From a virus: a stretch of 55,278 bases of DNA. Location: IMG/VR virus record IMGVR_UViG_3300010392_005395, positions 1 through 55,278 of that record, one strand, 5' to 3'. This document shows positions 1-55,278 of the stretch, piece by piece. Made by a program: the position numbers and the translations under genes. Within the stretch, counting starts at the first letter, position 1, and each line of letters begins with the position of its first letter. Under the pieces are notes generated by a model. That model did no database searches. It had not been told where the DNA came from and worked only from the letters and a program-made list of their open reading frames with translations.

Positions 1-25
1 AGTTTAAAAAAATGTATTTCTTTAC

Positions 26-54
26 TTGATTAAAATTGCAAGTAAAGGTATCCT
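26..54 (+). promoter_or_regulatory. promoter of tRNA-Ser
   Basis: A -35-like TTGATT (26-31) and a -10-like TATCCT (49-54) are separated by exactly 17 nt, and the tRNA begins 14 nt after the -10. The 8-bp inverted repeat TTTACTTG (21-28) / CAAGTAAA (39-46) overlaps the -35 and spacer. Hexamers and spacing are read directly; promoter activity is inferred. Confidence 0.6.
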
Positions 55-68
55 ACCCATCAAATTTT

Positions 69-161
69 GGAGAGGTGGCCGAGTGGCTGAAGGCGCTCCC
101 CTGCTAAGGGAGTATACGGTTTGTAGCCGTATCGGGGGTTCGAATCCCCCCCTCTTCGCCA
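69..161 (+). tRNA. tRNA-Ser(GCT)
   Basis: A full cloverleaf can be drawn. The acceptor stem pairs GGAGAGG (69-75) with CCTCTTC (151-157). The anticodon stem CTCCC/GGGAG encloses loop CTGCTAA with anticodon GCT at 103-105. A long variable arm typical of serine tRNAs follows, then a T arm GGGGG-TTCGAAT-CCCCC at 134-150. Discriminator G is at 158 and CCA is encoded at 159-161. The gene is intact, which fits a phage that restores the 3' end of its target tRNA on integration. It reads AGC/AGU serine codons. Confidence 0.97.
125..161 (+). other. candidate left attachment site (tRNA 3' end)
   Basis: The 3' half of the tRNA is the usual core for integrases of this type, and clearly phage-like DNA starts just after it (tandem repeats, then an HTH gene and tail genes). 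I looked for a second copy of the T arm and acceptor end (TTCGAATCCCCCCCTCTTCG) elsewhere in the window and saw none. The assignment therefore rests on position alone, and the core length is unknown. Confidence 0.45.
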
Positions 162-216
162 TTATATCTATGTAAATCAATCACTTAAAAATCCATCGTG
201 ACCATATTCTGGTCTC

Positions 217-265
217 TTTTTGCCTATTTTTGCCTACACGTGGACACGATTTTGGACACGATTTT
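217..265 (+). repeat. tandem 10-mers and 12-mers, candidate recombinase arm sites
   Basis: TTTTTGCCTA occurs twice in tandem (217-226, 227-236). GGACACGATTTT follows twice in tandem (242-253, 254-265). Paired short direct repeats within 100 bp of a tRNA end are typical of arm-type sites bound by tyrosine integrases or excisionases. The repeats are seen directly; the function is inferred. Confidence 0.5.
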
Positions 266-277
266 AAATGTGATATT

Positions 278-490
278 ATGAAAAGAAAAATTCCTACAAC
301 TGACTTTGCAAAACTTCTTACAGATATTAGAAATGCAGGACTTATTGATCAAGAAATAGGTGATCAAGTTGGTCTATCTGATAGTAAAATAAATAAGCTA
401 AGAAATGGCGGTCAGAAAAATGTTCATTACGATAATGGTTTAGCAATCGTAGAACTACATAAGCGTGTCGTAAAAAAAATAAATACATGA
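278..490 (+). CDS. small helix-turn-helix DNA-binding protein
   Basis: About 70 residues. The frame is open from 230, but the first 16 codons run through the tandem repeats, so I start at ATG 278 (MKRKIPTTDF). The middle part, IDQEIGDQVGLSDSKINKLRNG, fits a lambda-repressor-like HTH, with the recognition helix around SDSKINKLRN. It stands alone on the plus strand beside the attachment end and converges with the tail operon. It could be a small phage regulator or directionality factor; the role is not known. The ribosome-binding site is weak, so the start is uncertain. Confidence 0.6.
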   Translation: MKRKIPTTDFAKLLTDIRNAGLIDQEIGDQVGLSDSKINKLRNGGQKNVHYDNGLAIVELHKRVVKKINT

Positions 491-521
491 CAGTGTGTTT
501 TTAAGACACCATCACGTAGTT

Positions 522-3338
522 TTATAATACAATTTCACTCTGAGCTAAATTCGGAGCTTCTGAAATAATTTCTCCGCTTCTAATATAATATTTATTACCA
601 ACAGTTCCAGTTCCTCTAACTCTAACAACACCACCATCTATCAACGTCATCAATGAAGTTGTTCCGTCTGTATTGGATAGTGTAGTTACCAACATCGGGT
701 CTTTTGGCAATAACTCATTAAACATTACCCAAGAGTTTTGAGTTCGTTCACCAATGGTTATTTGCTGAGTAACCTCTACATGATTTGCATTAATTGAAAT
801 TGAGTTGGCAATTCCATTTGTTTCAACTCCGCCAACAGTTACTCCTATATAATCTCCAATATTGATTAATGGAACTAATGTACCATCCATAAACGTCTTA
901 AAAGATCTAATTTCAGGTTGTTTATATTCACCAGCCAGAATGCGTTCTCCAAATGCTCTTAAACCGACCACATCTGTCATGAGAGAGTTGTTTTCAGTAG
1001 TAGCTAATCTATCACCTGCCGTTCCATTTAATCGCACAAATGCCAATTCTCCGCCGATTTCGTTACCGTGAAGATATACCCCGTTTGCTTGATAAGAACT
1101 GGTTGGCTCTTCTGTCAACTCAATAATGGCAGAGTCTGAAATTGCCACATCTACAGCTACTGAGTCAAAATTCCAAGGAAGAATAGGGTAGCGTGGTTTA
1201 AATTCAATTTCCTGGCTGTCACGTGCTGGAACAATTACAGCACCGATATTTTTACCGATATCCATTAATGCATCAATCGATGTCATATTTTGATAACTGT
1301 ATGCCTCAGCGTCTACATTCCACGTTGGCATTGACCAGTTGATAGTCCATCCATTCGGCAAAATTTGATCTGCTATTTGATTAACACCAAGTAAAGAACC
1401 GAAATTTACAGAAGATTCTTCAACATACGGCTTTCCTAAAAGACCAGTCAAACCTCGACCAGAAATTGAAATTGAATTTTCATTGAATCTACGAGTAGTT
1501 TTAATTGTTTCAACAAGCACATGCCATGTATAACCATTGATGGTTATATGCAGTTTTTTGGCGCTTCCGTCTGTATTTTGAGTTACTAACGTTCGTTGAG
1601 ACTCATCCAATAATGTCGCTGTGAATTGCCAAGCGAAACTGTCGGCATCTAAACTCAATGATACATCGTTAACATGAATTTCAGTTAAATCGTCATCTAA
1701 CGTAACCGTTATAATATTTTGCATTGTATATACCTCTTGAACTGGCACAGTATGAGTATTGCCAGTAGGTGGTTCTGGATCGACAGGATCACGAGGGTCA
1801 TCAATCCAAGGTGAAACACCTGGATCTGGTTTTTTAGTTTTTTCAATAAAAGAGCATTTCTTTACCTCAACAAACTCTGCGTTACTCCAGTCACCATGAA
1901 TTGAAGATGTTAATCTTCCTTTTTCAATTGATTGTCTAAAATGGACAAGAACAGGATTTGGTGATTGAATAATTTCGTAATTTACAGTTTCATACTGTGT
2001 TCCGAACTCGAACGTTCTACCAATTGGAAACGGAATATATCTGGCTGAAACGGGAGCGACATCAACCACTTCAATAGAATCATGAACATTTTTACTGGAA
2101 TCCTGTTTAACTGACTCCCAACGTTCTGGATAAACTTTTGTCATCTGCTGTTTAACAGAACAAAATTTATTATCAGTACCAGTAGCTTTTTCAACTACAG
2201 AATTAAATTCATCATGAATTGGAGTACCATTTTCAGTTATAAAACAAGTTTTGCTATCTAATGACTCTGCATCTTCTTGAACAGATACGGTCTTCACGTT
2301 TATAGGTGTTCCGTTATCCACGCTCATGCATGACTCGTTAGCTGCTTTAGTCGTACCAACTTCGATGGAAATAACATTGATAGATTGAAAAGTAGCCTGC
2401 TCTAATGCAAAACAAACTTTATCAACATTTTCTTTTTGAGCGTTATTAATACTACTTTCAACACGACCAATTGTCAGACGCAATACATTGGGGTCATATT
2501 CACCATTAAAAAATGCGACAGTATCATCCAAAGATGCTCTAAAAATTGAACCAAAATCAGCATTACCTGTATAAAATTCTGCTACAGTACTATCGAGTAA
2601 ATTATCAAAACTGGCTGTAACTTCATTATTGCCAGAAAATATTGGATTAACATCATCTAACGGATTATCAAATCTAGCTATAAATCTCTGTTCATCGAAA
2701 ATTGTTGATAGGAAATCACTACCAATATCATCAAGAACATTGTTAAATGAACCTTCAGTGCCTTCTCCAAAACGATGTCTTGAATAAGTGGGATCAGGCA
2801 CATAGGTATAATTATCAAATTCAAATTTGGTAAAATAAGTAACTGAAAAATCAGCACTTAAATCATTTAACATTTCACTCGCATAAGCGCCGTATACATT
2901 ACCAAAAGCAAATAATGACTTGATAGGCTTAGGTGTGTAATGTGACCTTATTTCATAGAGTGTTGGATCTTTAAATGATCCTGAAAAACTTACAGAAACA
3001 CCATCTAATTGAATATTTACTCTTGTCCAATGATCAGCATTTATAAAAGTAAAATTAGAGTCTGGAGCATAACCAACATTATTAAATGTAAAATCTGCAC
3101 CAGGAGAATAAGGAACATCTGGCAATGGTGTTTCAGCTGAAAAAGAAGCCGATACATTATTTAATGATTCAGATATAGTTGCTTGTAATGGATTATTTAA
3201 ATCTGCTGAAAATGAAGCAACAGCACCACTTAAATCGCCACTTATATTTGCTGTAAGTGATCCTGAAAAATTAAATGATAAAGACGGTGTGTAAGCTCCA
3301 ACATTTAAGCTGAAGCTGGTGCTTGGTATGTATGCCAT
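522..3338 (-). CDS. tail-tip hub / baseplate-like protein
   Basis: A 938-residue protein, last in the minus-strand late operon. The first 290 residues or so are short beta-rich segments with recurring ASFSA and F(N)NxLDD patterns, which look like degenerate repeats. A proline-rich linker (PDPGVSPWIDDPRDP, around residues 505-530) leads to a C-terminal half of about 400 residues. That half reads like tail hub proteins of lambda-like siphophages, with ISGRGLTGLLG, then INIGDYIGVTVGG, then a small C-terminal beta module. I infer a hub that closes the tail tip and may carry adhesion domains. No enzyme motif is visible. It starts 10 nt after the preceding gene. Confidence 0.55.
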   Translation of the reverse strand: MAYIPSTSFSLNVGAYTPSLSFNFSGSLTANISGDLSGAVASFSADLNNPLQATISESLNNVSASFSAETPLPDVPYSPGADFTFNNVGYAPDSNFTFINADHWTRVNIQLDGVSVSFSGSFKDPTLYEIRSHYTPKPIKSLFAFGNVYGAYASEMLNDLSADFSVTYFTKFEFDNYTYVPDPTYSRHRFGEGTEGSFNNVLDDIGSDFLSTIFDEQRFIARFDNPLDDVNPIFSGNNEVTASFDNLLDSTVAEFYTGNADFGSIFRASLDDTVAFFNGEYDPNVLRLTIGRVESSINNAQKENVDKVCFALEQATFQSINVISIEVGTTKAANESCMSVDNGTPINVKTVSVQEDAESLDSKTCFITENGTPIHDEFNSVVEKATGTDNKFCSVKQQMTKVYPERWESVKQDSSKNVHDSIEVVDVAPVSARYIPFPIGRTFEFGTQYETVNYEIIQSPNPVLVHFRQSIEKGRLTSSIHGDWSNAEFVEVKKCSFIEKTKKPDPGVSPWIDDPRDPVDPEPPTGNTHTVPVQEVYTMQNIITVTLDDDLTEIHVNDVSLSLDADSFAWQFTATLLDESQRTLVTQNTDGSAKKLHITINGYTWHVLVETIKTTRRFNENSISISGRGLTGLLGKPYVEESSVNFGSLLGVNQIADQILPNGWTINWSMPTWNVDAEAYSYQNMTSIDALMDIGKNIGAVIVPARDSQEIEFKPRYPILPWNFDSVAVDVAISDSAIIELTEEPTSSYQANGVYLHGNEIGGELAFVRLNGTAGDRLATTENNSLMTDVVGLRAFGERILAGEYKQPEIRSFKTFMDGTLVPLINIGDYIGVTVGGVETNGIANSISINANHVEVTQQITIGERTQNSWVMFNELLPKDPMLVTTLSNTDGTTSLMTLIDGGVVRVRGTGTVGNKYYIRSGEIISEAPNLAQSEIVL

Positions 3339-3348
3339 TCATAGAGCC

Positions 3349-5208
3349 TTAAGCCTGTTGTGTTGCAAAAAGAGGTGAATGTGTTTGTGGTTGTACTAAA
3401 CCTTCTACCATTTCCCATATAGCACTACCATCATTAATTGTGCCGCTTACAGGCCAAGTTGGTTCTGCTGAATCAGTAGTTCCTGCTGTGGTACATTTGT
3501 AATAGTATGGTTTTGATATTGGATCAGTTGGGAAAATTAGATCATCTAATATATAAGCTGTTGATGGATACCACACTGTACCCTGATTTGGTAAAACTGT
3601 TACACAATGAGCTGAGTCAGGATCTCCAGCTTCTGTCATATTTAAACTAAATGTTCCGTCTGTACTGGATGATTCTACAGTTAATGCTCCAGTTGATAGG
3701 TTATAGGCTCTAATGATCCATTCTGTTATAGCTAAACTTTCAGTTATTGTTCCAGATATTAATTTTTGAATTTGTTGAGTAAGTTTTACACCGATACTCG
3801 AAGCATAAAGAGCAAAAACTTGATCTTGAGTTAATGATGTATTAAATAATTTCATTTCATCAATAATGCCTGGGAATCCTTTATTTTCATTACCGCCGTT
3901 ATATCTATAATCAGTAAACATAAAATCGGTATAATTAACACCAAAAATATTACCTGTGTCACGATCAACTTCAACACCATCGATATATAAAATAGAGTCT
4001 GTATCATCATAAGTAACAACAATATGATGTGCATTAGTTGTATCTGAACCATAACCTAATCCCGCTGCGTTAATAGAAACACCTGGGCTGTTATCGAAAT
4101 GTGGAAAATTACCTGTATTTCCTCCAGTGCCGAATACTGCACGATCACCATTACCAGTACCACACAGCGATAGTAATGTAGAATAACTGCTAACTGAAGA
4201 ATTTAATTTATATAATAATGAAATCGATTTAACGGTTTCTGATAAAGCAACAGTGCCACCATGTTGACCATTTACAAATGTATAACTAGTGTCGTTATCA
4301 TCCACTAACAAACCAACACCACCAGTAAAATCTGATGACATTGAAGTGTTATAATTGCCAGTTTCATCTATTGCTGTAGTTCCAGATGATTCACCTAAGC
4401 GCCAGTATGCTATTGGTAACAGATCATTTACTGTTGTTTTATAATCATTTTTTACGGGTAAGTCTTTTGCATAAATATATAATTTTGCAATTTCTGTTTG
4501 TGTAAGTTCATAAGGCAAGATAGCAACTTCATCAATATTACCGTTGAAAAAATTAGATATTCCGCCTGCATCCTGTGATCGTGCTCCGATAACAAGATTT
4601 GATGTAACTCCATCTAGAGATTGATCACTTACTGTTTGTGTTTGTTCAACTATTAAAAATCCGTCTACATATAATTTCGCAGTTAAACTATTCGAAACAT
4701 TTGAAAAAGTCGCAACAGCATGATGAATAGCACCATCATTCATATCATTTGATGTTGATATATCAATAATTTCAGACGCTTCACCTTCAGCGCCTACGTG
4801 AAGTTTATTACTTTCCATTCCGATTGAGAATGGCACTTGCGTACTAATGCCTTTTTGTCGCCTAAATTCTATGATTGTGTCGTCATTAATCCAATAACTA
4901 CTACTTGTAGTTGTTGCAGATGTTTTAAATAAAAAAGCAACAGAATATCCAGAATCAGTTTCACCAATATTAGCTAAAGATCCACCAGGTATAGCACTAT
5001 CAATAACATGAATGTAGTTATTTGAACCATTAAAAATTACAGAACTATTATTATCATTAGATAATAAACCAGTATCATTTAGTGTAGGTGAACCGACATA
5101 AATTCCGTTATAATTACCTGTTTCATCAGATGCGGTAGTTCCTGTCGTTTCTCCTAAGCGCCAATATGCAATTGGATTTAACCCGTTTACAACATCAATA
5201 TATGCCAT
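3349..5208 (-). CDS. tail protein with two LamG-like domains
   Basis: A 619-residue protein with two concanavalin-A/LamG-like jelly rolls. Each opens with the same signature, LxPIAYWRLGExxGTTAxDETGNYN (near residues 10 and 265), and each later has an LYVDG or LYIDG strand and a closing FNGNIDEVAI or FPGIIDEMKL strand. LamG domains commonly bind carbohydrates, so a receptor-binding or virion-decoration role is likely. The last 80 residues (YYYKCTTAGTTDSAEPTWP) form a module also found at the end of the next gene, 5213-6304. It lies 4 nt downstream of that gene in the tail operon. Confidence 0.65.
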   Translation of the reverse strand: MAYIDVVNGLNPIAYWRLGETTGTTASDETGNYNGIYVGSPTLNDTGLLSNDNNSSVIFNGSNNYIHVIDSAIPGGSLANIGETDSGYSVAFLFKTSATTTSSSYWINDDTIIEFRRQKGISTQVPFSIGMESNKLHVGAEGEASEIIDISTSNDMNDGAIHHAVATFSNVSNSLTAKLYVDGFLIVEQTQTVSDQSLDGVTSNLVIGARSQDAGGISNFFNGNIDEVAILPYELTQTEIAKLYIYAKDLPVKNDYKTTVNDLLPIAYWRLGESSGTTAIDETGNYNTSMSSDFTGGVGLLVDDNDTSYTFVNGQHGGTVALSETVKSISLLYKLNSSVSSYSTLLSLCGTGNGDRAVFGTGGNTGNFPHFDNSPGVSINAAGLGYGSDTTNAHHIVVTYDDTDSILYIDGVEVDRDTGNIFGVNYTDFMFTDYRYNGGNENKGFPGIIDEMKLFNTSLTQDQVFALYASSIGVKLTQQIQKLISGTITESLAITEWIIRAYNLSTGALTVESSSTDGTFSLNMTEAGDPDSAHCVTVLPNQGTVWYPSTAYILDDLIFPTDPISKPYYYKCTTAGTTDSAEPTWPVSGTINDGSAIWEMVEGLVQPQTHSPLFATQQA

Positions 5209-5212
5209 CTGT

Positions 5213-6304
5213 TTACTCCACTAAAACAGGAATCAAAGGTGCGTTTGTTACAGGTTGAGCCATTTGTTCAACAAATTCCCAAGTGACATCATTATCATTA
5301 ACCGTACCAGCACTTGTAGGCCAGACTGGTTCCGCTGTGTCTGTTGTACCGCCACCAGTGGCACGATAATAATAAGGAGTTATTGAAGGATCTGTTGGAT
5401 AAACAACATCACCAATAGCAATAGGCTTTCCAGCAATCCACTTAGATGCTAACGGTGTTACAGTAACAGCAACTGGATTAGGCAATGCAAAAAACAATTC
5501 AAAATTATTACTTGATTGCGTATCAACAGTTTCTTTGTGAACTAAATAACCAGTCTCAGAATTATGAACTTGAACATCGAATTTGGTTAAATCTAATGAT
5601 TCAACAACAACACCAGAAACTTTATAACTTTCAAGTGCAAAATCCATATGATTAGTAGCTTGTGTGGTATTATCACCAATAATGTTGTCTGAATTAACTG
5701 TATCTACCGTACATGGGTTAATTGAAAAATCTAAACTACCATCAACACATCGTGAGTCTTGAGCTAAATTGTATGAGTAAATCTCAACAAAACCATTTTG
5801 TATTTTTATAGCTACACTTGTTTGTACTGTTTTTGAACCATAACAACTATATCCACTAATACCGCTCACATACATTATGGTTACATTGTTGCTTTCACGA
5901 ACCCTAAAATCAGCCATCGACATTAATGAACCACGTGGCTGACTATCTACAACTTTCAAAATAACAGCAGGGTAGGTTCCGCTATCTAATATGTTAGCAG
6001 TATGTCCAGAAACAATTACTTGTGTTGGCGTTCCTGATGGAGCAGTGGCTTCAACATAAAACTGAACTGAACCGTATCTATCATAATAAACATAATCACC
6101 GCCACCAAGACCATGATAGAAGGACTGGTTCAATGGAATTGTAGATGTTTCATCATACGCATGATCTGTTCCTGCATCTGGTACACCCAATTCAGCAGCC
6201 CAAATCTCATACATTTCTAACGCTGTTTCTGTAACAGTGCCATGATGATTCCATTTAATAGAATGTGGTGCTGGTCTCAATAAAGACACTTCGCCGTTAC
6301 CCAT
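5213..6304 (-). CDS. tail-associated protein with shared C-terminal module
   Basis: A 363-residue protein. Its start overlaps the stop of the upstream gene at 6304, which suggests coupled translation. The N-terminal 280 residues are not recognised; they are rich in glycine, serine and beta-formers, as expected for a virion surface protein. The last 80 residues (YYYRATGGGTTDTAEPVWP, then VTWEFVEQMAQPV) match the end of the neighbour at 3349-5208. I infer a tail-tip or fibre component whose C-terminal module may bind a surface or partner common to both. No catalytic motif is seen. Confidence 0.5.
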   Translation of the reverse strand: MGNGEVSLLRPAPHSIKWNHHGTVTETALEMYEIWAAELGVPDAGTDHAYDETSTIPLNQSFYHGLGGGDYVYYDRYGSVQFYVEATAPSGTPTQVIVSGHTANILDSGTYPAVILKVVDSQPRGSLMSMADFRVRESNNVTIMYVSGISGYSCYGSKTVQTSVAIKIQNGFVEIYSYNLAQDSRCVDGSLDFSINPCTVDTVNSDNIIGDNTTQATNHMDFALESYKVSGVVVESLDLTKFDVQVHNSETGYLVHKETVDTQSSNNFELFFALPNPVAVTVTPLASKWIAGKPIAIGDVVYPTDPSITPYYYRATGGGTTDTAEPVWPTSAGTVNDNDVTWEFVEQMAQPVTNAPLIPVLVE

Positions 6305-6708
6305 TAGCTATTACCTTCGGTTAATGAGCCACTTAAAATTGTAATTACACCACCAGCTTGAGCCGATGTAGTGTTAAAAATAACAGCTGCACCAGAACCA
6401 CCTTCACCGCAATCCATGTCTATAACAGTATTTGAATCACTATCAACAATTCTGCACCACGTGATTACCCCTGTAGCGTCAGCTGCTACATCATCAGAAA
6501 TAGTGTCAAAAGTAAGAACACCATTTGAAATCGTGGCACACGGATCAGAAAGGGTACAAGTGCCAATTAAATTCGTCACAGCACCACCAGTAGCAGGCTT
6601 TGTTCCATCATAAAAATTTATTTCTCCAGCACCAGTTCCTGCATCAATCGCATCGATAATTGTTTGTGCTCGTGCATTTCTTAAAGTGCTAACCATTCCA
6701 ACTGCCAT
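6304..6708 (-). CDS. small tail-tip protein
   Basis: 134 residues, starting MAVGMVSTLRNARAQTIIDAIDAG. The opening (arginine-rich helix, then GTGAGEINFYDGTKPATGG) resembles small conserved proteins encoded near the tail tip of many siphophages, followed by a beta-rich C-terminus with two Cys-containing strands. A structural tail-tip subunit is the best guess. It is packed between two tail genes, 10 nt after the upstream stop and overlapping the downstream start. The minus-strand SD sequence AAGGAGAATAAA precedes its ATG. Confidence 0.5.
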   Translation of the reverse strand: MAVGMVSTLRNARAQTIIDAIDAGTGAGEINFYDGTKPATGGAVTNLIGTCTLSDPCATISNGVLTFDTISDDVAADATGVITWCRIVDSDSNTVIDMDCGEGGSGAAVIFNTTSAQAGGVITILSGSLTEGNS

Positions 6709-6718
6709 TTTATTCTCC

Positions 6719-8331
6719 TTATGGTGTATCTATATCACCACGTACTTCTACGCAAAAATTGTAATCTGAATCTGTTTCTTCACCTTGTCCAACACTTTGA
6801 ATAATCCAAGATGGTGCATTTGCTGCATTTGTATTAAATCTAACAACATTTCCAGAAGACCATCCTGAACCCCAGCCATCTAATGGAATTGTAAAATATG
6901 CTTGACCAGTGTTTGGATTTACTGGTGCTATATCACTTGCGATAGATACTCCAGATAAAATTTGACCGACATTTTCACCGATCACATCGACTGTATTGGA
7001 TGAATCAAAAATTATTGCCCATCTTTCTTGAATGCAACTTGCATTATCTACAGCAATCGGAAATTGTGAATTGTTGTAATTAGCTATTACAGTGCTACCA
7101 ATCACTGCGTCAGACCATTCATTTGTCCAGGTTTGTTGATCGAATGGAATGGTTGTATGAGCAAACTTGTCACCAAAAATAACAGCATTAGAAACTAATG
7201 TTTCATCTTGTGGAAAATCATGTGTTAAAGGTTGGGATAAAGTTAATTTCCCAGTGATTTGAACATCTGTTAAAACAGACATATCTTCTATTCTGTCAGT
7301 GATTGAAATAGGCTGAGAAACACCCGATAAATCAATCCATTCGATTATCCCTGTATCTAAATCAACGCTATATTTCGCACTATCAATATTATTCCCAGCA
7401 GCATCTTTAACTGTTACTTTTGAAAGTCTTACACGACCCAAATCTGTCTGAGTTCCATTCGTAAATGTTCCGCCTGTAATTTGATCATGAAGTACAACAA
7501 CAACATCACCATCGGCATAAACTGGAATTCGCCCATCCTGCGGCAAACGTACAGGATTTAATCCAAGAATAGATTCATCCAAAGGTAAGAAACTTTGAGC
7601 GGTTGCGTTGTATAACATAGTGTCAGCAAACACCATTCTTGGTTTAAAAATATTACCTTCACCATCAACAGCAGCTGCGTCATACCACCATTCGGTTTCG
7701 TTGCCAGCTGCAACGATTTTTCCACCGAAGTTTAATTCAACTAAACCAGACTCATAATCGATATAACCACCGATGTCAGTGTCAGTTATAGTTCCATCAG
7801 CAGCAGACACAGCAGTTAATTCTCCACCACCTTCAACAGGTACTACACGAATTTGTAATGATTGAGATTTGATCGGTGCATTAGGAATTCGAAAAACCAT
7901 TTGACTAACAGGAGATGATTGAAACGTAGTTAAAAGTGATTCAACAACTAAACTATTTGATGTTCCAGGTGTCCAATCTGTGATTTCACAACGACCTGAA
8001 CTGTAGTCTATTGTTCCAGCAAATGTACCTGCACCAGTGCTAGAATTAATTGAATGATATAAGGAACCTAATCTATCAATATATGCTTTATTTCCTAAGT
8101 TAAAACGAACAGACCCTGATACGATTGTTTCACCATATCCCTGTGTTAAATCAAGTATTATTTTGTCAGATGTATAAACTTCTTGTTTAGCAGTTGGTGC
8201 GTCCGAAACTCTATACTTAACCTTAATTCGACCAGCTCCATTGTTATACGTTGCTGTACCAGTAGAATCTAAATAACCTACAAATTTTTAGACGTAAAAG
8301 GACCGCAAAAAACAGGTCTTGATGATGCCAT
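6719..8331 (-). CDS. tail protein, one gene split by a -1 frame change
   Basis: From ATG 8331, preceded by GGAG with 8 nt spacing, the frame reads MASSRPVFCGPFTSKNL and stops at 8278. The frame shifted by -1 continues without a stop (VGYLDSTGTATYNNGAGRIK) straight into the long frame that ends at 6719. The internal ATG at 7900 has no SD sequence, and about 120 clearly coding residues lie before it, so I treat 6719-8331 as one gene of about 537 residues. It contains several short beta modules of the form GxIDYxxGxxE/K, also seen in the upstream gene, and probably belongs to the tail tip. The break lies at A AAT TTG (8287-8281): an indel, or less likely programmed frameshifting. Confidence 0.6.
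8281..8287 (-). other. frame-change point A AAT TTG in tail gene
   Basis: On the minus strand the zero frame reads TCT AAA AAT TTG TAG. Slipping back one base gives AAA TTT GTA GGT and opens the long downstream frame. A_AAT_TTG formally fits the X_XXY_YYZ slippery pattern. One extra A or T in the adjacent A5 or T3 run would give the same repair, so a one-base deletion or sequencing error is equally consistent. Confidence 0.5.
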
Positions 8332-8347
8332 AATTAATTACTCCGAT

Positions 8348-10312
8348 TTAAAAACAGCGATTGTAAGTTACTGTTTCATATTCTTTTATTTTAATATCAA
8401 CACTAACGTTAGGATTAAATATTATCTGTCCATTTATGTAATCAATGGTTGAACCTGCTACATCAGTTAATGCTCCGACTCCATCATCTTTTGAAAATTG
8501 ATTTGGGTTTGCTGGTGCTAATGTTTGTTTAAATAAGTTGGGGTTATTGATATATTCAATACCAACTGTCCAACCAACTTCTACAGTATTTTCGATAATA
8601 TTTGTATTTGACAATGTGATATTTAAATCACCACCGCTTGTTAATAGGTTGTCAAAAGTCTCTTCGACTGGAGTACCAGTATCATAGTCAATAGTGAATT
8701 CTGTACCGCCGAGAGGTAATGAGTTTGGAATCCATTTAACTAATCCCGTATTGTGATCAACAGAACCTGTAGCATCACCAGAAATAACGCCTTGTGCGCT
8801 TGTTGTTGCAGTTCTAGCACTACCATCATTCCACGTGATTACAACTGTGCTAGGTGCAATACCAGCATCTGGCAATTGATATTCATACTCAACATTAGTT
8901 GGTGTTACGTTTGATCTATTGAAATATTCAGCATCTTTACCCCACGTGAATACAATCGCTGTTTGATCATCTGGTAATGCTGATAATGTGACAGATACCG
9001 TTCCAGTTACATAGTTAATCGTTCCAGAACCAATACCTGCTTCATCCCCTTCAATCCCACCTGTACCGTTATCTGACAAGTTATACCATTCCCCTAGAGC
9101 CATATAGGACACTTCTAATGAATCAGGTTTTGGGGGAGGGGATATTGTTGTATTCCAAATGAAACCACGATTAGTTTCATCAACGGGCAGCATTGCTGTA
9201 TCTGCTACAGTTTGTGGAGCACCTGCGGGATTAAATTGGCAAATGCCACTACCAAATCCAGAAGCAACATCAGAAGAAAAAGTAACTTCGCCTTGTGGAT
9301 AATCAATAGAACCGACAGTTACATTATCTCTTTTTAGATTTCCGCCAGAGTCCGTTATTTCGATTGATCCAGATTGCGATGGAATTATAAAAGTTCCAGG
9401 AACACAAGGTGATCCAAGATAAATTTTTTCTCCAACATTCCAAGTACCACCTGGACTAATTGATACATCGACAGTTCCAGAAGAGGATTCAATGACAGGA
9501 ATAGTTGTTCCATATGCATCAGCGTCTAAAATAGCCACCTCTGTTAAAGATGATGGGATCACTTGAGAATAAACAGTATCAACTGTTAGAGATAAATCTG
9601 TATTATTTGCAGCTGTTGCAAGAGGTCTTGCTGAATAGTATTTAGCAGCATTAGCTACAACGGTTTGATTGATTGTTGCATCAGGATTAGATGGGGTACG
9701 AGCAACTTCAACACCAACGAAATCATATTCGAGATTTTGAGAAATTTCTAACGTAACAACGTTTCTAAAGAATTTACCGTTACCATCTTCAAACTCTTGC
9801 AGGCTTTCAGAAACCTCTGTAATTTTTACATATTGGGTCTGACTTTCATTAGAATTCGTTAAATATAAAACATCACCGATCACTGGAACAGCAGCTGTTT
9901 CAGACTGAAACAAAGTTAAAACTTTTGAGTCCTTCCATTGCGTTGCCCATAAGTAACCGTTGTATTTAGCACCTTTTGCACGGTAATTTTCAACACGACT
10001 TTTAGCATCTGGCCTGCGGTCAAACCAGTTTTCAGTGTTAAAAAGATTTACACCGATTTTTTCATCTTTAGGAAGTTTTGAAATAATTAAATGAGATCCG
10101 AAATATTTGTCTTGAGTCTGAGTAAAAACTGCTGGAAAAATTTTACGCATTTTAACTGCGCCGTATGTTCTATCTAATGTGCTTATATCCTCGAACATAT
10201 TATTGCTTTGACCATCAACAATCACATTACCAGTCATCTGACCGCCACCTTGTGCAGTATCATCCATAGTGTCTGATTCATATATTTTTATATCATCAGT
10301 TAAAATTGGCAT
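8348..10312 (-). CDS. large tail protein with repeated beta modules
   Basis: A 654-residue protein between the tape-measure-side genes and the tail-tip genes. The N-terminal 200 residues (MKIFPAVF, KYFGSHLIISKLP, KYNGYLWATQW) form a fold I do not recognise. From about residue 300 there are at least four copies of a module with core GxIDYxxGxI/VxF/W, for example GSIDYPQGEVTFSSD, GTINYVTGTVSV, GSVDHNTGLVKW and STIDYINGQIIF. The next gene carries similar modules. I infer a structural tail-tip subunit made of Ig-like or beta-sandwich units. It starts 2 nt after the preceding stop. No enzyme motif is visible. Confidence 0.5.
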   Translation of the reverse strand: MPILTDDIKIYESDTMDDTAQGGGQMTGNVIVDGQSNNMFEDISTLDRTYGAVKMRKIFPAVFTQTQDKYFGSHLIISKLPKDEKIGVNLFNTENWFDRRPDAKSRVENYRAKGAKYNGYLWATQWKDSKVLTLFQSETAAVPVIGDVLYLTNSNESQTQYVKITEVSESLQEFEDGNGKFFRNVVTLEISQNLEYDFVGVEVARTPSNPDATINQTVVANAAKYYSARPLATAANNTDLSLTVDTVYSQVIPSSLTEVAILDADAYGTTIPVIESSSGTVDVSISPGGTWNVGEKIYLGSPCVPGTFIIPSQSGSIEITDSGGNLKRDNVTVGSIDYPQGEVTFSSDVASGFGSGICQFNPAGAPQTVADTAMLPVDETNRGFIWNTTISPPPKPDSLEVSYMALGEWYNLSDNGTGGIEGDEAGIGSGTINYVTGTVSVTLSALPDDQTAIVFTWGKDAEYFNRSNVTPTNVEYEYQLPDAGIAPSTVVITWNDGSARTATTSAQGVISGDATGSVDHNTGLVKWIPNSLPLGGTEFTIDYDTGTPVEETFDNLLTSGGDLNITLSNTNIIENTVEVGWTVGIEYINNPNLFKQTLAPANPNQFSKDDGVGALTDVAGSTIDYINGQIIFNPNVSVDIKIKEYETVTYNRCF

Positions 10313-10314
10313 TA

Positions 10315-10701
10315 TTAAACCTCGAATAAATTAATTGTGATTGAATAGATATGATCAGAGTCAGGAGCAGCTAGGTTATAAATTTGTCGTGTAGAAAGTG
10401 GGCTTTCGTTACCTGAACGATTAAACATGACATTATAATTAGTGCCATGATAATTTAGCGTCATCTGTAGGTCTGTGGTATCAACTTTTGCTTGCAATAA
10501 ATCTAGCGTGGCTTTGGTAATCCAGGCTGAATCTTCTGAACCAGACAAAGTAAATTTACGACCTTTTTGCTGAGATGCCTCTTGAATTATCAAATTTCCA
10601 GTGATAGACTTTGATATATTCTGGGATACTGTGCTCCAATCGTATTCATCAGACCATATTAAATCATCGGGAAGCGCTGTCCCGTCTAGTGTTATTGCCA
10701 T
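10315..10701 (-). CDS. tail protein, small
   Basis: 128 residues, directly downstream of the tape measure gene (3 nt gap). It is all-beta by composition: ITLDGTALPDDLIWSDEYDW at the start, ARKFTLSG-like strands in the middle and IYSITINLFEV at the end. In lambda-like phages this position holds a distal tail or minor tail protein linking the tape measure to the tip, which is my inference here. A candidate late promoter inside the end of the tape measure gene (10748-10789) points at this gene. Confidence 0.5.
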   Translation of the reverse strand: MAITLDGTALPDDLIWSDEYDWSTVSQNISKSITGNLIIQEASQQKGRKFTLSGSEDSAWITKATLDLLQAKVDTTDLQMTLNYHGTNYNVMFNRSGNESPLSTRQIYNLAAPDSDHIYSITINLFEV

Positions 10702-10704
10702 TTT

Positions 10705-13700
10705 TTATGATCCTGCGCCGATGCGTTTCAACTCTTCAATAAAACCAATTGTATCATTATTATTGGGAAACACTCCACTTGCCGCCGAGCCGCCCATGTT
10801 GAAATTCAACGTAATAGTTTCACCAGAATTTGATGTAGCACCTACCATTCCGCCAGTATTAAATCGTTGAGGCATAATACCATTATTTAATGATTTGAAA
10901 AAATCAGATCCAAACTGTTGAACCACATTTTTCTTCATTACAAATTCGCCTGGAGTTAGAAGTGCTCTGACCGTATCTCCAAGTCCAGATCCTGGCACAG
11001 TTCCACCATCAGCAAATTTAAGTGAAGATGATTTAGCCTTGCTAGAATAGAAAAATTTAAAGTCGCTACCTAAAATTAAATTAATCTTTCTTGTAAATTC
11101 TCTTGCATAATCAACATCAGCTCTAGTTCTATTACGATAGTGTTTACTAGCATATCGTTTTACATAATCAATATAATCTCTAATTGTATTTGCATCGTTG
11201 TAATTTGTTTTTAACTCATCACTTTTACCTTGTGCTGCCTCTATTACATTTTTTGCAACATCTCTAACAATATAGGTATTACGACCTTTGTAATTTAAAT
11301 ATGTATCTTGAAGAGCTTCAATCATTTTACGATAAGTTTGCTCGAATTTAACTGCACCACCAGTTGCAAACTTCTGGACACCATTAACTAAACCACCAGT
11401 CGCAAATTTCTGGATATAATCTTTACCTTGATTCAGTTTATACATGAAATCTTCGCCGTATTTTTGTACAGCAGATTTACGCATAACAAATTCTCCTGGT
11501 TCCAATAAAGCTTTTACTTTATCACCAGAACCAGACCCAGGAACTTTATCTTTACGACGAATATATCCTCCTGAATTGTAACCATGAATTATTCCACCAG
11601 TTTGTCTTTTTTGAGGAGGTTTTCCTGTTTCTTCGTAGTTAACTTTTACTGTGACGGTTTGGTTTAGTTTTTTGATCCTGGTGTCCAGATCGTTAATTTT
11701 TACAACACCATCTTCAATATCAATATCTAAAGTATGTTTACCATCTAATGCATTGGTTAGATCAGTTATTTCTACATTTAATTTATGAATAGAGTTTTTT
11801 GTAGTATCAATTTGTTCAGCAATAGATTTGGCATTTTTCTTTTGAGCTTCTGCAAATTGCTTAGATGAATCACTTAATTGTTTATTTCCTTCTTCAACAA
11901 GTTTAAGAGCATCTTTTGATTTTCTTATCTCGTTGTTATAGGTAATGTAATCACCTTTATTTGCATCAGCTTGTTTTTTATAGAATTCAGCAAGTTCTTT
12001 TGACTCTTCTACTGCCTCTTTATTAAGACGTTTAGATTCCTCAAAATTGCCAGCTTCTTGTGCCTTTCTTGCTTCACCTAATTTTTTACGGATTTTGTAA
12101 TATTTTTTGGTAGCGTCTGCTTGTTGCTCATAACTTGCACGCTCATCACCAAATAGTTTTCTCTTGAAATCAACCGTATCCTTCAACGCATCAGCAGCTT
12201 CTTTTTCAGCACTTTTAGCATTTTTAACATACTTATCCAAATTGATTTTTTGTAAGTTTAATTTCTTAAATAAAAGTGACTTTTGTGCTTCAAGATGCGA
12301 GATATTTAACTTAGTTATTTCGCTGTTACTAATTTCAATAGATGCTTTAATTTTCGTCTGATGATCGATTAAGCGATTTAATTCCTTCTTATATTCCTCT
12401 TCTGTTAACTCTGTATTGCCGTTGAAATATTCAGTCTTTAACTGCTTCATTGCAGTATTATTTGCCAGATCCTCGTCTTGTAGTTTTTTGTTAGCTTCTT
12501 GGGATGCTTTAATTTTAGATTCGTTATGAGTGTTTAATCGTTCCAACTCTTCTTCAATGGATTTAACAGCTAACTCTTTTCTCAGTAATTCAGCATTAGC
12601 TTCCAACTGTTTAACAGCGGCCTCATACGCTTCTTTACTTCCAAGTTTATCAGCGAGCGCAACCTTTTCGATCTCAACATTCGCATCAATCAATTTAGAT
12701 TGCTCTTCCAATCGTGCTTCTGCTTTTTTTGCCTGTTCTTCTAATAGTTTGTTTGCTTCCTCAAAAGATTTTATTTTTTCATCATTTGTTTCTTTAATTT
12801 TTCCAATCTCTTTATCAAGCTGTCCCAATCTATTATTAACAGTATCCTGAAAAACTTTTTCAGATTTTTGCAAACTTGCAGCTAATTCTTCATCATCCAA
12901 AAGTCCAAAAAATGCAAACACTTCAGCAGCAGCTTTTTTAACTATCATAATTAAAAATGCAAAGAAGTTTCTTATTGGAGTAACATCAACACCTACTAAT
13001 TTTGCAAGTTCATATGCAAGGAATGCGAATAGGGCAGGTAAACCCGTTAATGCTCCACCGATAAATTTAAGAGCATTACCAACTTTACCTAAGAATCCAA
13101 CCTGAGCTATAGCACCTTTGTTTGCCAACGCTGTTGATGCAGCTAAAGCTTTTTGCGCCATTGCTAATTTTGCTGTAGCCGATGCTTGAGCACTTAATGC
13201 TGGTGTTAATTTTGCAACATTTTGTTGGTAAATATTAGTGTTACGAGTCAAAGCGGCTTGAACAATTGATGCCTGTCTTTGTAGCGCAATTAATTGCGCT
13301 TCTGTTGTAGCTTCCTGTCTTTGTGTAGCTATTAATGCTTGTTTTGATCTTAATTTCTCATAATTAATTCTATTAAGAGTTTGAGATTGTTTTATTTTTT
13401 CAACGGTTTGTTGTTTTTCACGAAGTGCAGCGTTAGCCAACGTGACTTGTAGTTTTTTAACAGTAACATCTTGTTCTAAATCAGCTTGAGTCTTACCTTT
13501 AACAGCTTTTGCATGTGCCAGTGTTGCTTTCATTGCAACAGCATGAGCCTTAGCTGACGCTAATAACGATTTAACCAATTTAACAGCTAACACCGATGCA
13601 ATAACTACAGCAACGGCTTGTAACTCGTTAACAATTTCTCTTAAATTATCAGCTAAAGTTTGAAATGGTTTAGCAATAGCACTATTACCATCCTTGAACT

Positions 13701-14433
13701 CCTGCAACATTGATAAAAATTCAGTTTTTACATTTTCAAAAGAACGACTAATTGTTAACGGAATAGCAGCAGCTTCTTTATTTAAAATTTCAAGCTGGGA
13801 AATTAAACCGTTGGATACTACATCAGCTGTCAACAATCCTTGCTTCGACATTGCACGAAGTTGACCAATAGTTACCCCAAGACTTTCAGCTAAAGCTCGA
13901 ATAATACGACCACCGTTTTCGGCGAGCGCATTGAATTCTTCACCCCTAAGAACACCTGACTGAATGGCTTGCGAGAATTGGCGGATTACAGATGCAGACT
14001 CTTGTGCAGAAGCACCTGATATCTTAAGTCCCTTAGATAAGACTTCCGTTAGTTGAATTGTTTGTTCGGTTGTACCACCAGCTTTTTTGATGGCTTCATT
14101 CAAACGAATAAACAAGATTGAATTGGCTTCAAGAGACGAACCAGTTTCAAGAGATACACGCTTTAATTCTGACTTTGCGTATGTAAATTCTTCGGTAGAA
14201 CTAGTTACCAAATCAATTTTAGAATCTAAATCTACTGCTTTGTCAGATAATTGTGCTAATCCAGTTATTAAGCCTGAACCAATATTTAATCCAACAAATC
14301 CTAGAAGGGTAGTTTGAACACGTCTAACCAACCGATCAAACGAGTTCAAATTATTTTGTGCAGAACGAAGACCACGTGTTGTGTTATCAACTGTATCAAT
14401 GATTATTTGCTGATTGATATTATTACTAGCCAT
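10705..14433 (-). CDS. tail tape measure protein
   Basis: About 1242 residues; sets tail length. I start at ATG 14433 (MASNNINQQ), which has AGGA 8 nt upstream. ATG 14469 has no SD and lies within the GT extension. The N-terminus matches the TMP_2 type (SGASAQESASVIRQFSQA, then LRGEEFNALAENGGRI). A hydrophobic stretch with several membrane-like segments lies near residues 460-510, and a long coiled coil runs over roughly 520-950. Near the C-terminus the unit GG-x-PGSGxGD-x-V-x-ALL-x-PGEFVMxK occurs twice, an internal duplication. The ATG overlaps the TAG stop of the G/GT frame. Confidence 0.9.
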   Translation of the reverse strand: MASNNINQQIIIDTVDNTTRGLRSAQNNLNSFDRLVRRVQTTLLGFVGLNIGSGLITGLAQLSDKAVDLDSKIDLVTSSTEEFTYAKSELKRVSLETGSSLEANSILFIRLNEAIKKAGGTTEQTIQLTEVLSKGLKISGASAQESASVIRQFSQAIQSGVLRGEEFNALAENGGRIIRALAESLGVTIGQLRAMSKQGLLTADVVSNGLISQLEILNKEAAAIPLTISRSFENVKTEFLSMLQEFKDGNSAIAKPFQTLADNLREIVNELQAVAVVIASVLAVKLVKSLLASAKAHAVAMKATLAHAKAVKGKTQADLEQDVTVKKLQVTLANAALREKQQTVEKIKQSQTLNRINYEKLRSKQALIATQRQEATTEAQLIALQRQASIVQAALTRNTNIYQQNVAKLTPALSAQASATAKLAMAQKALAASTALANKGAIAQVGFLGKVGNALKFIGGALTGLPALFAFLAYELAKLVGVDVTPIRNFFAFLIMIVKKAAAEVFAFFGLLDDEELAASLQKSEKVFQDTVNNRLGQLDKEIGKIKETNDEKIKSFEEANKLLEEQAKKAEARLEEQSKLIDANVEIEKVALADKLGSKEAYEAAVKQLEANAELLRKELAVKSIEEELERLNTHNESKIKASQEANKKLQDEDLANNTAMKQLKTEYFNGNTELTEEEYKKELNRLIDHQTKIKASIEISNSEITKLNISHLEAQKSLLFKKLNLQKINLDKYVKNAKSAEKEAADALKDTVDFKRKLFGDERASYEQQADATKKYYKIRKKLGEARKAQEAGNFEESKRLNKEAVEESKELAEFYKKQADANKGDYITYNNEIRKSKDALKLVEEGNKQLSDSSKQFAEAQKKNAKSIAEQIDTTKNSIHKLNVEITDLTNALDGKHTLDIDIEDGVVKINDLDTRIKKLNQTVTVKVNYEETGKPPQKRQTGGIIHGYNSGGYIRRKDKVPGSGSGDKVKALLEPGEFVMRKSAVQKYGEDFMYKLNQGKDYIQKFATGGLVNGVQKFATGGAVKFEQTYRKMIEALQDTYLNYKGRNTYIVRDVAKNVIEAAQGKSDELKTNYNDANTIRDYIDYVKRYASKHYRNRTRADVDYAREFTRKINLILGSDFKFFYSSKAKSSSLKFADGGTVPGSGLGDTVRALLTPGEFVMKKNVVQQFGSDFFKSLNNGIMPQRFNTGGMVGATSNSGETITLNFNMGGSAASGVFPNNNDTIGFIEELKRIGAGS
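10748..10789 (-). promoter_or_regulatory. candidate late promoter, copy 1 (before tail-tip genes)
   Basis: The minus strand carries CTCGGCGGCAAGTGGA (10789-10774), 20 nt, then TACAAT (10753-10748) preceded by TGA, which matches an extended -10. The element sits inside the tape measure coding sequence, so the 16-mer also codes for part of GSAASG. Its 16-mer and -10 are identical, at identical spacing, to copy 2 near 19781. Downstream are the tail-tip genes from 10701 leftward. Confidence 0.7.
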
Positions 14434-14895
14434 TTGATTCGTCCTGCGTGTTGTAGAATTCGAGGACATCTAGATAAAACGACCAGTTATAATCTAGTAC
14501 GTTGATATGTCCTCTATCGATAAGATTTGCTAATGTGAAATGAAAATTTTGTCTGAGCTTTACTGGGTCGATTTTGCTTGTTCTTGAGGTAGAACTTTGT
14601 CCAGATCGAACCGTCCCATCATTACTAAAAAACTTTCGTTTACCTCTTTAAAAGCAGGAATGATTTGCTCTAAGTCACTGAACCCAAGCTCGTCAATCTC
14701 ACCGTTTTCAACGTTTACGAAGTTTTTTGCTATATCAATAACCGTGTCGTATTTATCAATAATTAAAGTTTTCACATCTAAATTTTCGTCAGAAAAAACT
14801 TCGATCAAATTTGAAAATACGTTTTTGATATCACGAGGTGTCAATTCCTTGATCGTGATTTTTTGGTCATTGATAGTTATTGTTTTTTGTTTCAT
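14426..14895 (-). CDS. tail assembly chaperone fusion (GT), by -1 frameshift
   Basis: Ribosomes reading the short chaperone gene (14895-14560) can slip at T TTT TTA (14632-14626) and continue in the -1 frame to TAG at 14426. I checked 66 codons without a stop after the slip. The product is about 156 residues: 90 shared and 66 new. The new part contains LIDRGHINVLDYNWSFYLDV, much like the T domain of lambda-type GT proteins (hydrophobic and tryptophan-rich). In this family the fusion protein and the short form together load the tape measure protein during tail assembly. The extension overlaps the tape measure start, as in other siphophages. Confidence 0.8.
14560..14895 (-). CDS. tail assembly chaperone, short form (G)
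   Basis: 111 residues, mainly helical and acidic, between the tail tube and tape measure genes, where every lambda-like phage has its G gene. It begins MKQKTITINDQKITIKELTPRDIK, a compact N-terminus often seen in these chaperones. It is the zero-frame product; the longer GT product arises by -1 slippage within its 3' end. The SD-like AAGGAT lies upstream of the start. It is not a virion protein in the family and acts in the cytoplasm on the tape measure protein. Confidence 0.8.
   Translation of the reverse strand: MKQKTITINDQKITIKELTPRDIKNVFSNLIEVFSDENLDVKTLIIDKYDTVIDIAKNFVNVENGEIDELGFSDLEQIIPAFKEVNESFLVMMGRFDLDKVLPQEQAKSTQ
14626..14632 (-). other. programmed -1 frameshift site T TTT TTA
   Basis: In the zero frame of the chaperone gene the minus strand reads AGT TTT TTA GTA, which contains T_TTT_TTA, a canonical X_XXY_YYZ slippery heptamer. 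It lies 22 codons before the zero-frame stop, and the -1 frame is open from there to 14426. Any stimulatory structure downstream was not assessed. Confidence 0.8.
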
Positions 14896-14960
14896 TAGGG
14901 TATATCCTTACTTGACATGAATGAGATAATTGGGGGAATGTTTATTCCCCCGTAAGTGGT

Positions 14961-15710
14961 TTATGAATAAGCTAAATCAGTTTGAACTTCGTAACTGTTA
15001 GATTTGCCAGACGGTGTATTTAACGTTCCGTTTAATTCTAAAGTTGCAAAATCTTCAGAAAGAAAGTCAACACCAGTTTGTGGGGTTAAAACAGCTTCCC
15101 AAACATCAACTAAAACATTACTTTGGTCGGCAAAGTTTTCACCGTCTAATTTCAAAGCGACTTTAATAGAAGAGTTGGTTCCGCCTGATATTTTGTTACC
15201 AGCGATGGTTGCGTAGTCGTAAGAGATATGTAATACATCATCTTCTGAAATAGATCCGCCTGATAATGGTTTAACAAAACCAAGATCAGCATTAACAATT
15301 TCGTAGTCTGTATTCTCAACATAAGTGGTAGTGTCAGTAACATCTTTAACGACAACACTAGTAACTTTACGATTTGCTAATTCAAAAGATTTGTCTAATT
15401 TAGCAGTCTGTGCTTCAGAAGTTACTGATCCGCCCGTTACAGATACAGAACTAACATCACCTAAAAATAATAGCGCTAAGTTATCTTTATCAAGATCGTC
15501 TAAAGCAATAGCTACTTCAGGAGGCTGCTTGATAGCAACTGAATCAAGAACTTGACCATAAGTCCCTTTGATTTTTGATTTACGCTCTTTGATTTCAGCG
15601 TTTTCTTTGATTTCAAATTTAGTAGCGTTTCCGAATGGAAGCCAGTTTTGGCTAACACCTCCAACTACACGGTTAAAGTATAATTTACCAGATCCTAAAA
15701 ATCCGCTCAT
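14961..15710 (-). CDS. major tail (tube) protein
   Basis: 249 residues, just upstream of the tail chaperone. The opening (MSGFLGSGKLYFNRVVGG, then FGNATKFEIKENAEIKERKS) and the central PPEVAIALDDLDKDNLALLFLG fit tail tube proteins of lambda-like siphophages. A later segment (TTTYVENTDYEIVNADLGFV) resembles a small inserted beta domain common in this family. Hundreds of copies would form the tail tube. Its SD GGAG (minus strand 15721-15718, 7 nt before ATG) is embedded in a strong stem (15718-15768), so translation may be controlled. Confidence 0.8.
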   Translation of the reverse strand: MSGFLGSGKLYFNRVVGGVSQNWLPFGNATKFEIKENAEIKERKSKIKGTYGQVLDSVAIKQPPEVAIALDDLDKDNLALLFLGDVSSVSVTGGSVTSEAQTAKLDKSFELANRKVTSVVVKDVTDTTTYVENTDYEIVNADLGFVKPLSGGSISEDDVLHISYDYATIAGNKISGGTNSSIKVALKLDGENFADQSNVLVDVWEAVLTPQTGVDFLSEDFATLELNGTLNTPSGKSNSYEVQTDLAYS

Positions 15711-15717
15711 AATAATT

Positions 15718-15768
15718 CTCCAATTAAAACAGTTAATTAATTAACTAGCTTCTTGCTTTAAATTGGAG
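15718..15768 (-). promoter_or_regulatory. SD-sequestering RNA hairpin before the tail tube gene
   Basis: On the plus strand CTCCAATTAAAA (15718-15729) and TTTAAATTGGAG (15757-15768) are inverted repeats pairing at 11 of 12 positions. In the minus-strand mRNA the 3' arm contains the GGAG SD of the tail tube gene, so the stem would hide it. The enclosed loop holds the perfect 16-bp palindrome AGTTAATTAATTAACT (15731-15746). No T-tract follows the stem, so it is not a simple terminator. Confidence 0.65.
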
Positions 15769-15803
15769 TGCGAATCTTTGCACCCATCATCGATGACTAA
15801 GTA

Positions 15804-15959
15804 CTAATTTTTAGGATCAGAGTCCTTTAGCAACTTAATTTTTACATCTTTGTCAGCATCAACACTGACAAGAACTTTATTTGTTTTATTTTTTACGATA
15901 GTAATTTTACTATCACCGATCATGAAAGAATGACCGACTTTTAATTCTGTGAAAAACAT
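15804..15959 (-). CDS. CsrA-like small protein
   Basis: 51 residues: MFFTELKVGHSFMIGDSKIT, then IVKNKTNKVLVSVDADKDVK, ending in a charged tail. The pattern VGxxxMIGDxxxT...NxVxVxVDAxKDV matches the CsrA/RsmA fold. The usual N-terminal LTRR is replaced by FTELK and the HREE segment is absent, so classical GGA RNA-binding residues are only partly kept. Its ATG overlaps the TAA of the upstream gene (TAATG), indicating coupled translation. Downstream lies a hairpin holding the tail tube SD. It may bind RNA, or it may be a structural protein that only resembles CsrA. Confidence 0.6.
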   Translation of the reverse strand: MFFTELKVGHSFMIGDSKITIVKNKTNKVLVSVDADKDVKIKLLKDSDPKN

Positions 15960-16141
15960 TAGACAATATCCCTAACTTTCATGAAGTTAATATCGTCGTC
16001 ACTGGCTTTTAATTCATCCAAAACAGTACCTGCTGGAAATAATTTACCTGCGTGAGTATGTTCTTTTTTAAGTTTTAAAACTTCAACGACAGCTTCTATA
16101 GTGTCATCTATTTCAAGTGTTTTAGATTTTCTATTTCTCAT
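15959..16141 (-). CDS. small conserved phage protein, DUF7210-like
   Basis: 60 residues with the pattern VLKLKKEHTHAGKLFPAGTV, then DDINFMKVRDIV. Small proteins with a xHTHAGxxYxxGxxI motif are frequent among head-tail connector and tail genes of siphophages; the function is unknown. Its stop overlaps the start of the CsrA-like gene, and it starts 8 nt after the tail terminator gene. The SD-like AGAGG precedes the start codon. Confidence 0.5.
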   Translation of the reverse strand: MRNRKSKTLEIDDTIEAVVEVLKLKKEHTHAGKLFPAGTVLDELKASDDDINFMKVRDIV

Positions 16142-16149
16142 AATAACCT

Positions 16150-16590
16150 CTATATAATTGCTTCGACTTGATACATTGATGGAAGAAAAGCTAAATCATT
16201 TTCAAATTCAGGAGCATTAAAATCACGCTCATCACTAACCATCATTAATTTTGTATAGTTATTACTTAAACGATTGCCCTTTAATTTATTTGCAATTTCA
16301 ATTAATTTATAACCACCATGTACTCTGTACAATTCTCTTGGACAAACAACAGATATACGCCAAAACATTTTTATTTTTTGTTGGTTATTTTTTGCAACTA
16401 TAGGATCAGCTTTAAAACCACCATTAACAACTAATATTCCAATTTTATCCTCGTCAACAGTATGTTGGGTGAACGATTCATTATCTAAGTCTTGAGCATT
16501 TTCAGCTGTAAAAATCATCCCTGGTTGAACTAAATTATCTAGCTCTTCTACTAATAACTCTTCAAATTCATATATATTTGAGATACCCAT
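16150..16590 (-). CDS. tail terminator / completion protein (gpU-like)
   Basis: 146 residues, directly after the minor tail Z-like gene and before the tail tube gene, where lambda U sits. The sequence is mixed alpha/beta with VDEDKIGILVVNGG, then KMFWRISVVCPRELYRVHGGYK, and a helix-strand end LPSMYQVEAII. In the family such proteins cap the tail tube and join it to the head. The assignment rests on gene order and general composition; sequence similarity to gpU itself is not obvious. Confidence 0.5.
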   Translation of the reverse strand: MGISNIYEFEELLVEELDNLVQPGMIFTAENAQDLDNESFTQHTVDEDKIGILVVNGGFKADPIVAKNNQQKIKMFWRISVVCPRELYRVHGGYKLIEIANKLKGNRLSNNYTKLMMVSDERDFNAPEFENDLAFLPSMYQVEAII

Positions 16591-17106
16591 TTACCTACGA
16601 CCTCTAGCTAATTCCTTTGCAATTTCACTTTTTAAAACTTCTGTAATTCTGTTTCTTTTTTGATTAACTTTTCTATCAACAATAGAACTTGCGTGATCTA
16701 AAGGAATTTTTTGCTCAACAAGTTTTCCATTAACACGTTTAAATACGCCTTTAAAACCTGTCCCTTTCAATTTAAAACCATTTCTAAAAAATGTATCACC
16801 AACTTTAATTCCATCTTTTAATTGCCGATGAAACTTTCCATAATGTGCAGATACAGAATTTTCACCAATCCACGTTACCGCTTTACCTCTACGACCACGT
16901 GCTTTAGCAAGCTTTTTTCTTGCTCTAACTCTTTTAAAACCACCAATTTTAATCTTATGTTTAACTGCGATTTCTTTACCGATTTCGTTACGATATTCAC
17001 GAGTAATTTTATTAGCAGTATTACGAATTGCACGACGAACCTGTCGAGGTAATAAATTTAATGTTTGGATTCGTCTTAAACGACCATCATATGTAACTCG
17101 AATCAT
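16591..17106 (-). CDS. minor tail protein Z-like
   Basis: 171 residues, very basic. The N-terminal half reads LLPRQVRRAIRNTANKITRE, then a lysine/arginine-rich segment (RVRARKKLAKARGRRGKA). The middle has WIGENSVSAHYGKFH, and a helical end follows (ITEVLKSEIAKELARGRR). This matches lambda minor tail protein Z and related head-tail joining proteins. Its start overlaps the stop of the connector gene by 4 nt, and its end abuts the tail terminator gene. Confidence 0.7.
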   Translation of the reverse strand: MIRVTYDGRLRRIQTLNLLPRQVRRAIRNTANKITREYRNEIGKEIAVKHKIKIGGFKRVRARKKLAKARGRRGKAVTWIGENSVSAHYGKFHRQLKDGIKVGDTFFRNGFKLKGTGFKGVFKRVNGKLVEQKIPLDHASSIVDRKVNQKRNRITEVLKSEIAKELARGRR

Positions 17107-17408
17107 AATTTTGACCGTAAAATGATTATTGTTTTACCAACATCGCCAGGCTGTTTTGATTCATAAGAATAAGTCGTGTTGTTGAATTTAACTTTAATAT
17201 TCTTTTTGAAAAGTGATGAAAGTTCATCATTAACTTCTACGGTCGGATATTTGATATCAATCTCGCCGCCTAGTTCATCGCTCATAAATTCGAAATCAAA
17301 AACACCCCGAATTGGTGTTACATTTCCGCTTGTGTCGATTACCTCGATATCATCACCAAGTACATCTAAAACATCATCATCAGGAAAATCTAATGAAAAA
17401 CTAGCCAT
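17103..17408 (-). CDS. head-tail attachment protein (FII-like)
   Basis: 101 residues: MASFSLDFPDDDVLDVLGDD, then GVFDFEFMSDELGG, and a C-terminal beta segment GDVGKTIIILRSKL. An acidic N-terminal helix followed by a small beta-barrel half fits head-tail attachment proteins of the lambda FII type. Its position just before the Z-like gene supports this. It overlaps the endolysin gene by 8 nt at its 5' end and the Z-like gene by 4 nt at its 3' end. Confidence 0.6.
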   Translation of the reverse strand: MASFSLDFPDDDVLDVLGDDIEVIDTSGNVTPIRGVFDFEFMSDELGGEIDIKYPTVEVNDELSSLFKKNIKVKFNNTTYSYESKQPGDVGKTIIILRSKL

Positions 17409-17805
17409 TAAAATATTCCTCAGGATTAAAATATTCTTTGTTGCGCTTTATTTCATAATGCACATGATTTGGAATGCCTTTATAACGTTTATCAAGATTT
17501 TGAGCTGAACCAATAACCTGATTTTCTTCCACAACATCACCAACAAAAACAGATGGATTTACATAAAAAACTCTATGTTTAAAACCCGCATTATCAGTTA
17601 TTTGGATATATCTATAACTCAAATCATTAGAGTAAGGAAAACCGACTTTTGTTACGGTTCCAGACACTGGTGATAAAACCAATGCATATTTATTAATTAA
17701 ATAATCAATACCATTATGTGTGCGACTACCACGAGAAGCACCGAAATAGCCACATCCCCAATTATCACACTCACGTTTTTTTAAATTACAAATTGTATTA
17801 ATCAT
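17401..17805 (-). CDS. M23-family peptidoglycan endopeptidase (endolysin)
   Basis: 134 residues. M23 zinc-peptidase motifs are visible: H30xxxD34 in RTHNGIDYL and H114xH116 in NHVHYEI. The fold elements SPVSGTVTKVG and GDVVEENQVIG are typical of LytM/M23 domains. There is no signal peptide, so release through a holin is expected. It would cleave peptide cross-links of the cell wall at lysis or serve as a virion-associated lysin. It follows a coiled-coil membrane protein that may be the holin, and overlaps both neighbours by 8 nt. Confidence 0.85.
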   Translation of the reverse strand: MINTICNLKKRECDNWGCGYFGASRGSRTHNGIDYLINKYALVLSPVSGTVTKVGFPYSNDLSYRYIQITDNAGFKHRVFYVNPSVFVGDVVEENQVIGSAQNLDKRYKGIPNHVHYEIKRNKEYFNPEEYFNG

Positions 17806-18418
17806 CTTTTAGTTTCGTCGTTTTCAGAATGTTTTTTTTAGCAACCAATGACATTGCATTCTTTTCGCTTCGCATTGTGTTTTTCCTAATATCTTCTTTT
17901 AAATCTGTATAAACAAAACCAGCAGCTGAACTAATAACACCCCAAATAATAATGGCAACAGTCCAGATCATTTTTAAATGTGCCTTACCTTTACCTTCAA
18001 TCTCTTTTTTCATTGAATCAACCATTTCATTATGGCTCACTTCACATTTAAGCTTGTGTTCTGCTATATCCTTTTTATTTTCACGAACAAGTGAGAATAG
18101 GGGATTAACGGCTTTTTGAATTTCCTCATGTTGCTTTAATAACAATCCAGACATATCAATTTTGATCTGATTAACATTGTTATCAATTGCATCTAATGTT
18201 GAAGTTGTTTTGGCTTCATCTTTAAAATGATTATTCAGAGAATGTGTCAATTTAGAAATTGATTTGTCAGTTTCAATTTGTTGTTTAGATAATTCACCTA
18301 AAGTGCCTGTAAGGCTTGCAACAGATTTAGTTAAATTTTTTAAATCATTTTTATAATCATTATGATCACGCTTAAGCATTTCATGATCTCTAATTAAATC
18401 ATCGATTCTATCTGGCAT
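17798..18418 (-). CDS. coiled-coil membrane protein, holin candidate
   Basis: 206 residues. The first 130 or so are charged and heptad-like (DLIRDHEMLKRDHNDYKNDL), predicting a long coiled coil. A single hydrophobic segment, MIWTVAIIIWGVISSAAGF, is near residues 149-167, followed by a basic tail. One membrane span directly before the endolysin gene is compatible with a holin or XhlA-like lysis accessory protein. It could also be a spanin-like or exclusion protein. The gene overlaps the endolysin start. Confidence 0.55.
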   Translation of the reverse strand: MPDRIDDLIRDHEMLKRDHNDYKNDLKNLTKSVASLTGTLGELSKQQIETDKSISKLTHSLNNHFKDEAKTTSTLDAIDNNVNQIKIDMSGLLLKQHEEIQKAVNPLFSLVRENKKDIAEHKLKCEVSHNEMVDSMKKEIEGKGKAHLKMIWTVAIIIWGVISSAAGFVYTDLKEDIRKNTMRSEKNAMSLVAKKNILKTTKLKDD

Positions 18419-18430
18419 TATTAAATCCTT

Positions 18431-18883
18431 TTAAACCTTGTATCCTTTACAAAATGATTTAGAAAATTCTTCTACAAAATTGTAATAAGTCATTGCTCTA
18501 TAACGGCGTAAAGATCGTGTAAAAACATTTGAATTATTATTAATAAACGTGACTGTGTTTCTTAACAGTAAAAGATTACTCAACATGCAATCCTTACCAG
18601 ACTTTGATAGTTCGTGAGTACAATCATGAATATTACAGATAGATGTAATTCTTAAGCCCCATATAGTGTCTGGTACGGCTTCTGTGCTTTTAGATCCACA
18701 TCCATTCATTTGAATATCATTTGATAAACACTGTCTACGCATTTCGTTCCAAACAGGAATAGGTGCAATAACACCTGAAAAATCATAGGTTTGCTCGTAA
18801 CCCTTAAAGCTAATCTCCATCAGCATACGAACATCTTCAGGCATTTCTATTTGTTGACTGTCAAAAATACTACTTACTTCCAT
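18431..18883 (-). CDS. phage lysis-cassette protein with CNIHD motif, PLA2-like
   Basis: About 150 residues. The frame opens at TTG 18898, but ATG 18883 (MEVSSIFDSQ) is a more natural start; neither has a strong SD. The segment RITSICNIHDCTHELSKSGK, then DCMLSNLLLLRN and a C-terminal RRYRAMTYYNFVEEF, resembles a phage family with a C-x-x-HD motif and spaced acidic/Asn residues. The HD pair recalls the catalytic dyad of phospholipase A2-like domains. Activity on lipids is speculative. It lies between two lipoprotein genes and the holin candidate. Confidence 0.45.
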   Translation of the reverse strand: MEVSSIFDSQQIEMPEDVRMLMEISFKGYEQTYDFSGVIAPIPVWNEMRRQCLSNDIQMNGCGSKSTEAVPDTIWGLRITSICNIHDCTHELSKSGKDCMLSNLLLLRNTVTFINNNSNVFTRSLRRYRAMTYYNFVEEFSKSFCKGYKV

Positions 18884-19040
18884 CTCGTTCACATTCAATT
18901 TTTACAGTGTTTGCAGCCAAAGTTCTGAATGCTTCACGTTGTTCTTGTGTGTAATTGATACAGTAGTCATCGTGCCAAGTTATTAACTGTGTACAACCTG
19001 AGCTGAGGATTAAGACTGATAACAAAATTAGCTTTTTCAT
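18870..19040 (-). CDS. small lipoprotein, Rz1-like candidate
   Basis: 56 residues: MKKLILLSVLILSSGCTQLI, then a short polar tail ending CERDGSK. A signal peptide with lipobox LSSGC predicts an acylated outer-membrane lipoprotein. Small lipoproteins in a lysis cassette often act as o-spanins. The start codon overlaps the TGA of the longer lipoprotein gene (ATGA), and its 3' end overlaps the next gene by about 14 nt. No partner i-spanin was recognised with confidence; the coiled-coil membrane protein at 17798 could serve. Confidence 0.6.
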   Translation of the reverse strand: MKKLILLSVLILSSGCTQLITWHDDYCINYTQEQREAFRTLAANTVKIECERDGSK

Positions 19041-19681
19041 TGAGTAATTACCTTCGGATCAACGACAACAGGATTGACAACTTCTGGATTTACTACAACA
19101 GGATCAACTACAGTTGGTTCAGCAACTTGGTCATGACTATCAACGTAATCATGGCGGTCATATGAGTCATGACTATCTACAATAGAATTATCACTATTGT
19201 CAGAGTTATCAGAGCTGTTTGAATTATCGGTAGCGCCATTGTGGTTTGTTCTGGTTGCAGTAGTGCTTGCTGTAGTCGTGTTATTGTCACCGACAACAGA
19301 TGTTGTGTTATGAGTTTCAAAGTTGTTACCGCCAGCTGAGTCGAAAGCAGAACGCATAATTAATGTTTCAGCACCCTTAGTAACTAACGTTGAACCAAAT
19401 TTAACAACAGAAGGAACAACCGATTTAACAACATCATTAGTATTCGTAATGGTTGGAACTTGAACACGGTTACGATCACGAGGATCTAAATATTGCACTG
19501 ACAATCCCTGACACGAATTAGCTTCACTTCCACAAGCTATAGATAGGGTAGGTTTATCAACAATTTTAGTTTGGGACTCAACAACTTTTACTTGAGCATC
19601 ATATGCCATTTTCATTTCGTCTGTACTGGCACAACCAACTAAAAACAATATGTAAGTTATTAATAAAATTGATTTTTTCAT
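19037..19681 (-). CDS. lipoprotein with Asp/Ser/His-rich and Val-Pro repeats
   Basis: About 214 residues from ATG 19681 (MKKSILLITYILFLVGCAST), which has GGAT upstream; the frame is open a few codons earlier. A signal peptide with lipobox FLVGC predicts lipidation. The middle is low-complexity (DNSDNSDNS, DSHDSYDRHDYVDSHD), and the end is a VVDPVVVNPEVVNPVVVDP repeat. These features suit a surface-exposed or periplasmic spacer. The role is not known; the lysis cassette context suggests a part in envelope disruption or superinfection interference. It is the first gene after the candidate late promoter near 19781. Confidence 0.55.
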   Translation of the reverse strand: MKKSILLITYILFLVGCASTDEMKMAYDAQVKVVESQTKIVDKPTLSIACGSEANSCQGLSVQYLDPRDRNRVQVPTITNTNDVVKSVVPSVVKFGSTLVTKGAETLIMRSAFDSAGGNNFETHNTTSVVGDNNTTTASTTATRTNHNGATDNSNSSDNSDNSDNSIVDSHDSYDRHDYVDSHDQVAEPTVVDPVVVNPEVVNPVVVDPKVITQ

Positions 19682-19754
19682 TCTTTTATCCAAATTTACA
19701 AAATGAATGTAAAATAATTCTTGTCTTTAAGGTTAACTTGACGTAATATGTATA

Positions 19755-19796
19755 ATTGTATCACTGTATGCCTTGTGTATTCCACTTGCCGCCGAG
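19755..19796 (-). promoter_or_regulatory. candidate late promoter, copy 2 (before lysis and tail genes)
   Basis: The minus strand shows CTCGGCGGCAAGTGGA (19796-19781), 20 nt, then TGA-TACAAT (19760-19755). The element is intergenic (19682-19820), and the next gene is the lipoprotein starting at 19681. The 16-mer, spacing and -10 are the same as in copy 1 near 10774. The intergenic position argues that it is a real control site, with the lysis genes and the connector/tail genes downstream. Confidence 0.75.
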
Positions 19797-19820
19797 CGCT
19801 TGAAATAACCTCGTTTTGTA

Positions 19821-20285
19821 TTAAATAATGGTTATGTCGAGAACAGTGTCAACTGTTGCCTGGTTGATTATTCCCATATCTCTCAACAAGTTAAGTCCAT
19901 TAATTGTATCTGTTGAGCCGACATGAACACCTTCAGCTGAATATAAATCTTTAAATACGGTTCTTAGCGGTGCTCTAAATTGTTCAATATTTAGATCGGT
20001 AACATTAGGACATAATGTTTTTACTATCGTATCGTTTTCTAAATTATCATGAAGAGCATCAATATTTATTTTATTTAAAATACCGAATCGATCACGAAAG
20101 TCTTTAGTAGCAATAACTGGAATATTTAGAATACCTGGATCAGCATCATCTGCGTACCATACTAAATTTTCAGTAATTCCGTTAGAATGAAGAATTTGTA
20201 ATTGTTCTAAATTAACGAAAGGAGTTAATACATCATTTACTAAAGATGCACCTGCTTTATATTCATCAAGTGAAATAATTTTCAT
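19821..20285 (-). CDS. uncharacterised protein, last gene of fibre cassette
   Basis: 154 residues, not recognised. Mixed composition with MKIISLDEYKAGASLVNDVL at the start, a cysteine in DTIVKTLCPNVTDLN and a C-terminus GIINQATVDTVLDITII. The start codon overlaps the stop of the fibre gene upstream (TAATG), so it is probably co-translated with it. A fibre chaperone or accessory structural protein is possible from position. The candidate late promoter lies just after its stop. Confidence 0.5.
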   Translation of the reverse strand: MKIISLDEYKAGASLVNDVLTPFVNLEQLQILHSNGITENLVWYADDADPGILNIPVIATKDFRDRFGILNKINIDALHDNLENDTIVKTLCPNVTDLNIEQFRAPLRTVFKDLYSAEGVHVGSTDTINGLNLLRDMGIINQATVDTVLDITII

Positions 20286-21220
20286 TAGTAATCTCCCAAC
20301 ATGTAGAATGCTACAGAACGATTTTTATAAGAGCTGGTTGAGTAAATAGTAGAATTGCTTAACTGATACTCAATTTTTAAACTCGAATTGAATTTAATTT
20401 TTGGTTTTAATGGATCATTAATGAACTGCATAGGATGAAGAATTTGAGCGTCAGACTTACTTGATACAACACCAAAACGATGAATCCGTCTATCGCTGGA
20501 TACAGTATTATAATCATCGTCGTCATCATCGTTATAAGTTAGTAATCCTCCACCAGATTCTAATCTGCCAGATTTTGTTCCGTAAGCAGAGCCAATAAAA
20601 ATTCTATATTCATCATTATTGTCGTTTGTATAGGTAAATTCTTCTGAAAATTCTGTACCGTCAATTGTAATAAATATTTCAATTTTTCTATTTGAACCAC
20701 TGTCATTTTTTAAGCGAGGTAACATTAATCCAGTAAAATATCCTGAGCCTGAAACTTCTGCTACTGTTTGTCTTAATGTGGTTGATTGATTCACATGATA
20801 CGGAGTAGTTAATGTTTTATAAAAAGTAGAACCATCTGGTGTAGAACTTGAACCATATTTTAAATTACTTGATTTAACAGAAAACACTGGTAAATGAATG
20901 ATATCTGTTGCATTAAAATTCATATTTGAAAGCTCCGCTAAAATGAGATTTTGAACCTCATCTTTTGTATAATATTTGGATAAATCAATAACAGTTTTTT
21001 CTTCATGAATAGTCTGACTTTCTTCGACTGTTAATTCTGTTACACCATCAACATCTAAATAAACCAATACACCTGTGTTTATTAACGCAGGCAAATCAAT
21101 TGAATTTTGATATTCTGAAACATCTAAATCATTTAAATCTAAAGTTTCGTTTGGCTGTAATTCAAAACCTATATCATTAATATTAACAATGTTTTGAGAA
21201 ATATTCTTAATAATTGACAT
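20285..21220 (-). CDS. tail fibre-like protein
   Basis: About 311 residues from ATG 21220 (MSIIKNISQN), which overlaps the upstream stop as TAATG and has GGAG 6 nt before it. The N-terminus (NIVNINDIGFELQPNETLDL) looks like the assembly domain of small fibre-associated proteins. The C-terminal part is beta-rich with an acidic DDDDDDYN loop (near residue 230) and ends RSVAFYMLGDY. A receptor-contact role is plausible. Which host structure it binds cannot be inferred. Confidence 0.55.
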   Translation of the reverse strand: MSIIKNISQNIVNINDIGFELQPNETLDLNDLDVSEYQNSIDLPALINTGVLVYLDVDGVTELTVEESQTIHEEKTVIDLSKYYTKDEVQNLILAELSNMNFNATDIIHLPVFSVKSSNLKYGSSSTPDGSTFYKTLTTPYHVNQSTTLRQTVAEVSGSGYFTGLMLPRLKNDSGSNRKIEIFITIDGTEFSEEFTYTNDNNDEYRIFIGSAYGTKSGRLESGGGLLTYNDDDDDDYNTVSSDRRIHRFGVVSSKSDAQILHPMQFINDPLKPKIKFNSSLKIEYQLSNSTIYSTSSYKNRSVAFYMLGDY

Positions 21221-21867
21221 TAAGCTCTCCATCTCGTAAAAACAGTTACAACAGTATCTTCTATTGTTCCACCTGAACCACCACGCAAACGTATTTTATC
21301 GCCTTGGCTAAAGTCTAAATTTAATGACATATCAACAAGACTTACATCATTACCTGAGTTTAAAGTTCCAATTACATGTTCATTTCCATTGATATAAATT
21401 CGAAAATCTTTAGAGTTGCCATTTGTGTTTTCACAATGAACAGCAACCCCTACAATCGTTCCTTTAAATGGCATTATATATCCTGTTTGAGTATCAACGG
21501 CGTGTCCAATTTGCATCCATTCGTTGTTATTAATTTTCGCCTCTGCCCAAAGAAAATTATTCATTGTTGTTGATAATATTTTGGTTCGAGTATTATCATT
21601 AAAAACAATGTGTGGTTGACTATTTATTAACGTAGGGGTTTTGGAAATATATAATGAGTCATGATTATGGTTTATTGGTGCTTTACCAGCTAAAGCTGTA
21701 CTAACTATATTTAAATCGGATTGGCTTGCAGCACCCAAATTTAAACGAGCATCGTTAGAAGTAGTTGCACCTGTACCACCAGTTGCTATAGCGATAGTAT
21801 CACCGCTTTCAAATTCAGCTAATCCTGGTTCAGGTGAATGTAATTTAATTGGTATAACGTCAGCCAT
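21220..21867 (-). CDS. tail fibre protein with GGTGATT motif
   Basis: 215 residues. The N-terminal region has ATGGTGATTSNDARLNLGAA, a signature repeated in many phage tail fibres, then INHNHDSLY, a shaft-like metal-binding type motif. The C-terminal half is a beta domain (YIMPFKGTIVGVAVHCENTN, then FRIYING) ending VVTVFTRWRA. It probably forms one segment of a multi-polypeptide fibre. It starts 1 nt after the upstream gene and overlaps the next start. Confidence 0.65.
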   Translation of the reverse strand: MADVIPIKLHSPEPGLAEFESGDTIAIATGGTGATTSNDARLNLGAASQSDLNIVSTALAGKAPINHNHDSLYISKTPTLINSQPHIVFNDNTRTKILSTTMNNFLWAEAKINNNEWMQIGHAVDTQTGYIMPFKGTIVGVAVHCENTNGNSKDFRIYINGNEHVIGTLNSGNDVSLVDMSLNLDFSQGDKIRLRGGSGGTIEDTVVTVFTRWRA

Positions 21868-21868
21868 T

Positions 21869-22111
21869 CTAACATCCTAAATTTATATTGCTTTGAGTAC
21901 CGTCTGATAACCAAAATGGTAAATAGGCAGTATTAAGAGCAATACAATTTTGATTACCGTCAGCTGTCCAGAAGGGCAGGAATGAACCTGAACCACCAGT
22001 TCCAGCTACGGAATCAACGTATTCTTTACTTGCAGCATCTAAGGGATCAGAAGGCAGGTCTAAACCTGTAACCCTCTGAACCTCGATGTTTGTTTTAAAC
22101 TGCTTAGCCAT
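21869..22111 (-). CDS. short fibre-linker protein with LPFW repeat
   Basis: About 80 residues from ATG 22111 (MAKQFKTNIEVQRVTGLDLP). An N-terminal segment resembles the start of the upstream fibre gene, and PLDAASKEYVDSVA is a common fibre linker. The C-terminus contains a tandem repeat, LPFWTADGNQNCIAL and LPFWLSDGTQSNINL. It may cap or link fibre subunits. The stop of the upstream gene is 1 nt before its ATG. Confidence 0.55.
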   Translation of the reverse strand: MAKQFKTNIEVQRVTGLDLPSDPLDAASKEYVDSVAGTGGSGSFLPFWTADGNQNCIALNTAYLPFWLSDGTQSNINLGC

Positions 22112-22112
22112 T

Positions 22113-23150
22113 TTATCCTGCAATAACTACACGGTATTGGTTAAGAGTAGGAGGTTGATTGAATTTAACTTTTGCGTTATTGCTGTTTTCTAGTTGAATA
22201 TCTGCGATAACTTCTTCATTGCTAACGGCATCATAAACTTGAACATTACAATATTGTTCACCTAAATTATGACTTGTATTAAATGAGGTGTTAGTTCCAT
22301 CGCCAATAACTGCTACAAATTTATTAACATTACCAATACCTAAGCCAGATAATGCGTTAGCCAATTTTAAAGGCGTAATATATGTACTATCATTGACTCC
22401 AGCAGTAACTTCAGCTGATGTTGCGATACGAGATAAACCAATAACTGTTTCGGTTGCTTGACCAACATTAGCCTGTAAAACATACCAATCACCACCGACA
22501 CTTGCATGATCTCCACCAATACCTGAATCAGTTTTGCAAACAATCATGTCGCCGATTTCTACATCTTCGCCGCTTGCTCCACCAATTTTTCCTGCAACTG
22601 TAATATGATAAGAGTCACCAACAATAGCAGCTGGATAATTCGGATTAGTAGAAGCATCAATATCACCTTTAATAGTCATACCGGATGAAACTAAATTATT
22701 AACAAACGTTTCAGTAGCAACTGATTCACCACCGACTGTAATGCCTGTCGTTACCGTTAATTCATTAAAACTTGCATCACCATTTGCATCACGTTTAACT
22801 AATGTGTTTGCAGTAGCATTTGAAGTTGCATTTAACAAATCATTATAAAAAGCAGAAGTTAATAAACCGCTATTTGTACCATCAGCATCTGCAATAGTTA
22901 AATCTGGTGCAGATGGATCGGTTAAATCTACAGTCAATGCTGGAGTGCTTGATGTAACAACTGTAACGTTACCCGTAATATCAACCCAATAGCTGTTGAT
23001 GTACATATAGAATTTACTATCACCAGTATTAAAATATGCCTGACCTTCTGAAGGTGAAGTTGGTGCAGATGCCAAATTGTGAACTACAAAATTTTGTAAT
23101 TCGTTTTTGTTTAAATTAATACTGACTAAAAATTTTTTAGGAGATGCCAT
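22113..23150 (-). CDS. tail fibre protein
   Basis: 345 residues with the usual fibre order: N-terminal attachment (VSINLNKNELQNFVVHNLAS, then PTSPSEGQAYFNTGDSKFYMY), a shaft of short beta repeats (ANTLVKRDANGDASFNELTV), a typical YHITVAGKIGG / WYVLQANVG segment, ATSAEVTAGVNDSTYITPLK, and a small C-terminal beta domain beginning THNL-like SHNLGEQYCNVQVYD. The last domain is also present in the neighbouring gene 23165-23581. It binds the virion at the N-terminus and probably contributes to host recognition. Confidence 0.75.
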   Translation of the reverse strand: MASPKKFLVSINLNKNELQNFVVHNLASAPTSPSEGQAYFNTGDSKFYMYINSYWVDITGNVTVVTSSTPALTVDLTDPSAPDLTIADADGTNSGLLTSAFYNDLLNATSNATANTLVKRDANGDASFNELTVTTGITVGGESVATETFVNNLVSSGMTIKGDIDASTNPNYPAAIVGDSYHITVAGKIGGASGEDVEIGDMIVCKTDSGIGGDHASVGGDWYVLQANVGQATETVIGLSRIATSAEVTAGVNDSTYITPLKLANALSGLGIGNVNKFVAVIGDGTNTSFNTSHNLGEQYCNVQVYDAVSNEEVIADIQLENSNNAKVKFNQPPTLNQYRVVIAG

Positions 23151-23164
23151 TTTGTAAAATCCTC

Positions 23165-23581
23165 TTAATTAAGATATGCCTTCCCTGAGAAAGCTGCTGA
23201 AAAACTAATTTGAACAGTATTGATATCTATAAATTCAACACCGCCCTCGACCTCCGTATTGGCACTATCTATAACAGTTACAGAGGGAAATTTATTTAAA
23301 TTGTGAGTGACTACCCACGTGTTTGAAGGTAGGCTTTGTTCAAAAGAAAAATGCCTGTCTCCATCGATTCCATCATGACCATCTACACCATCTCGTCCAG
23401 GTAAACCTTGAGGTTGTGATGTGATAATTTCGGAATTATTGTTAGAAACTATTAATGTCGATTTTTCCTTTTCAGTAACAACAATTGACTCTTGTTTAGT
23501 AATAACTAAATCAGTTTTACCTTTAATTGTTTCTATTACTGTACTGTTTTTATCGACTTCAACGATGTCGAAATTCGCCAT
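23165..23581 (-). CDS. collagen-like fibre protein
   Basis: 138 residues. A beta-rich N-terminal half (many V/T/I strands) is followed by a short collagen-like stretch GLPGRDGVDGHDGIDGD (near residues 77-93) and a C-terminal beta domain, WVVTHNLNKFPSVTVIDSAN. Collagen-like repeats trimerise phage fibres. The C-terminal domain resembles that of the next gene, so the two may assemble or compete. It lies between the BppU-like gene and the main fibre gene. Confidence 0.6.
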   Translation of the reverse strand: MANFDIVEVDKNSTVIETIKGKTDLVITKQESIVVTEKEKSTLIVSNNNSEIITSQPQGLPGRDGVDGHDGIDGDRHFSFEQSLPSNTWVVTHNLNKFPSVTVIDSANTEVEGGVEFIDINTVQISFSAAFSGKAYLN

Positions 23582-23586
23582 TGTGA

Positions 23587-23976
23587 TTACCTCACAATTT
23601 CATCATAAGCAGTAAAACGACCTCTTAGTAATCGCTTCGTATCGCCGTTTGAGAAGTAAATTTCTAAACCGTAATATCCATTATTCCAAGTGAATGCAGT
23701 TGAATCTTCATCAGAAACGTAAAGTTCAATTTCACCTAGATTATTATTTAATGTGATTCGACCATTTTCAGTCGTCATGTCATAAAGTTCTGTAGTTCCG
23801 ACTTGGCTATATTCGTTTAAATCTTTAACTAATAAACGAGCCGTACAACCGCTTAAATCCACTGGAACTTCTGAACCTTTATTGCCAGATTTCCACGTGA
23901 AAGCGTGTCGAAGAGTAGATCCTTTATCCACTTCAATATCTAATTCTTTTGATTGTCTAGCGATTTTGGCAGGCAT
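23587..23976 (-). CDS. BppU-like N-terminal domain protein (virion-side fibre adaptor)
   Basis: 129 residues. The pattern DIEVDKGSTLRHAFTWKSGN, then VDLSGCTARLLVKDL and TENGRITLNNNLGEIELYVS is that of BppU-type N-terminal beta domains that anchor receptor-binding subunits to the baseplate. It ends LLRGRFTAYDEIVR. It is the first gene of the fibre cassette and follows the major capsid gene. Its function as an adaptor is inferred from the family; it may instead decorate the head because of its position next to the capsid gene. Confidence 0.55.
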   Translation of the reverse strand: MPAKIARQSKELDIEVDKGSTLRHAFTWKSGNKGSEVPVDLSGCTARLLVKDLNEYSQVGTTELYDMTTENGRITLNNNLGEIELYVSDEDSTAFTWNNGYYGLEIYFSNGDTKRLLRGRFTAYDEIVR

Positions 23977-24043
23977 GATAAAACTCGTAAAAATTAATAT
24001 TGAAAAAGACTGGGCAGGTCGTTAGACCCACCCATAGGTTGTG

Positions 24044-25039
24044 TTACTTGGTTAATTTGATGATTGCATCAGGACGAGTACAAATAGTGATTGGGTTAGA
24101 TTGGGATTCCAATTCAACACCTTTATTCATACGCAATATTTCTTGCTTTGAGTAATAAGGGCGACCCAAAGTGTTAACAGTTTCCATATAATCTGCAGGA
24201 GCAAATTTAGTTAGAAACATATCCATAACACCTTCAGGAACTAAATAAGCATCATCAACACCAACAAAGTCGATTCCATCAACCTTTCCAACATAACGCT
24301 CCCATTTAACACCACCAAAAGAGAAAGCGTTGCGTGGATCTTGACGTAAGAATTCGCCTTCTAACCAGCGGTCATATGATTTTTCAACATTGTCATGAGA
24401 CATGAATTCTTCCCAAAAAGACTCACCAGCAAGAACTCTATAACCAGAAGGTGCTAAACCACCTAAAACGTTTTCAACCTTTTTCATAGCTGATAAAATT
24501 TTAGTTTTTAATTTAGTACTAGCAGTTGCAAGTGACATAACTTGAGTTTGTTGGGTCAAACCGAAAGTATTGAACATATCCATTAGTACAGTAGAACCGT
24601 CAGCATCTAAAACTTGGCCTTTGATAGCACCAATACGTTGGAATTCTAAAGTCACGTCCATACGATTACGCATTTTTTCCAAACGCTCGTTTACAATACT
24701 TTGAACCAACTGAGTCTCACTTTCTTCGCCGAATGCACGAACGTTTTGTACTTCGTCAGCCATGATAGTTGCATTGTCTTGCAAGTGAACGGAAGGGAAC
24801 GCAACCATAGTTCGCTTGTCACCATTGACAACATTACCAGGAGCACCACGTTGTGAGCTTGGTACTAAATTAAGAGACAATCCTTTTCTTTCAATCGAGA
24901 TTGAAGTAGTTGAGATCCCTTTTTCGTCGAAATATCCCAATTGCCCGATACGACCAGGCTTGTAAGGGGTATCATTGATAGCGTCAGTCAAACTCTGAAC
25001 TGTAAACGCATTATCATTAAAAATATCTAAAGATGGCAT
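24044..25039 (-). CDS. major capsid protein (gpE family)
   Basis: 331 residues, following a gpD-like decoration gene. It matches lambda E-type capsid proteins: IGQLGYFDEKGISTTSISIE, LNLVPSSQRGAPGN, and later APADYMETVNTLGRPYYSK near the C-terminus. Length is usual for the family (about 340). It forms the icosahedral shell. No N-terminal prodomain is obvious; the protease and scaffold come from the upstream S49 gene. Confidence 0.9.
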   Translation of the reverse strand: MPSLDIFNDNAFTVQSLTDAINDTPYKPGRIGQLGYFDEKGISTTSISIERKGLSLNLVPSSQRGAPGNVVNGDKRTMVAFPSVHLQDNATIMADEVQNVRAFGEESETQLVQSIVNERLEKMRNRMDVTLEFQRIGAIKGQVLDADGSTVLMDMFNTFGLTQQTQVMSLATASTKLKTKILSAMKKVENVLGGLAPSGYRVLAGESFWEEFMSHDNVEKSYDRWLEGEFLRQDPRNAFSFGGVKWERYVGKVDGIDFVGVDDAYLVPEGVMDMFLTKFAPADYMETVNTLGRPYYSKQEILRMNKGVELESQSNPITICTRPDAIIKLTK

Positions 25040-25068
25040 TTTATTATCCTCTATTAATTGTTAATCGA

Positions 25069-25407
25069 TTATCTGATTTTGATTTTCAAAGCTTCTAAAT
25101 CAGCAGTTCCATTTGCATCGTTACCAACCAACAGGTCGCCAGATACTTCGGCGTTACCATTGATAATGACACCCTCAGCATCAGCAGCACTTGCGTCAAC
25201 ATCTGCTAATATAATTCCAGCAGCAGTTTCAGTTCCGTCCGATGCACCATCTGCATATGCAGCGTATTTACCATCAGCAGTGATTTTTCCGATCACAGTT
25301 CCAGCAGTTAAATTTTGACCACTAGCTACTGTGATCTGATCTCTAGACTGAGTTCCATTTGCTTCGGAAAGCAAAAATTCAGCTTTATAATTACCTTCAG
25401 TTAACAT
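25069..25407 (-). CDS. head decoration protein (gpD family)
   Basis: 112 residues with the family core LTEGNYKAEFLLSEANGTQSR, then GQNLTAGTVIGKITADGKYAAY and VIINGNAEVSGDLL. It sits between the S49 protease and the major capsid gene, as in lambda. Trimers of this protein would stabilise the expanded head. A clear SD lies upstream in the 23-nt gap after the protease gene. Confidence 0.85.
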   Translation of the reverse strand: MLTEGNYKAEFLLSEANGTQSRDQITVASGQNLTAGTVIGKITADGKYAAYADGASDGTETAAGIILADVDASAADAEGVIINGNAEVSGDLLVGNDANGTADLEALKIKIR

Positions 25408-25430
25408 TTTCAGTTACCTCTTAATTAAGA

Positions 25431-26789
25431 TTAAATGTTGCATTGCGCTTTGCGTTTTGCATAAATGTCGCTATAGTGCGAGCTTGATTTAGCATTGCTA
25501 TTCACGACAGCAACACTTGTGGAACTCTCGATTTCAACGTTTTCGTTGCTCGTTAATTCCAAAACTTTTTCTCTGATTTGCTCGATTTGAAGCTCTTCTT
25601 CAATAAACTTTTGAGCTTGTGCAGGTACGTCAGCAGCCATACAGATTGCATTAACTTCTGTAACGTATTCTTTGAACTGTTCGGATTCTTTCTTGACTTG
25701 TTCTTGTTCTTCTTTGATTAGATTTAAAATTTCTTGAATAGTATCTTTGTCCAGATCTTCTAAACGTGATTTGATTAAATTTGTTTCGTTATTTTCTAAG
25801 GCTTGTTCTGCAATCTCAGACTTAGGAGTTTTCTCTAATGAAACAAAAGATTTTTCAACTTCTAAATCGATACCTTCTTTTTCATCAAGTAAACTGAATT
25901 CAGCATCTTCGATTTCATCTAAATCATTTGAAAGCAAGCTGGATAAAAGCTCATCGAATGTTCCCAATTTATGAGCAAAACCGACTTTAATTGCTTCTTC
26001 GCCGTGAAATGTTCCTGCCTCAGTTGCTTTTACGTCATCAATACTTAACCCTAAATTTCTGGCTACTGTTGCAGTAAAAATATTGTATAGACGGTCAACT
26101 TCATTCTGTTGCTCAATTCGTCCTTCTTCGCTCAATGGCTCATTTGGATTTCCTTGAACTTTCTTATTGCCAGCATAGACATATTCGATTTTTACACCAG
26201 CTTTTGCATTAGCCTCCGACTGATCAACGTGATAACTAACAACACCAACTGAGCCAACACCACCTGTACGAGTTACCCAAATTTCTTCAAATGCAGAAGC
26301 AATTCCATATGCTGCGGAGTAGGCCATATCATCAACCATCGCAATCAACTTTGTACCTTGACCACGAGAGGAAAAAATGAAATCAGATAAATCCATATTC
26401 TGTGCAGCCATTCCGCCAGGAGAATCGATTCTTGCAACAACTGTATGAATTTCTTCGTTTATTAATAAATCAGAAATTTCAGCTTTTAATCCTTCATAAC
26501 TGACAGGGGATTGGCCGCATGGAGTCGCTTCTTCACGTGCTACTAAAGCACCAGAAATATCCAAAACAGCAATTCCATCTTGCATAAAAGTGCCACTTGA
26601 CATATTATCCATGATGGGAGAAAGCATGTCAGAACTTTTAAAAAGTTCAAAATAAGATCTAACAACACTCTCACCTAGTTCAGGATGAACAAATAATGGT
26701 TGAGACATTTTTGAATATAAATTAGCTACTGCAAAACTGTCTGGATTTTTATCAAACAATCTACGCAGCATCTTCAAAGGGTTCTTCAT
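25431..26789 (-). CDS. S49-family head maturation protease with scaffold domain
   Basis: About 452 residues from ATG 26789 (MKNPLKMLRRL), which has GGAG 6 nt upstream; the open frame begins at 26801. The N-terminal half has SppA/S49 features: VVARIDSPGGMAAQN, then DDMAYSAAYGIASA (probable nucleophile Ser) and TGGVGSVGVVSYHVD. The C-terminal half is acidic and helical (LEDLDKDTIQEILNLIKEEQ), the usual scaffold region of lambda C/Nu3-type genes. It would cleave portal or scaffold during prohead maturation. It overlaps the portal gene by about 29 nt. Confidence 0.85.
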   Translation of the reverse strand: MKNPLKMLRRLFDKNPDSFAVANLYSKMSQPLFVHPELGESVVRSYFELFKSSDMLSPIMDNMSSGTFMQDGIAVLDISGALVAREEATPCGQSPVSYEGLKAEISDLLINEEIHTVVARIDSPGGMAAQNMDLSDFIFSSRGQGTKLIAMVDDMAYSAAYGIASAFEEIWVTRTGGVGSVGVVSYHVDQSEANAKAGVKIEYVYAGNKKVQGNPNEPLSEEGRIEQQNEVDRLYNIFTATVARNLGLSIDDVKATEAGTFHGEEAIKVGFAHKLGTFDELLSSLLSNDLDEIEDAEFSLLDEKEGIDLEVEKSFVSLEKTPKSEIAEQALENNETNLIKSRLEDLDKDTIQEILNLIKEEQEQVKKESEQFKEYVTEVNAICMAADVPAQAQKFIEEELQIEQIREKVLELTSNENVEIESSTSVAVVNSNAKSSSHYSDIYAKRKAQCNI

Positions 26790-28266
26790 TCGTTTCTCCA
26801 TAATTTAAACCAAGTTCTTCTTCACGCTGCAAATCTTCTGCACGCTGTCTATCAATTTCTTCAACAGATTCTCTTCGTGTCTCATCTACAACTCGTTGTC
26901 TAGAAGTTAAACCAGCATTTATTTCTAAAATTTTTGCTTCAATATCTTGCGTTGGATGAATATGCTTCCAAGATTGAGGTCTATGTAAACAACGCAAATA
27001 ATCAAATTTATTTGTTTTATATGATTCTGGTGGTTGAACTACTCCAGCTAAAATTGCTCGTTTAACAAATGCATTCCACATCAATCTGCAAATTTGAGCG
27101 ATTACAAATAAATCTTGAACTTGCTCAACTTCACGCTGATACTGATTCATAATGGCACGCCACAAACGATCATTGATTTCAGTGTAATCACCACTCATCA
27201 ATTGGTACGGGACATTCCAGCCAGCTGCAATGCCAAGTAGCTGATAATGTTGATAATCTTTATATCCTCTACCTGCGTCATCACCTTCAAATAGGGTAAC
27301 ATCTTCACCAGGTAGTAAATTTGGAAACGTACCAGTTTCCATTTCAATCATTGGTACTTCTGAATCGTCCTTACTTATTGGCTCACCAGAAATTGGATCA
27401 AATTTATAGTCTTGCTCTCCATACTCTGGTCTGCGAATAACACCAGTAAAATGTGCTCTTGATTCTTTTCTACCTAACTCTGCATCATCATACTTATCAA
27501 ATACATATGCTCGAACCATTGATTGAGTTCCACTAGGCTCACCACGTAACTGACCTGGACGATTTGGTATAAAATGATGAAGCATATCCGATGCTGGAAT
27601 ACGAATTAAGTCGTGAATACTTACACTTTCATCAGAGGGATGTTTTGGATAAATATGGTAAGCAACAACTCGACCATACTTGTTTACTTCAATACCTGAA
27701 ACTATTTTGTAGCCGTTTTTTAATTCTTTATTAAATCCGACAGGACAAAATTCAGACTCTAAAACTTGAAACTGTAAGGGAACTGGCAAATCTTCTGCAT
27801 TTCTACGACGAATAATTCTAATAAATGCTTCGCCAGATTCTTTTCTTGCTCGTGATGCCTGCCATTGGATTCCGTACACGCCTAAATTTGAATTAATATC
27901 AGCAAAATGGATGTAATCATTCCACAAATCTAAAATTTCTTTATTAAATCTGTCATCAGATGTAGTAGGTCGTGGAACAATTCCAGTACCAATCTCATTT
28001 GCTACATCTGCTTTTAATGCACGTGCTACCCACGGATTATTTCTAATTGCTGAACGATTACGTCTCTGTAAAAGTTCAAGCTCTGTGGTAATCGCATTGG
28101 TAGGTGAAAGAGAAGGGGAGTCCCACCCACCAAGACGACGGCCATTAGAAGAGGCTTCATATGCACGCTGATCAGCGCTCTTTTTAACAGGTTTAATTGC
28201 ACGTGTAGAGTGTCGCTTAATAAGCTGTTTAGCAGATTGTTTAATTTTTCTATTATTACGTGCCAC
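26761..28266 (-). CDS. portal protein (lambda gpB family)
   Basis: 501 residues. The opening has a basic tail (KRHSTRAIKPVKKSADQ), then RRLGGWDSPSLSPTNAI and LLQRRNRSAIRNNPWVARAL, as in lambda-type portals. Later motifs ARKESGEAFIRIIRRR and PYQLMSGDYTEINDRLWRAI are characteristic. The C-terminus is helical and charged (RQRAEDLQREEELG). Twelve copies would form the DNA channel that binds terminase and the connector. It starts directly after the gpW-like gene. Confidence 0.9.
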   Translation of the reverse strand: MARNNRKIKQSAKQLIKRHSTRAIKPVKKSADQRAYEASSNGRRLGGWDSPSLSPTNAITTELELLQRRNRSAIRNNPWVARALKADVANEIGTGIVPRPTTSDDRFNKEILDLWNDYIHFADINSNLGVYGIQWQASRARKESGEAFIRIIRRRNAEDLPVPLQFQVLESEFCPVGFNKELKNGYKIVSGIEVNKYGRVVAYHIYPKHPSDESVSIHDLIRIPASDMLHHFIPNRPGQLRGEPSGTQSMVRAYVFDKYDDAELGRKESRAHFTGVIRRPEYGEQDYKFDPISGEPISKDDSEVPMIEMETGTFPNLLPGEDVTLFEGDDAGRGYKDYQHYQLLGIAAGWNVPYQLMSGDYTEINDRLWRAIMNQYQREVEQVQDLFVIAQICRLMWNAFVKRAILAGVVQPPESYKTNKFDYLRCLHRPQSWKHIHPTQDIEAKILEINAGLTSRQRVVDETRRESVEEIDRQRAEDLQREEELGLNYGETNEEPFEDAA

Positions 28267-28476
28267 TTATAAACCTTTTGATGTTCTTGATCTATAGGCA
28301 GATGGTCGTCTTACTACTGCTGTAGTTTTTGCAACATCTGCTTTAATAAAGTCACGAGCTTTTATCATTTGCTCAATAGAATGATATTCAACTTCACGTT
28401 GACCCAAACGAACCTTACGCTGGCCTGATGCCATAGCTTTTTCAATATTGTCTAAATCCGTTTGTGTCCAAGCCAT
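28267..28476 (-). CDS. gpW-like head-tail joining protein
   Basis: 69 residues: MAWTQTDLDNIEKAMASGQR, then KVRLGQREVEYHSIEQMIKA and a basic tail. This is the compact alpha/beta pattern of lambda gpW, which joins the portal to the tail-side proteins after packaging. Its position between TerL and portal is the standard one. It starts 2 nt after the TerL stop and ends where the portal gene begins. Confidence 0.85.
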   Translation of the reverse strand: MAWTQTDLDNIEKAMASGQRKVRLGQREVEYHSIEQMIKARDFIKADVAKTTAVVRRPSAYRSRTSKGL

Positions 28477-28478
28477 GT

Positions 28479-30605
28479 TTATCGTTTCATTCTCATTCGT
28501 GGTCGTCTATGTACAACTGCATTGCTTTGTTTTGCAGCTGTTTCAAATTTGTTTATATCGCTAACCTCAGAATTGTTATCCCATTTTTCAGCCCATGCTG
28601 GGGGAGAATCCCAATTGATATCACTACGCCAATAATCATCCATAAGTATTAGGTACGCAGATTTTGCGTAACAAAGGAGGTCGAAACTTTCGTTTCTTGA
28701 GCGTGATTTATTTTCCCAACCTTTCTCTGTCCTGATTTCTGCAACAAGTTCCTTATAAAAAAACTCTTGCAACCAGGAAGGAAAGTGGATATAATCCTTT
28801 CCAGGGGAGGTGCGCTTGAGGTTTGCATTTACTGCATCTTTGACTATTGTAGTATTTACTAAAAATAAGTTCAACTTGCCGCCGACATTTGCTTTTCTTG
28901 CTGCTTTTGATGATTTATCCAATAAGGTCTTATAAATCATTGGTTTATTCGCTTTTCGATCTGGACGCTCACCTTTCAACAGATCAAACTTTTTTTGCAA
29001 CCCAATATCTTTGCATCTTTTCCAAAATTGATAGGCATTTTCTGTAACACCTTCTTTACCACCAGAATCACATACTGTTTTAATAATTCCCATTTCTCGA
29101 CCGCTATCATCATCAAGCTCGTATCGTTTGTTAATAACCTGATCGATTAAAACATCCCAGTCCTCTTTAAATGCAGCAGGATCTAGTAATGCTTTTTCTC
29201 CGTGACGATCACGATCCGATAAAACGATATCAAATCGATCAACAATCCAACTTTCTAAAAAACGACCAAAACCTTGAACTTGAACAACAAATTTATTTGC
29301 TTGAACATCAACTGATGCTATTAGAAATTTGACACCATGAGGTACTTTTCTTTTTGGTAAATCTTCTGCACGAGCCATTAAATCTTCTGCTGTCATTGAT
29401 TCAGCAGCTGCAAAAGGAATGTATGGGATGCCCTGATCGGTATTTCGAGTGGCTTTGAGTTTTTCTTCTTCTCCAGTTTGGTGGAAGTGTTTTAATGCCA
29501 GAAATTCTTTTTCAAGTAGTGATTCCCAAGTTTGAAATTTTGCTGCTGTACCAGATAACCAAAAAGAAGCAACAGATGATGGATTACAAGTTTCTGGCAA
29601 CCATAAACCATTTAGATTCATCTCGTTTTTATGACGATGTTCTAAAATACATCCACATTTTGGACACGCAATATCAGCTAGTTCAATAGCCGCTTTTTTA
29701 GGAGATGTAACTAGAATTTGATCAATTAATTCTTCATATTGAGGAAGATTGAATAAATCTAATCCAGGAATAAGTGGAAATTCATCACTACAATCTGGAC
29801 AATTCCAGTGCCATATTCTTTTGTCTCCTGTGTTGTATAGGCCAAGAATTCCGCCTACTGGCGGTGCTTCAAAAGGTGAACTTGGTCTCCAATTAACATC
29901 AAGAAAATCTCGTCCAGGTGAGCTTTCAACTACACACATACCACCAGACATAAATGTTTGAGTACGCTTTAGTGCTTGAGGATAGATTTCACCTTCACCA
30001 TTGTCATCTGGCATACGGTCATAATCACTTACAAAAACGTACTTATAATCTTGAGCTGATAACTGTGTTGGACTTGGATATCCAATCATCAACGCAGTTC
30101 CATTTCTAAATAATTTTTGTAATAAATTATTATCGTTTGATGAAGCAGAAAGCATTTTTCGAAGATTTGGTGAATTGTCAATCATTCTACCAACACGCAA
30201 TTTTGAATATTTTCTAGCAGCTTCCTCAGTCATGTGAACGACTAATACATCAGACGGATCAGATGACATTACATAACCAATACCACCGTCAATTAGTCCC
30301 TGAGTTTTCCCTGTACGAGCAGGACCAACAAAAATTACAGTTGTATGCTGACGTGAAGAAAGCATATCCATCGGTTCAACCATATAAGGCGTTTGACTAC
30401 CAGCCCAATTTCCTGAAAAACCACCTGGAGTTGCTATGACAACATTCTCTTCAACAGCATTTGAAACACGAATTCGTCGTGGAGGTTCAAAAATTGACCC
30501 AACATCTTTTACTAATTCTTTAGCAAAAATAGGTTCGATATCTTCAAAATAATTTGTTCGTGACATTCCTGTTCTGGCTGGTCCTATGATTTCTGCTGCA
30601 TTCAT
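28479..30605 (-). CDS. terminase large subunit (GpA family)
   Basis: About 708 residues. ATG 30605 (MNAAEIIGP) has AGGTG 6 nt upstream; ATG 30611 would be too close to that SD. Walker A GPARTGKT is near residue 95, and the Walker-B-like YVFVSDYDRMPDD near residue 190. Two CxxC pairs (CPDC, CPKCGC) suggest a zinc site, and GIIKTVCDSGGKEG lies in the nuclease half. GpA-type enzymes cut cos ends and drive DNA packaging. The ATG overlaps the TerS stop. A variant late promoter lies inside its 3' third. Confidence 0.92.
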   Translation of the reverse strand: MNAAEIIGPARTGMSRTNYFEDIEPIFAKELVKDVGSIFEPPRRIRVSNAVEENVVIATPGGFSGNWAGSQTPYMVEPMDMLSSRQHTTVIFVGPARTGKTQGLIDGGIGYVMSSDPSDVLVVHMTEEAARKYSKLRVGRMIDNSPNLRKMLSASSNDNNLLQKLFRNGTALMIGYPSPTQLSAQDYKYVFVSDYDRMPDDNGEGEIYPQALKRTQTFMSGGMCVVESSPGRDFLDVNWRPSSPFEAPPVGGILGLYNTGDKRIWHWNCPDCSDEFPLIPGLDLFNLPQYEELIDQILVTSPKKAAIELADIACPKCGCILEHRHKNEMNLNGLWLPETCNPSSVASFWLSGTAAKFQTWESLLEKEFLALKHFHQTGEEEKLKATRNTDQGIPYIPFAAAESMTAEDLMARAEDLPKRKVPHGVKFLIASVDVQANKFVVQVQGFGRFLESWIVDRFDIVLSDRDRHGEKALLDPAAFKEDWDVLIDQVINKRYELDDDSGREMGIIKTVCDSGGKEGVTENAYQFWKRCKDIGLQKKFDLLKGERPDRKANKPMIYKTLLDKSSKAARKANVGGKLNLFLVNTTIVKDAVNANLKRTSPGKDYIHFPSWLQEFFYKELVAEIRTEKGWENKSRSRNESFDLLCYAKSAYLILMDDYWRSDINWDSPPAWAEKWDNNSEVSDINKFETAAKQSNAVVHRRPRMRMKR
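28846..28886 (-). promoter_or_regulatory. candidate late promoter, copy 4 (inside TerL)
   Basis: The minus strand carries GTCGGCGGCAAGTTGA (28886-28871), matching the 16-mer consensus at 14 of 16 positions, then 19 nt and TACAAT (28851-28846). TTGAAC here resembles a -35. The core also codes for part of the GGKLN segment in TerL, so chance cannot be excluded. The -10 at family spacing supports it. It would drive the gpW, portal and capsid genes. Confidence 0.5.
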
Positions 30606-31177
30606 CACCATTCACCTCGTTTGTCAATTTCATTTGTTGTTGGTGATAATTCAGATAAATCACGTGCTAATTGACTTCTTGCTCTATCAATCAAATCAAT
30701 TAATTTAGAAATATCATCCGAACCAATAATTCCATCCCGTTCCAATGCATCTGGCAAGGTGTCAAGGGTAAGTGCCACTTTCTTAAATCCATCAGCTAAT
30801 GCAAATTCAACCTCTTCTGCTGGAATTAAAAGACGAGATTCTTGTGCATTTTTTCTTTGCTTTAATAATGTTGATTGTTTTAAATCCTCGGCCTTGTAAT
30901 AGTTCACACGATCAAACGGTTTCATTTTCGCTGGATCTTCAGGAACATTGTCACCGTCAGACTTAGTTGACTCAGGAGGAACATATGGATCACGAACATC
31001 GTTTAGTGTTGCAATATCTTTTAAATCCCAATAATCACTCCTACCAATTTTTCCAGCAGCAGGAGATTTCCCCAACATTTTTGTAATCGTTGGTCGAGAT
31101 ATTCCAAACGCTTCTGAAAGCTGAGTAATATTGAAATGTGATTTCTTTTGAGAGTTTGTATGAGATTTAGTGGTCAT
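30605..31177 (-). CDS. terminase small subunit (Nu1/DUF1441-like)
   Basis: 190 residues. The N-terminal winged-helix part reads FNITQLSEAFGISRPTITKM, then LGKSPAAGKIGRSDYWDLKDIA, which matches Nu1/DUF1441 packaging proteins. The remainder is helical (DRVNYYKAEDLKQSTLLKQR). It would recognise the cos/pac region and guide TerL. There is no clear SD before ATG 31177. It is the first gene downstream of the candidate late promoter at 31211-31251, and its stop overlaps the TerL start. Confidence 0.85.
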   Translation of the reverse strand: MTTKSHTNSQKKSHFNITQLSEAFGISRPTITKMLGKSPAAGKIGRSDYWDLKDIATLNDVRDPYVPPESTKSDGDNVPEDPAKMKPFDRVNYYKAEDLKQSTLLKQRKNAQESRLLIPAEEVEFALADGFKKVALTLDTLPDALERDGIIGSDDISKLIDLIDRARSQLARDLSELSPTTNEIDKRGEW

Positions 31178-31210
31178 TTAGCTATATATAGATATACATA
31201 TGTAAATATT

Positions 31211-31251
31211 ATAATATACAATGTGCTATGTTCTGTCCACTTGCCGCCGAG
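31211..31251 (-). promoter_or_regulatory. candidate late promoter, copy 3 (before terminase)
   Basis: The minus strand carries CTCGGCGGCAAGTGGA (31251-31236), 19 nt, then TATTAT (31216-31211). A -35-like TGGACA spans the last four bases of the 16-mer and the next two, 17 nt before the -10. The site is intergenic and points at TerS 34 nt downstream. It is the expected place for the first late promoter. Confidence 0.75.
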
Positions 31252-31285
31252 GAACTTGTGTAAATGAAGTAACCCCCATGTAAAA

Positions 31286-31350
31286 TTCGAAAAATTTGTC
31301 GAAAAGCGGGAGCCGCCTTGCCCGTTCCGTCTCTATAAAGCGTCAGGAGC
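31286..31350 (-). other. candidate cos/packaging region
   Basis: A GC-rich island (GCGGGAGCCGCCTTGCCCGT, about 31306-31325) stands out in AT-rich DNA just upstream of the terminase genes. CGGG and CCCG flank its centre as a dyad, and TTCGA/TCGAA arms lie at 31286-31303. Lambda-type GpA terminases cut at cos near the small-subunit gene. Position and composition are seen; cutting is inferred and no cleavage point is proposed. Confidence 0.35.
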
Positions 31351-31752
31351 CTCTAAGTGATTGATTTTATTGGTAATTGTGGTATATCAATGGATTGCTA
31401 AGTTATTGATATATAAAGAGTTTATTGATTGGTATATGATGGTTGAATGAAGAATGATGTGCTTGAATAGTTATTATTCTCTTAAATAAATCTAATATGC
31501 GGCTGAATTGTGATTGATGCTTTAGTTATCATTCTTCTTATATATGTATATAGATGAGTTATTAATATAGTTGTTGTGTTGTATAACTATATATAGGTGC
31601 TTGTTGTATCGATGTGTTGATGACTGTTGTGCTGACAGTACTATGGTTATAGTCGTGATGTGATTGATGATAGTGCTATAGATATGATAGTTATGATTGG
31701 TGATAGTGTTATAGATGCGACAATGACATTAATATGATTATATTAAGCGCAT
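31351..31752. other. AT-rich region without recognisable genes
   Basis: About 400 bases with no convincing reading frame on either strand. One near-perfect direct repeat is present: TGATAGTGCTATAGAT (31668-31683) and TGATAGTGTTATAGAT (31701-31716). The segment separates the late operon from the early minus-strand genes and is bounded by a terminator at 31753-31774. Confidence 0.5.
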
Positions 31753-31774
31753 AAAAAAGGGGCAATTAAGCCCC
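31753..31774 (-). terminator. intrinsic terminator of the early minus-strand genes
   Basis: On the minus strand GGGGC, loop TTAATT, GCCCC is followed by six T. The stem is at 31759-31763 and 31770-31774, the T-tract at 31758-31753. It lies 93 nt after the stop of gene 31867-32265 and would keep early transcription out of the terminase operon. Confidence 0.85.
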
Positions 31775-31866
31775 TAGTTAGTGATGATGGTGATTATTAT
31801 TATTGTAATAGTATTAATATATAGCTTATTACAGCTAAAACAGCTATCGCTTCTATATTGCTCATA

Positions 31867-32265
31867 CTATGCCACCTCATTAGTATATCTTATATAATCT
31901 GTATAACTTATACAAAAGCTCTTTGCATCTTCCCAATTAAGCCCCTGTACAGCCTCACGCATTAAATCATCATGAAACTTAGTCACTTCTATATGATCGT
32001 TATATAGATCAATAGTTTCTGACAATAGTCTGTTTAAAGCATCAGTATCTAAATTCCATAAATCTTCTATAATCTTATCGTTCTCAATACAATAATAAGA
32101 ATTATAGTCGAGCATACCGAACACAGCACTGCAGTCAGTTAAATTACCGCTTTCATCCATCTCTATATCTAAACTAAACTCTTTAAGCGTTTTATTGTTC
32201 ATGTCTTCCAACGCTTCGTTTTTAGCTCTAATAATGTCGTTTTTTAAAATATTAAAGTTGTTCAT
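31867..32265 (-). CDS. early phage protein, member of a four-gene paralogous family
   Basis: 132 residues, acidic, no known domain recognised. The core FSLDIEMDESGNLTDCSAVF, then YNSYYCIENDKIIEDLWNLD matches the core of three other small proteins here (33892-34278, 35376-35654, 35656-35997): a short SxxI strand, a second strand, then an aromatic segment and helix. The leader contains TTTTAACAATTAAAATA, also found before gene 33704-33796, and an AAGGAAA SD precedes the ATG. A terminator follows. Cytoplasmic by sequence; possible roles include host takeover or anti-defence, with no direct evidence. Confidence 0.6.
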   Translation of the reverse strand: MNNFNILKNDIIRAKNEALEDMNNKTLKEFSLDIEMDESGNLTDCSAVFGMLDYNSYYCIENDKIIEDLWNLDTDALNRLLSETIDLYNDHIEVTKFHDDLMREAVQGLNWEDAKSFCISYTDYIRYTNEVA

Positions 32266-32358
32266 GATTTTATTTCCTTATTTTAATTGTTAAAATTAAT
32301 TTACAAGCATCATTATAATAATTAATTTCTCAATATTAAATTATAAAACACATATCAA

Positions 32359-32523
32359 TTAATAAAAATTGTAATTTTCTCTAAAATAATCACCTTTAAA
32401 TTCATTTGAACTAATAAAAAGATGCTTATTTTTTATGGTTTGCTTTCGCTTTTCTCTTCTTTTTATTTCTAAAGCTTTTTTGTATTTTTCGATCACTTCA
32501 TCAGTTGCCATAATTTTTTTCAT
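32359..32523 (-). CDS. small basic early protein
   Basis: 54 residues: MKKIMATDEVIEKYKKALEI, then a very basic segment KRREKRKQTIKNKH and an aromatic end. AGGAAA lies 7 nt upstream of the ATG, supporting translation. A palindromic operator (32555-32568) is located about 30 nt upstream. Unknown function; nucleic-acid binding is possible from charge. Confidence 0.55.
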   Translation of the reverse strand: MKKIMATDEVIEKYKKALEIKRREKRKQTIKNKHLFISSNEFKGDYFRENYNFY

Positions 32524-32530
32524 AATAATT

Positions 32531-32575
32531 TCCTTTATTTTTCGTTAAATTAAATTTCCATTTGGAAGAATTATG
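32531..32575 (-). promoter_or_regulatory. palindromic operator and leader repeat, copy A
   Basis: TTTCCATTTGGAAG (32555-32568) is a near-perfect dyad, upstream of the small gene at 32359-32523. The surrounding 40 bases (GTTAAATTAAATTTCC and a preceding TTTATTTTT) are nearly the same as those before gene 32601-33512. Related dyads precede the excisionase gene at 49587-49614. Sequence identity is seen; operator function is inferred. Confidence 0.55.
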
Positions 32576-32600
32576 GGCGCAATAATGCGCCCGACTTGAG

Positions 32601-33512
32601 TTATATATACTTTAATTGTTTAGCAATATTCTCAAGCTGTTCATATTTAATATAATGGCATCCAACCTTTATATCGCCATTTTTATAAATTTTATCAAGC
32701 TCAAAAAAACCTAATTTAATATTTTCGTTGATATCCTTACTTATACGCTTAGCTTTTTGAATCATTTTCCATAAAATCGATGCGTGTTTAATATCAATTT
32801 CAGCATCACGACTCGTTTGTATTCTGTCACCGTCTTTATTTATTCTTAAAAAAACTGGTAGTGAATTAGAAGATGCTAAATGATATATTTTATTTTCAAG
32901 CCAAGATTTTATGTTTTTTTCTTGCTCTTTTAATTTTCTATTTTCAGCGATTTTAGCTTGCTTCTTTTTTTTTATTTTAGCTTGCTTTATTTTCTCGCTG
33001 ATTGAATCAATATCATAATCATCAATTGATATTTTTTTATATCGAAGTTTAAAGCAATCAATGTAGTAGTTATGATCTGAGATTAAATCATTGGCAATAC
33101 GTATATAAGTATCTTCGTTAACTCTTGCTCGTTTAGATTTTAATAAATTTGTTTCAACTTCCTTTTTTAAATAATCTAAATTTTCTTTATGTTTATCTTT
33201 ATCACACTTTCTTGAATTTACATTATCGTACCAACCGAAATATGTTTCATTGCTATATTTTTTAATAACAAGCTGAGGTAATCTAATAACATGTTTATAT
33301 GTTGCACTAATAGCACTATTTATATGTCGTGCTGTTGTTACACTGTGATTATCGTTATCTATTAACACGACATCATCATACTTAACAGCAATAACCGTTT
33401 TATAACTAATTAACAACCCATTACCTTCTGTATGTAATGAACCATTTCCAGTTGTTGCTTCGTAATCGTTTGACCATCCATGTGCCACGCCATCTACTGT
33501 ATCTATACTCAT
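32601..33512 (-). CDS. early phage protein with DUF8033-like N-terminus
   Basis: 303 residues. The N-terminal part GNGLLISYKTVIAVKYDDVV, then NDNHSVTTARHINSAI resembles a phage domain with the pattern LxSYxxxIA...vvLiN...S.TTsrHi (DUF8033 type). The middle is a very basic coiled coil (KIKQAKIKKKKQAKIAENRK), and the end is a mixed alpha/beta region. No catalytic motif. Operator copy B lies upstream of its ATG. It is probably an early gene repressed in the lysogen; the function is unknown. Confidence 0.55.
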   Translation of the reverse strand: MSIDTVDGVAHGWSNDYEATTGNGSLHTEGNGLLISYKTVIAVKYDDVVLIDNDNHSVTTARHINSAISATYKHVIRLPQLVIKKYSNETYFGWYDNVNSRKCDKDKHKENLDYLKKEVETNLLKSKRARVNEDTYIRIANDLISDHNYYIDCFKLRYKKISIDDYDIDSISEKIKQAKIKKKKQAKIAENRKLKEQEKNIKSWLENKIYHLASSNSLPVFLRINKDGDRIQTSRDAEIDIKHASILWKMIQKAKRISKDINENIKLGFFELDKIYKNGDIKVGCHYIKYEQLENIAKQLKYI

Positions 33513-33529
33513 TGTCTTATACCTTTATT

Positions 33530-33562
33530 TTTTGTTAAATTAAATTTCCATTTGGAAATATT
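33530..33562 (-). promoter_or_regulatory. palindromic operator and leader repeat, copy B
   Basis: TTTCCATTTGGAAA (33545-33558) is a perfect dyad apart from its centre. On the minus strand AAAATATTTCCAAATGGAAA and the next three bases match 22 of 23 bases at 49582-49604 before the excisionase gene. It lies 18-50 nt upstream of gene 32601-33512. Confidence 0.6.
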
Positions 33563-33572
33563 TTGGACACAA

Positions 33573-33686
33573 TTATGCGTCTTTTTTCTTGTTATTTATT
33601 ACGTTTTTAAATTTGACAATTTTATTTCGTCGTCTAATTTGCTTTAATGTTTTAGTTTGATTTTGTCTATTATTTTGCTTTTTCAT
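33573..33686 (-). CDS. very small basic protein
   Basis: 37 residues, MKKQNNRQNQTKTLKQIRRR and a lysine-rich end. The start has AGGT 8 nt upstream. It is too short to classify; such basic peptides are frequent in early phage regions. It sits just upstream of operator copy B and may read into it. It could also be fortuitous. Confidence 0.4.
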   Translation of the reverse strand: MKKQNNRQNQTKTLKQIRRRNKIVKFKNVINNKKKDA

Positions 33687-33703
33687 TTTCTTAACCTCGT
33701 TTT

Positions 33704-33796
33704 TTATTTCAAGTAATGTTCATCTAAAGTTGCGCATAATTTACGCTTCCAATTTATTGCATAAAATGCAATCATCGTGATAATAAAATATTCCAT
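33704..33796 (-). CDS. very small membrane protein
   Basis: 30 residues. MEYFIITMIAFYAINW forms one hydrophobic segment followed by a charged tail. AGGTT lies 8-9 nt before the ATG. The ORF has the size of small phage membrane peptides; expression is unproven. Confidence 0.4.
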   Translation of the reverse strand: MEYFIITMIAFYAINWKRKLCATLDEHYLK

Positions 33797-33891
33797 CTTT
33801 TTCTAACCTTTATTTAATAGTATGTATTTTAATTGTTAAATTCATGTTAATAAATAAATAAACATATGTCAACAAAAAAATTTACTTTTTT

Positions 33892-34278
33892 TTAAATGGC
33901 TTCTAATTCTAATAAATTATTATTACTAAAATCTTTAAATTCGATTTCTTTTTTTAATTCCCAATTCTTAGTTTTATTTAAAAAACTTCTCGTTGTTAAT
34001 ATTTCATTAATAATATTTTTTATTGTTTTTTCATCTAGATCCAACAGTTTGTAAATAATTGATTCATCTTCTATATTTTCATTTTTAAGGGCAAATGTTT
34101 TATTGATATTGTAATACATATCAACGCTTATAGTGTCATTTACAATGTCAATACTGATTGCATATATATTTTTTATATCATCGATTAAACTAATATTTGT
34201 ATATAGTTCTATCATCAATTGTTCATGTAGTTGTTCAATAGTAGATGTATTAGTTTCTGTAATTGTTGTAGTAGTCAT
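33892..34278 (-). CDS. early phage protein, paralogous family member 2
   Basis: 128 residues. A threonine-rich start MTTTTITETNTSTIEQLHEQ is followed by the family core YAISIDIVNDTISVDMYYNI, then KLLDLDEKTIKNIINEIL. The order (SxxI strand, second strand with aromatic residues, helix with LDE) is the same as in the other three family members. The C-terminus is acidic and isoleucine/asparagine-rich. Its function is unknown. It is transcribed leftward with the other early genes. Confidence 0.6.
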   Translation of the reverse strand: MTTTTITETNTSTIEQLHEQLMIELYTNISLIDDIKNIYAISIDIVNDTISVDMYYNINKTFALKNENIEDESIIYKLLDLDEKTIKNIINEILTTRSFLNKTKNWELKKEIEFKDFSNNNLLELEAI

Positions 34279-34774
34279 AGTATGTTCTCACTTTGTTTTT
34301 TATTTAAAAGGATTACTTGTAATTCGGTATTTATATTATAAGGATGCATATTAAATAATGTCAACAACTAATTTTTTTAATTTCTTTTTATGAACATCTT
34401 ATAAATATTTTTTAATCTTTTTTTTATAAAAACAAACATCATATTATTTAAAAATGTTCGAAAAATTTCTGAAAAATGTTAATCTTTTTTTTAATAAATA
34501 TGAGTAGAATGATGCAAAAAGATGAACCCCTTAAGGCTAGATGGATGTTTTTTTTTCAGAATAAAAAATAAAAAATTTAAAAAAAAATCATTATGTAAGT
34601 TTGAAAAAACATTTGAGACAGATATTGGTGAGTTCTTTTGACAGTGTTTGTAGATGGATGTTTTTTAAAATAATAAATAAAAAACCGTATTGAGCTTTTA
34701 AAATGTTAATAGTGTAGTTGTAGTGGTGACTATGTAGATGAATGTAGACTTTTTATTTAAATTAGTGATGGTTA
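34279..34774. other. AT-rich intergenic DNA with TAGATGGATG repeats
   Basis: No credible gene. TAGATGGATGTTTTTT occurs at 34538-34553 and 34651-34666, with a related TAGATGAATG at 34735-34744. Long A/T runs dominate the rest. Together with the iterons just to the right, this may form a replication or control region. Confidence 0.45.
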
Positions 34775-34905
34775 TTTTTATTATAATTTTATTTAAATAA
34801 GATTCGTTTTATTTTTATTATAAAAATTTTTATTCCAATAATATTATGATTGATTTTTATTATAATAATTTTCATTTAAATGAATTGTGAGAATTTTTAT
34901 TATAA
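34775..34905 (+). repeat. four iterons TTTTTATTATAA at about 40-bp spacing
   Basis: TTTTTATTATAA occurs at 34775-34786, 34812-34823, 34854-34865 and 34894-34905 (steps 37, 42, 40). The last two extend to TTTTTATTATAATAATTT, and CATTTAAATG in between is a perfect dyad. Regularly spaced AT-rich direct repeats are typical of replication origins or binding arrays. No direct evidence of origin activity. Confidence 0.55.
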
Positions 34906-35107
34906 TAATTTATTAAATCTTTATGATGAATATTTATTAAGATAATTATAAGGAGAGTAGGGTAGAAATATTTTGTATTGGTAACTGCTGAATTAAGCAA
35001 TTAAACTGCTCAAGTTTTTTTATCATATATAAAGATATATGTAATCATGTTTATCAACAGAATTAAAATCAAACGTACTATTTTTAAATTTCATACTGTA
35101 TATATAT

Positions 35108-35272
35108 TCAGATGTAGATGAACTCATCGAAATAAACTATACAGTTGTTAATTTTATCTCTAATTATTTTTTTTATCTCTGCCAAAAGTATTAATGAGTT
35201 AGAGCATGAATCTATTGCTATTAATGCAGCTGAACCATCATATAGTTCAGTAATTTTAAAATTTTGATTCAT
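35108..35272 (-). CDS. small early protein
   Basis: 54 residues: MNQNFKITELYDGSAALIAI, then SCSNSLILLAEIKKIIRDKI and an aromatic-acidic end. The codon pattern looks coding, but the SD is weak (GGTAG). Located between an AT-rich iteron region and the direct repeats at 35305-35378. Unknown function. Confidence 0.4.
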   Translation of the reverse strand: MNQNFKITELYDGSAALIAIDSCSNSLILLAEIKKIIRDKINNCIVYFDEFIYI

Positions 35273-35304
35273 GCTTTAACTACCAATTTGTTATCTAAAA
35301 ATTC

Positions 35305-35378
35305 CACGATTTTTTATTGAGAAAATTTCACGATTTTTTATCCACGTTTTTTCGATCTTAAAAATCCACGATTTTTTA
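35305..35378 (-). repeat. three CACGATTTTTTA repeats forming hairpins
   Basis: CACGATTTTTTA is present at 35305-35316, 35329-35340 and 35367-35378. The last copy forms AAAAATC-CAC-GATTTTT, a 7-bp stem ending at the stop of gene 35376-35654. A partial copy, CCACGTTTTTTCGA, lies at 35342-35355. They may be weak terminators or protein-binding sites. Confidence 0.5.
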
Positions 35379-35654
35379 CACAGCTTTTTTCATTTTCTCA
35401 GAATCCAAAATTTTAAGAATAATATCATCAAGAGAAGATGTTACTAGATTATAAACATCCTTACATAATAAAAAATTTACATAATAAAATAAGTTATAAT
35501 TTAATGTAGCATTAACATCTTGATAAAAATTAACTTCGATATCGTTAATATCATTCACATTAATACTAAGTCCAGTTACATCATTAAAACTAATATCTTT
35601 TTTAGCTTGGATAATGCTGTTGATTAATTGATATTTAATATAGTTATAAATCAT
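35376..35654 (-). CDS. early phage protein, paralogous family member 3
   Basis: About 92 residues from ATG 35654 (MIYNYIKYQLINSII), which follows the stop of the upstream gene by 1 nt; an open frame exists further upstream but overlaps that gene. The family core TGLSINVNDINDIEVNFYQD, then an aromatic segment YNLFYYVN and helix SSLDDIILKIL is clear. The close spacing suggests co-translation with member 4. Function unknown. Confidence 0.6.
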   Translation of the reverse strand: MIYNYIKYQLINSIIQAKKDISFNDVTGLSINVNDINDIEVNFYQDVNATLNYNLFYYVNFLLCKDVYNLVTSSLDDIILKILDSEKMKKAV

Positions 35655-35655
35655 T

Positions 35656-35997
35656 TTAAGCCGCCTCATTCTGATTGTGATAATCAATTGCCAACGTCAT
35701 ATCTGCTACATATTTAATTGCATTATCTTTTAGTTCATATAAATCATTTGCTAATTCTTCATTGAGAAAACTGTAATCTTCAACAAGACAAAAGGCATAA
35801 GATTTATATGGATCAAAACAAAAATCAACACTAACATCGAATTCATCAACATATCCTGGTATCTGATCGATACTTAATGAAAATCCTTCGATTTCCTCTC
35901 TATCTGTTCTATTTACAGCGGCTTGAATTTCTTCCTTTACAGATTGATAAATGATATGTAATTCACTTGAGTTGTAATTTTCTAATTTCTTATACAT
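35656..35997 (-). CDS. early phage protein, paralogous family member 4
   Basis: 113 residues. ATG is preceded by AGGA 8-9 nt upstream. The family core IEGFSLSIDQIPGYVDEFDV, then SVDFCFDPYKSYAFC and a helix NEELANDLYELKDNAI is visible. It ends in a short acidic tail. Transcribed leftward ahead of member 3 and just after the DnaQ-like exonuclease gene. No known domain; the function is unknown. Confidence 0.6.
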   Translation of the reverse strand: MYKKLENYNSSELHIIYQSVKEEIQAAVNRTDREEIEGFSLSIDQIPGYVDEFDVSVDFCFDPYKSYAFCLVEDYSFLNEELANDLYELKDNAIKYVADMTLAIDYHNQNEAA

Positions 35998-36012
35998 AAC
36001 TAATATCCTTTG

Positions 36013-36582
36013 CTACGCAGCTAAATTTAAATTGTTTTGCTTAATACATTTATAAACTTCTAAAACTCCGTAACAATCGAATAACGAGCTATGAAAATCA
36101 CCGTCATAAATACTCATATCAATGTTAAAAAATTTTATTGACTCTGAAAGGCGAGGCCATTTTGGTTCTGAGTAACCTTTATTAGGTGGTAGATTAACTA
36201 TGTATTGAGAACCAAACATAGTGCAAAAATGAGAGTTTTTATCAATATGATATTTTGAATCGATATCTAAAAATTTATAATCAAAATTAAAATTGTGTGC
36301 GATGAATTTATCAGCTTTTTTTATCAAATTATAAACATCAAAATCATCAACGAAATGGGTTGCATAATTTGCATTGTCACGTCGCTTAACAATCTCATCA
36401 TGATATAGACCATTTATTTTTAGAGCTTCTGGATTTGGTGTTTCGCCAGGATTTATAAAGTAATATCTATCAAATACATCAACAACATCATATGTATTTT
36501 TATCTACTAACAGGGCAGAGAATGAAAGGACACTGTTATCTGAACTAAGACCATTTGTTTCACAATCAAAAAACAAAATCAT
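36013..36582 (-). CDS. DnaQ-like DEDDh 3'-5' exonuclease
   Basis: 189 residues. ExoI FFDCETNG gives D6 and E8, ExoII AHNFNFD gives D101, and ExoIII H164SSLFD169 gives the catalytic His and Asp; all DEDDh residues are present. GGGAG lies 9 nt before the ATG. Such enzymes proofread replication or degrade DNA/RNA ends. The phage family B polymerase (44798-46660) has lost its own exonuclease residues, so this gene may supply proofreading. The two genes are on opposite strands, so physical partnership is an inference. Confidence 0.85.
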   Translation of the reverse strand: MILFFDCETNGLSSDNSVLSFSALLVDKNTYDVVDVFDRYYFINPGETPNPEALKINGLYHDEIVKRRDNANYATHFVDDFDVYNLIKKADKFIAHNFNFDYKFLDIDSKYHIDKNSHFCTMFGSQYIVNLPPNKGYSEPKWPRLSESIKFFNIDMSIYDGDFHSSLFDCYGVLEVYKCIKQNNLNLAA

Positions 36583-36630
36583 TTGTATTTACTCCCTCAT
36601 TCACGTTAATAAAGCAAAAAATATATACAG

Positions 36631-36930
36631 CTATTTATTCTTATCTAAATAAACTGGAAGATCTATTTCACTACCTTCCTCATCTTCTTCTTCAACAAAC
36701 TCTTCTGCCATTGCTATGAATTTGGATGGTTTAATACCGAAAACTTCACATACTCTCTCAATGCCATCTAAGGTTTTCACACCTTCTTTTATAATAGTAT
36801 TAGCTCGTTGGCGATTACATCCATACAATTTACCGAAACCAGTTATTGTTAGAGTATATTTAGATTTGCCTGGTCCATCATGGATCAATAATTTTTGAAT
36901 AACTTTTGCTGTATTTATTTTATATTTCAT
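36631..36930 (-). CDS. HTH transcriptional regulator (XRE-like)
   Basis: 99 residues. The central TITGFGKLYGCNRQRANTII, then GVKTLDGIERVCEVFGIKPS is a helix-turn-helix of the Cro/CI type, with recognition helix around NRQRANTIIKE. The C-terminus is strongly acidic (EEFVEEEDEEGSEIDLPVYL), as in several small regulators. The large repeat array 37050-37396 lies upstream of its start and might contain its operators. It could be the repressor or Cro-like switch of the prophage; the sequence does not tell which. Confidence 0.65.
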   Translation of the reverse strand: MKYKINTAKVIQKLLIHDGPGKSKYTLTITGFGKLYGCNRQRANTIIKEGVKTLDGIERVCEVFGIKPSKFIAMAEEFVEEEDEEGSEIDLPVYLDKNK

Positions 36931-37049
36931 AATAAACGATCTTAAACAATTTTTAGATAAATGTCAATAAAAATATTTACAAATGTATTCTTTATAATTT
37001 TTCACAGTTTTATTTATAGGAATTTTCAAATTTTAACACGTTTGCTTAT

Positions 37050-37396
37050 GGGCATTACAAGGGACATTACGTGGGCATTAATTTATTTGTAAATATATCT
37101 TTAAAAACATAATGTTGCGTTGTTTTATTGCCAGAATTTCATTTGGGGCATTTATTTACTAAAACTCTTTTATATAGATCAGAATTAACTAATTAACATT
37201 TTAAATAGCTTATTTTCAATATCTATATATACTTTTTAAAAATAATGTCCTAAATGTCCAAATTAAAGAATAATTAAGATAAGGTATTGATAAGTAAAAA
37301 GATTTACAAAGGGCATTATATTCAGTTTAAATGCCCGCATAATGTCCTTATAATGCCCATATAAAACAAATAGGACAAAAATAAACACTGGCATTA
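37050..37396. repeat. array of about 11 GGRCATTA motifs, candidate origin or operator
   Basis: Plus-strand copies: GGGCATTA at 37050, 37073 and 37311, GGACATTA at 37062, GGCATTA at 37390, and GGGCATTT at 37146. Reverse copies TAATGYCC or AAATGYCC: 37243, 37252, 37329, 37340 and 37351. Eleven copies in 350 bp of AT-rich DNA, adjacent to the helicase gene end and upstream of the HTH gene. P4-type primase/helicases bind iterons at their origin; the regulator could also bind here. Confidence 0.7.
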
Positions 37397-37403
37397 TACA
37401 AGC

Positions 37404-37430
37404 AAAAAAAAAGCCTGAACAAGTCAGGCT
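37404..37430 (-). terminator. intrinsic terminator after the primase-helicase gene
   Basis: Minus strand: AGCCTGA, loop CTTGT, TCAGGCT, then nine T (37412-37404). The 7-bp stem and T-tract are textbook. It lies 26 nt after the stop of the gene at 37457. Confidence 0.88.
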
Positions 37431-37456
37431 AATACAAATGTTAAAACTATTACTTT

Positions 37457-40366
37457 TTATGCTGATTGCTTAAATTGTTCAATAACATCATTGGTGCTAA
37501 CTTTAACTTTTAAACCTTTCCAGCCTCTATCTTGAGTTCCTGATGCTCGTTTTTTTGGTGTGAACCCTTTCGAGCGTAAACGTTTAGCTAAAACTTGGGC
37601 ATTTTTTACTGTCTGATCGTTGGTTGCAGAAGAATAATCTTGATAGCTTAAAAATAATTCTTTTGTTGTTGCTTCATGATCGTCACCTAAAATACAACAA
37701 TCTTCTAACCACAAAGCCAAAGCATCCATGTTATTTCTATAATCTGCTGAACTGTCCAGTACTTTTTGAGGAGTATTTAATCCATAAAGCTGATACTTTA
37801 AGCAGCCTTCAAGCGCCCAATTCAATACTCCTGGCATTTCATTTTCAATAATCCGAGCACCAAGTTCTTTATCAGTGTCTTCACCAAACTCCTTTTTAAA
37901 GTTTCGGTCAAATGGTATTTTGATAACTCTTCGCCATGTGCCATCGTCTGTCGAGTTAATTATTGGATCGTTATTGGTTGGAATCCAGACAACAAATGTT
38001 GGCTTAAACTCTACAGGACTTTGATAAAAATCTCTTGCAACAATCGTATCAGTACCAGAGGACAATTTCTTCAATTGGCTATCATCGATAGTGTCTCCAG
38101 ATTTTATTTCTGTAACACTGACTATTCTGGAATTACGCAATTTGAAAACTTGAGGGGAGGGGGATTCATTACCAACAAATGTTTTATTCATCAAAACATC
38201 TTTATCAATTGTTGACTTATAACTTCCAAATAATTTTTCATTAATGTGCATGAATGTTGATTTGCCATTACTCCCTTCGCCTTTTAAAAAAATTGCTATA
38301 TCTTCGTATGGACGACCGAGCATTGTATAGCCGATCAGACGCTGAATATAATCCACCATTTCTTTATCATGAGACATTATTTCCATCATTACCTTTTCAA
38401 ATTCTGGACAAGTTGCGTTTTTATCATAATTAACTTCAATACCTTTTGTTAAAAGCATTTTGATATCAGGTTCTTTGAATCCCACGAGCTTTCCATTTTT
38501 TACATTCAGATCAATATAGCCATTACCAACACTGAAAATATTTTTAACGGTGTCAAATCGATCTGCTTTAGTAATGATATTAATATTGTGACTAAATAGT
38601 TTTATGGTGTTTTCATAACAGGTTTTATTTAACGCCCTGGAAACAAATTTAATAAAATCAACTTCATCATCAGATAATGAAGACGCAAACATGGCTAAAT
38701 TCTCTGTTACCCAATTATAGAATTGACGAGTGATTCCATCGTTTGCTTCTTCCCATCGTACTCCATTCCAAACGAAATATGCTTTGTGCTCTGTAACATA
38801 TTTAACAACTCGGCCAAAATAATAGTTCATGATTTCCGCAAGACCTGATTCAGTTAATCTTGATTCAGATGATGCATGTTGTAGATAGCCATATGCCTGA
38901 TTGGGAATTATGGGGTTCTGAAGTAATTTTATTCTAATATCATCTACTTCATTGTTGATTTTTTTAGTGATAGTTTTAGTTTCTTGATTACTTCTTTCTG
39001 ATATACTTGAGTCTAATTGTGAAGGTGGGTTGGTAGATGCACTTTGGTCGGTCGCTTCCATTAAGTCGCCTTCCACAATTTTTTCATCAGAATTTTTTTC
39101 GTCTTCTGAACTCTCAACTTTTTTAGTTTTAACCACTCTGTCATTTCTAAACATTTCAATGACGTTATTGTATCGATAGGTTGTTTGAGTTCCAACATCA
39201 TGTAAAAAAGGATGACATCCATTTTCCTTACTTATATATCCTGCCCACGAAACAGAATCTGGTCTAAATGGAGTTTGACACCTATATCTATCAACATCGC
39301 CATTAATAAATTCATATACAGTAATTTCTGATATTTCATTAGTTTTAGGATTTTTAACTGTAATAGTTATATCTCCAGTTAATGATCTGGTATCAGATGT
39401 CGTAACTTTTCCATTGGTATTAATTTCGAGATGAACATCAATTTCTTCCATTTCTTCTTTTGTCGGCATTTCAAGTTCACGAGTATTTACAGCATTTTTT
39501 GATAAATTTATTGCTTCAATGTTTCCTTCTTCTATATAAATTACATCAATCATTTCAGAAAGTGATGTTTCATCGTCAGATGCTAACGATGGTTTCCCAT
39601 CATAAAAAATTCTTTCACGACTAAAGGTGGTAGGGTCAAATATTGTCCATTTTCTATTGCCAATTTGTCTTTTTGTTTTAGAATCGAATACAGGACGAAG
39701 AAATCCAAATTCTCTACTAAAGCTATGTACTAATGCTGCAGAACCGAAACGTTCAGTATCTCTACCATCTACAGCTCTCATATATACGTGAGCATTACCT
39801 TTTGCCATAGCTTCATTATTAAATACAACACGAGAACTGGCACTTCCAACACATACATATGACACATCTTTTAGCATCGGTAAAAAACTATACATTTGAG
39901 TTTTCCACCAATATTCAAAATTAGCATCAGGTTTCAACAAATCTGGCATACCATCAACTAAATCTCGATCAAAACCGAACCAAGATGAATGACTATATAA
40001 GGTTTTAACACGTGCAGCATATGTTACACCATCTACTTCAAAGGTTTTTTTAATAATATTACCAGGTCGCTTTTTATTCTTTCTTGCTAACTCCAGAAAA
40101 CGGTCTTTCGGTACTAATCGATATGGTTTTCCACATTCTGTGCCTTGTATATATCCTAATATAATTGCAGAGTTGGTATCTTCGCTAACCGACTTCAATA
40201 TTTTTGAAAAAGAATTAACATTTGAAACATGAACTGTTTCACCCCACCCATAACCACAAAAAGGAGCAGGGCTTTTAATTAAATTACCATCTTTTACAGC
40301 GTACTCTTTACCTGTGCGCTGATCCATTTTAATGATAGTAATATAGTCTCTTGTTTTAAGCGCCAT
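37457..40366 (-). CDS. primase-polymerase fused to D5/P4-type helicase
   Basis: 969 residues. The N-terminal part fits an archaeo-eukaryotic primase (AEP): FGFDRD gives a DxD pair (D133, D135), NAHVY gives H193, and TIFDP gives D244. After a serine- and acid-rich linker (around 425-465), the C-terminal part is an SF3/D5 helicase with Walker A GEGSNGKST (696-704), SVTEIKSG as Walker B region, and WIPTNNDPIIN...WRRVIKIPF as the sensor/arginine region. It would prime and unwind phage DNA at the origin. GGAAGG lies 6 nt upstream of the start. The AT-hook gene overlaps its start by 73 nt. Confidence 0.85.
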   Translation of the reverse strand: MALKTRDYITIIKMDQRTGKEYAVKDGNLIKSPAPFCGYGWGETVHVSNVNSFSKILKSVSEDTNSAIILGYIQGTECGKPYRLVPKDRFLELARKNKKRPGNIIKKTFEVDGVTYAARVKTLYSHSSWFGFDRDLVDGMPDLLKPDANFEYWWKTQMYSFLPMLKDVSYVCVGSASSRVVFNNEAMAKGNAHVYMRAVDGRDTERFGSAALVHSFSREFGFLRPVFDSKTKRQIGNRKWTIFDPTTFSRERIFYDGKPSLASDDETSLSEMIDVIYIEEGNIEAINLSKNAVNTRELEMPTKEEMEEIDVHLEINTNGKVTTSDTRSLTGDITITVKNPKTNEISEITVYEFINGDVDRYRCQTPFRPDSVSWAGYISKENGCHPFLHDVGTQTTYRYNNVIEMFRNDRVVKTKKVESSEDEKNSDEKIVEGDLMEATDQSASTNPPSQLDSSISERSNQETKTITKKINNEVDDIRIKLLQNPIIPNQAYGYLQHASSESRLTESGLAEIMNYYFGRVVKYVTEHKAYFVWNGVRWEEANDGITRQFYNWVTENLAMFASSLSDDEVDFIKFVSRALNKTCYENTIKLFSHNINIITKADRFDTVKNIFSVGNGYIDLNVKNGKLVGFKEPDIKMLLTKGIEVNYDKNATCPEFEKVMMEIMSHDKEMVDYIQRLIGYTMLGRPYEDIAIFLKGEGSNGKSTFMHINEKLFGSYKSTIDKDVLMNKTFVGNESPSPQVFKLRNSRIVSVTEIKSGDTIDDSQLKKLSSGTDTIVARDFYQSPVEFKPTFVVWIPTNNDPIINSTDDGTWRRVIKIPFDRNFKKEFGEDTDKELGARIIENEMPGVLNWALEGCLKYQLYGLNTPQKVLDSSADYRNNMDALALWLEDCCILGDDHEATTKELFLSYQDYSSATNDQTVKNAQVLAKRLRSKGFTPKKRASGTQDRGWKGLKVKVSTNDVIEQFKQSA

Positions 40367-40869
40367 ATTGTATCCTTCCTATTTTTTTTATTTAATTCAT
40401 CATATCGTTTCTGTGCGTAAGCCATCGCCTCTACATATTTTTTCTCAGGAGCTAAATCAACTCCATTCTTCAACATTTTCATAAGATATTCATCTGCAAG
40501 TCTATGAATCATATTTACCTGCTCTCCAAACTCTCGAATCTCTTCTTGTGTTTGTTCAGGCGCTTCACAGTATTCTGGTTCCTCATCTTGATGTGCTTCT
40601 GCATATTCAACATCAACAGGAATATTATCATCTGTTATATAAGAAGGTGGTTCACCTATCGTTATTTTGTCATCTAAAATATCAGTACCATTCTTATATA
40701 AATCCAAATATTTAGTTATGATTTCAGAAACTAATGTCGCTTTACGCTTGTCCTTCTCGTCCATTATTTCTTTTAAGTTGTCGTCAATACACTTATCTAA
40801 AACAATAGTAGAACGTATTCCTGCACCTGTTGTAGTTCCAGGTGGTCTTCCTCGTTTTCGTTTAGTCAT
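40294..40869 (-). CDS. AT-hook / ribbon-helix-helix DNA-binding protein
   Basis: 191 residues. KRKRGRPPG near the start is an AT-hook; RSTIVLDKCIDDNLKEIMDE, then ATLVSEIITKYLD is a plausible ribbon-helix-helix. The middle is acidic and the C-terminus helical. It could regulate the divergent promoter region 40870-41193, where five TGATGAA motifs lie, or assist the helicase. Its last 73 nt overlap the helicase gene, an unusually long overlap in this genome; the last 24 residues may be read-through of a weaker coding end. Confidence 0.65.
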   Translation of the reverse strand: MTKRKRGRPPGTTTGAGIRSTIVLDKCIDDNLKEIMDEKDKRKATLVSEIITKYLDLYKNGTDILDDKITIGEPPSYITDDNIPVDVEYAEAHQDEEPEYCEAPEQTQEEIREFGEQVNMIHRLADEYLMKMLKNGVDLAPEKKYVEAMAYAQKRYDELNKKNRKDTIWRLKQETILLSLKWISAQVKSTL

Positions 40870-40897
40870 TTTTTTAATCTCCTTGATTTATTTAATA

Positions 40898-41159
40898 TGA
40901 TGAAATATTTTAAGGTATAACTGATGAAAAGTAAAGAAAATTAATTAAAATGATGAATTAAATTGTAATCTGTGAGTTTTGATTTGTGTTAAAAATAAGT
41001 TGAATTTAAAGTAATGCTATTTAAAGTGTAGAGAAAGGCTTTTAATACAGTCACTTAAGTGTTTATGTTTGTTATATGTGATGAATATAAATTATTATTA
41101 TTTAAAAGGATGTAAATAAATCTTGCAATGTAATTAAAAGTATGCTGTAATATTCATCA
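40898..41159. repeat. five TGATGAA motifs in the divergent promoter region
   Basis: TGATGAA at 40898-40904, 40922-40928, 40951-40957 and 41079-41085, and TTCATCA at 41153-41159. All lie between the divergent AT-hook/RHH gene and the replication operon. RHH proteins often bind short repeated half-sites, so autoregulation is plausible. The region otherwise contains no genes. Confidence 0.5.
41123..41151 (+). promoter_or_regulatory. candidate promoter of the replication operon
   Basis: TTGCAA (41123-41128), 17 nt, TGTAAT (41146-41151), about 43 nt before the start at 41194. A TTCATCA motif overlaps the region just after the -10. The hexamers are moderate matches; activity is inferred. Confidence 0.5.
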
Positions 41160-41193
41160 TTGAAACAAAGAATGTTTTTAAAGGATGAATAAA

Positions 41194-41634
41194 ATGATTG
41201 AGCAAGAATTAAAAAGTTTGACAGAAGCAGTAATTAACTTAACAAGTGTTGTAAAAGATTTCGAAACACGTTTATTAAGTGTTGAAAAAAGTAAAGAAGT
41301 AGAAGTAGAACAAGAAGTAGAGCAAGAAGTAGAACAAGAAACGGTAGTTAGTAAAGTAGAAGTTAAACAAGAACGTCAGCTTGATTGCACCGACGATATT
41401 CCTTTTGGTGTTCCTCCACAGGCTGTTCAATTAGATGATAAAGAACTTACAAAAGAAGATGTTCAAAAAGAAGTGGCTTCATTAATGAAAGTTAAAGGTC
41501 CAGCCACAATTATGGCTTGCTTGAATAAATATTCAAAAACAATGGATGAGCTTGAGCCATCAAACTATTCAAAATTTTTAGATGATATCAAATCATCGCC
41601 TGATTTAGTTAAAGAAACTAAAAAAGCAGCTTAA
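41194..41634 (+). CDS. coiled-coil accessory protein of the replication operon
   Basis: 146 residues from ATG 41194 (MIEQELKSL), which has AAGGA 8-9 nt upstream; the ATG at 41185 is too close to that SD. A short coiled coil with heptad-like EVEVEQEVEQEVEQE is followed by a basic/acidic middle and a helical C-terminus SLMKVKGPATIMACLNKYSK. No enzymatic motif is seen. It precedes the DUF2800 nuclease gene in phages of this type and probably helps ssDNA handling. Function inferred from context only. Confidence 0.55.
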   Translation: MIEQELKSLTEAVINLTSVVKDFETRLLSVEKSKEVEVEQEVEQEVEQETVVSKVEVKQERQLDCTDDIPFGVPPQAVQLDDKELTKEDVQKEVASLMKVKGPATIMACLNKYSKTMDELEPSNYSKFLDDIKSSPDLVKETKKAA

Positions 41635-41652
41635 TTTTAGCAATAGGTAAAG

Positions 41653-43005
41653 ATGATGGACTTTGAATTAAAAAAAATCGCTGAAGCTGTAAACCTTATT
41701 TTTACTGATAACGGACACGCAATTTTGAGTCCATCATCCTACGAAATTTGGCTTAAAAATAGATGTACTGCATATGCATATAGATTAGCAGAAAGCAGAA
41801 AAATAGCTGTCGATAATATCGCATCTATTGAAGGGACAACAGGACACATTCTTCTTGAGTTAGCAATTATAACCTGGACATCTCCGTTAAATATTAATTT
41901 TACAACAAAGCAAATTTTAACTGACTCAAAAAAGGATCTGGATTATGTACTCAACAATGACAACAACAGTCAAGAAGTCAAAGATTATGCAACTGAGTGC
42001 TATCGTCAGATTGAAGAGTCTGATTATACGGATGAAATGCGAAATGAAATTGAAAAATGCTATCAGCGAATTAAAGCTTATAAAGATGCAGGCTGGGAAA
42101 TATATCCAGAACGTCGTGTCTCATTAGAGAAATTTTTTGGACATAAATACTGCGATGGTACATCTGATGTTGTGATGATTAAAGGTGACAAAATCATCGT
42201 GGTGGATTTGAAATACGGGCGTGGTATTGAGGTAAGCGAAGTAAAAAATGGTCAAGCGTTACTTTATACAGCTGGATCAATAGCAGAACAAGGTAAAGAA
42301 ATTAGTGATTTTAAAGAAATTGAAATCGTAATTATGCAACCACGTTTTGGTTATAAGCATGAATGGAAAACGTGGAGCACAACATCTGAATTTTTAACGG
42401 ATTACATTGAAGATGCAAAGTTACAATCTTATAAGGTTTTAAATACTCTGGTAAGTGGTGAGTATGAATATAACCCATCCATCGCATGTAACTTTTGTCA
42501 CAATGCAATCGAATGTACAGCTCGAAAGGAAATGGTAATGAAGGAAATATCAGAAGCATTTGCAATAGCAGATTTAAATGAAGATTCGCTTGAACGTGAA
42601 TTAAACAAATTAACAAACGATGAAATATCTGAAATTTTAGGTCGAAAACCTTTTATAGAATCCTATCTGAAAGATATTGAAAAAGAAGCATACAAGCGTG
42701 CAAATAGTGAAGGTAAATACATTCCAGGATTTAAGCTCGTGCGAGGTCGCAAAACTAATAAATGGTTAAAACCTCAGGACGAAATGATAGAAATTTTTGA
42801 TGATTTGGGACTACTGCCAACTGATTATTTTGAAACAAAAATGAAATCGGTTGCTCAAGTCAGAAAAGTAAAACTTGATAAAGATATCAAGAAAGAAATC
42901 GAAAGTATGGTTAACACAACATACGGCAGTAATCAATTAGTTGTTGAAAGTGACAAGCGTGATTCGGTCAATGATATAGCTGAAAATTTTAGAAAAGTAG
43001 CATAG
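41653..43005 (+). CDS. DUF2800 PD-(D/E)XK nuclease (RecB-like)
   Basis: 450 residues. The N-terminal SPSSYEIWLKNRCTAYAYRL is the usual opening of this phage family. The nuclease core is visible as FGHKYCDGTSDVVMIKGDKI, then VVDLKYGRG (D and E/K-like catalytic positions in a PD-(D/E)XK arrangement), and CNFCHNAIEC (CxxCxxxxxC) could ligate an iron-sulfur cluster or zinc. It acts in the cytoplasm on DNA ends or recombination intermediates, together with the DUF2815 protein encoded next. The start could also be the second Met. Confidence 0.85.
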   Translation: MMDFELKKIAEAVNLIFTDNGHAILSPSSYEIWLKNRCTAYAYRLAESRKIAVDNIASIEGTTGHILLELAIITWTSPLNINFTTKQILTDSKKDLDYVLNNDNNSQEVKDYATECYRQIEESDYTDEMRNEIEKCYQRIKAYKDAGWEIYPERRVSLEKFFGHKYCDGTSDVVMIKGDKIIVVDLKYGRGIEVSEVKNGQALLYTAGSIAEQGKEISDFKEIEIVIMQPRFGYKHEWKTWSTTSEFLTDYIEDAKLQSYKVLNTLVSGEYEYNPSIACNFCHNAIECTARKEMVMKEISEAFAIADLNEDSLERELNKLTNDEISEILGRKPFIESYLKDIEKEAYKRANSEGKYIPGFKLVRGRKTNKWLKPQDEMIEIFDDLGLLPTDYFETKMKSVAQVRKVKLDKDIKKEIESMVNTTYGSNQLVVESDKRDSVNDIAENFRKVA

Positions 43006-43053
43006 CACTAAAGATTAGTGTTCCCAATTTATATAAGTAAAGGAAATTTTATT

Positions 43054-43773
43054 ATGAGAACTGCACCATTTATTTTAGGTACTAACAAACCATTAACTGC
43101 AACTTTTACATCTCTAGACAAAGTGAATGATGAAGGGGTTTTCTCTGGCACATTTGGTATAGATAAAGATGATGAAGAAAATATCGCAATTTTTAACGAA
43201 CAACGAGATAAGTTGATTGAATCAGAATTCGGCGGTGAAGAGCCAGTTGGGAATTTTTCAGGTGAATTACGAGATGGTGACGAATCAAGATCCAAAAGTA
43301 AACTTGGAAAAATGATATTAAACAGTAAGGCCAATGCTACTCATCAACCACAGGTGTTCGATACTCCCGATAAGATGGATATGGACGGAAATCCTCTTGC
43401 TCTATCTCGTCATAGTGATTTATACAATCAAGCCAAAGTTCGTGTGATGGTCGAGTTGTACACATATGAGTACAAACAGAAAAAGGGTATCGGTTGTAAT
43501 TTGAAAGGTGTTCAGTTGATAGAGAAGGGTAAACCTTCAAAACCTTATAAAAAAACAGAGGTTAATGTTGCAGCCTCATTTGGGGCAGGATCTATTGTAA
43601 AAGATGAAGTGCCTAGCGTCAAGGAAAAAACATCAAACCCAGAAACTTCAAAAGTACGTATTGAACAACCTGAGTATCAAATGACAGAAGCAGCTAACGG
43701 TGCAAGTTATCAAGATTTAATAGATACAGGTTTAAGTCATGATGACATAGTTTCACTCGGGTACGTTGCATAA
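43054..43773 (+). CDS. DUF2815 single-stranded DNA-binding protein
   Basis: About 239 residues from ATG 43054 (MRTAPFILGTNKPLTATFTS), preceded by AAGGA about 9 nt away; the open frame begins earlier. The sequence EEPVGNFSGELRDGDESRSK, then NSKANATHQPQVFDTP and VRVMVELYTYEYKQKKGIGC is typical of the DUF2815/gp2.5-like ssDNA-binding family. It would coat ssDNA at replication forks. A terminator-like hairpin at 43817 follows. Confidence 0.8.
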   Translation: MRTAPFILGTNKPLTATFTSLDKVNDEGVFSGTFGIDKDDEENIAIFNEQRDKLIESEFGGEEPVGNFSGELRDGDESRSKSKLGKMILNSKANATHQPQVFDTPDKMDMDGNPLALSRHSDLYNQAKVRVMVELYTYEYKQKKGIGCNLKGVQLIEKGKPSKPYKKTEVNVAASFGAGSIVKDEVPSVKEKTSNPETSKVRIEQPEYQMTEAANGASYQDLIDTGLSHDDIVSLGYVA

Positions 43774-43816
43774 ACAGAAAATCCTTCCTTCCAGCCAGAT
43801 CTCTTCTGGCATTTTA

Positions 43817-43868
43817 AAGTTGTCCTGGTTTTTCATACTATATTTTCCCAGGGCAGCTTCTTTTTTTT
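43817..43868 (+). terminator. intrinsic terminator or attenuator inside the replication operon
   Basis: AAGTTGTCCTGG (43817-43828) pairs with CCAGGGCAGCTT (43848-43859), two pairs being G-U, followed by C and eight T. A smaller hairpin GCCAGA-TCTCT-TCTGGC precedes it at 43794-43810. It lies between the DUF2815 gene and the HTH gene, where full termination would cut off the polymerase, so partial termination is likely. Confidence 0.7.
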
Positions 43869-43880
43869 AGGTTCGTAATT

Positions 43881-44228
43881 ATGGAAATGAAAAATGTTTT
43901 AAAAGAGTTAGATAAATATTACAGCTTTACTGAAATTGGTGATGAAGTCGGTTACTCAAGAAAAACTGTAGCTAGATTGTATAAACGACATGGTGTTACA
44001 GGTACTCATAAAAATAAATATGTAATTGAAAAAAATAGAGAAGATTTCGAGGATTTGCTTGATTTTGTTTTCGAACATTTAAATGAAAACGATTCAAAAA
44101 TTAGAAAAAGCACTGCCATATATTTATCAGGTCAGGCGAATGTTCAAAAACTTCTTAAGGTACATAAAGATAATTTGTTATGTAAGAAATGGGATAAAAA
44201 CTTAAAGGTTAATTCAAATGAAAAATAG
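43881..44228 (+). CDS. HTH protein of the replication operon
   Basis: 115 residues. KYYSFTEIGDEVGYSRKTVA, then RLYKRHGV is a helix-turn-helix of the Fis/resolvase type. The C-terminal half is helical with alternating charge. AGGTTC lies 9 nt upstream. It sits directly after the operon terminator, and could be a regulator such as an antiterminator or late activator; no specific role can be assigned. Confidence 0.6.
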   Translation: MEMKNVLKELDKYYSFTEIGDEVGYSRKTVARLYKRHGVTGTHKNKYVIEKNREDFEDLLDFVFEHLNENDSKIRKSTAIYLSGQANVQKLLKVHKDNLLCKKWDKNLKVNSNEK

Positions 44229-44418
44229 CGTTATACCGAGTTGGATTTTAGAGATGGGCGTTCAAGGAACAATCAATATTTTGAAGTTGAGAATTGACTC
44301 AGAGGAAAACACTGATTTAAGAAATTTTTACAAGCGTGCTCTGAAGGTTATTAGATCAAATCAATCTAATTTTGAAAAGATTGCTAACGGTGAAGTTCAA
44401 TCAAACGGTTGGCTGTAA
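44218..44418 (+). CDS. small protein of the replication operon
   Basis: 66 residues: MKNSVIPSWILEMGVQGTIN, then LRNFYKRALKVIRSNQSN. Overlaps the preceding gene by 11 nt and the next start by one base (TAATG). Not recognised; the helical composition gives no clear hint. Confidence 0.5.
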   Translation: MKNSVIPSWILEMGVQGTINILKLRIDSEENTDLRNFYKRALKVIRSNQSNFEKIANGEVQSNGWL

Positions 44419-44801
44419 TGGATATTAAAGATTTGATTTTCTGCTTTTTATTACTGATTGCTGTTTTTTTTATATCCCATCAGGCAAGTGCAGCACGTTT
44501 TATGCTCGAAAGTGAATATGTAAATGAAACGTGTCCTGTTGAATCTGTTGAAATTAAAAATTCAGATAATACACGTACAGACTGTTTGAATGATGTGTTT
44601 TCAATTGAATATGATTTTGCAGATAAGTGGGCTGAATGTGTTGGTCAAGCTAAACATTATGCAAGATTGAACGGTAATTTATCTGCGTGCGTTTTGATTA
44701 TAGAGAATTACAGTGATTGTAAATATGTGGCACGAGCAAAAGGTCTTGGGGTTCCTGTTTATCTAATTGATTTGTTTAAATATTGCGGTACTTGTGTATG
44801 A
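44418..44801 (+). CDS. exported PD-(D/E)XK-like protein
   Basis: About 127 residues from ATG 44418 (overlap TAATG). A signal peptide IFCFLLLIAVFFISHQASA is followed by a small domain with NDVFSIEYDFADKWAECVGQ, then AKHYARLNGNLSACVLIIEN. This EYDF...K/W...GQ pattern resembles small PD-(D/E)XK nuclease-like domains that bind DNA ends, and six cysteines suit the periplasm. An exported protein inside a replication operon is odd. It overlaps the polymerase start by 4 nt (ATGA). Confidence 0.55.
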   Translation: MDIKDLIFCFLLLIAVFFISHQASAARFMLESEYVNETCPVESVEIKNSDNTRTDCLNDVFSIEYDFADKWAECVGQAKHYARLNGNLSACVLIIENYSDCKYVARAKGLGVPVYLIDLFKYCGTCV

Positions 44802-46660
44802 TAATCTTTACGTTACATATAAATTGTTTTTTAAATTATTTTGAGATTGGTGTTTGCAATATTTCATCGAATGAATACAAATTTTTAAAAATGTATAACG
44901 ATGAAAAAGATCATGAATTATCAGAATTAAAGGATTTAATATCGAATGAAGATAATCAATTTATTACATATAACGGAAACAAAAATCATATTCTATTGCT
45001 GGCTCTTTATATATCAGGTGCTAATAATTACCATTTAAAAATAGCAAATGATGACCTCATCAATAACAAAATTTTACCGTGGCGTTTTGAAAAAAAATAC
45101 AGCGTTAAAATCCCAAAAATTAATCATATCGATCTGATAGAAATACTTCCAGGTGATGCATCTGTTGAAGCTTATGCTGCACGAAATGGAAGTCAAAAAT
45201 TACAAGAGTTACCAATTCATCATGATAATTTCATAATGCCTGTTGAGTTGCCTGCGTTAAATGACTGTCTGCAAAACGATCTAACAATAATATCAGAGCT
45301 TTATTCAGCTGTTTCAGAACAAATTAAATTACGTGAAAAATTATCAGACGAATATGGTATTGATTTACGTTCTAAATCGGATGCTCAAATTGCTGAACGT
45401 GTAATGAAGCACGAATTTAAAAAAGAAACTGGTGAGGTGTTAGGTAAAAATAAAGCTCAAGATTCTTATAAATATATTGCTCCATATTTCATTAATTTTA
45501 AAACAGAATTTTTTAAAGATTTAGTAAAAACATGTGAAAACGCTGTTTATGAACTAGACGGTTCTGGGAAAGTAAAACTTCCATCAAAGCTAGGTCAAAT
45601 AATTCAGGTATCAAATAAGCAGTACAAGCTCGGAATGGGTGGATTGCATTCGGTTGATAAAGCGGCTTCTTATTATTCAGATGATGTATACCAAATTATC
45701 GATGTAGATGTTGCCAGTTTTTACCCGAGGCTGATTTTATCCGCAGGTCTGACTCCAAAAAATATGGGAGAGCTGTTTGTTGAAATATTTAAGAAATTCG
45801 TCGATCAGCGACTCGATGCTAAACGAAAAATGAAAGAGTCGGAATATGGGAGTTCTCAATGGCACAAATACAACGCAATTCAGCAATCGTTGAAGATTTT
45901 AATCAATGGAACATTTGGGAAACTGGGTAGTAAATATTCTGTTTTATATTCGCCAGATCTTTTGTTCCATACCACGATTAGCGGTCAATTGCTGTTATTG
46001 ATGTTGATTGAGCAGTTAGATATTAATGGAATAGAGGCACTAAGTGCAAACACTGACGGGATCACTGTTAAATTAAAAAGAACTGAAAAACATTATTTTG
46101 ACAGTGTTATTAGAGATTGGGAATTTAATACTGGCTTCCTAATGGATTATACATTCTATGATTCAATTCATTACAGGGATGTTAATAATTATTTTGCAAT
46201 AACTGATAATGGTGATGTTGATGTTAAGGGTATCGGAATATTCAATAAGACAGGATTAAATAAAAACCCTTCCAATGAAATTATTTACGATGCTGTTAAA
46301 GCATACGCCAAGGATGGTATCGACACATATGACTACATATCTAGTAGCGAAGATGTAACCAAATTTTTAACGCTGAAAAAATCAACAGGTGGTGCTCAAA
46401 AAGATGGAGAACTGCTTGGTGAAACCATTCGCTGGTATCGTTCTGATGCCACTGATACCCCGATTCTTAAATGTAAATCCAATGATAAAGGTACTTTTCC
46501 AAAAGTCGCTGGCAGTGATTGCTGTATGCCAATGATGGATCTTGAAGATGAGTTGCCATGTGATTTGGATATTCAGTTTTACGTTGATGAAGCTAATAAA
46601 TTAATCAAAAAATTAGGAGTTAGAGAATGTTTACAAAAGAAGATGTTGAAAGCGGCTTAG
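44798..46660 (+). CDS. family B DNA polymerase with degenerate exonuclease domain
   Basis: 620 residues from ATG 44798, which overlaps the upstream stop as ATGA. The palm motifs are clear: motif A DVASFYP (304-310), motif B KILINGTFG (366-374) and motif C NTDG (418-421). Residues 7-9 read HIN where related phage enzymes have DxE, and 58-64 read YNGNKNH where they have a catalytic Asp after the aromatic residue. So both exonuclease acidic sites appear lost. The enzyme should polymerise but not proofread; a separate DEDDh nuclease is encoded at 36013-36582. Confidence 0.85.
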   Translation: MIIFTLHINCFLNYFEIGVCNISSNEYKFLKMYNDEKDHELSELKDLISNEDNQFITYNGNKNHILLLALYISGANNYHLKIANDDLINNKILPWRFEKKYSVKIPKINHIDLIEILPGDASVEAYAARNGSQKLQELPIHHDNFIMPVELPALNDCLQNDLTIISELYSAVSEQIKLREKLSDEYGIDLRSKSDAQIAERVMKHEFKKETGEVLGKNKAQDSYKYIAPYFINFKTEFFKDLVKTCENAVYELDGSGKVKLPSKLGQIIQVSNKQYKLGMGGLHSVDKAASYYSDDVYQIIDVDVASFYPRLILSAGLTPKNMGELFVEIFKKFVDQRLDAKRKMKESEYGSSQWHKYNAIQQSLKILINGTFGKLGSKYSVLYSPDLLFHTTISGQLLLLMLIEQLDINGIEALSANTDGITVKLKRTEKHYFDSVIRDWEFNTGFLMDYTFYDSIHYRDVNNYFAITDNGDVDVKGIGIFNKTGLNKNPSNEIIYDAVKAYAKDGIDTYDYISSSEDVTKFLTLKKSTGGAQKDGELLGETIRWYRSDATDTPILKCKSNDKGTFPKVAGSDCCMPMMDLEDELPCDLDIQFYVDEANKLIKKLGVRECLQKKMLKAA

Positions 46661-46932
46661 ATGCATTAATGAAAGAGGTTCGACTTGAAACAGTTAACGA
46701 CAAAATTAATTTGTTAAGCACATTAATAGCAACTCTTGATAGCGAACTAATCAAACGAATTGGTGCAAAAGAATATTTTGCATTCCTGAGACGATTGGAT
46801 GAAGAACGAAACAGTACACGAATTACAGAAGGTGTGTATCAAGAACACTTGGAAGAGTACAAAAAACAAGTAGCAAGTGGTTATGACGCAATGATTGAAA
46901 TGCCACATTTTGGTAACGATAAGTTGAATTAA
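46627..46932 (+). CDS. small helical protein
   Basis: 101 residues: MFTKEDVESGLDALMKEVRL, then LLSTLIATLDSELIKRIGAK and EEYKKQVASGYDAM. It begins inside the 3' end of the polymerase gene with GGAG just upstream, indicating coupling. No catalytic motif. Possibly an accessory replication protein. Confidence 0.5.
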   Translation: MFTKEDVESGLDALMKEVRLETVNDKINLLSTLIATLDSELIKRIGAKEYFAFLRRLDEERNSTRITEGVYQEHLEEYKKQVASGYDAMIEMPHFGNDKLN

Positions 46933-46934
46933 AT

Positions 46935-47243
46935 ATGAATATTCCTCCACCAATCAAAACAAAAACTTCACCACTCGAAAAACAAGTTGAAGCCCGTCTT
47001 GTGCGTAAGGTTAAAGCATTAGGCGGTGAATGTTGGAAGTTTGTTTCTCCTGCAAATCGAGGTGTTAGTGATCGAATAGTTCTTTTTAAAGGTGAAGTAT
47101 TTTTTGTTGAGCTTAAACGTGATGGTGGAAAAATGACGACTAAACAAAAATTGTTTGAACAGAAAGTTTTAAATAATGACGGTAATTTTAGTTTGGTAGA
47201 GGGTTATGACGGTGTTGATCAATTTGTTGAGAATTTGAAATGA
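46935..47243 (+). CDS. VRR-NUC nuclease
   Basis: 102 residues. The VRR-NUC signature is complete: EKQVEARLVRKVKALGGECW, then GVSDRIVLFKGEVFFVELK, giving the D, E and K of a PD-(D/E)XK site, and QKLFEQKVL. Such stand-alone phage enzymes cleave branched DNA. It overlaps the next small gene (ATGA) and follows the helical gene by 2 nt. Confidence 0.9.
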   Translation: MNIPPPIKTKTSPLEKQVEARLVRKVKALGGECWKFVSPANRGVSDRIVLFKGEVFFVELKRDGGKMTTKQKLFEQKVLNNDGNFSLVEGYDGVDQFVENLK

Positions 47244-47356
47244 ATAAACGCATTGTAAAAGTAGTGGAAAAAACAATACCAAATTTCATGACTGGTAAAA
47301 ATAAAAAACGAATTCAAAAACTGACACGAACTGAACGTAATAAATTAGAAAAATAG
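47240..47356 (+). CDS. very small basic protein
   Basis: 38 residues, MNKRIVKVVEKTIPNFMTGK and a basic end (KNKKRIQKLTRTERNK). The ATG overlaps the upstream TGA (ATGA). Too short to classify, possibly DNA or RNA binding. It bridges the VRR-NUC and helicase genes. Confidence 0.45.
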   Translation: MNKRIVKVVEKTIPNFMTGKNKKRIQKLTRTERNKLEK

Positions 47357-47366
47357 GTAGAACCAA

Positions 47367-48794
47367 ATGCTCCACCCTGAAATGTTACATGTTTATCAAG
47401 ATGATTTAGCTATGCATATGATTGAAAACAATCACTCTATGAATTGGGCTGACATGGGTCTCGGAAAGACTGTTAGTTTGCTTACTGCTATAGCATTTAT
47501 AAACAATTTTATTGAAAAAGCTTCCTGGTTAATTGTAGCTCCTAAAACCGTCTGTCAATTAACTTGGAGACAAGAAGCGGAAAAGTGGTCACATGCTAAT
47601 AATTTAAAATTCTCTTCAATTTTGGGAACAGAAAAAAAACGTCAAAAAGCATTGTTCACATCTGCAGATGTTTATTTAACTAATTACGAAAATTTAGTAT
47701 GGATCACAGCTCAACTTCAACATTACTTTATTAATCAAAATAAACAAATGCCATTTAAACATATTTGTTTCGATGAGGTTTCTAAGTTAAAGCATTCAAC
47801 ATCAAATAGATTCAAAGAATTTAAAAAAATATTAATGCATTTCGAGCGTAGGGTAGGGTTAACAGCAAGTCCTGCAAGCAATGGTTATGAAAATTTATTC
47901 GGTCAATTTTATGTGGTTGATGAAGGTAAACGTTTGGGTACAAGTTTTTATAAATTTCGTGAGAGATATTTTAACTCAATTGATTTTGGAAATTTTAAAA
48001 AATATGAAGCACGTTTTGACACTAAAGACAGAATAATAAATAAGGTAAAAGACATAACAATAGAACTTGCAGCTAATGATTATTTAGATATGCCAGAATT
48101 TATTGTTATTGATAGAGTTATTGAATTACCTCAGCGTAAATTTAAAAAATATAAAGGATTAGAAAAGGATTTTTTTATAGAACTTGATAGCGGTAAACCT
48201 CTTGAAGTTAATAGTAAAGTAGATATGGCAAATAAATTATTACAATTTACAAGTGGAATTATCTACAACAAAATTGATGAATTTGGTGATGAAGTAGAGG
48301 AAGAATTTATTCATGATGCCAAATATAAAGAACTTGATGAGATATTAGAACTCACTGGCGATTCACCAATTCTACTTGCCTACAATTTCCAATCAGAAAA
48401 AAAAGAACTTTTAAAACGTTACAAAGATATTGCTGAATGTATGACAGGCGCTTCTGAAAAAGAAGTAGTTGATATGGTTGAACGTTTTAATAGAGGTGAA
48501 ATAAAACTGTTAATCGGTCATCCAGCCAGCATGGGACATGGTTTAAATTTACAAGCCTCTTGTCATATTCTCGTCTGGTTCGGATTAAATTACAACCTGG
48601 AATATTATGAACAATTTAATGGGCGAGTCAACAGGCAAGGGCAGAAAAATGCTGTTCAATGTTTCCGCATAATCGCAAAAGATACTATCGATTTGGTTGT
48701 TATTAATGCTGTAGAAAATAAGGACAAAGAACAAAATGATTTAAAAACAGCGATAAGTGATTATCGAAATCAAGAATTAAAATTAGTCGCTTAA
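47367..48794 (+). CDS. SNF2/DEAD-like helicase
   Basis: 475 residues. Motif I DMGLGKT (29-35), motif Ia IVAPKTVCQLTWRQE, motif II FDEV (135-138), motif III GLTASPAS, then helicase C motifs GHPASMGHGLNLQ and NGRVNRQGQKNAV. This is an SF2 SNF2-like translocase, as found beside DUF2800, DUF2815 and polymerase genes. It may remodel replication or recombination intermediates. A good SD-like AGGTAG lies before ATG. Confidence 0.9.
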   Translation: MLHPEMLHVYQDDLAMHMIENNHSMNWADMGLGKTVSLLTAIAFINNFIEKASWLIVAPKTVCQLTWRQEAEKWSHANNLKFSSILGTEKKRQKALFTSADVYLTNYENLVWITAQLQHYFINQNKQMPFKHICFDEVSKLKHSTSNRFKEFKKILMHFERRVGLTASPASNGYENLFGQFYVVDEGKRLGTSFYKFRERYFNSIDFGNFKKYEARFDTKDRIINKVKDITIELAANDYLDMPEFIVIDRVIELPQRKFKKYKGLEKDFFIELDSGKPLEVNSKVDMANKLLQFTSGIIYNKIDEFGDEVEEEFIHDAKYKELDEILELTGDSPILLAYNFQSEKKELLKRYKDIAECMTGASEKEVVDMVERFNRGEIKLLIGHPASMGHGLNLQASCHILVWFGLNYNLEYYEQFNGRVNRQGQKNAVQCFRIIAKDTIDLVVINAVENKDKEQNDLKTAISDYRNQELKLVA

Positions 48795-48805
48795 CGGAGA
48801 TACAT

Positions 48806-49300
48806 ATGGCCGAGCTCCAAGAAAATGGACACAATTTGTATAGACATTTTGATGCAGAAGGACATCTGTTATATGTAGGTACATCTTTAAATGCACTGAA
48901 CAGGATAGGCGGTCATAAAAACAATAGTACTTGGTATAAAAGCATAGCGAATATGACAATTGAAAGATTCGATTGTAAAGAAAATGCGTTAAAAGCAGAA
49001 AGAAAAGCAATCACAGAAGAGCATCCTTTACATAATGTGTATAGACCACCAGAAGCTGATTTTGAGGATTTAAGAACAAAACTTACAGAAATAGATTTGG
49101 TATTTAAATTGGAAAGAGTCGCTGAAATTTTTCAGGTAAGTACAGACAAAATTAAAAACTATATAAATGATGGGAAACTAAAATCAATTAATTTAGGTGA
49201 TAAGACTCATAAAAACGGTATATATCCAACTCTTAGAGTCACAGGTAAACAATTAATTGAATTTATAGAAGGGCTGGAAAACGGCGAAATTGAGGTTTGA
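48806..49300 (+). CDS. GIY-YIG protein with C-terminal HTH
   Basis: 164 residues. The N-terminal GIY-YIG fold is seen as HNLYRHFDAEGHLLYVGTSL, then RIGGHKNN and ALKAERKAITEEHPLHNV; Y, R and E catalytic-type positions are in order. A C-terminal HTH (KLERVAEIFQVSTDKIKNYI) follows. GIY-YIG enzymes nick or cut DNA. It may be a phage endonuclease or a homing-type enzyme; no intron is seen. CGGAG precedes the ATG. Confidence 0.75.
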   Translation: MAELQENGHNLYRHFDAEGHLLYVGTSLNALNRIGGHKNNSTWYKSIANMTIERFDCKENALKAERKAITEEHPLHNVYRPPEADFEDLRTKLTEIDLVFKLERVAEIFQVSTDKIKNYINDGKLKSINLGDKTHKNGIYPTLRVTGKQLIEFIEGLENGEIEV

Positions 49301-49301
49301 T

Positions 49302-49403
49302 ATGGAATATTTATTAGGATTTTTATGGCTAATTGTGTTCATCGGTTGGATGGTATTTGTTCCATTGTGTTTATGTAAATATTTAGAAAAATTTAACAAG
49401 TAG
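49302..49403 (+). CDS. very small membrane protein
   Basis: 33 residues, MEYLLGFLWLIVFIGWMVFV and a cationic end. A single span with C-terminal Lys residues. ATG follows the GIY-YIG stop by 1 nt. Possibly a small phage membrane protein; unassigned. Confidence 0.5.
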   Translation: MEYLLGFLWLIVFIGWMVFVPLCLCKYLEKFNK

Positions 49404-49413
49404 GGATATGAAA

Positions 49414-49581
49414 ATGGATTTAAAAACTTTAGAAGATGATATAAAAACTGCAGAAGAACTTATCGATATAGCGGTTAAAAACAGGAATTTTGATGTAGTT
49501 GATGAATTGCATTCTCAGATAGCATTGTTAAACGAACAATATTATAGATACATGAGAACAAATTGCCAAACTTGTGGGTAA
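49414..49581 (+). CDS. small protein with C-terminal CxxC
   Basis: 55 residues from ATG 49414 (MDLKTLEDDIKTAEELIDIA), which has AGGG 9 nt upstream. The helical body is followed by CQTC at the C-terminus. Two Cys could bind zinc with a partner. It ends just before the operator pair at 49587-49614. Confidence 0.5.
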   Translation: MDLKTLEDDIKTAEELIDIAVKNRNFDVVDELHSQIALLNEQYYRYMRTNCQTCG

Positions 49582-49586
49582 AAATA

Positions 49587-49614
49587 TTTCCAAATAGAAA
49601 TTTCCATATGGAAA
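49587..49614 (+). promoter_or_regulatory. tandem operators before excisionase/integrase
   Basis: TTTCCAAATAGAAA (49587-49600) and the perfect dyad TTTCCATATGGAAA (49601-49614) lie side by side, followed by TATAAT at 49632-49637. The same type of dyad is found at 32555 and 33545. The placement suggests a repressor controlling integration/excision. Binding is inferred. Confidence 0.65.
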
Positions 49615-49635
49615 AGTAAATAATAGTGTGTTATA

Positions 49636-49926
49636 ATGTCAACAAAATACGTTACAATTAAAAAGTTTTCTGAGGAATCGGGTTACACTGAAAATGCTAT
49701 CAGAAAAAAAATCAACAAAGGAATTTGGGTTGAGGGTAACGTATGGATTAAAGCGCCTGACGGTCGCCAATTAATTAATAAAGAGGGTTATGAAGAATGG
49801 GTCGAGAATTACCAAATTTTGAGGGGGTCAAACCAGCTTCTAAAACCAGTATCGAAATCGATTTCAGGTATAACGGAACTCGTTGCAGAGAAAAAGTCAA
49901 ACTCAAGCCCACTGCCACTAACTTAA
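49636..49926 (+). CDS. excisionase-like DNA-binding protein
   Basis: 96 residues. The first 55 (VTIKKFSEESGYTENAIRKK, then VWIKAPDGRQLINKEGYEEW) match excisionase/AlpA-type winged HTH proteins. The last 40 residues overlap the integrase frame and are probably of low importance. ATG 49636 is in a TATAATG context with no SD, so the start may be leaderless or incorrect. It would direct excision together with the integrase. Confidence 0.7.
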   Translation: MSTKYVTIKKFSEESGYTENAIRKKINKGIWVEGNVWIKAPDGRQLINKEGYEEWVENYQILRGSNQLLKPVSKSISGITELVAEKKSNSSPLPLT

Positions 49927-50981
49927 AACGTGCTCATCAGCATCGGTGCGCTATATTAGCAGCAATTGAATCTGGCACGTTTGATTACAAATCTACATTT
50001 CCAGACTCAAAAAACGCAATAAAATTTGCAAAAAAACTTGGTGATATACAAACAGTAGAACAATATTTATCAAGTTGGCTCAGTAATAAAAAACAAGAGG
50101 TATCATCTTCAACATATGATGGGTATCGGAAAATTATTAACAATAAACTAATACCAGAATTTGGTGATTTTAATTTATCCGATTTAAAACGTGTTCATGT
50201 AAAACAATGGGCAAGAAAATTAACTGTTTCAAACAAATACATATCAAACATATTGTCTCCACTTCGCACAGCATTATCAGAGGCAGTTGAAGACGAAATA
50301 ATTGAATACAATATCCTTGCTGAGTGGACGTATTCAAGAAAAGAAGAAGTTAAAGAAGATGATGATGTTGATCCTTTCACTGTTATTGAAATGCAACTTA
50401 TATTAGGAGAAATGCAAGGGCAGGTTCGTAATGTTTTTCAGTTTTCATTTTGGACAGGGTTAAGACCATCTGAAACAGTGGCATTGAGATGGGACGATAT
50501 AGATTTTGTAAATGGATCTGTCAGAGTATCTAAGGCATTAACAGAAGCTGCACAGAAAGTAGAAACAACAAAAACTAAAGCTGGAAAAAGAGATGTTAAA
50601 TTATTACCAGCGGCATTAGATGCGCTAAAAAAACAAAAACAATATACGTTTTTACAAGATGAAGAAATTTTCCATAACCCAAATACAGATAAAGCATGGA
50701 CTGGTCATCAAGTGATTGGAAATCATTGGAAGAGGGCGATTAGAAAATCTGGAGTTAGATATAGAAGACAGTATCAAACTAGACATACCTACGCCAGTAT
50801 GATGCTTTCAGCAGGCGAACATCCAATGTGGGTTGCCAAACAAATGGGTCACAAAGACTGGACAATGATTGCTCGTGTTTATGGAAAATGGATTCCAGAC
50901 GCTAATCCAGACGCTGGTAATAGAGCAGTTGAAATATTTGGAACTGAGTTTAATGAAAGTAAATCGGTAATAAGAGGATAG
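49797..50981 (+). CDS. int: tyrosine integrase
   Basis: 394 residues. An N-terminal Arm DNA-binding region (IDFRYNGTRCREKVKLKPTA) is followed by the core-binding domain and a catalytic domain with R223 (WTGLRPSE), K261 (TKAGKRDV), R329 (QTRHTYASM), H352 (QMGHKDW) and Y362 (VYGKW). The usual His of HxxR is Tyr here. This Arm/DUF3596-type integrase often uses tRNA 3' ends, which suits the tRNA-Ser at the left. It overlaps the excisionase frame by 130 nt. Confidence 0.92.
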   Translation: MGRELPNFEGVKPASKTSIEIDFRYNGTRCREKVKLKPTATNLKRAHQHRCAILAAIESGTFDYKSTFPDSKNAIKFAKKLGDIQTVEQYLSSWLSNKKQEVSSSTYDGYRKIINNKLIPEFGDFNLSDLKRVHVKQWARKLTVSNKYISNILSPLRTALSEAVEDEIIEYNILAEWTYSRKEEVKEDDDVDPFTVIEMQLILGEMQGQVRNVFQFSFWTGLRPSETVALRWDDIDFVNGSVRVSKALTEAAQKVETTKTKAGKRDVKLLPAALDALKKQKQYTFLQDEEIFHNPNTDKAWTGHQVIGNHWKRAIRKSGVRYRRQYQTRHTYASMMLSAGEHPMWVAKQMGHKDWTMIARVYGKWIPDANPDAGNRAVEIFGTEFNESKSVIRG

Positions 50982-51073
50982 ATATTATCTGCATATACTA
51001 TGAGCATAAATCGTTTTTTTATTAGTAACTATCTGGTAATATTTATTTTTAATTAATTTATTAGGGTGGGGCG

Positions 51074-51808
51074 ATGAAAAATTTATTTGTGTCATTAATA
51101 TTAGTAGTGATGATATTTTGTAATTTCACGGTTAGTGCTGAATGGAGAGTTAAAACAGAAATAGACTCAATGACTGACAAAGAAAGGAAAGAGGCTATAG
51201 TAGAAAATAACTTAGGACACTCTTTTTCTGTTTATCGTCTTGATAATGCTCTTAATGTATGGGGATCTTTTAGATTATCAAACAAATCAATTGATCAAAT
51301 AGACAATAAAAATTTAATTATATTTCGAATAGACAAGAATAACCCCGTAGATTTATCAGAGATAGCTCGAATGCAAGATTCGCTGGAAATGCATCTCTAT
51401 TCTTGGACACCAAAATGGATAACTTTTAATATATGGCATGGCAAGGGAAATATTCCTAATGATTTAATACTTAATCTAATGGAGGGGAATAAAATTGTTG
51501 TAAGACATTTTTCACCAACAGGCGGATACAAAGAAACAACATTTACTCTTAAAGGTGCGAAAAAAGCAATTTCAACCTCATTAGGGTTAAAACAAGTTGA
51601 AATAAATGAACTTAAAAATCAAGCAAGTAAAAAGAAAGAATATACAAATTATTATGGCGATAAAATGATGGAATGTGTCAGGAGTTCTGCTCGCACCAGA
51701 GACACAACATGCACAACCAAGATAATAGAGTGCGGCGACAAGTTTCCAGAAAATCAAGAAGGAAACCTGGATAAACTTAAAAATTGTATAGTTAACCAGG
51801 GGTTGTAG
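51074..51808 (+). CDS. exported protein, unassigned cargo
   Basis: 244 residues. Signal peptide LFVSLILVVMIFCNFTVSA with cleavage before EWRVKTE. The mature part has a mixed alpha/beta pattern (LNVWGSFRLSNKSIDQIDNK, then LHLYSWTPKWITFNI) and a C-terminal four-cysteine region. A periplasmic protein, not recognised. GGTGGGG lies just before its ATG. First of the cargo genes after the integrase. Confidence 0.5.
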   Translation: MKNLFVSLILVVMIFCNFTVSAEWRVKTEIDSMTDKERKEAIVENNLGHSFSVYRLDNALNVWGSFRLSNKSIDQIDNKNLIIFRIDKNNPVDLSEIARMQDSLEMHLYSWTPKWITFNIWHGKGNIPNDLILNLMEGNKIVVRHFSPTGGYKETTFTLKGAKKAISTSLGLKQVEINELKNQASKKKEYTNYYGDKMMECVRSSARTRDTTCTTKIIECGDKFPENQEGNLDKLKNCIVNQGL

Positions 51809-51816
51809 TTATTAAA

Positions 51817-51883
51817 ATGAATTTTTTTTTAAGTAGCATTATTAATAATTGTCGGACTTTGTTTTGTTGGAAAATCTGCAAAT
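51817..51883 (+). pseudogene. decayed copy of the 5' end of gene 52854-53183
   Basis: The first 67 nt align with 52854-52922 (for example TTATTAATAATTGT followed by a TTTTGTTGGAAAATCTGCAAAT block), about 85% identical. The frame is shifted within a T-run, so the reading breaks. It is probably a partial duplication followed by decay, not a gene. Seen directly by comparing the two sequences. Confidence 0.7.
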
Positions 51884-51951
51884 TGAAAATGTCTTTGTTG
51901 TAGGAAATGTAATATTTTTATGAAAACTACACAATGTGATTAAGGAAAAGC

Positions 51952-52146
51952 ATGAGTAAAAAACAAGAAATAATTAATGAAATAGAAAAGAAAGAGCAAA
52001 TATTACATAAAGCTGAATTAGAGAGTAATGCTTGGAATTCTGGAAAATACAAAAACTCATCTAATGCAAAAGTAACTACTGTTTTTGTAGAATCTTTAAA
52101 AAAAGATATTGAAAGGTTAAATACTGAACTTTCTGCATTGGAATAA
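51952..52146 (+). CDS. small coiled-coil protein
   Basis: 64 residues: MSKKQEIINEIEKKEQILHK, then AELESNAWNSGKYKN and DIERLNTELSALE. Strongly helical heptad-like, no signal peptide, cytoplasmic. It lies between the decayed duplication and the SH3-like gene. Unrecognised. Confidence 0.5.
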   Translation: MSKKQEIINEIEKKEQILHKAELESNAWNSGKYKNSSNAKVTTVFVESLKKDIERLNTELSALE

Positions 52147-52215
52147 GAATTCAAGAAACGGTACTATTTGGGTTTTTTTCCATAGTCAATTAAGAAACAT
52201 TAGAAAGGATTATTT

Positions 52216-52764
52216 ATGAAAAATACCATAATAGGTTTTATTTTATTGGTAATATTTACACAATATGTTTATTCAGCAGCAATGGAACAAGGAACATATT
52301 ATGTAACATCAAACAGGTTAAATGAAAGACTTGAACCATCAAAAAATGGGAAGATCACAAATACATTAGACAAAGGACAGAAAGTTAAAGTTTATGATGT
52401 AGTAAATGGATGGGCAAGAATTACAGAATGGTATGATGGAATAGTTGAAGGACAAAACAAAGCAGTAGCAAGATGGGTATTCGCTATGTATTTATCAAAA
52501 AACAAACCAGTTAAAAAGAATGTAAATTACAACTCACCAATAGCTAATGCTATTAAAAATTCAGATGACTTTTCAAGATATAAATCAGTTTTTATAAAGG
52601 CATCAGAAGAACTAGTCAAAAGCGGAAGGTGTTCAATAAGAGAACTTAGTGGTGATGGATGGATGAGGTCACAAAATCAGAAACCAGCACCAGTTTATTT
52701 TGTTTGGTGTAATGGATATAAAGACAGAGTTTATTTGAATACCAGAACAGCAGATTATTGGTAA
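52216..52764 (+). CDS. exported SH3b-domain protein
   Basis: 182 residues. Signal peptide IIGFILLVIFTQYVYSA precedes an SH3b domain (YYVTSNRLNERLEPSKNGKI, then GQKVKVYDVVNGWARI and VARWVFAMYLS). The remainder is a smaller domain with a pair of cysteines. SH3b domains bind cell-wall peptides or other ligands. The gene is an exported cargo protein; a role in envelope modification is possible. Confidence 0.65.
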   Translation: MKNTIIGFILLVIFTQYVYSAAMEQGTYYVTSNRLNERLEPSKNGKITNTLDKGQKVKVYDVVNGWARITEWYDGIVEGQNKAVARWVFAMYLSKNKPVKKNVNYNSPIANAIKNSDDFSRYKSVFIKASEELVKSGRCSIRELSGDGWMRSQNQKPAPVYFVWCNGYKDRVYLNTRTADYW

Positions 52765-52853
52765 TGTTGATGGTAACAATATTCATTAACTAAACACTTC
52801 GCTTGAAATGATTGACGAAAATAGTTAAAAATATATTTGTATGGGGGTGGTAA

Positions 52854-53183
52854 ATGAAATTAATTTTTTTAGTGGTATTATTAATAATTGTTGGGCTTTA
52901 TTTTGTTGGAAAATCTGCAAATAGCCTTCCAGCAGGGTATGATAAAAACGAAATAATTGGAAAACTTGCTTCAGCTAGAGATAACAGTGATGAATGTGTT
53001 ATATCAAAAAAATATCCTAAATCTCAAAATTTAAGAATAGGTGCTTGTCGAATGCACGAGGTTTTAACTGACTATTTAAACTCAATTATGGCCCAAGATG
53101 CTCAAGTGAGAAAATTCATTCAGGGACAAGGTTATGACTATAATAAATGGCAGCAAAATATTGAAGAATTAAAATATTTGTAG
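52854..53183 (+). CDS. membrane-anchored small protein
   Basis: 109 residues. An N-terminal hydrophobic segment LIFLVVLLIIVGLYFVG anchors it, with a soluble C-terminal region KLASARDNSDECVISKKYPK, then YLNSIMAQDAQVRKFIQGQG. A degenerate copy of its 5' end exists at 51817. GGGGTGG precedes ATG. Not recognised. Confidence 0.5.
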   Translation: MKLIFLVVLLIIVGLYFVGKSANSLPAGYDKNEIIGKLASARDNSDECVISKKYPKSQNLRIGACRMHEVLTDYLNSIMAQDAQVRKFIQGQGYDYNKWQQNIEELKYL

Positions 53184-53298
53184 CCATTATGCCCTTTGGA
53201 ACCAGGACTTTAATACTACATCTGTAATATTTTTATATTACTCAGCTTGTTCAAATCTTGATACAAAAAAGTGAATAGTAAACGAAAGGATTTAGATA

Positions 53299-54420
53299 AT
53301 GAAATTGTTTTTGTATGTATTTTTATTTATTCTAACAAGCAGCTGTGTTAGCACTAATTCTTCACCTGAAAATGTAGTTAATGAGCATGAAAAAACAACA
53401 CCCAAACTTCTTAACAATAAAGATCAAAGTAAAATTAAAAATATCCAAAAAGATACAAAAAAAATAAAGTTTGACAAATTTATAAAAGATGAAAAAAATA
53501 ATATTAAAATTCTCAAAGATAGATTAAAGAAATATCGACAAAGCGCTGATGCTATATCTATCAAACTAAAAGGTCGATTAAATAAAAATGACTTTAATAA
53601 TGTAAGTAATCTAATTGAAGAATTAAATCTAAATGATTTGAAACAAGGAGAATTTGAAAAATCTTTAGACTTTAAAGAAAGAAAAAACCAACGAGAAAAT
53701 AAACTAAAAAGTAAGATATTTTCAATAAACGTATATGCCTCTGACTATGAGCCACAAGGATTTATATATAATGCTGACTCAGAAAAATGGAGCCTAAAAA
53801 TAGGTGAAATAAGTTCGTCATATGGATCTATTCTAGATAAGGTAAAAAAAGAAAATTATCGGGTTTCTTTAAATAATAAAAGGGAAAATTATACCTCTAC
53901 TAAAGCCAACGCATTTGGTGTTTCTGTGGAAGTTGAAAGTACCCACATGTATTTTAACCAACTTCTTACAACTGATGCTGATATGATTAACTACTTAAAC
54001 AATACTTGGTTTTATATTCCTATGTCTATCGCAAATGCTAAAAAATTAAAAAATAATTTAAGGCATAAAATTGTTTACCAAATAAATGATTCTCCAAAGG
54101 TTATTAAAGAAGTTAGTGGCCAGTCTGCTACTTTATCTTCACCTTTTTCAACTTATTATGAAAAAAAATTATTGGATATTAATATTTTGGGAGTAGGAAT
54201 CTATTCTAAAAATAAACTAATAAAAAGTATTTCAAGGTATGAAAAAGCTATTAAATCATTAGATAAAGCTATTAAGTTCAGAGAACATAGACTTAAGGAA
54301 ATTTCATCAAAAACACCTATTCCAATATTCCCACATGAACCAAGAGAAAACTGTTTGCATAATGGTAAAGTTTGGAGGATGAATTTAGAAAAAGGTTTGT
54401 GGGAATGTAATACATATTAA
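53299..54420 (+). CDS. lipoprotein with coiled coil
   Basis: 373 residues. Lipoprotein signal LFLYVFLFILTSSCVST with lipobox LTSSC. A basic, lysine-rich segment follows, then a coiled coil and a beta domain (FGVSVEVESTHMYF, then DADMINYLNNTWFYI). It ends CLHNGKVWRMNLEKGLWECN. Exported to the outer or inner leaflet; unassigned. AAAGGA before its ATG supports translation. Confidence 0.55.
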   Translation: MKLFLYVFLFILTSSCVSTNSSPENVVNEHEKTTPKLLNNKDQSKIKNIQKDTKKIKFDKFIKDEKNNIKILKDRLKKYRQSADAISIKLKGRLNKNDFNNVSNLIEELNLNDLKQGEFEKSLDFKERKNQRENKLKSKIFSINVYASDYEPQGFIYNADSEKWSLKIGEISSSYGSILDKVKKENYRVSLNNKRENYTSTKANAFGVSVEVESTHMYFNQLLTTDADMINYLNNTWFYIPMSIANAKKLKNNLRHKIVYQINDSPKVIKEVSGQSATLSSPFSTYYEKKLLDINILGVGIYSKNKLIKSISRYEKAIKSLDKAIKFREHRLKEISSKTPIPIFPHEPRENCLHNGKVWRMNLEKGLWECNTY

Positions 54421-54444
54421 TTATTGAATGGAGATATTTGGCTA

Positions 54445-55278
54445 ATGATTCGATTTGGGGTTTATGGATATGGTTGTTCGATAATAACTGACTTTAACGA
54501 CTTTAGATTAATTCCAATAAAAAACAAAGATCAAAAACAATACAGTCTAACAGCATTCTTGGAAATTATTAATGAACAAAACTTAAACTACCGACAGTTA
54601 ATATATGATTTAGAGTCGGTACTTTCTTTTATAGAGAAAAAAGATATTATAATCACTAATCAACTAAGTAATGAGTATGAATATAATGATCTGCCAGAAA
54701 ATTATCCTCTTAAAATAAGAGATGAACTTAAAAATAAATCTTCTCCAACTATAATTAGTGATTCAATATCAAGAGACTCTCGAAAGAATTTTATTCAAAT
54801 GGCGCTTAATAAATTAAAAGATCAATCGGATCCAAATAATAAAATATTCAGAGGTGCTTTTTTTCGAATAATAGAGGTTTATCGTATGAGAGGAGACTAT
54901 GTTGATATATCTTATTATCTTCTTTTTTCTGCTCTAGAATCTTTAAGTAGAGAGGTTTTAAACAATGATTCAAAAAACTGTTCGGAACCAATCTCAAAAT
55001 TTTTACAGGACTATGGGTTTGATGTAAGAGAAAATTATGCAGGTAATTTATTAAAATCTATATCAAGCTATGCTCACGTTCGTAGCTCTCTATTTCACAA
55101 CGGGAAATTAGAAAAAACTATCAATCAAAATAATCAATCTGTTACTTATTCATTATTTACCTACCATAAGCCCTTAGCACTTTTATTACCTCTAGTGATA
55201 ATTAAATACATTGGTTTTGATGACGACTATATAAACTGGAATAGTTGGTTAGACAGAATGGACTTTCAAGGAAATTAA
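54445..55278 (+). CDS. Apea/HEPN-like protein
   Basis: About 277 residues from ATG 54445 (MIRFGVYGYG); a TTG at 54424 is also possible. The C-terminal half contains YYLLFSALESLSREVLNN and HVRSSLFHNGK, with an R213-x4-H218 pattern of HEPN ribonuclease-type domains (Apea-like family). HEPN proteins are common in toxin and anti-phage systems. The N-terminal half is not recognised. The gene ends exactly at the window edge, so a partner gene could lie just outside. Confidence 0.6.
   Translation: MIRFGVYGYGCSIITDFNDFRLIPIKNKDQKQYSLTAFLEIINEQNLNYRQLIYDLESVLSFIEKKDIIITNQLSNEYEYNDLPENYPLKIRDELKNKSSPTIISDSISRDSRKNFIQMALNKLKDQSDPNNKIFRGAFFRIIEVYRMRGDYVDISYYLLFSALESLSREVLNNDSKNCSEPISKFLQDYGFDVRENYAGNLLKSISSYAHVRSSLFHNGKLEKTINQNNQSVTYSLFTYHKPLALLLPLVIIKYIGFDDDYINWNSWLDRMDFQGN

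Follow-up and report, generated by a model that had tools for sequence, protein, structure and literature searches.

Four near-identical boxes point to a probable activator-dependent late regulon in an uncultured temperate siphophage

The late genes of this phage probably form a regulon of about four activator-dependent sigma70 promoters that have one box in common, read by a predicted activator. The box is the 16-mer CTCGGCGGCAAGTGGA, which occurs in three exact copies (10774-10789, 19781-19796 and 31236-31251) and in a fourth copy with two mismatches (28871-28886), all on the minus strand. A phage-encoded activator would bind this asymmetric box, at about -48 to -32, in a class-II-like manner and would help the host RNA polymerase to start at a TACAAT or TATTAT -10. 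The promoter at copy 3 would then serve TerS-TerL, just downstream of cos, the one at copy 4 the portal-protease-capsid genes, the one at copy 2 the lysis and head-tail genes and the one at copy 1 the tail-tip genes. Promoter activity, dependence on an activator, late timing and the identity of the activator are what we infer here from the sequence.

The window, by which we mean the whole stretch of DNA analysed (55,278 nucleotides), is an entire virus record of its own. It represents an uncultured temperate siphophage of 33% GC, with a phrog_15 terminase, an Ig-like major tail protein, a tape measure protein, an integrase and an excisionase. A tRNA-Ser lies at its left end, the sole match of an Rfam scan, and its right end coincides with a stop codon position; both ends look like those of a trimmed provirus. 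The replication genes run rightward, starting at 41185, and the late genes run leftward from TerS (31177) to 522. The latter include the terminase small subunit TerS (30605-31177, minus strand; phrog_141, Pfam DUF1441), the terminase large subunit TerL (28479-30611, minus strand; phrog_15), which contains copy 4, and the tape measure gene (10705-14469, minus strand), which contains copy 1. An intrinsic terminator, AGGGGCTTAATTGCCCCT-TTTTT (31758-31775, minus strand), divides the leftward middle genes from the late genes. It cuts the late genes off from upstream transcription, so that these would require either a promoter of their own or antitermination.

All four copies lie on the late strand only, in the orientation of the late genes and at the starts of several late operons. 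The 12-base core TCGGCGGCAAGT is intact in every one of them. Dinucleotide shuffles of the window gave an expectation of 0.08 matches at ≤3 mismatches, which bears out the view of an earlier note on this DNA that such a repeat is unlikely by chance; the coordinates and spacings that it gave for the four copies also held on recount. Elsewhere in the window the next-best matches to the core have at least two mismatches, and no core within two mismatches carries a -10-like hexamer at the right place. Two copies are intergenic and two lie within TerL and the tape measure gene, as previously noted; yet intergenic DNA makes up only 4% of the late region. When the sites are aligned on the box, little is common to them beyond TCGGCGGCAAGTkGA, and when they are aligned on the -10, little beyond TAyaAT.

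Each of the four copies is followed by a sigma70-type -10 at a nearly fixed distance. The hexamer is TACAAT, 20 nt past the box, at copy 1 (10753-10748) and copy 2 (19760-19755), while at 19 nt copy 3 has TATTAT (31216-31211) and copy 4 TACAAT (28851-28846). Hexamers with no more than one mismatch from TATAAT occupy 0.98% of late-strand positions, and TACAAT itself 0.055%. The probability that four of four sites carry a -10 inside one 2-nt spacing window is about 1.4e-7, or about 1.4e-6 if ten windows are allowed, in a sample that is small (four sites). A motif-blind search for any 14-mer that is repeated with ≤2 mismatches and is accompanied by a -10-like hexamer at consistent spacing recovered the same box group on the late strand, and the other four-member groups listed were low-complexity AT DNA.

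The 3' end of the box overlaps a further promoter element. Its last four bases plus the next two (TKGANN) double as a weak -35-like hexamer, separated from the -10 by 17 nt in copies 3 and 4 and by 18 nt in copies 1 and 2. An extended -10, TGATACAAT, is present in both 18-nt promoters and absent from the 17-nt ones. Given these -10 assignments, the box spans about -48 to -32, counted from the predicted starts. Copy 3 (exact; about -47 to -32) is intergenic, upstream of TerS. Its -35-like TGGACA (31234-31239, minus strand) overlaps the end of the box, and the start predicted from its -10 (about 31204) lies 27 nt before the TerS ATG. Further overlapping -10 registers, TATATT and TATAAT, are also present at this site. 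Copy 4, GTCGGCGGCAAGTTGA, occupies codons 576-580 in the 3' part of TerL, with a -35-like TTGAAC (28869-28874, minus strand) and a predicted start at about 28839. Downstream of it lie the gene at 28267-28476 and the portal, protease and major capsid genes; the distance of about 360 nt to the next gene is a point against the proposed regulon. Copy 2 (exact) is intergenic, upstream of the lipoprotein/lysis block and the head-tail genes, and has a -35-like TGGAAT (19784-19779, minus strand), an extended -10 (TGA-TACAAT) and a predicted start at about 19748. Copy 1 (exact) sits at the 3' end of the tape measure gene, 70-85 nt short of its end and about 70 nt ahead of the next start codon, upstream of the tail-tip genes. 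Its -35-like TGGAGT (10777-10772, minus strand) and extended -10 (TGA-TACAAT) predict a start at about 10741, with the next ATG (10701) 40 nt further on. A mechanical sigma70 scan independently picked copies 3 and 4 (10 and 9 of 12 matching positions, respectively); as it found promoter-like sites to be no more numerous than in shuffles, it supports the register only and not function.

This anatomy bears on the kind of regulator that would be needed. The earlier note had favoured a regulon with its own activator or sigma factor over a single antiterminated late promoter. The regulon with a shared box is indeed the reading best supported here, but a separate sigma factor appears needless, because the -10 is sigma70-like and the end of the box forms a weak -35 at 17-18 nt. 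Host RNA polymerase with a class-II-like activator would be the simpler arrangement. Alternatively, the box could stand in for the -35 and be read by a phage sigma factor or a sigma-appropriating factor in the style of T4 MotA/AsiA. An asymmetric box next to a good sigma70 -10 is what T4 middle promoters have. However, the distance from box to -10 is 19-20 nt, not the 12 +/- 1 nt of MotA, the box lies upstream of and overlaps a recognisable weak -35 at 17-18 nt, and the proteins scanned included no recognisable homologue of a sigma factor, of MotA or of AsiA. We consider this alternative unlikely. A repressor bound across the -35 would block polymerase, and as the box overlaps this element it could also be an operator through which a prophage repressor silences otherwise constitutive late promoters in the lysogen. 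Yet the box is asymmetric and not a dyad, the -35s are weak, and no copy of the box occurs in the divergent early region near 41 kb, the expected target of a lysogeny repressor, so that such a role seems very improbable.

Constraint at the DNA level is seen in both coding genes that hold a copy of the box. Copy 1 is read in the tape measure gene as C-TCG-GCG-GCA-AGT-GGA and copy 4 in TerL as GTC-GGC-GGC-AAG-TTG-A, in different frames and as different peptides. A protein-domain repeat as the cause of the copies was ruled out by these differing frames. Several of the codons are rare in this phage (TCG 4%, GCG 7%, GTC 7.5% and GGC 13%), TCG and GCG being those used by copy 1, and the synonymous-choice probabilities are 6e-5 and 4e-5 for copies 1 and 4, respectively. 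Relatives of TerL found in the genome scan have an identity of ≤43%. Comparison of TerL with eight closer relatives (60-66% identity) gave 199 invariant columns, at 14 of which (7%) the window deviates. Within the stretch from the box to the -10, three of the seven invariant columns are changed (P581N, W583F and L585V; hypergeometric P = 0.008), and a fourth change of an invariant column, L590V, lies just past it. Scan correction weakens this cluster (51 of 1000 shuffles), which is thus support rather than proof. Since the frames differ, the codons are rare and invariant TerL residues are changed under the putative promoter, these observations argue for selection on DNA rather than protein at copies 1 and 4. 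The -10 of copy 4 could derive from pre-existing coding sequence, as ACTACAAT arises by codon choice in two of the relatives (L006 and L007) too.

A role of the repeat in RNA was also considered, namely as a boxB- or put-like antitermination hairpin along one long late transcript. TCGGC-GGCAA-GTKGA can fold into a 5-bp stem that closes a 5-nt loop, a geometry that resembles lambda boxB. The pairing contains, however, a G-G mismatch in three of the four copies, plus G-U pairs, and the folding z-scores (-0.55 to +0.97) are no better than those of shuffles. No common boxA-like sequence is found upstream of the four sites, and the fixed spacing to the -10 would be left unexplained. Such a hairpin is, in our view, very unlikely. 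Lambda Q-type antitermination as the sole late control, with a Q antiterminator and one late promoter, is a separate model; no homologue of Q was recognised among the proteins scanned, and the window has four promoter-like sites.

Copy 3 also lies upstream of TerS and about 56 nt downstream of a cosN-like site, GGGCAAGGCGGCTCCCG (31307-31323, minus strand), at which two relatives (L007 and L009) start exactly. This neighbourhood would suit a cosB R-type element, a site for terminase or packaging of which additional copies are scattered elsewhere. The other three copies, however, are 2.4-20 kb from cos, so that only one of four is near it, instead of the clustering at cos and conservation with it that mark cosB terminase-binding sites. 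Relatives keep cosN and an adjoining CGACAAATTTTTCG-like block without the 16-mer: L006, L008 and L010 conserve GGGCAAGGCGGCTCCCG and the GACAAATTTTT-like block that follows it and, like L007 and L009, lack the box. As cos is kept in relatives that lack the 16-mer, a cosB role is unlikely; it would also leave the spacing to the -10 unexplained, and as a whole a packaging function appears extremely improbable.

The box was then sought in other genomes. The matches listed for TCGGCGGCAAGTGGA alone in viral_contigs were singletons, mostly in GC-rich contigs, and among them none had a -10 (≤1 mismatch from TATAAT) at the right spacing. A search for TCGGCGGCAAGTGGA together with a -10 gave one antisense coding match (L204) and a pair, L229/L230, that is unrelated and lies within a coding gene of a different phage. 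The search of related prophages that the earlier note had proposed found no box in five genomes with related prophages, and 369 genomes from the class to which a gammaproteobacterial relative belongs had none either. In the fragments of the TerL relatives at 60-66% (L005-L012) this box was absent, and no different repeated box was seen; PCA1, LR797314, Psychrobacter phage Y8A and Marinobacter phage AS1 yielded no repeated promoter comparable to this one. No close relative carries the box, and hence there is no cross-phage footprint, a point against the proposed regulon.

A predicted activator for the late regulon may be encoded between the primase and TerS. Directly after the primase gene lies that of a 99-aa protein (36631-36930, minus strand) that is read as HTH-like from its sequence, and by its position this is a candidate late activator. 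Searches with it gave no family matches, and its structure model is all-helical and of low confidence. The gene is preceded by a TTGACA-17-TAAGAT promoter (36967-36939), whose predicted start makes the message almost leaderless, so that a lysogeny repressor would fit too. Curvibacter phage PCA1 resembles the window phage in TerL, the major capsid, major tail and tail-tip genes and the DNA polymerase. Directly after its primase and before TerS, PCA1 encodes a late transcriptional activator of the Mor/C family (UZZ64568; phrog_836 at 9e-23), whereas the window phage has the unrelated HTH-like gene at that place, and the proteins scanned in the window gave no match to the Mor/C family (phrog_836, phrog_532). 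The HTH gene at 43881-44228 (plus strand), which had been proposed earlier as the activator, is a weak candidate: it belongs to the early rightward replication operon, has only sub-threshold HTH matches, and no relatives were found. The model of this protein, of low confidence, contains an N-terminal HTH-like trio of helices. With pLDDT values of 44 and 58, neither HTH candidate had a model good enough for searching by fold. Further options are a small HTH protein (278-490; phrog_6223, repressor) and a 191-aa protein (40294-40869).

Tentatively, the asymmetric box of 15-16 bp might be read by an activator family new to phage late transcription, for example the product of 36631-36930, in place of the Mor/C type. 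By comparison with PCA1, late activators seem to be exchanged at a single locus, with the Mor/C type in PCA1 and another here, and promoters seem to be rebuilt to match; such rebuilding would even cost conserved terminase residues. Four near-identical boxes and few candidate regulators offer a cheap experimental handle on how late genes are controlled in one branch of the uncultured temperate siphophages. More generally, repeats within a genome, combined with breaks in protein conservation, can reveal promoters inside coding DNA without close relatives.

The putative regulon can be compared with known systems. At T4 middle promoters the -35 gives way to a MotA box centred at -30, with a spacing of 12 +/- 1 nt, and about half of them have a TGn (PMC2988021). 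The asymmetric box and the sigma70 -10, at some sites with TGn, are alike here, whereas the box is another one, lies 19-20 rather than 12 nt from the -10, is accompanied by a -35-like hexamer and precedes late instead of middle genes. In P2, four late operons are transcribed from Ogr promoters with the box TGT-N12-ACA (PMC3931495). Temperate phages of the P2/186 type, with Ogr/B, thus offer four late operons, a common activator box and the use of host RNA polymerase, as predicted here, but the P2 box is a dyad and not an asymmetric GC-rich 16-mer overlapping the -35. The four sites do not have a TGT-N12-ACA in common, and a zinc-finger Ogr was not among the proteins recognised in the window. 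The four late promoters of Mu (lys, I, P and mom) are driven by C (PMC4461284). Here, too, there are four putative late promoters with one activator site at or upstream of the -35, and PCA1, a phage of similar plan, encodes an activator of the Mor/C family; in the window, however, no Mor/C homologue was recognised. The site of Mu C is a dyad, and the present box is not a dyad of the C type. P1 has eleven late promoters with a 9-bp inverted repeat read by Lpa (PMC10695390). Dispersed late promoters with a common box and one phage activator, here a predicted one, are features of both, although the P1 box is an inverted repeat and no Lpa homologue was recognised in the window. Because neither the boxes of P2, Mu and P1 nor homologues of their activators were found, the system would be a member of none of these regulons, and it appears to work like all three.

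The first base of two viral contigs carrying TerL relatives, L007 and L009, falls exactly at the cos-like site 31290-31323 (minus strand), which is kept in relatives L006-L010. Because both contigs begin exactly there, the sequence suggests cohesive virion ends at this position. In L006, tandem 24-nt repeats (TTCACCTAGAACGGTGTATATACG) are found 5' of the terminase genes (L006:391-510). The interval from the terminator to the cos-like site (31340-31757, minus strand) consists of about 400 nt of low-complexity DNA in which no convincing gene was seen.

Upstream of TerS, the minus strand encodes four small proteins of unknown function (31867-32265, 33892-34278, 35376-35687 and 35656-35997), which share 17-27% pairwise identity and may, judging from these values, be diverged copies of each other. 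The gene at 33892-34278 is preceded by a perfect sequence match to the sigma70 consensus promoter (TTGACA-18-TATAAT, 34335-34364, minus strand). Two pairs of direct repeats of about 58 nt (32532-32589/33522-33579 and 51825-51883/52864-52922), located near gene ends or starts and 88-90% identical within pairs, possibly originated by local gene duplication.

The plus strand at the left end of the window carries tRNA-Ser(GCT) (69-161), which is a likely attachment site, and after it a small gene for an HTH repressor-like protein (278-490, phrog_6223).

Follow-up and report, generated by a model that had tools for sequence, protein, structure and literature searches.

The 93-nt leader of the tail tube gene in a viral record of 55,278 nucleotides (the window, to which all unprefixed coordinates refer) may be an RNA switch on tube translation, run by the CsrA-like protein encoded in the adjacent phage gene, a reading to which we give slightly less than an even chance. 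The structures described below are energy-model predictions, and several of the sequence patterns were defined in the course of the analysis. The relevant features are as follows.

14961-15710, minus strand: tail tube protein, 249 aa (NCBIfam NF052337, tail_tube_6XGR, 8e-70; PHROG 807, 4e-48).
15697-15706, minus strand: GCGGAUUUUU, start of the tube coding sequence, predicted partner of 15779-15770 (MFE, several segments).
15711-15803, minus strand: leader, 93 nt, from the CsrA-like gene to the tube gene (from sequence).
15718-15729, minus strand: SD arm UUUUAAUUGGAG, with the SD GGAG at 15722-15719 (unpaired probability 0.007).
15731-15746, no strand assigned: perfect palindrome of 16 bp, AGTTAATTAATTAACT, within the SD-stem loop, a 6-bp inner hairpin on folding.
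15757-15768, minus strand: anti-SD arm CUCCAAUUUAAA, complementary to 15718-15729 at 11 of 12 positions.
15766-15785, minus strand: candidate binding hairpin for the CsrA-like protein, GGGUGC-AAAGAUUC-GCACUC, 6 pairs (folding, loop comparison and shuffles).
15770-15779, minus strand: AAAGAUUCGC, predicted 10-bp pairing with tube codons 2-5, which would enclose the SD stem in a domain (MFE, several segments).
15804-15959, minus strand: predicted CsrA-like RNA-binding protein, 51 aa, with Leu at the column of E. coli Arg44 (VKIKL) (Pfam, PHROG, NCBIfam, AF2 and Foldseek).
15959-16141, minus strand: DUF7210-like protein, 60 aa, overlapping the start of the CsrA-like gene (Pfam 4.6e-6, slightly under the cut-off).

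The record combines lambda-like head genes with a siphovirus-type tail module on the minus strand, in the order head closure, neck, 146-aa protein, DUF7210-like, CsrA-like, 93-nt leader, tail tube, chaperone and tape measure. Because the genes lie on the minus strand, folding of the plus strand is uninformative. An integrase-like ORF at 49797-50981 suggests that the phage is temperate and makes the tRNA gene at the record edge (69-158, Rfam) a possible integration site; this tRNA was the sole match when the whole window was searched for Rfam riboregulators at gathering score. A gene for an M23-type peptidase lies within the head-tail connector module (17401-17805; Pfam 9e-12). The tube gene had been named as such in an earlier sequence-only reading of this DNA, and the NCBIfam match agrees with that identity.

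The gene upstream of the leader had likewise been called CsrA-like, and three profile libraries concurred: the 51-aa protein matched Pfam CsrA (PF02599) at 2.8e-5 and 24.4 bits, short of the 27-bit cut-off, PHROG 8397 at 3e-5 and NCBIfam CsrA at 1.7e-5, with scores against PRK01712 and TIGR00202 of 24.8 and 17.2 (cut-offs 73 and 70.1, respectively). Significant E-values with sub-threshold scores mark it, at the sequence level, as a divergent CsrA relative. Its AF2 model (pLDDT 88.7) is predicted to have the CsrA fold: in a Foldseek search of the PDB, ranks 1-14 were all CsrA, RsmA or RsmE chains at probability 1.00, with TM values of 0.66-0.79 and rmsd of 0.8-1.6 A, mostly about 1 A; the best E-value for this short protein was 7e-3. 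Our profiles csr.hmm and csr2.hmm include the window protein, and their scores for it, being circular, were excluded from the evidence. Searches with this protein alone found no relatives, nor did searches with the 146-aa neighbour alone, an alignment of which found only L002 and L003; the best phage matches to the CsrA-like protein, though weak, were CsrA-like genes of Bcep22-like phages. The protein resembles CsrA, RsmA and RsmE in fold and in site logic (a GGA-like triplet in a loop), and differs from them in its length of 51 aa, in scoring under the curated cut-offs and in having Leu at the column of beta-5 Arg44, a residue essential to RNA binding by E. coli CsrA (PMC7652899).

At the start of the tube gene, CTCCAATTTAAA (15768-15757) and TTTTAATTGGAG (15729-15718) pair at 11 of 12 positions on the minus strand, so that the GGAG, spaced 7 nt from the tube ATG at 15710, lies within a stem. 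Both this stem and the palindrome in its loop, which is perfect and occurs only once in the window even allowing 2 mismatches, had been described in the sequence-only reading and were confirmed. The 59-nt stem element folds at -13.7 kcal/mol (z -3.3), equalled by 0 of 200 shuffles, and the unpaired probability of the tube SD is the lowest among the window genes having an SD; the cost of opening the SD-to-AUG region, 5.6 kcal/mol, is mid-range among window genes. The tube SD is also the third lowest in unpaired probability of 67 homologous tube SDs, though its GC content is second-lowest. Two other tube SDs (L096 and L053) are paired deeper than that of the window, with no CsrA-like gene nearby.

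Taken alone, the SD stem is weak evidence and a modest finding. It might be a functionless chance fold of AT-rich sequence: 11/12 inverted repeats (loop of up to 60) occur 50 times in the window versus 23-35 times in Markov sequences, and with such repeats this frequent we estimate that about one SD among some 50 genes would be stemmed in this way by chance. The stem also proved not to be conserved where we looked for it, being missing in the nearest relatives, L002 and L003, whose tube proteins are 66-67% identical. Against a chance fold stand the z-score and shuffles of the element, together with the rarity in shuffles of the anti-SD-capturing hairpin described next, and we consider this explanation decidedly improbable.

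That hairpin (15785-15766), overlooked by the sequence-only reading, could make the stem switchable. As in CsrA leaders whose SD structure is exclusive with the binding site or bridged to it, the hairpin and the SD stem share a segment, CUC at 15768-15766, and are mutually exclusive. The hairpin is precluded as well by the pairing of 15779-15770 with 15706-15697, a helix that includes tube codons 2-5, where conservation of the protein start may dictate the codons used. When the hairpin was forced, the unpaired probability of the SD rose from 0.001-0.025 to 0.43-0.62 over four segment choices, and the opening cost fell in the four segments from 8.5 to 2.6, 8.4 to 2.7, 5.9 to 3.2 and 3.8 to 1.9 kcal/mol. 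After the preceding 38 nt were shuffled, an anti-SD-capturing hairpin arose in 0.65% of trials, and in 0.04% (0.0004) its loop also contained ANGA. The hairpin is several kcal/mol costlier than the ground state, and merely holding its bases unpaired, as a proxy for binding, made RBS opening no easier in the window; the hairpin itself must form. A GGA in the hairpin loop, as in RUACARGGAUGU or in the CsrB repeat CAGGA(U/A/C)G, is absent from the window loop AAAGAUUC; this loop instead fits the AGA variant of phage proteins that lack Arg44, in the extended form CAAAGAUU as against CAAGAUG.

We propose that, in the ground state, the CUCC of 15768-15757 would pair with the SD and AAAGAUUCGC with tube codons 2-5, shutting the ribosome site. 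In the switched state, 15785-15766 would form the hairpin, with its loop serving as a CsrA-type site for a protein without Arg44, and because the 3' arm of the hairpin takes the anti-SD CUC, the SD would be released. A dimer of the CsrA-like protein would hold the hairpin state, such that tube synthesis would go up once the protein has built up. Loop binding by the protein, the activating direction of the effect and its timing are inferences here. Since the hairpin and the SD stem are mutually exclusive, we favour activation by SD release, as in E. coli ymdA, which CsrA activates by opening an SD-sequestering hairpin (PMC7652899), and the protein probably exerts control via the hairpin as an activator. 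The likeness extends to E. coli moaA (CsrA) and P. aeruginosa phz2 (RsmA), where a CsrA-family protein also opens an SD-hiding structure (PMC7652899); the window regulator differs from those of these three in being phage-encoded, in adjoining its proposed target and in lacking Arg44, and it would act on a virion gene.

A CsrA-like gene was present in just two of about 100 tube loci, those of the window and L002, in the same place and preceded in both by the DUF7210-like gene. Of 68 distinct tube leaders, these two alone contain the loop pattern GC(A)ANGAY(N0-2)GC, with rates in shuffled leaders of 0.0066 and 0.001, a match that is partly post hoc because the pattern was widened for the extra A of the window. 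The L002 leader has GCAAGAUGC, which contains the capsid-class core CAAGAUG, and its tube SD is not hidden (unpaired 0.34). What the window and L002 have in common in their sequences is the upstream hairpin loop and not the SD stem, and as the single CsrA-bearing relative leaves its SD unhidden, the comparison gives no evidence that the entire switch is conserved. Genome searches by the CsrA alignment returned mostly apparent host CsrA copies, and those by the tube returned one known match and otherwise distant ones, with no new CsrA-plus-tube locus from either. The CsrA-like protein of L002 (L002:4690-4947) has 85 aa, the first 35 of which look like an additional CsrA half; it may be a fused CsrA pair (AF2 pLDDT 61.6).

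The coincidence of loop and gene speaks against an alternative view, that the SD stem by itself serves as a thermosensor, a coupling device or a fixed damper while the CsrA-like protein targets host or other phage RNAs. In keeping with that view, the stem is strong for its GC content, its SD is among the best-paired, and the canonical CsrA genes of other phages are located away from structural genes. Coupling of the kind suggested in the sequence-only reading, in which translation of the upstream gene opens the stem, is unlikely because the upstream stop codon lies 35 nt before the anti-SD arm, a distance that exceeds the footprint of a terminating ribosome. Divergent CsrA-like genes beside capsid genes, described below, are moreover tied to a leader element, and action of the stem alone appears to us improbable.

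The main rival to activation is repression by bridging, in which the CsrA-like dimer would repress tube translation by contacting both the hairpin loop and the SD, or else would stabilise the SD stem. The majority of characterised CsrA leaders are repressed, and RsmA represses psl by stabilising an SD stem. The accessible SD of L002, in a leader that has the loop, also fits bridging better than release. In E. coli glgC, which CsrA represses, a hairpin site and the SD are used, and bridging functions at 10-63 nt (PMC7652899), a range that covers the distance of about 53 nt from the AGA of the window loop to the SD. The window resembles glgC in having an upstream hairpin-loop site and an SD within one leader; it differs in that hairpin and SD stem compete for the CUC, so that holding the hairpin should free the SD, which predicts release and not block. 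Furthermore, the SD would offer a GGA to a protein without Arg44, and hairpin formation opened the RBS in nearly all capsid leaders analyzed. We therefore regard repression as unlikely, although a serious contender, and retain activation by SD release as the preferred reading.

The stronger evidence concerns capsid leaders, beside which we place the window on the grounds of analogy and the common loop rather than of leader homology. In Bcep22/PBC5-like phages, a CsrA-like gene lies directly 5' of the major capsid gene, the two being separated by a leader of about 100 nt. We collected 80 capsid loci from viral contigs (L129-L208), five of which ended too soon; a CsrA-like gene was found within 200 nt upstream in 63 of the 75 with enough upstream sequence (61, plus two detected by a better profile) and farther upstream in four. 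In L168, L169, L170 and L173, the CsrA-like gene is 500-1000 nt from the capsid gene, and something has therefore been inserted between them, while the hairpin remains beside the capsid gene. The capsid leaders of CsrA-bearing phages have a median length of 105 nt, and 76 of 78 contain GC[AT]NGA at -70 to -28, mostly in a hairpin GCGC-ANGAN-GUGC or GCGC-AGGA-GUGC, which is the form of a CsrA site and whose outer pairs covary (for both loop classes, the score exceeded that of all 500 shuffles).

The hairpin bases of the capsid leaders also pair with sequence adjoining the AUG, in a second, competing helix that shuts the RBS. The 5' arms pair with their own 3' arm at -12.2 kcal/mol and with those of others at -9.4 kcal/mol, a difference reached in 0 of 10,000 permutations, and folding predicts a closed ground state. 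Of 53 leaders, 51 showed a lower cost of RBS opening when the hairpin was forced, and none a higher one (the mean fell from 12.3 to 6.7); as a control, blocking the hairpin bases made opening easier by 4.2 kcal/mol on average, compared with 0.8 for other segments. Among the capsid loci searched with Rfam, and in L002, no family matched. Across L129-L208 and L108-L115, we thus observed an unrecognised covarying element adjoining the CsrA-like gene, in which a CsrA-type hairpin GCGCANGANGUGC is set against an RBS-shutting helix. The Bcep22-like CsrA genes (BcepIL02 gp49, JC1 gp47 and CSP3 orf23) resemble the window gene in that a divergent CsrA adjoins the most abundant virion gene, with a structured leader of about 100 nt; they differ in that this is a capsid and not a tube gene, in that the virion proteins are unrelated, and in that the leader has promoter-like boxes of its own.

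Many of the capsid-linked phage CsrA-like proteins lack Arg44. Among distinct cases of these proteins, Arg44 was accompanied by a GGA loop in 19 of 23 and its absence by an AGA, UGA or CGA loop in 17 of 18 (Fisher 7e-7, kinship not corrected), and in a tree-based test there were 3-4 independent switches, nearly all in the same direction, which are too few for significance. The pairing of residue 44 with loop specificity is therefore suggestive. Because the window protein lacks Arg44, a non-GGA loop was predicted for its leader, as was indeed found. By the same token, canonical contact of the protein with the SD GGA is doubtful: it has Leu in place of Arg44, and proteins of the class without Arg44 go mostly with AGA or UGA loops. 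The translational switch of the sequence-only reading thus survives as an adjacent CsrA-like protein set on an abundant structural gene, as the fold, the capsid parallel and the loop in both tube leaders suggest, while direct recognition of the SD in the canonical manner is not supported.

More generally, and tentatively, phages of unrelated kinds could each encode, next to the most abundant virion gene, a dedicated regulator of CsrA origin, co-evolved with a bistable leader hairpin, in which loss of Arg44 shifts the loop from GGA to AGA or UGA and binding turns on capsid or tube translation; we think it somewhat more probable that this broader proposal fails than that it holds. If true, it would account for the way in which these phages control how much of their main virion protein is made, or when, and would illustrate a route by which the RNA specificity of a global regulator can shift. 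For years csrA genes have appeared in phage gene lists, to our knowledge with no known role, and the leader of the next gene now provides a testable target, having a predicted loop and competing helix, together with a protein residue from which the loop type is predicted. Published phage genomes report the CsrA-like gene and assign it no role (PMC7366521, PMC9144972, PMC10269572); in Bcep22-like phages it has been termed a moron gene, with no function assigned (PMC9144972). JC1 gp47 was found in virions through one peptide only (PMC9144972); if truly in the virion, it may be delivered to the cell together with the DNA. In L123 (2489-2677), the CsrA-like gene is followed after 18 nt by a gene for a 521-aa protein in place of the capsid gene.

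The promoter search in the window leader gave TTAACT-TATTAT (15736-15709, minus strand), which sits at the ATG, with matches no better than those in shuffles. In the capsid leaders (L129-L208), promoter-like boxes TTGC ... GATAATC occur at nearly fixed spacing from the hairpin, with a -10-like box 23-30 nt 5' of the hairpin loop in 33 of 56 leaders versus 4 expected, which suggests that they are the promoter of the capsid gene, with the transcript starting just 5' of the hairpin.
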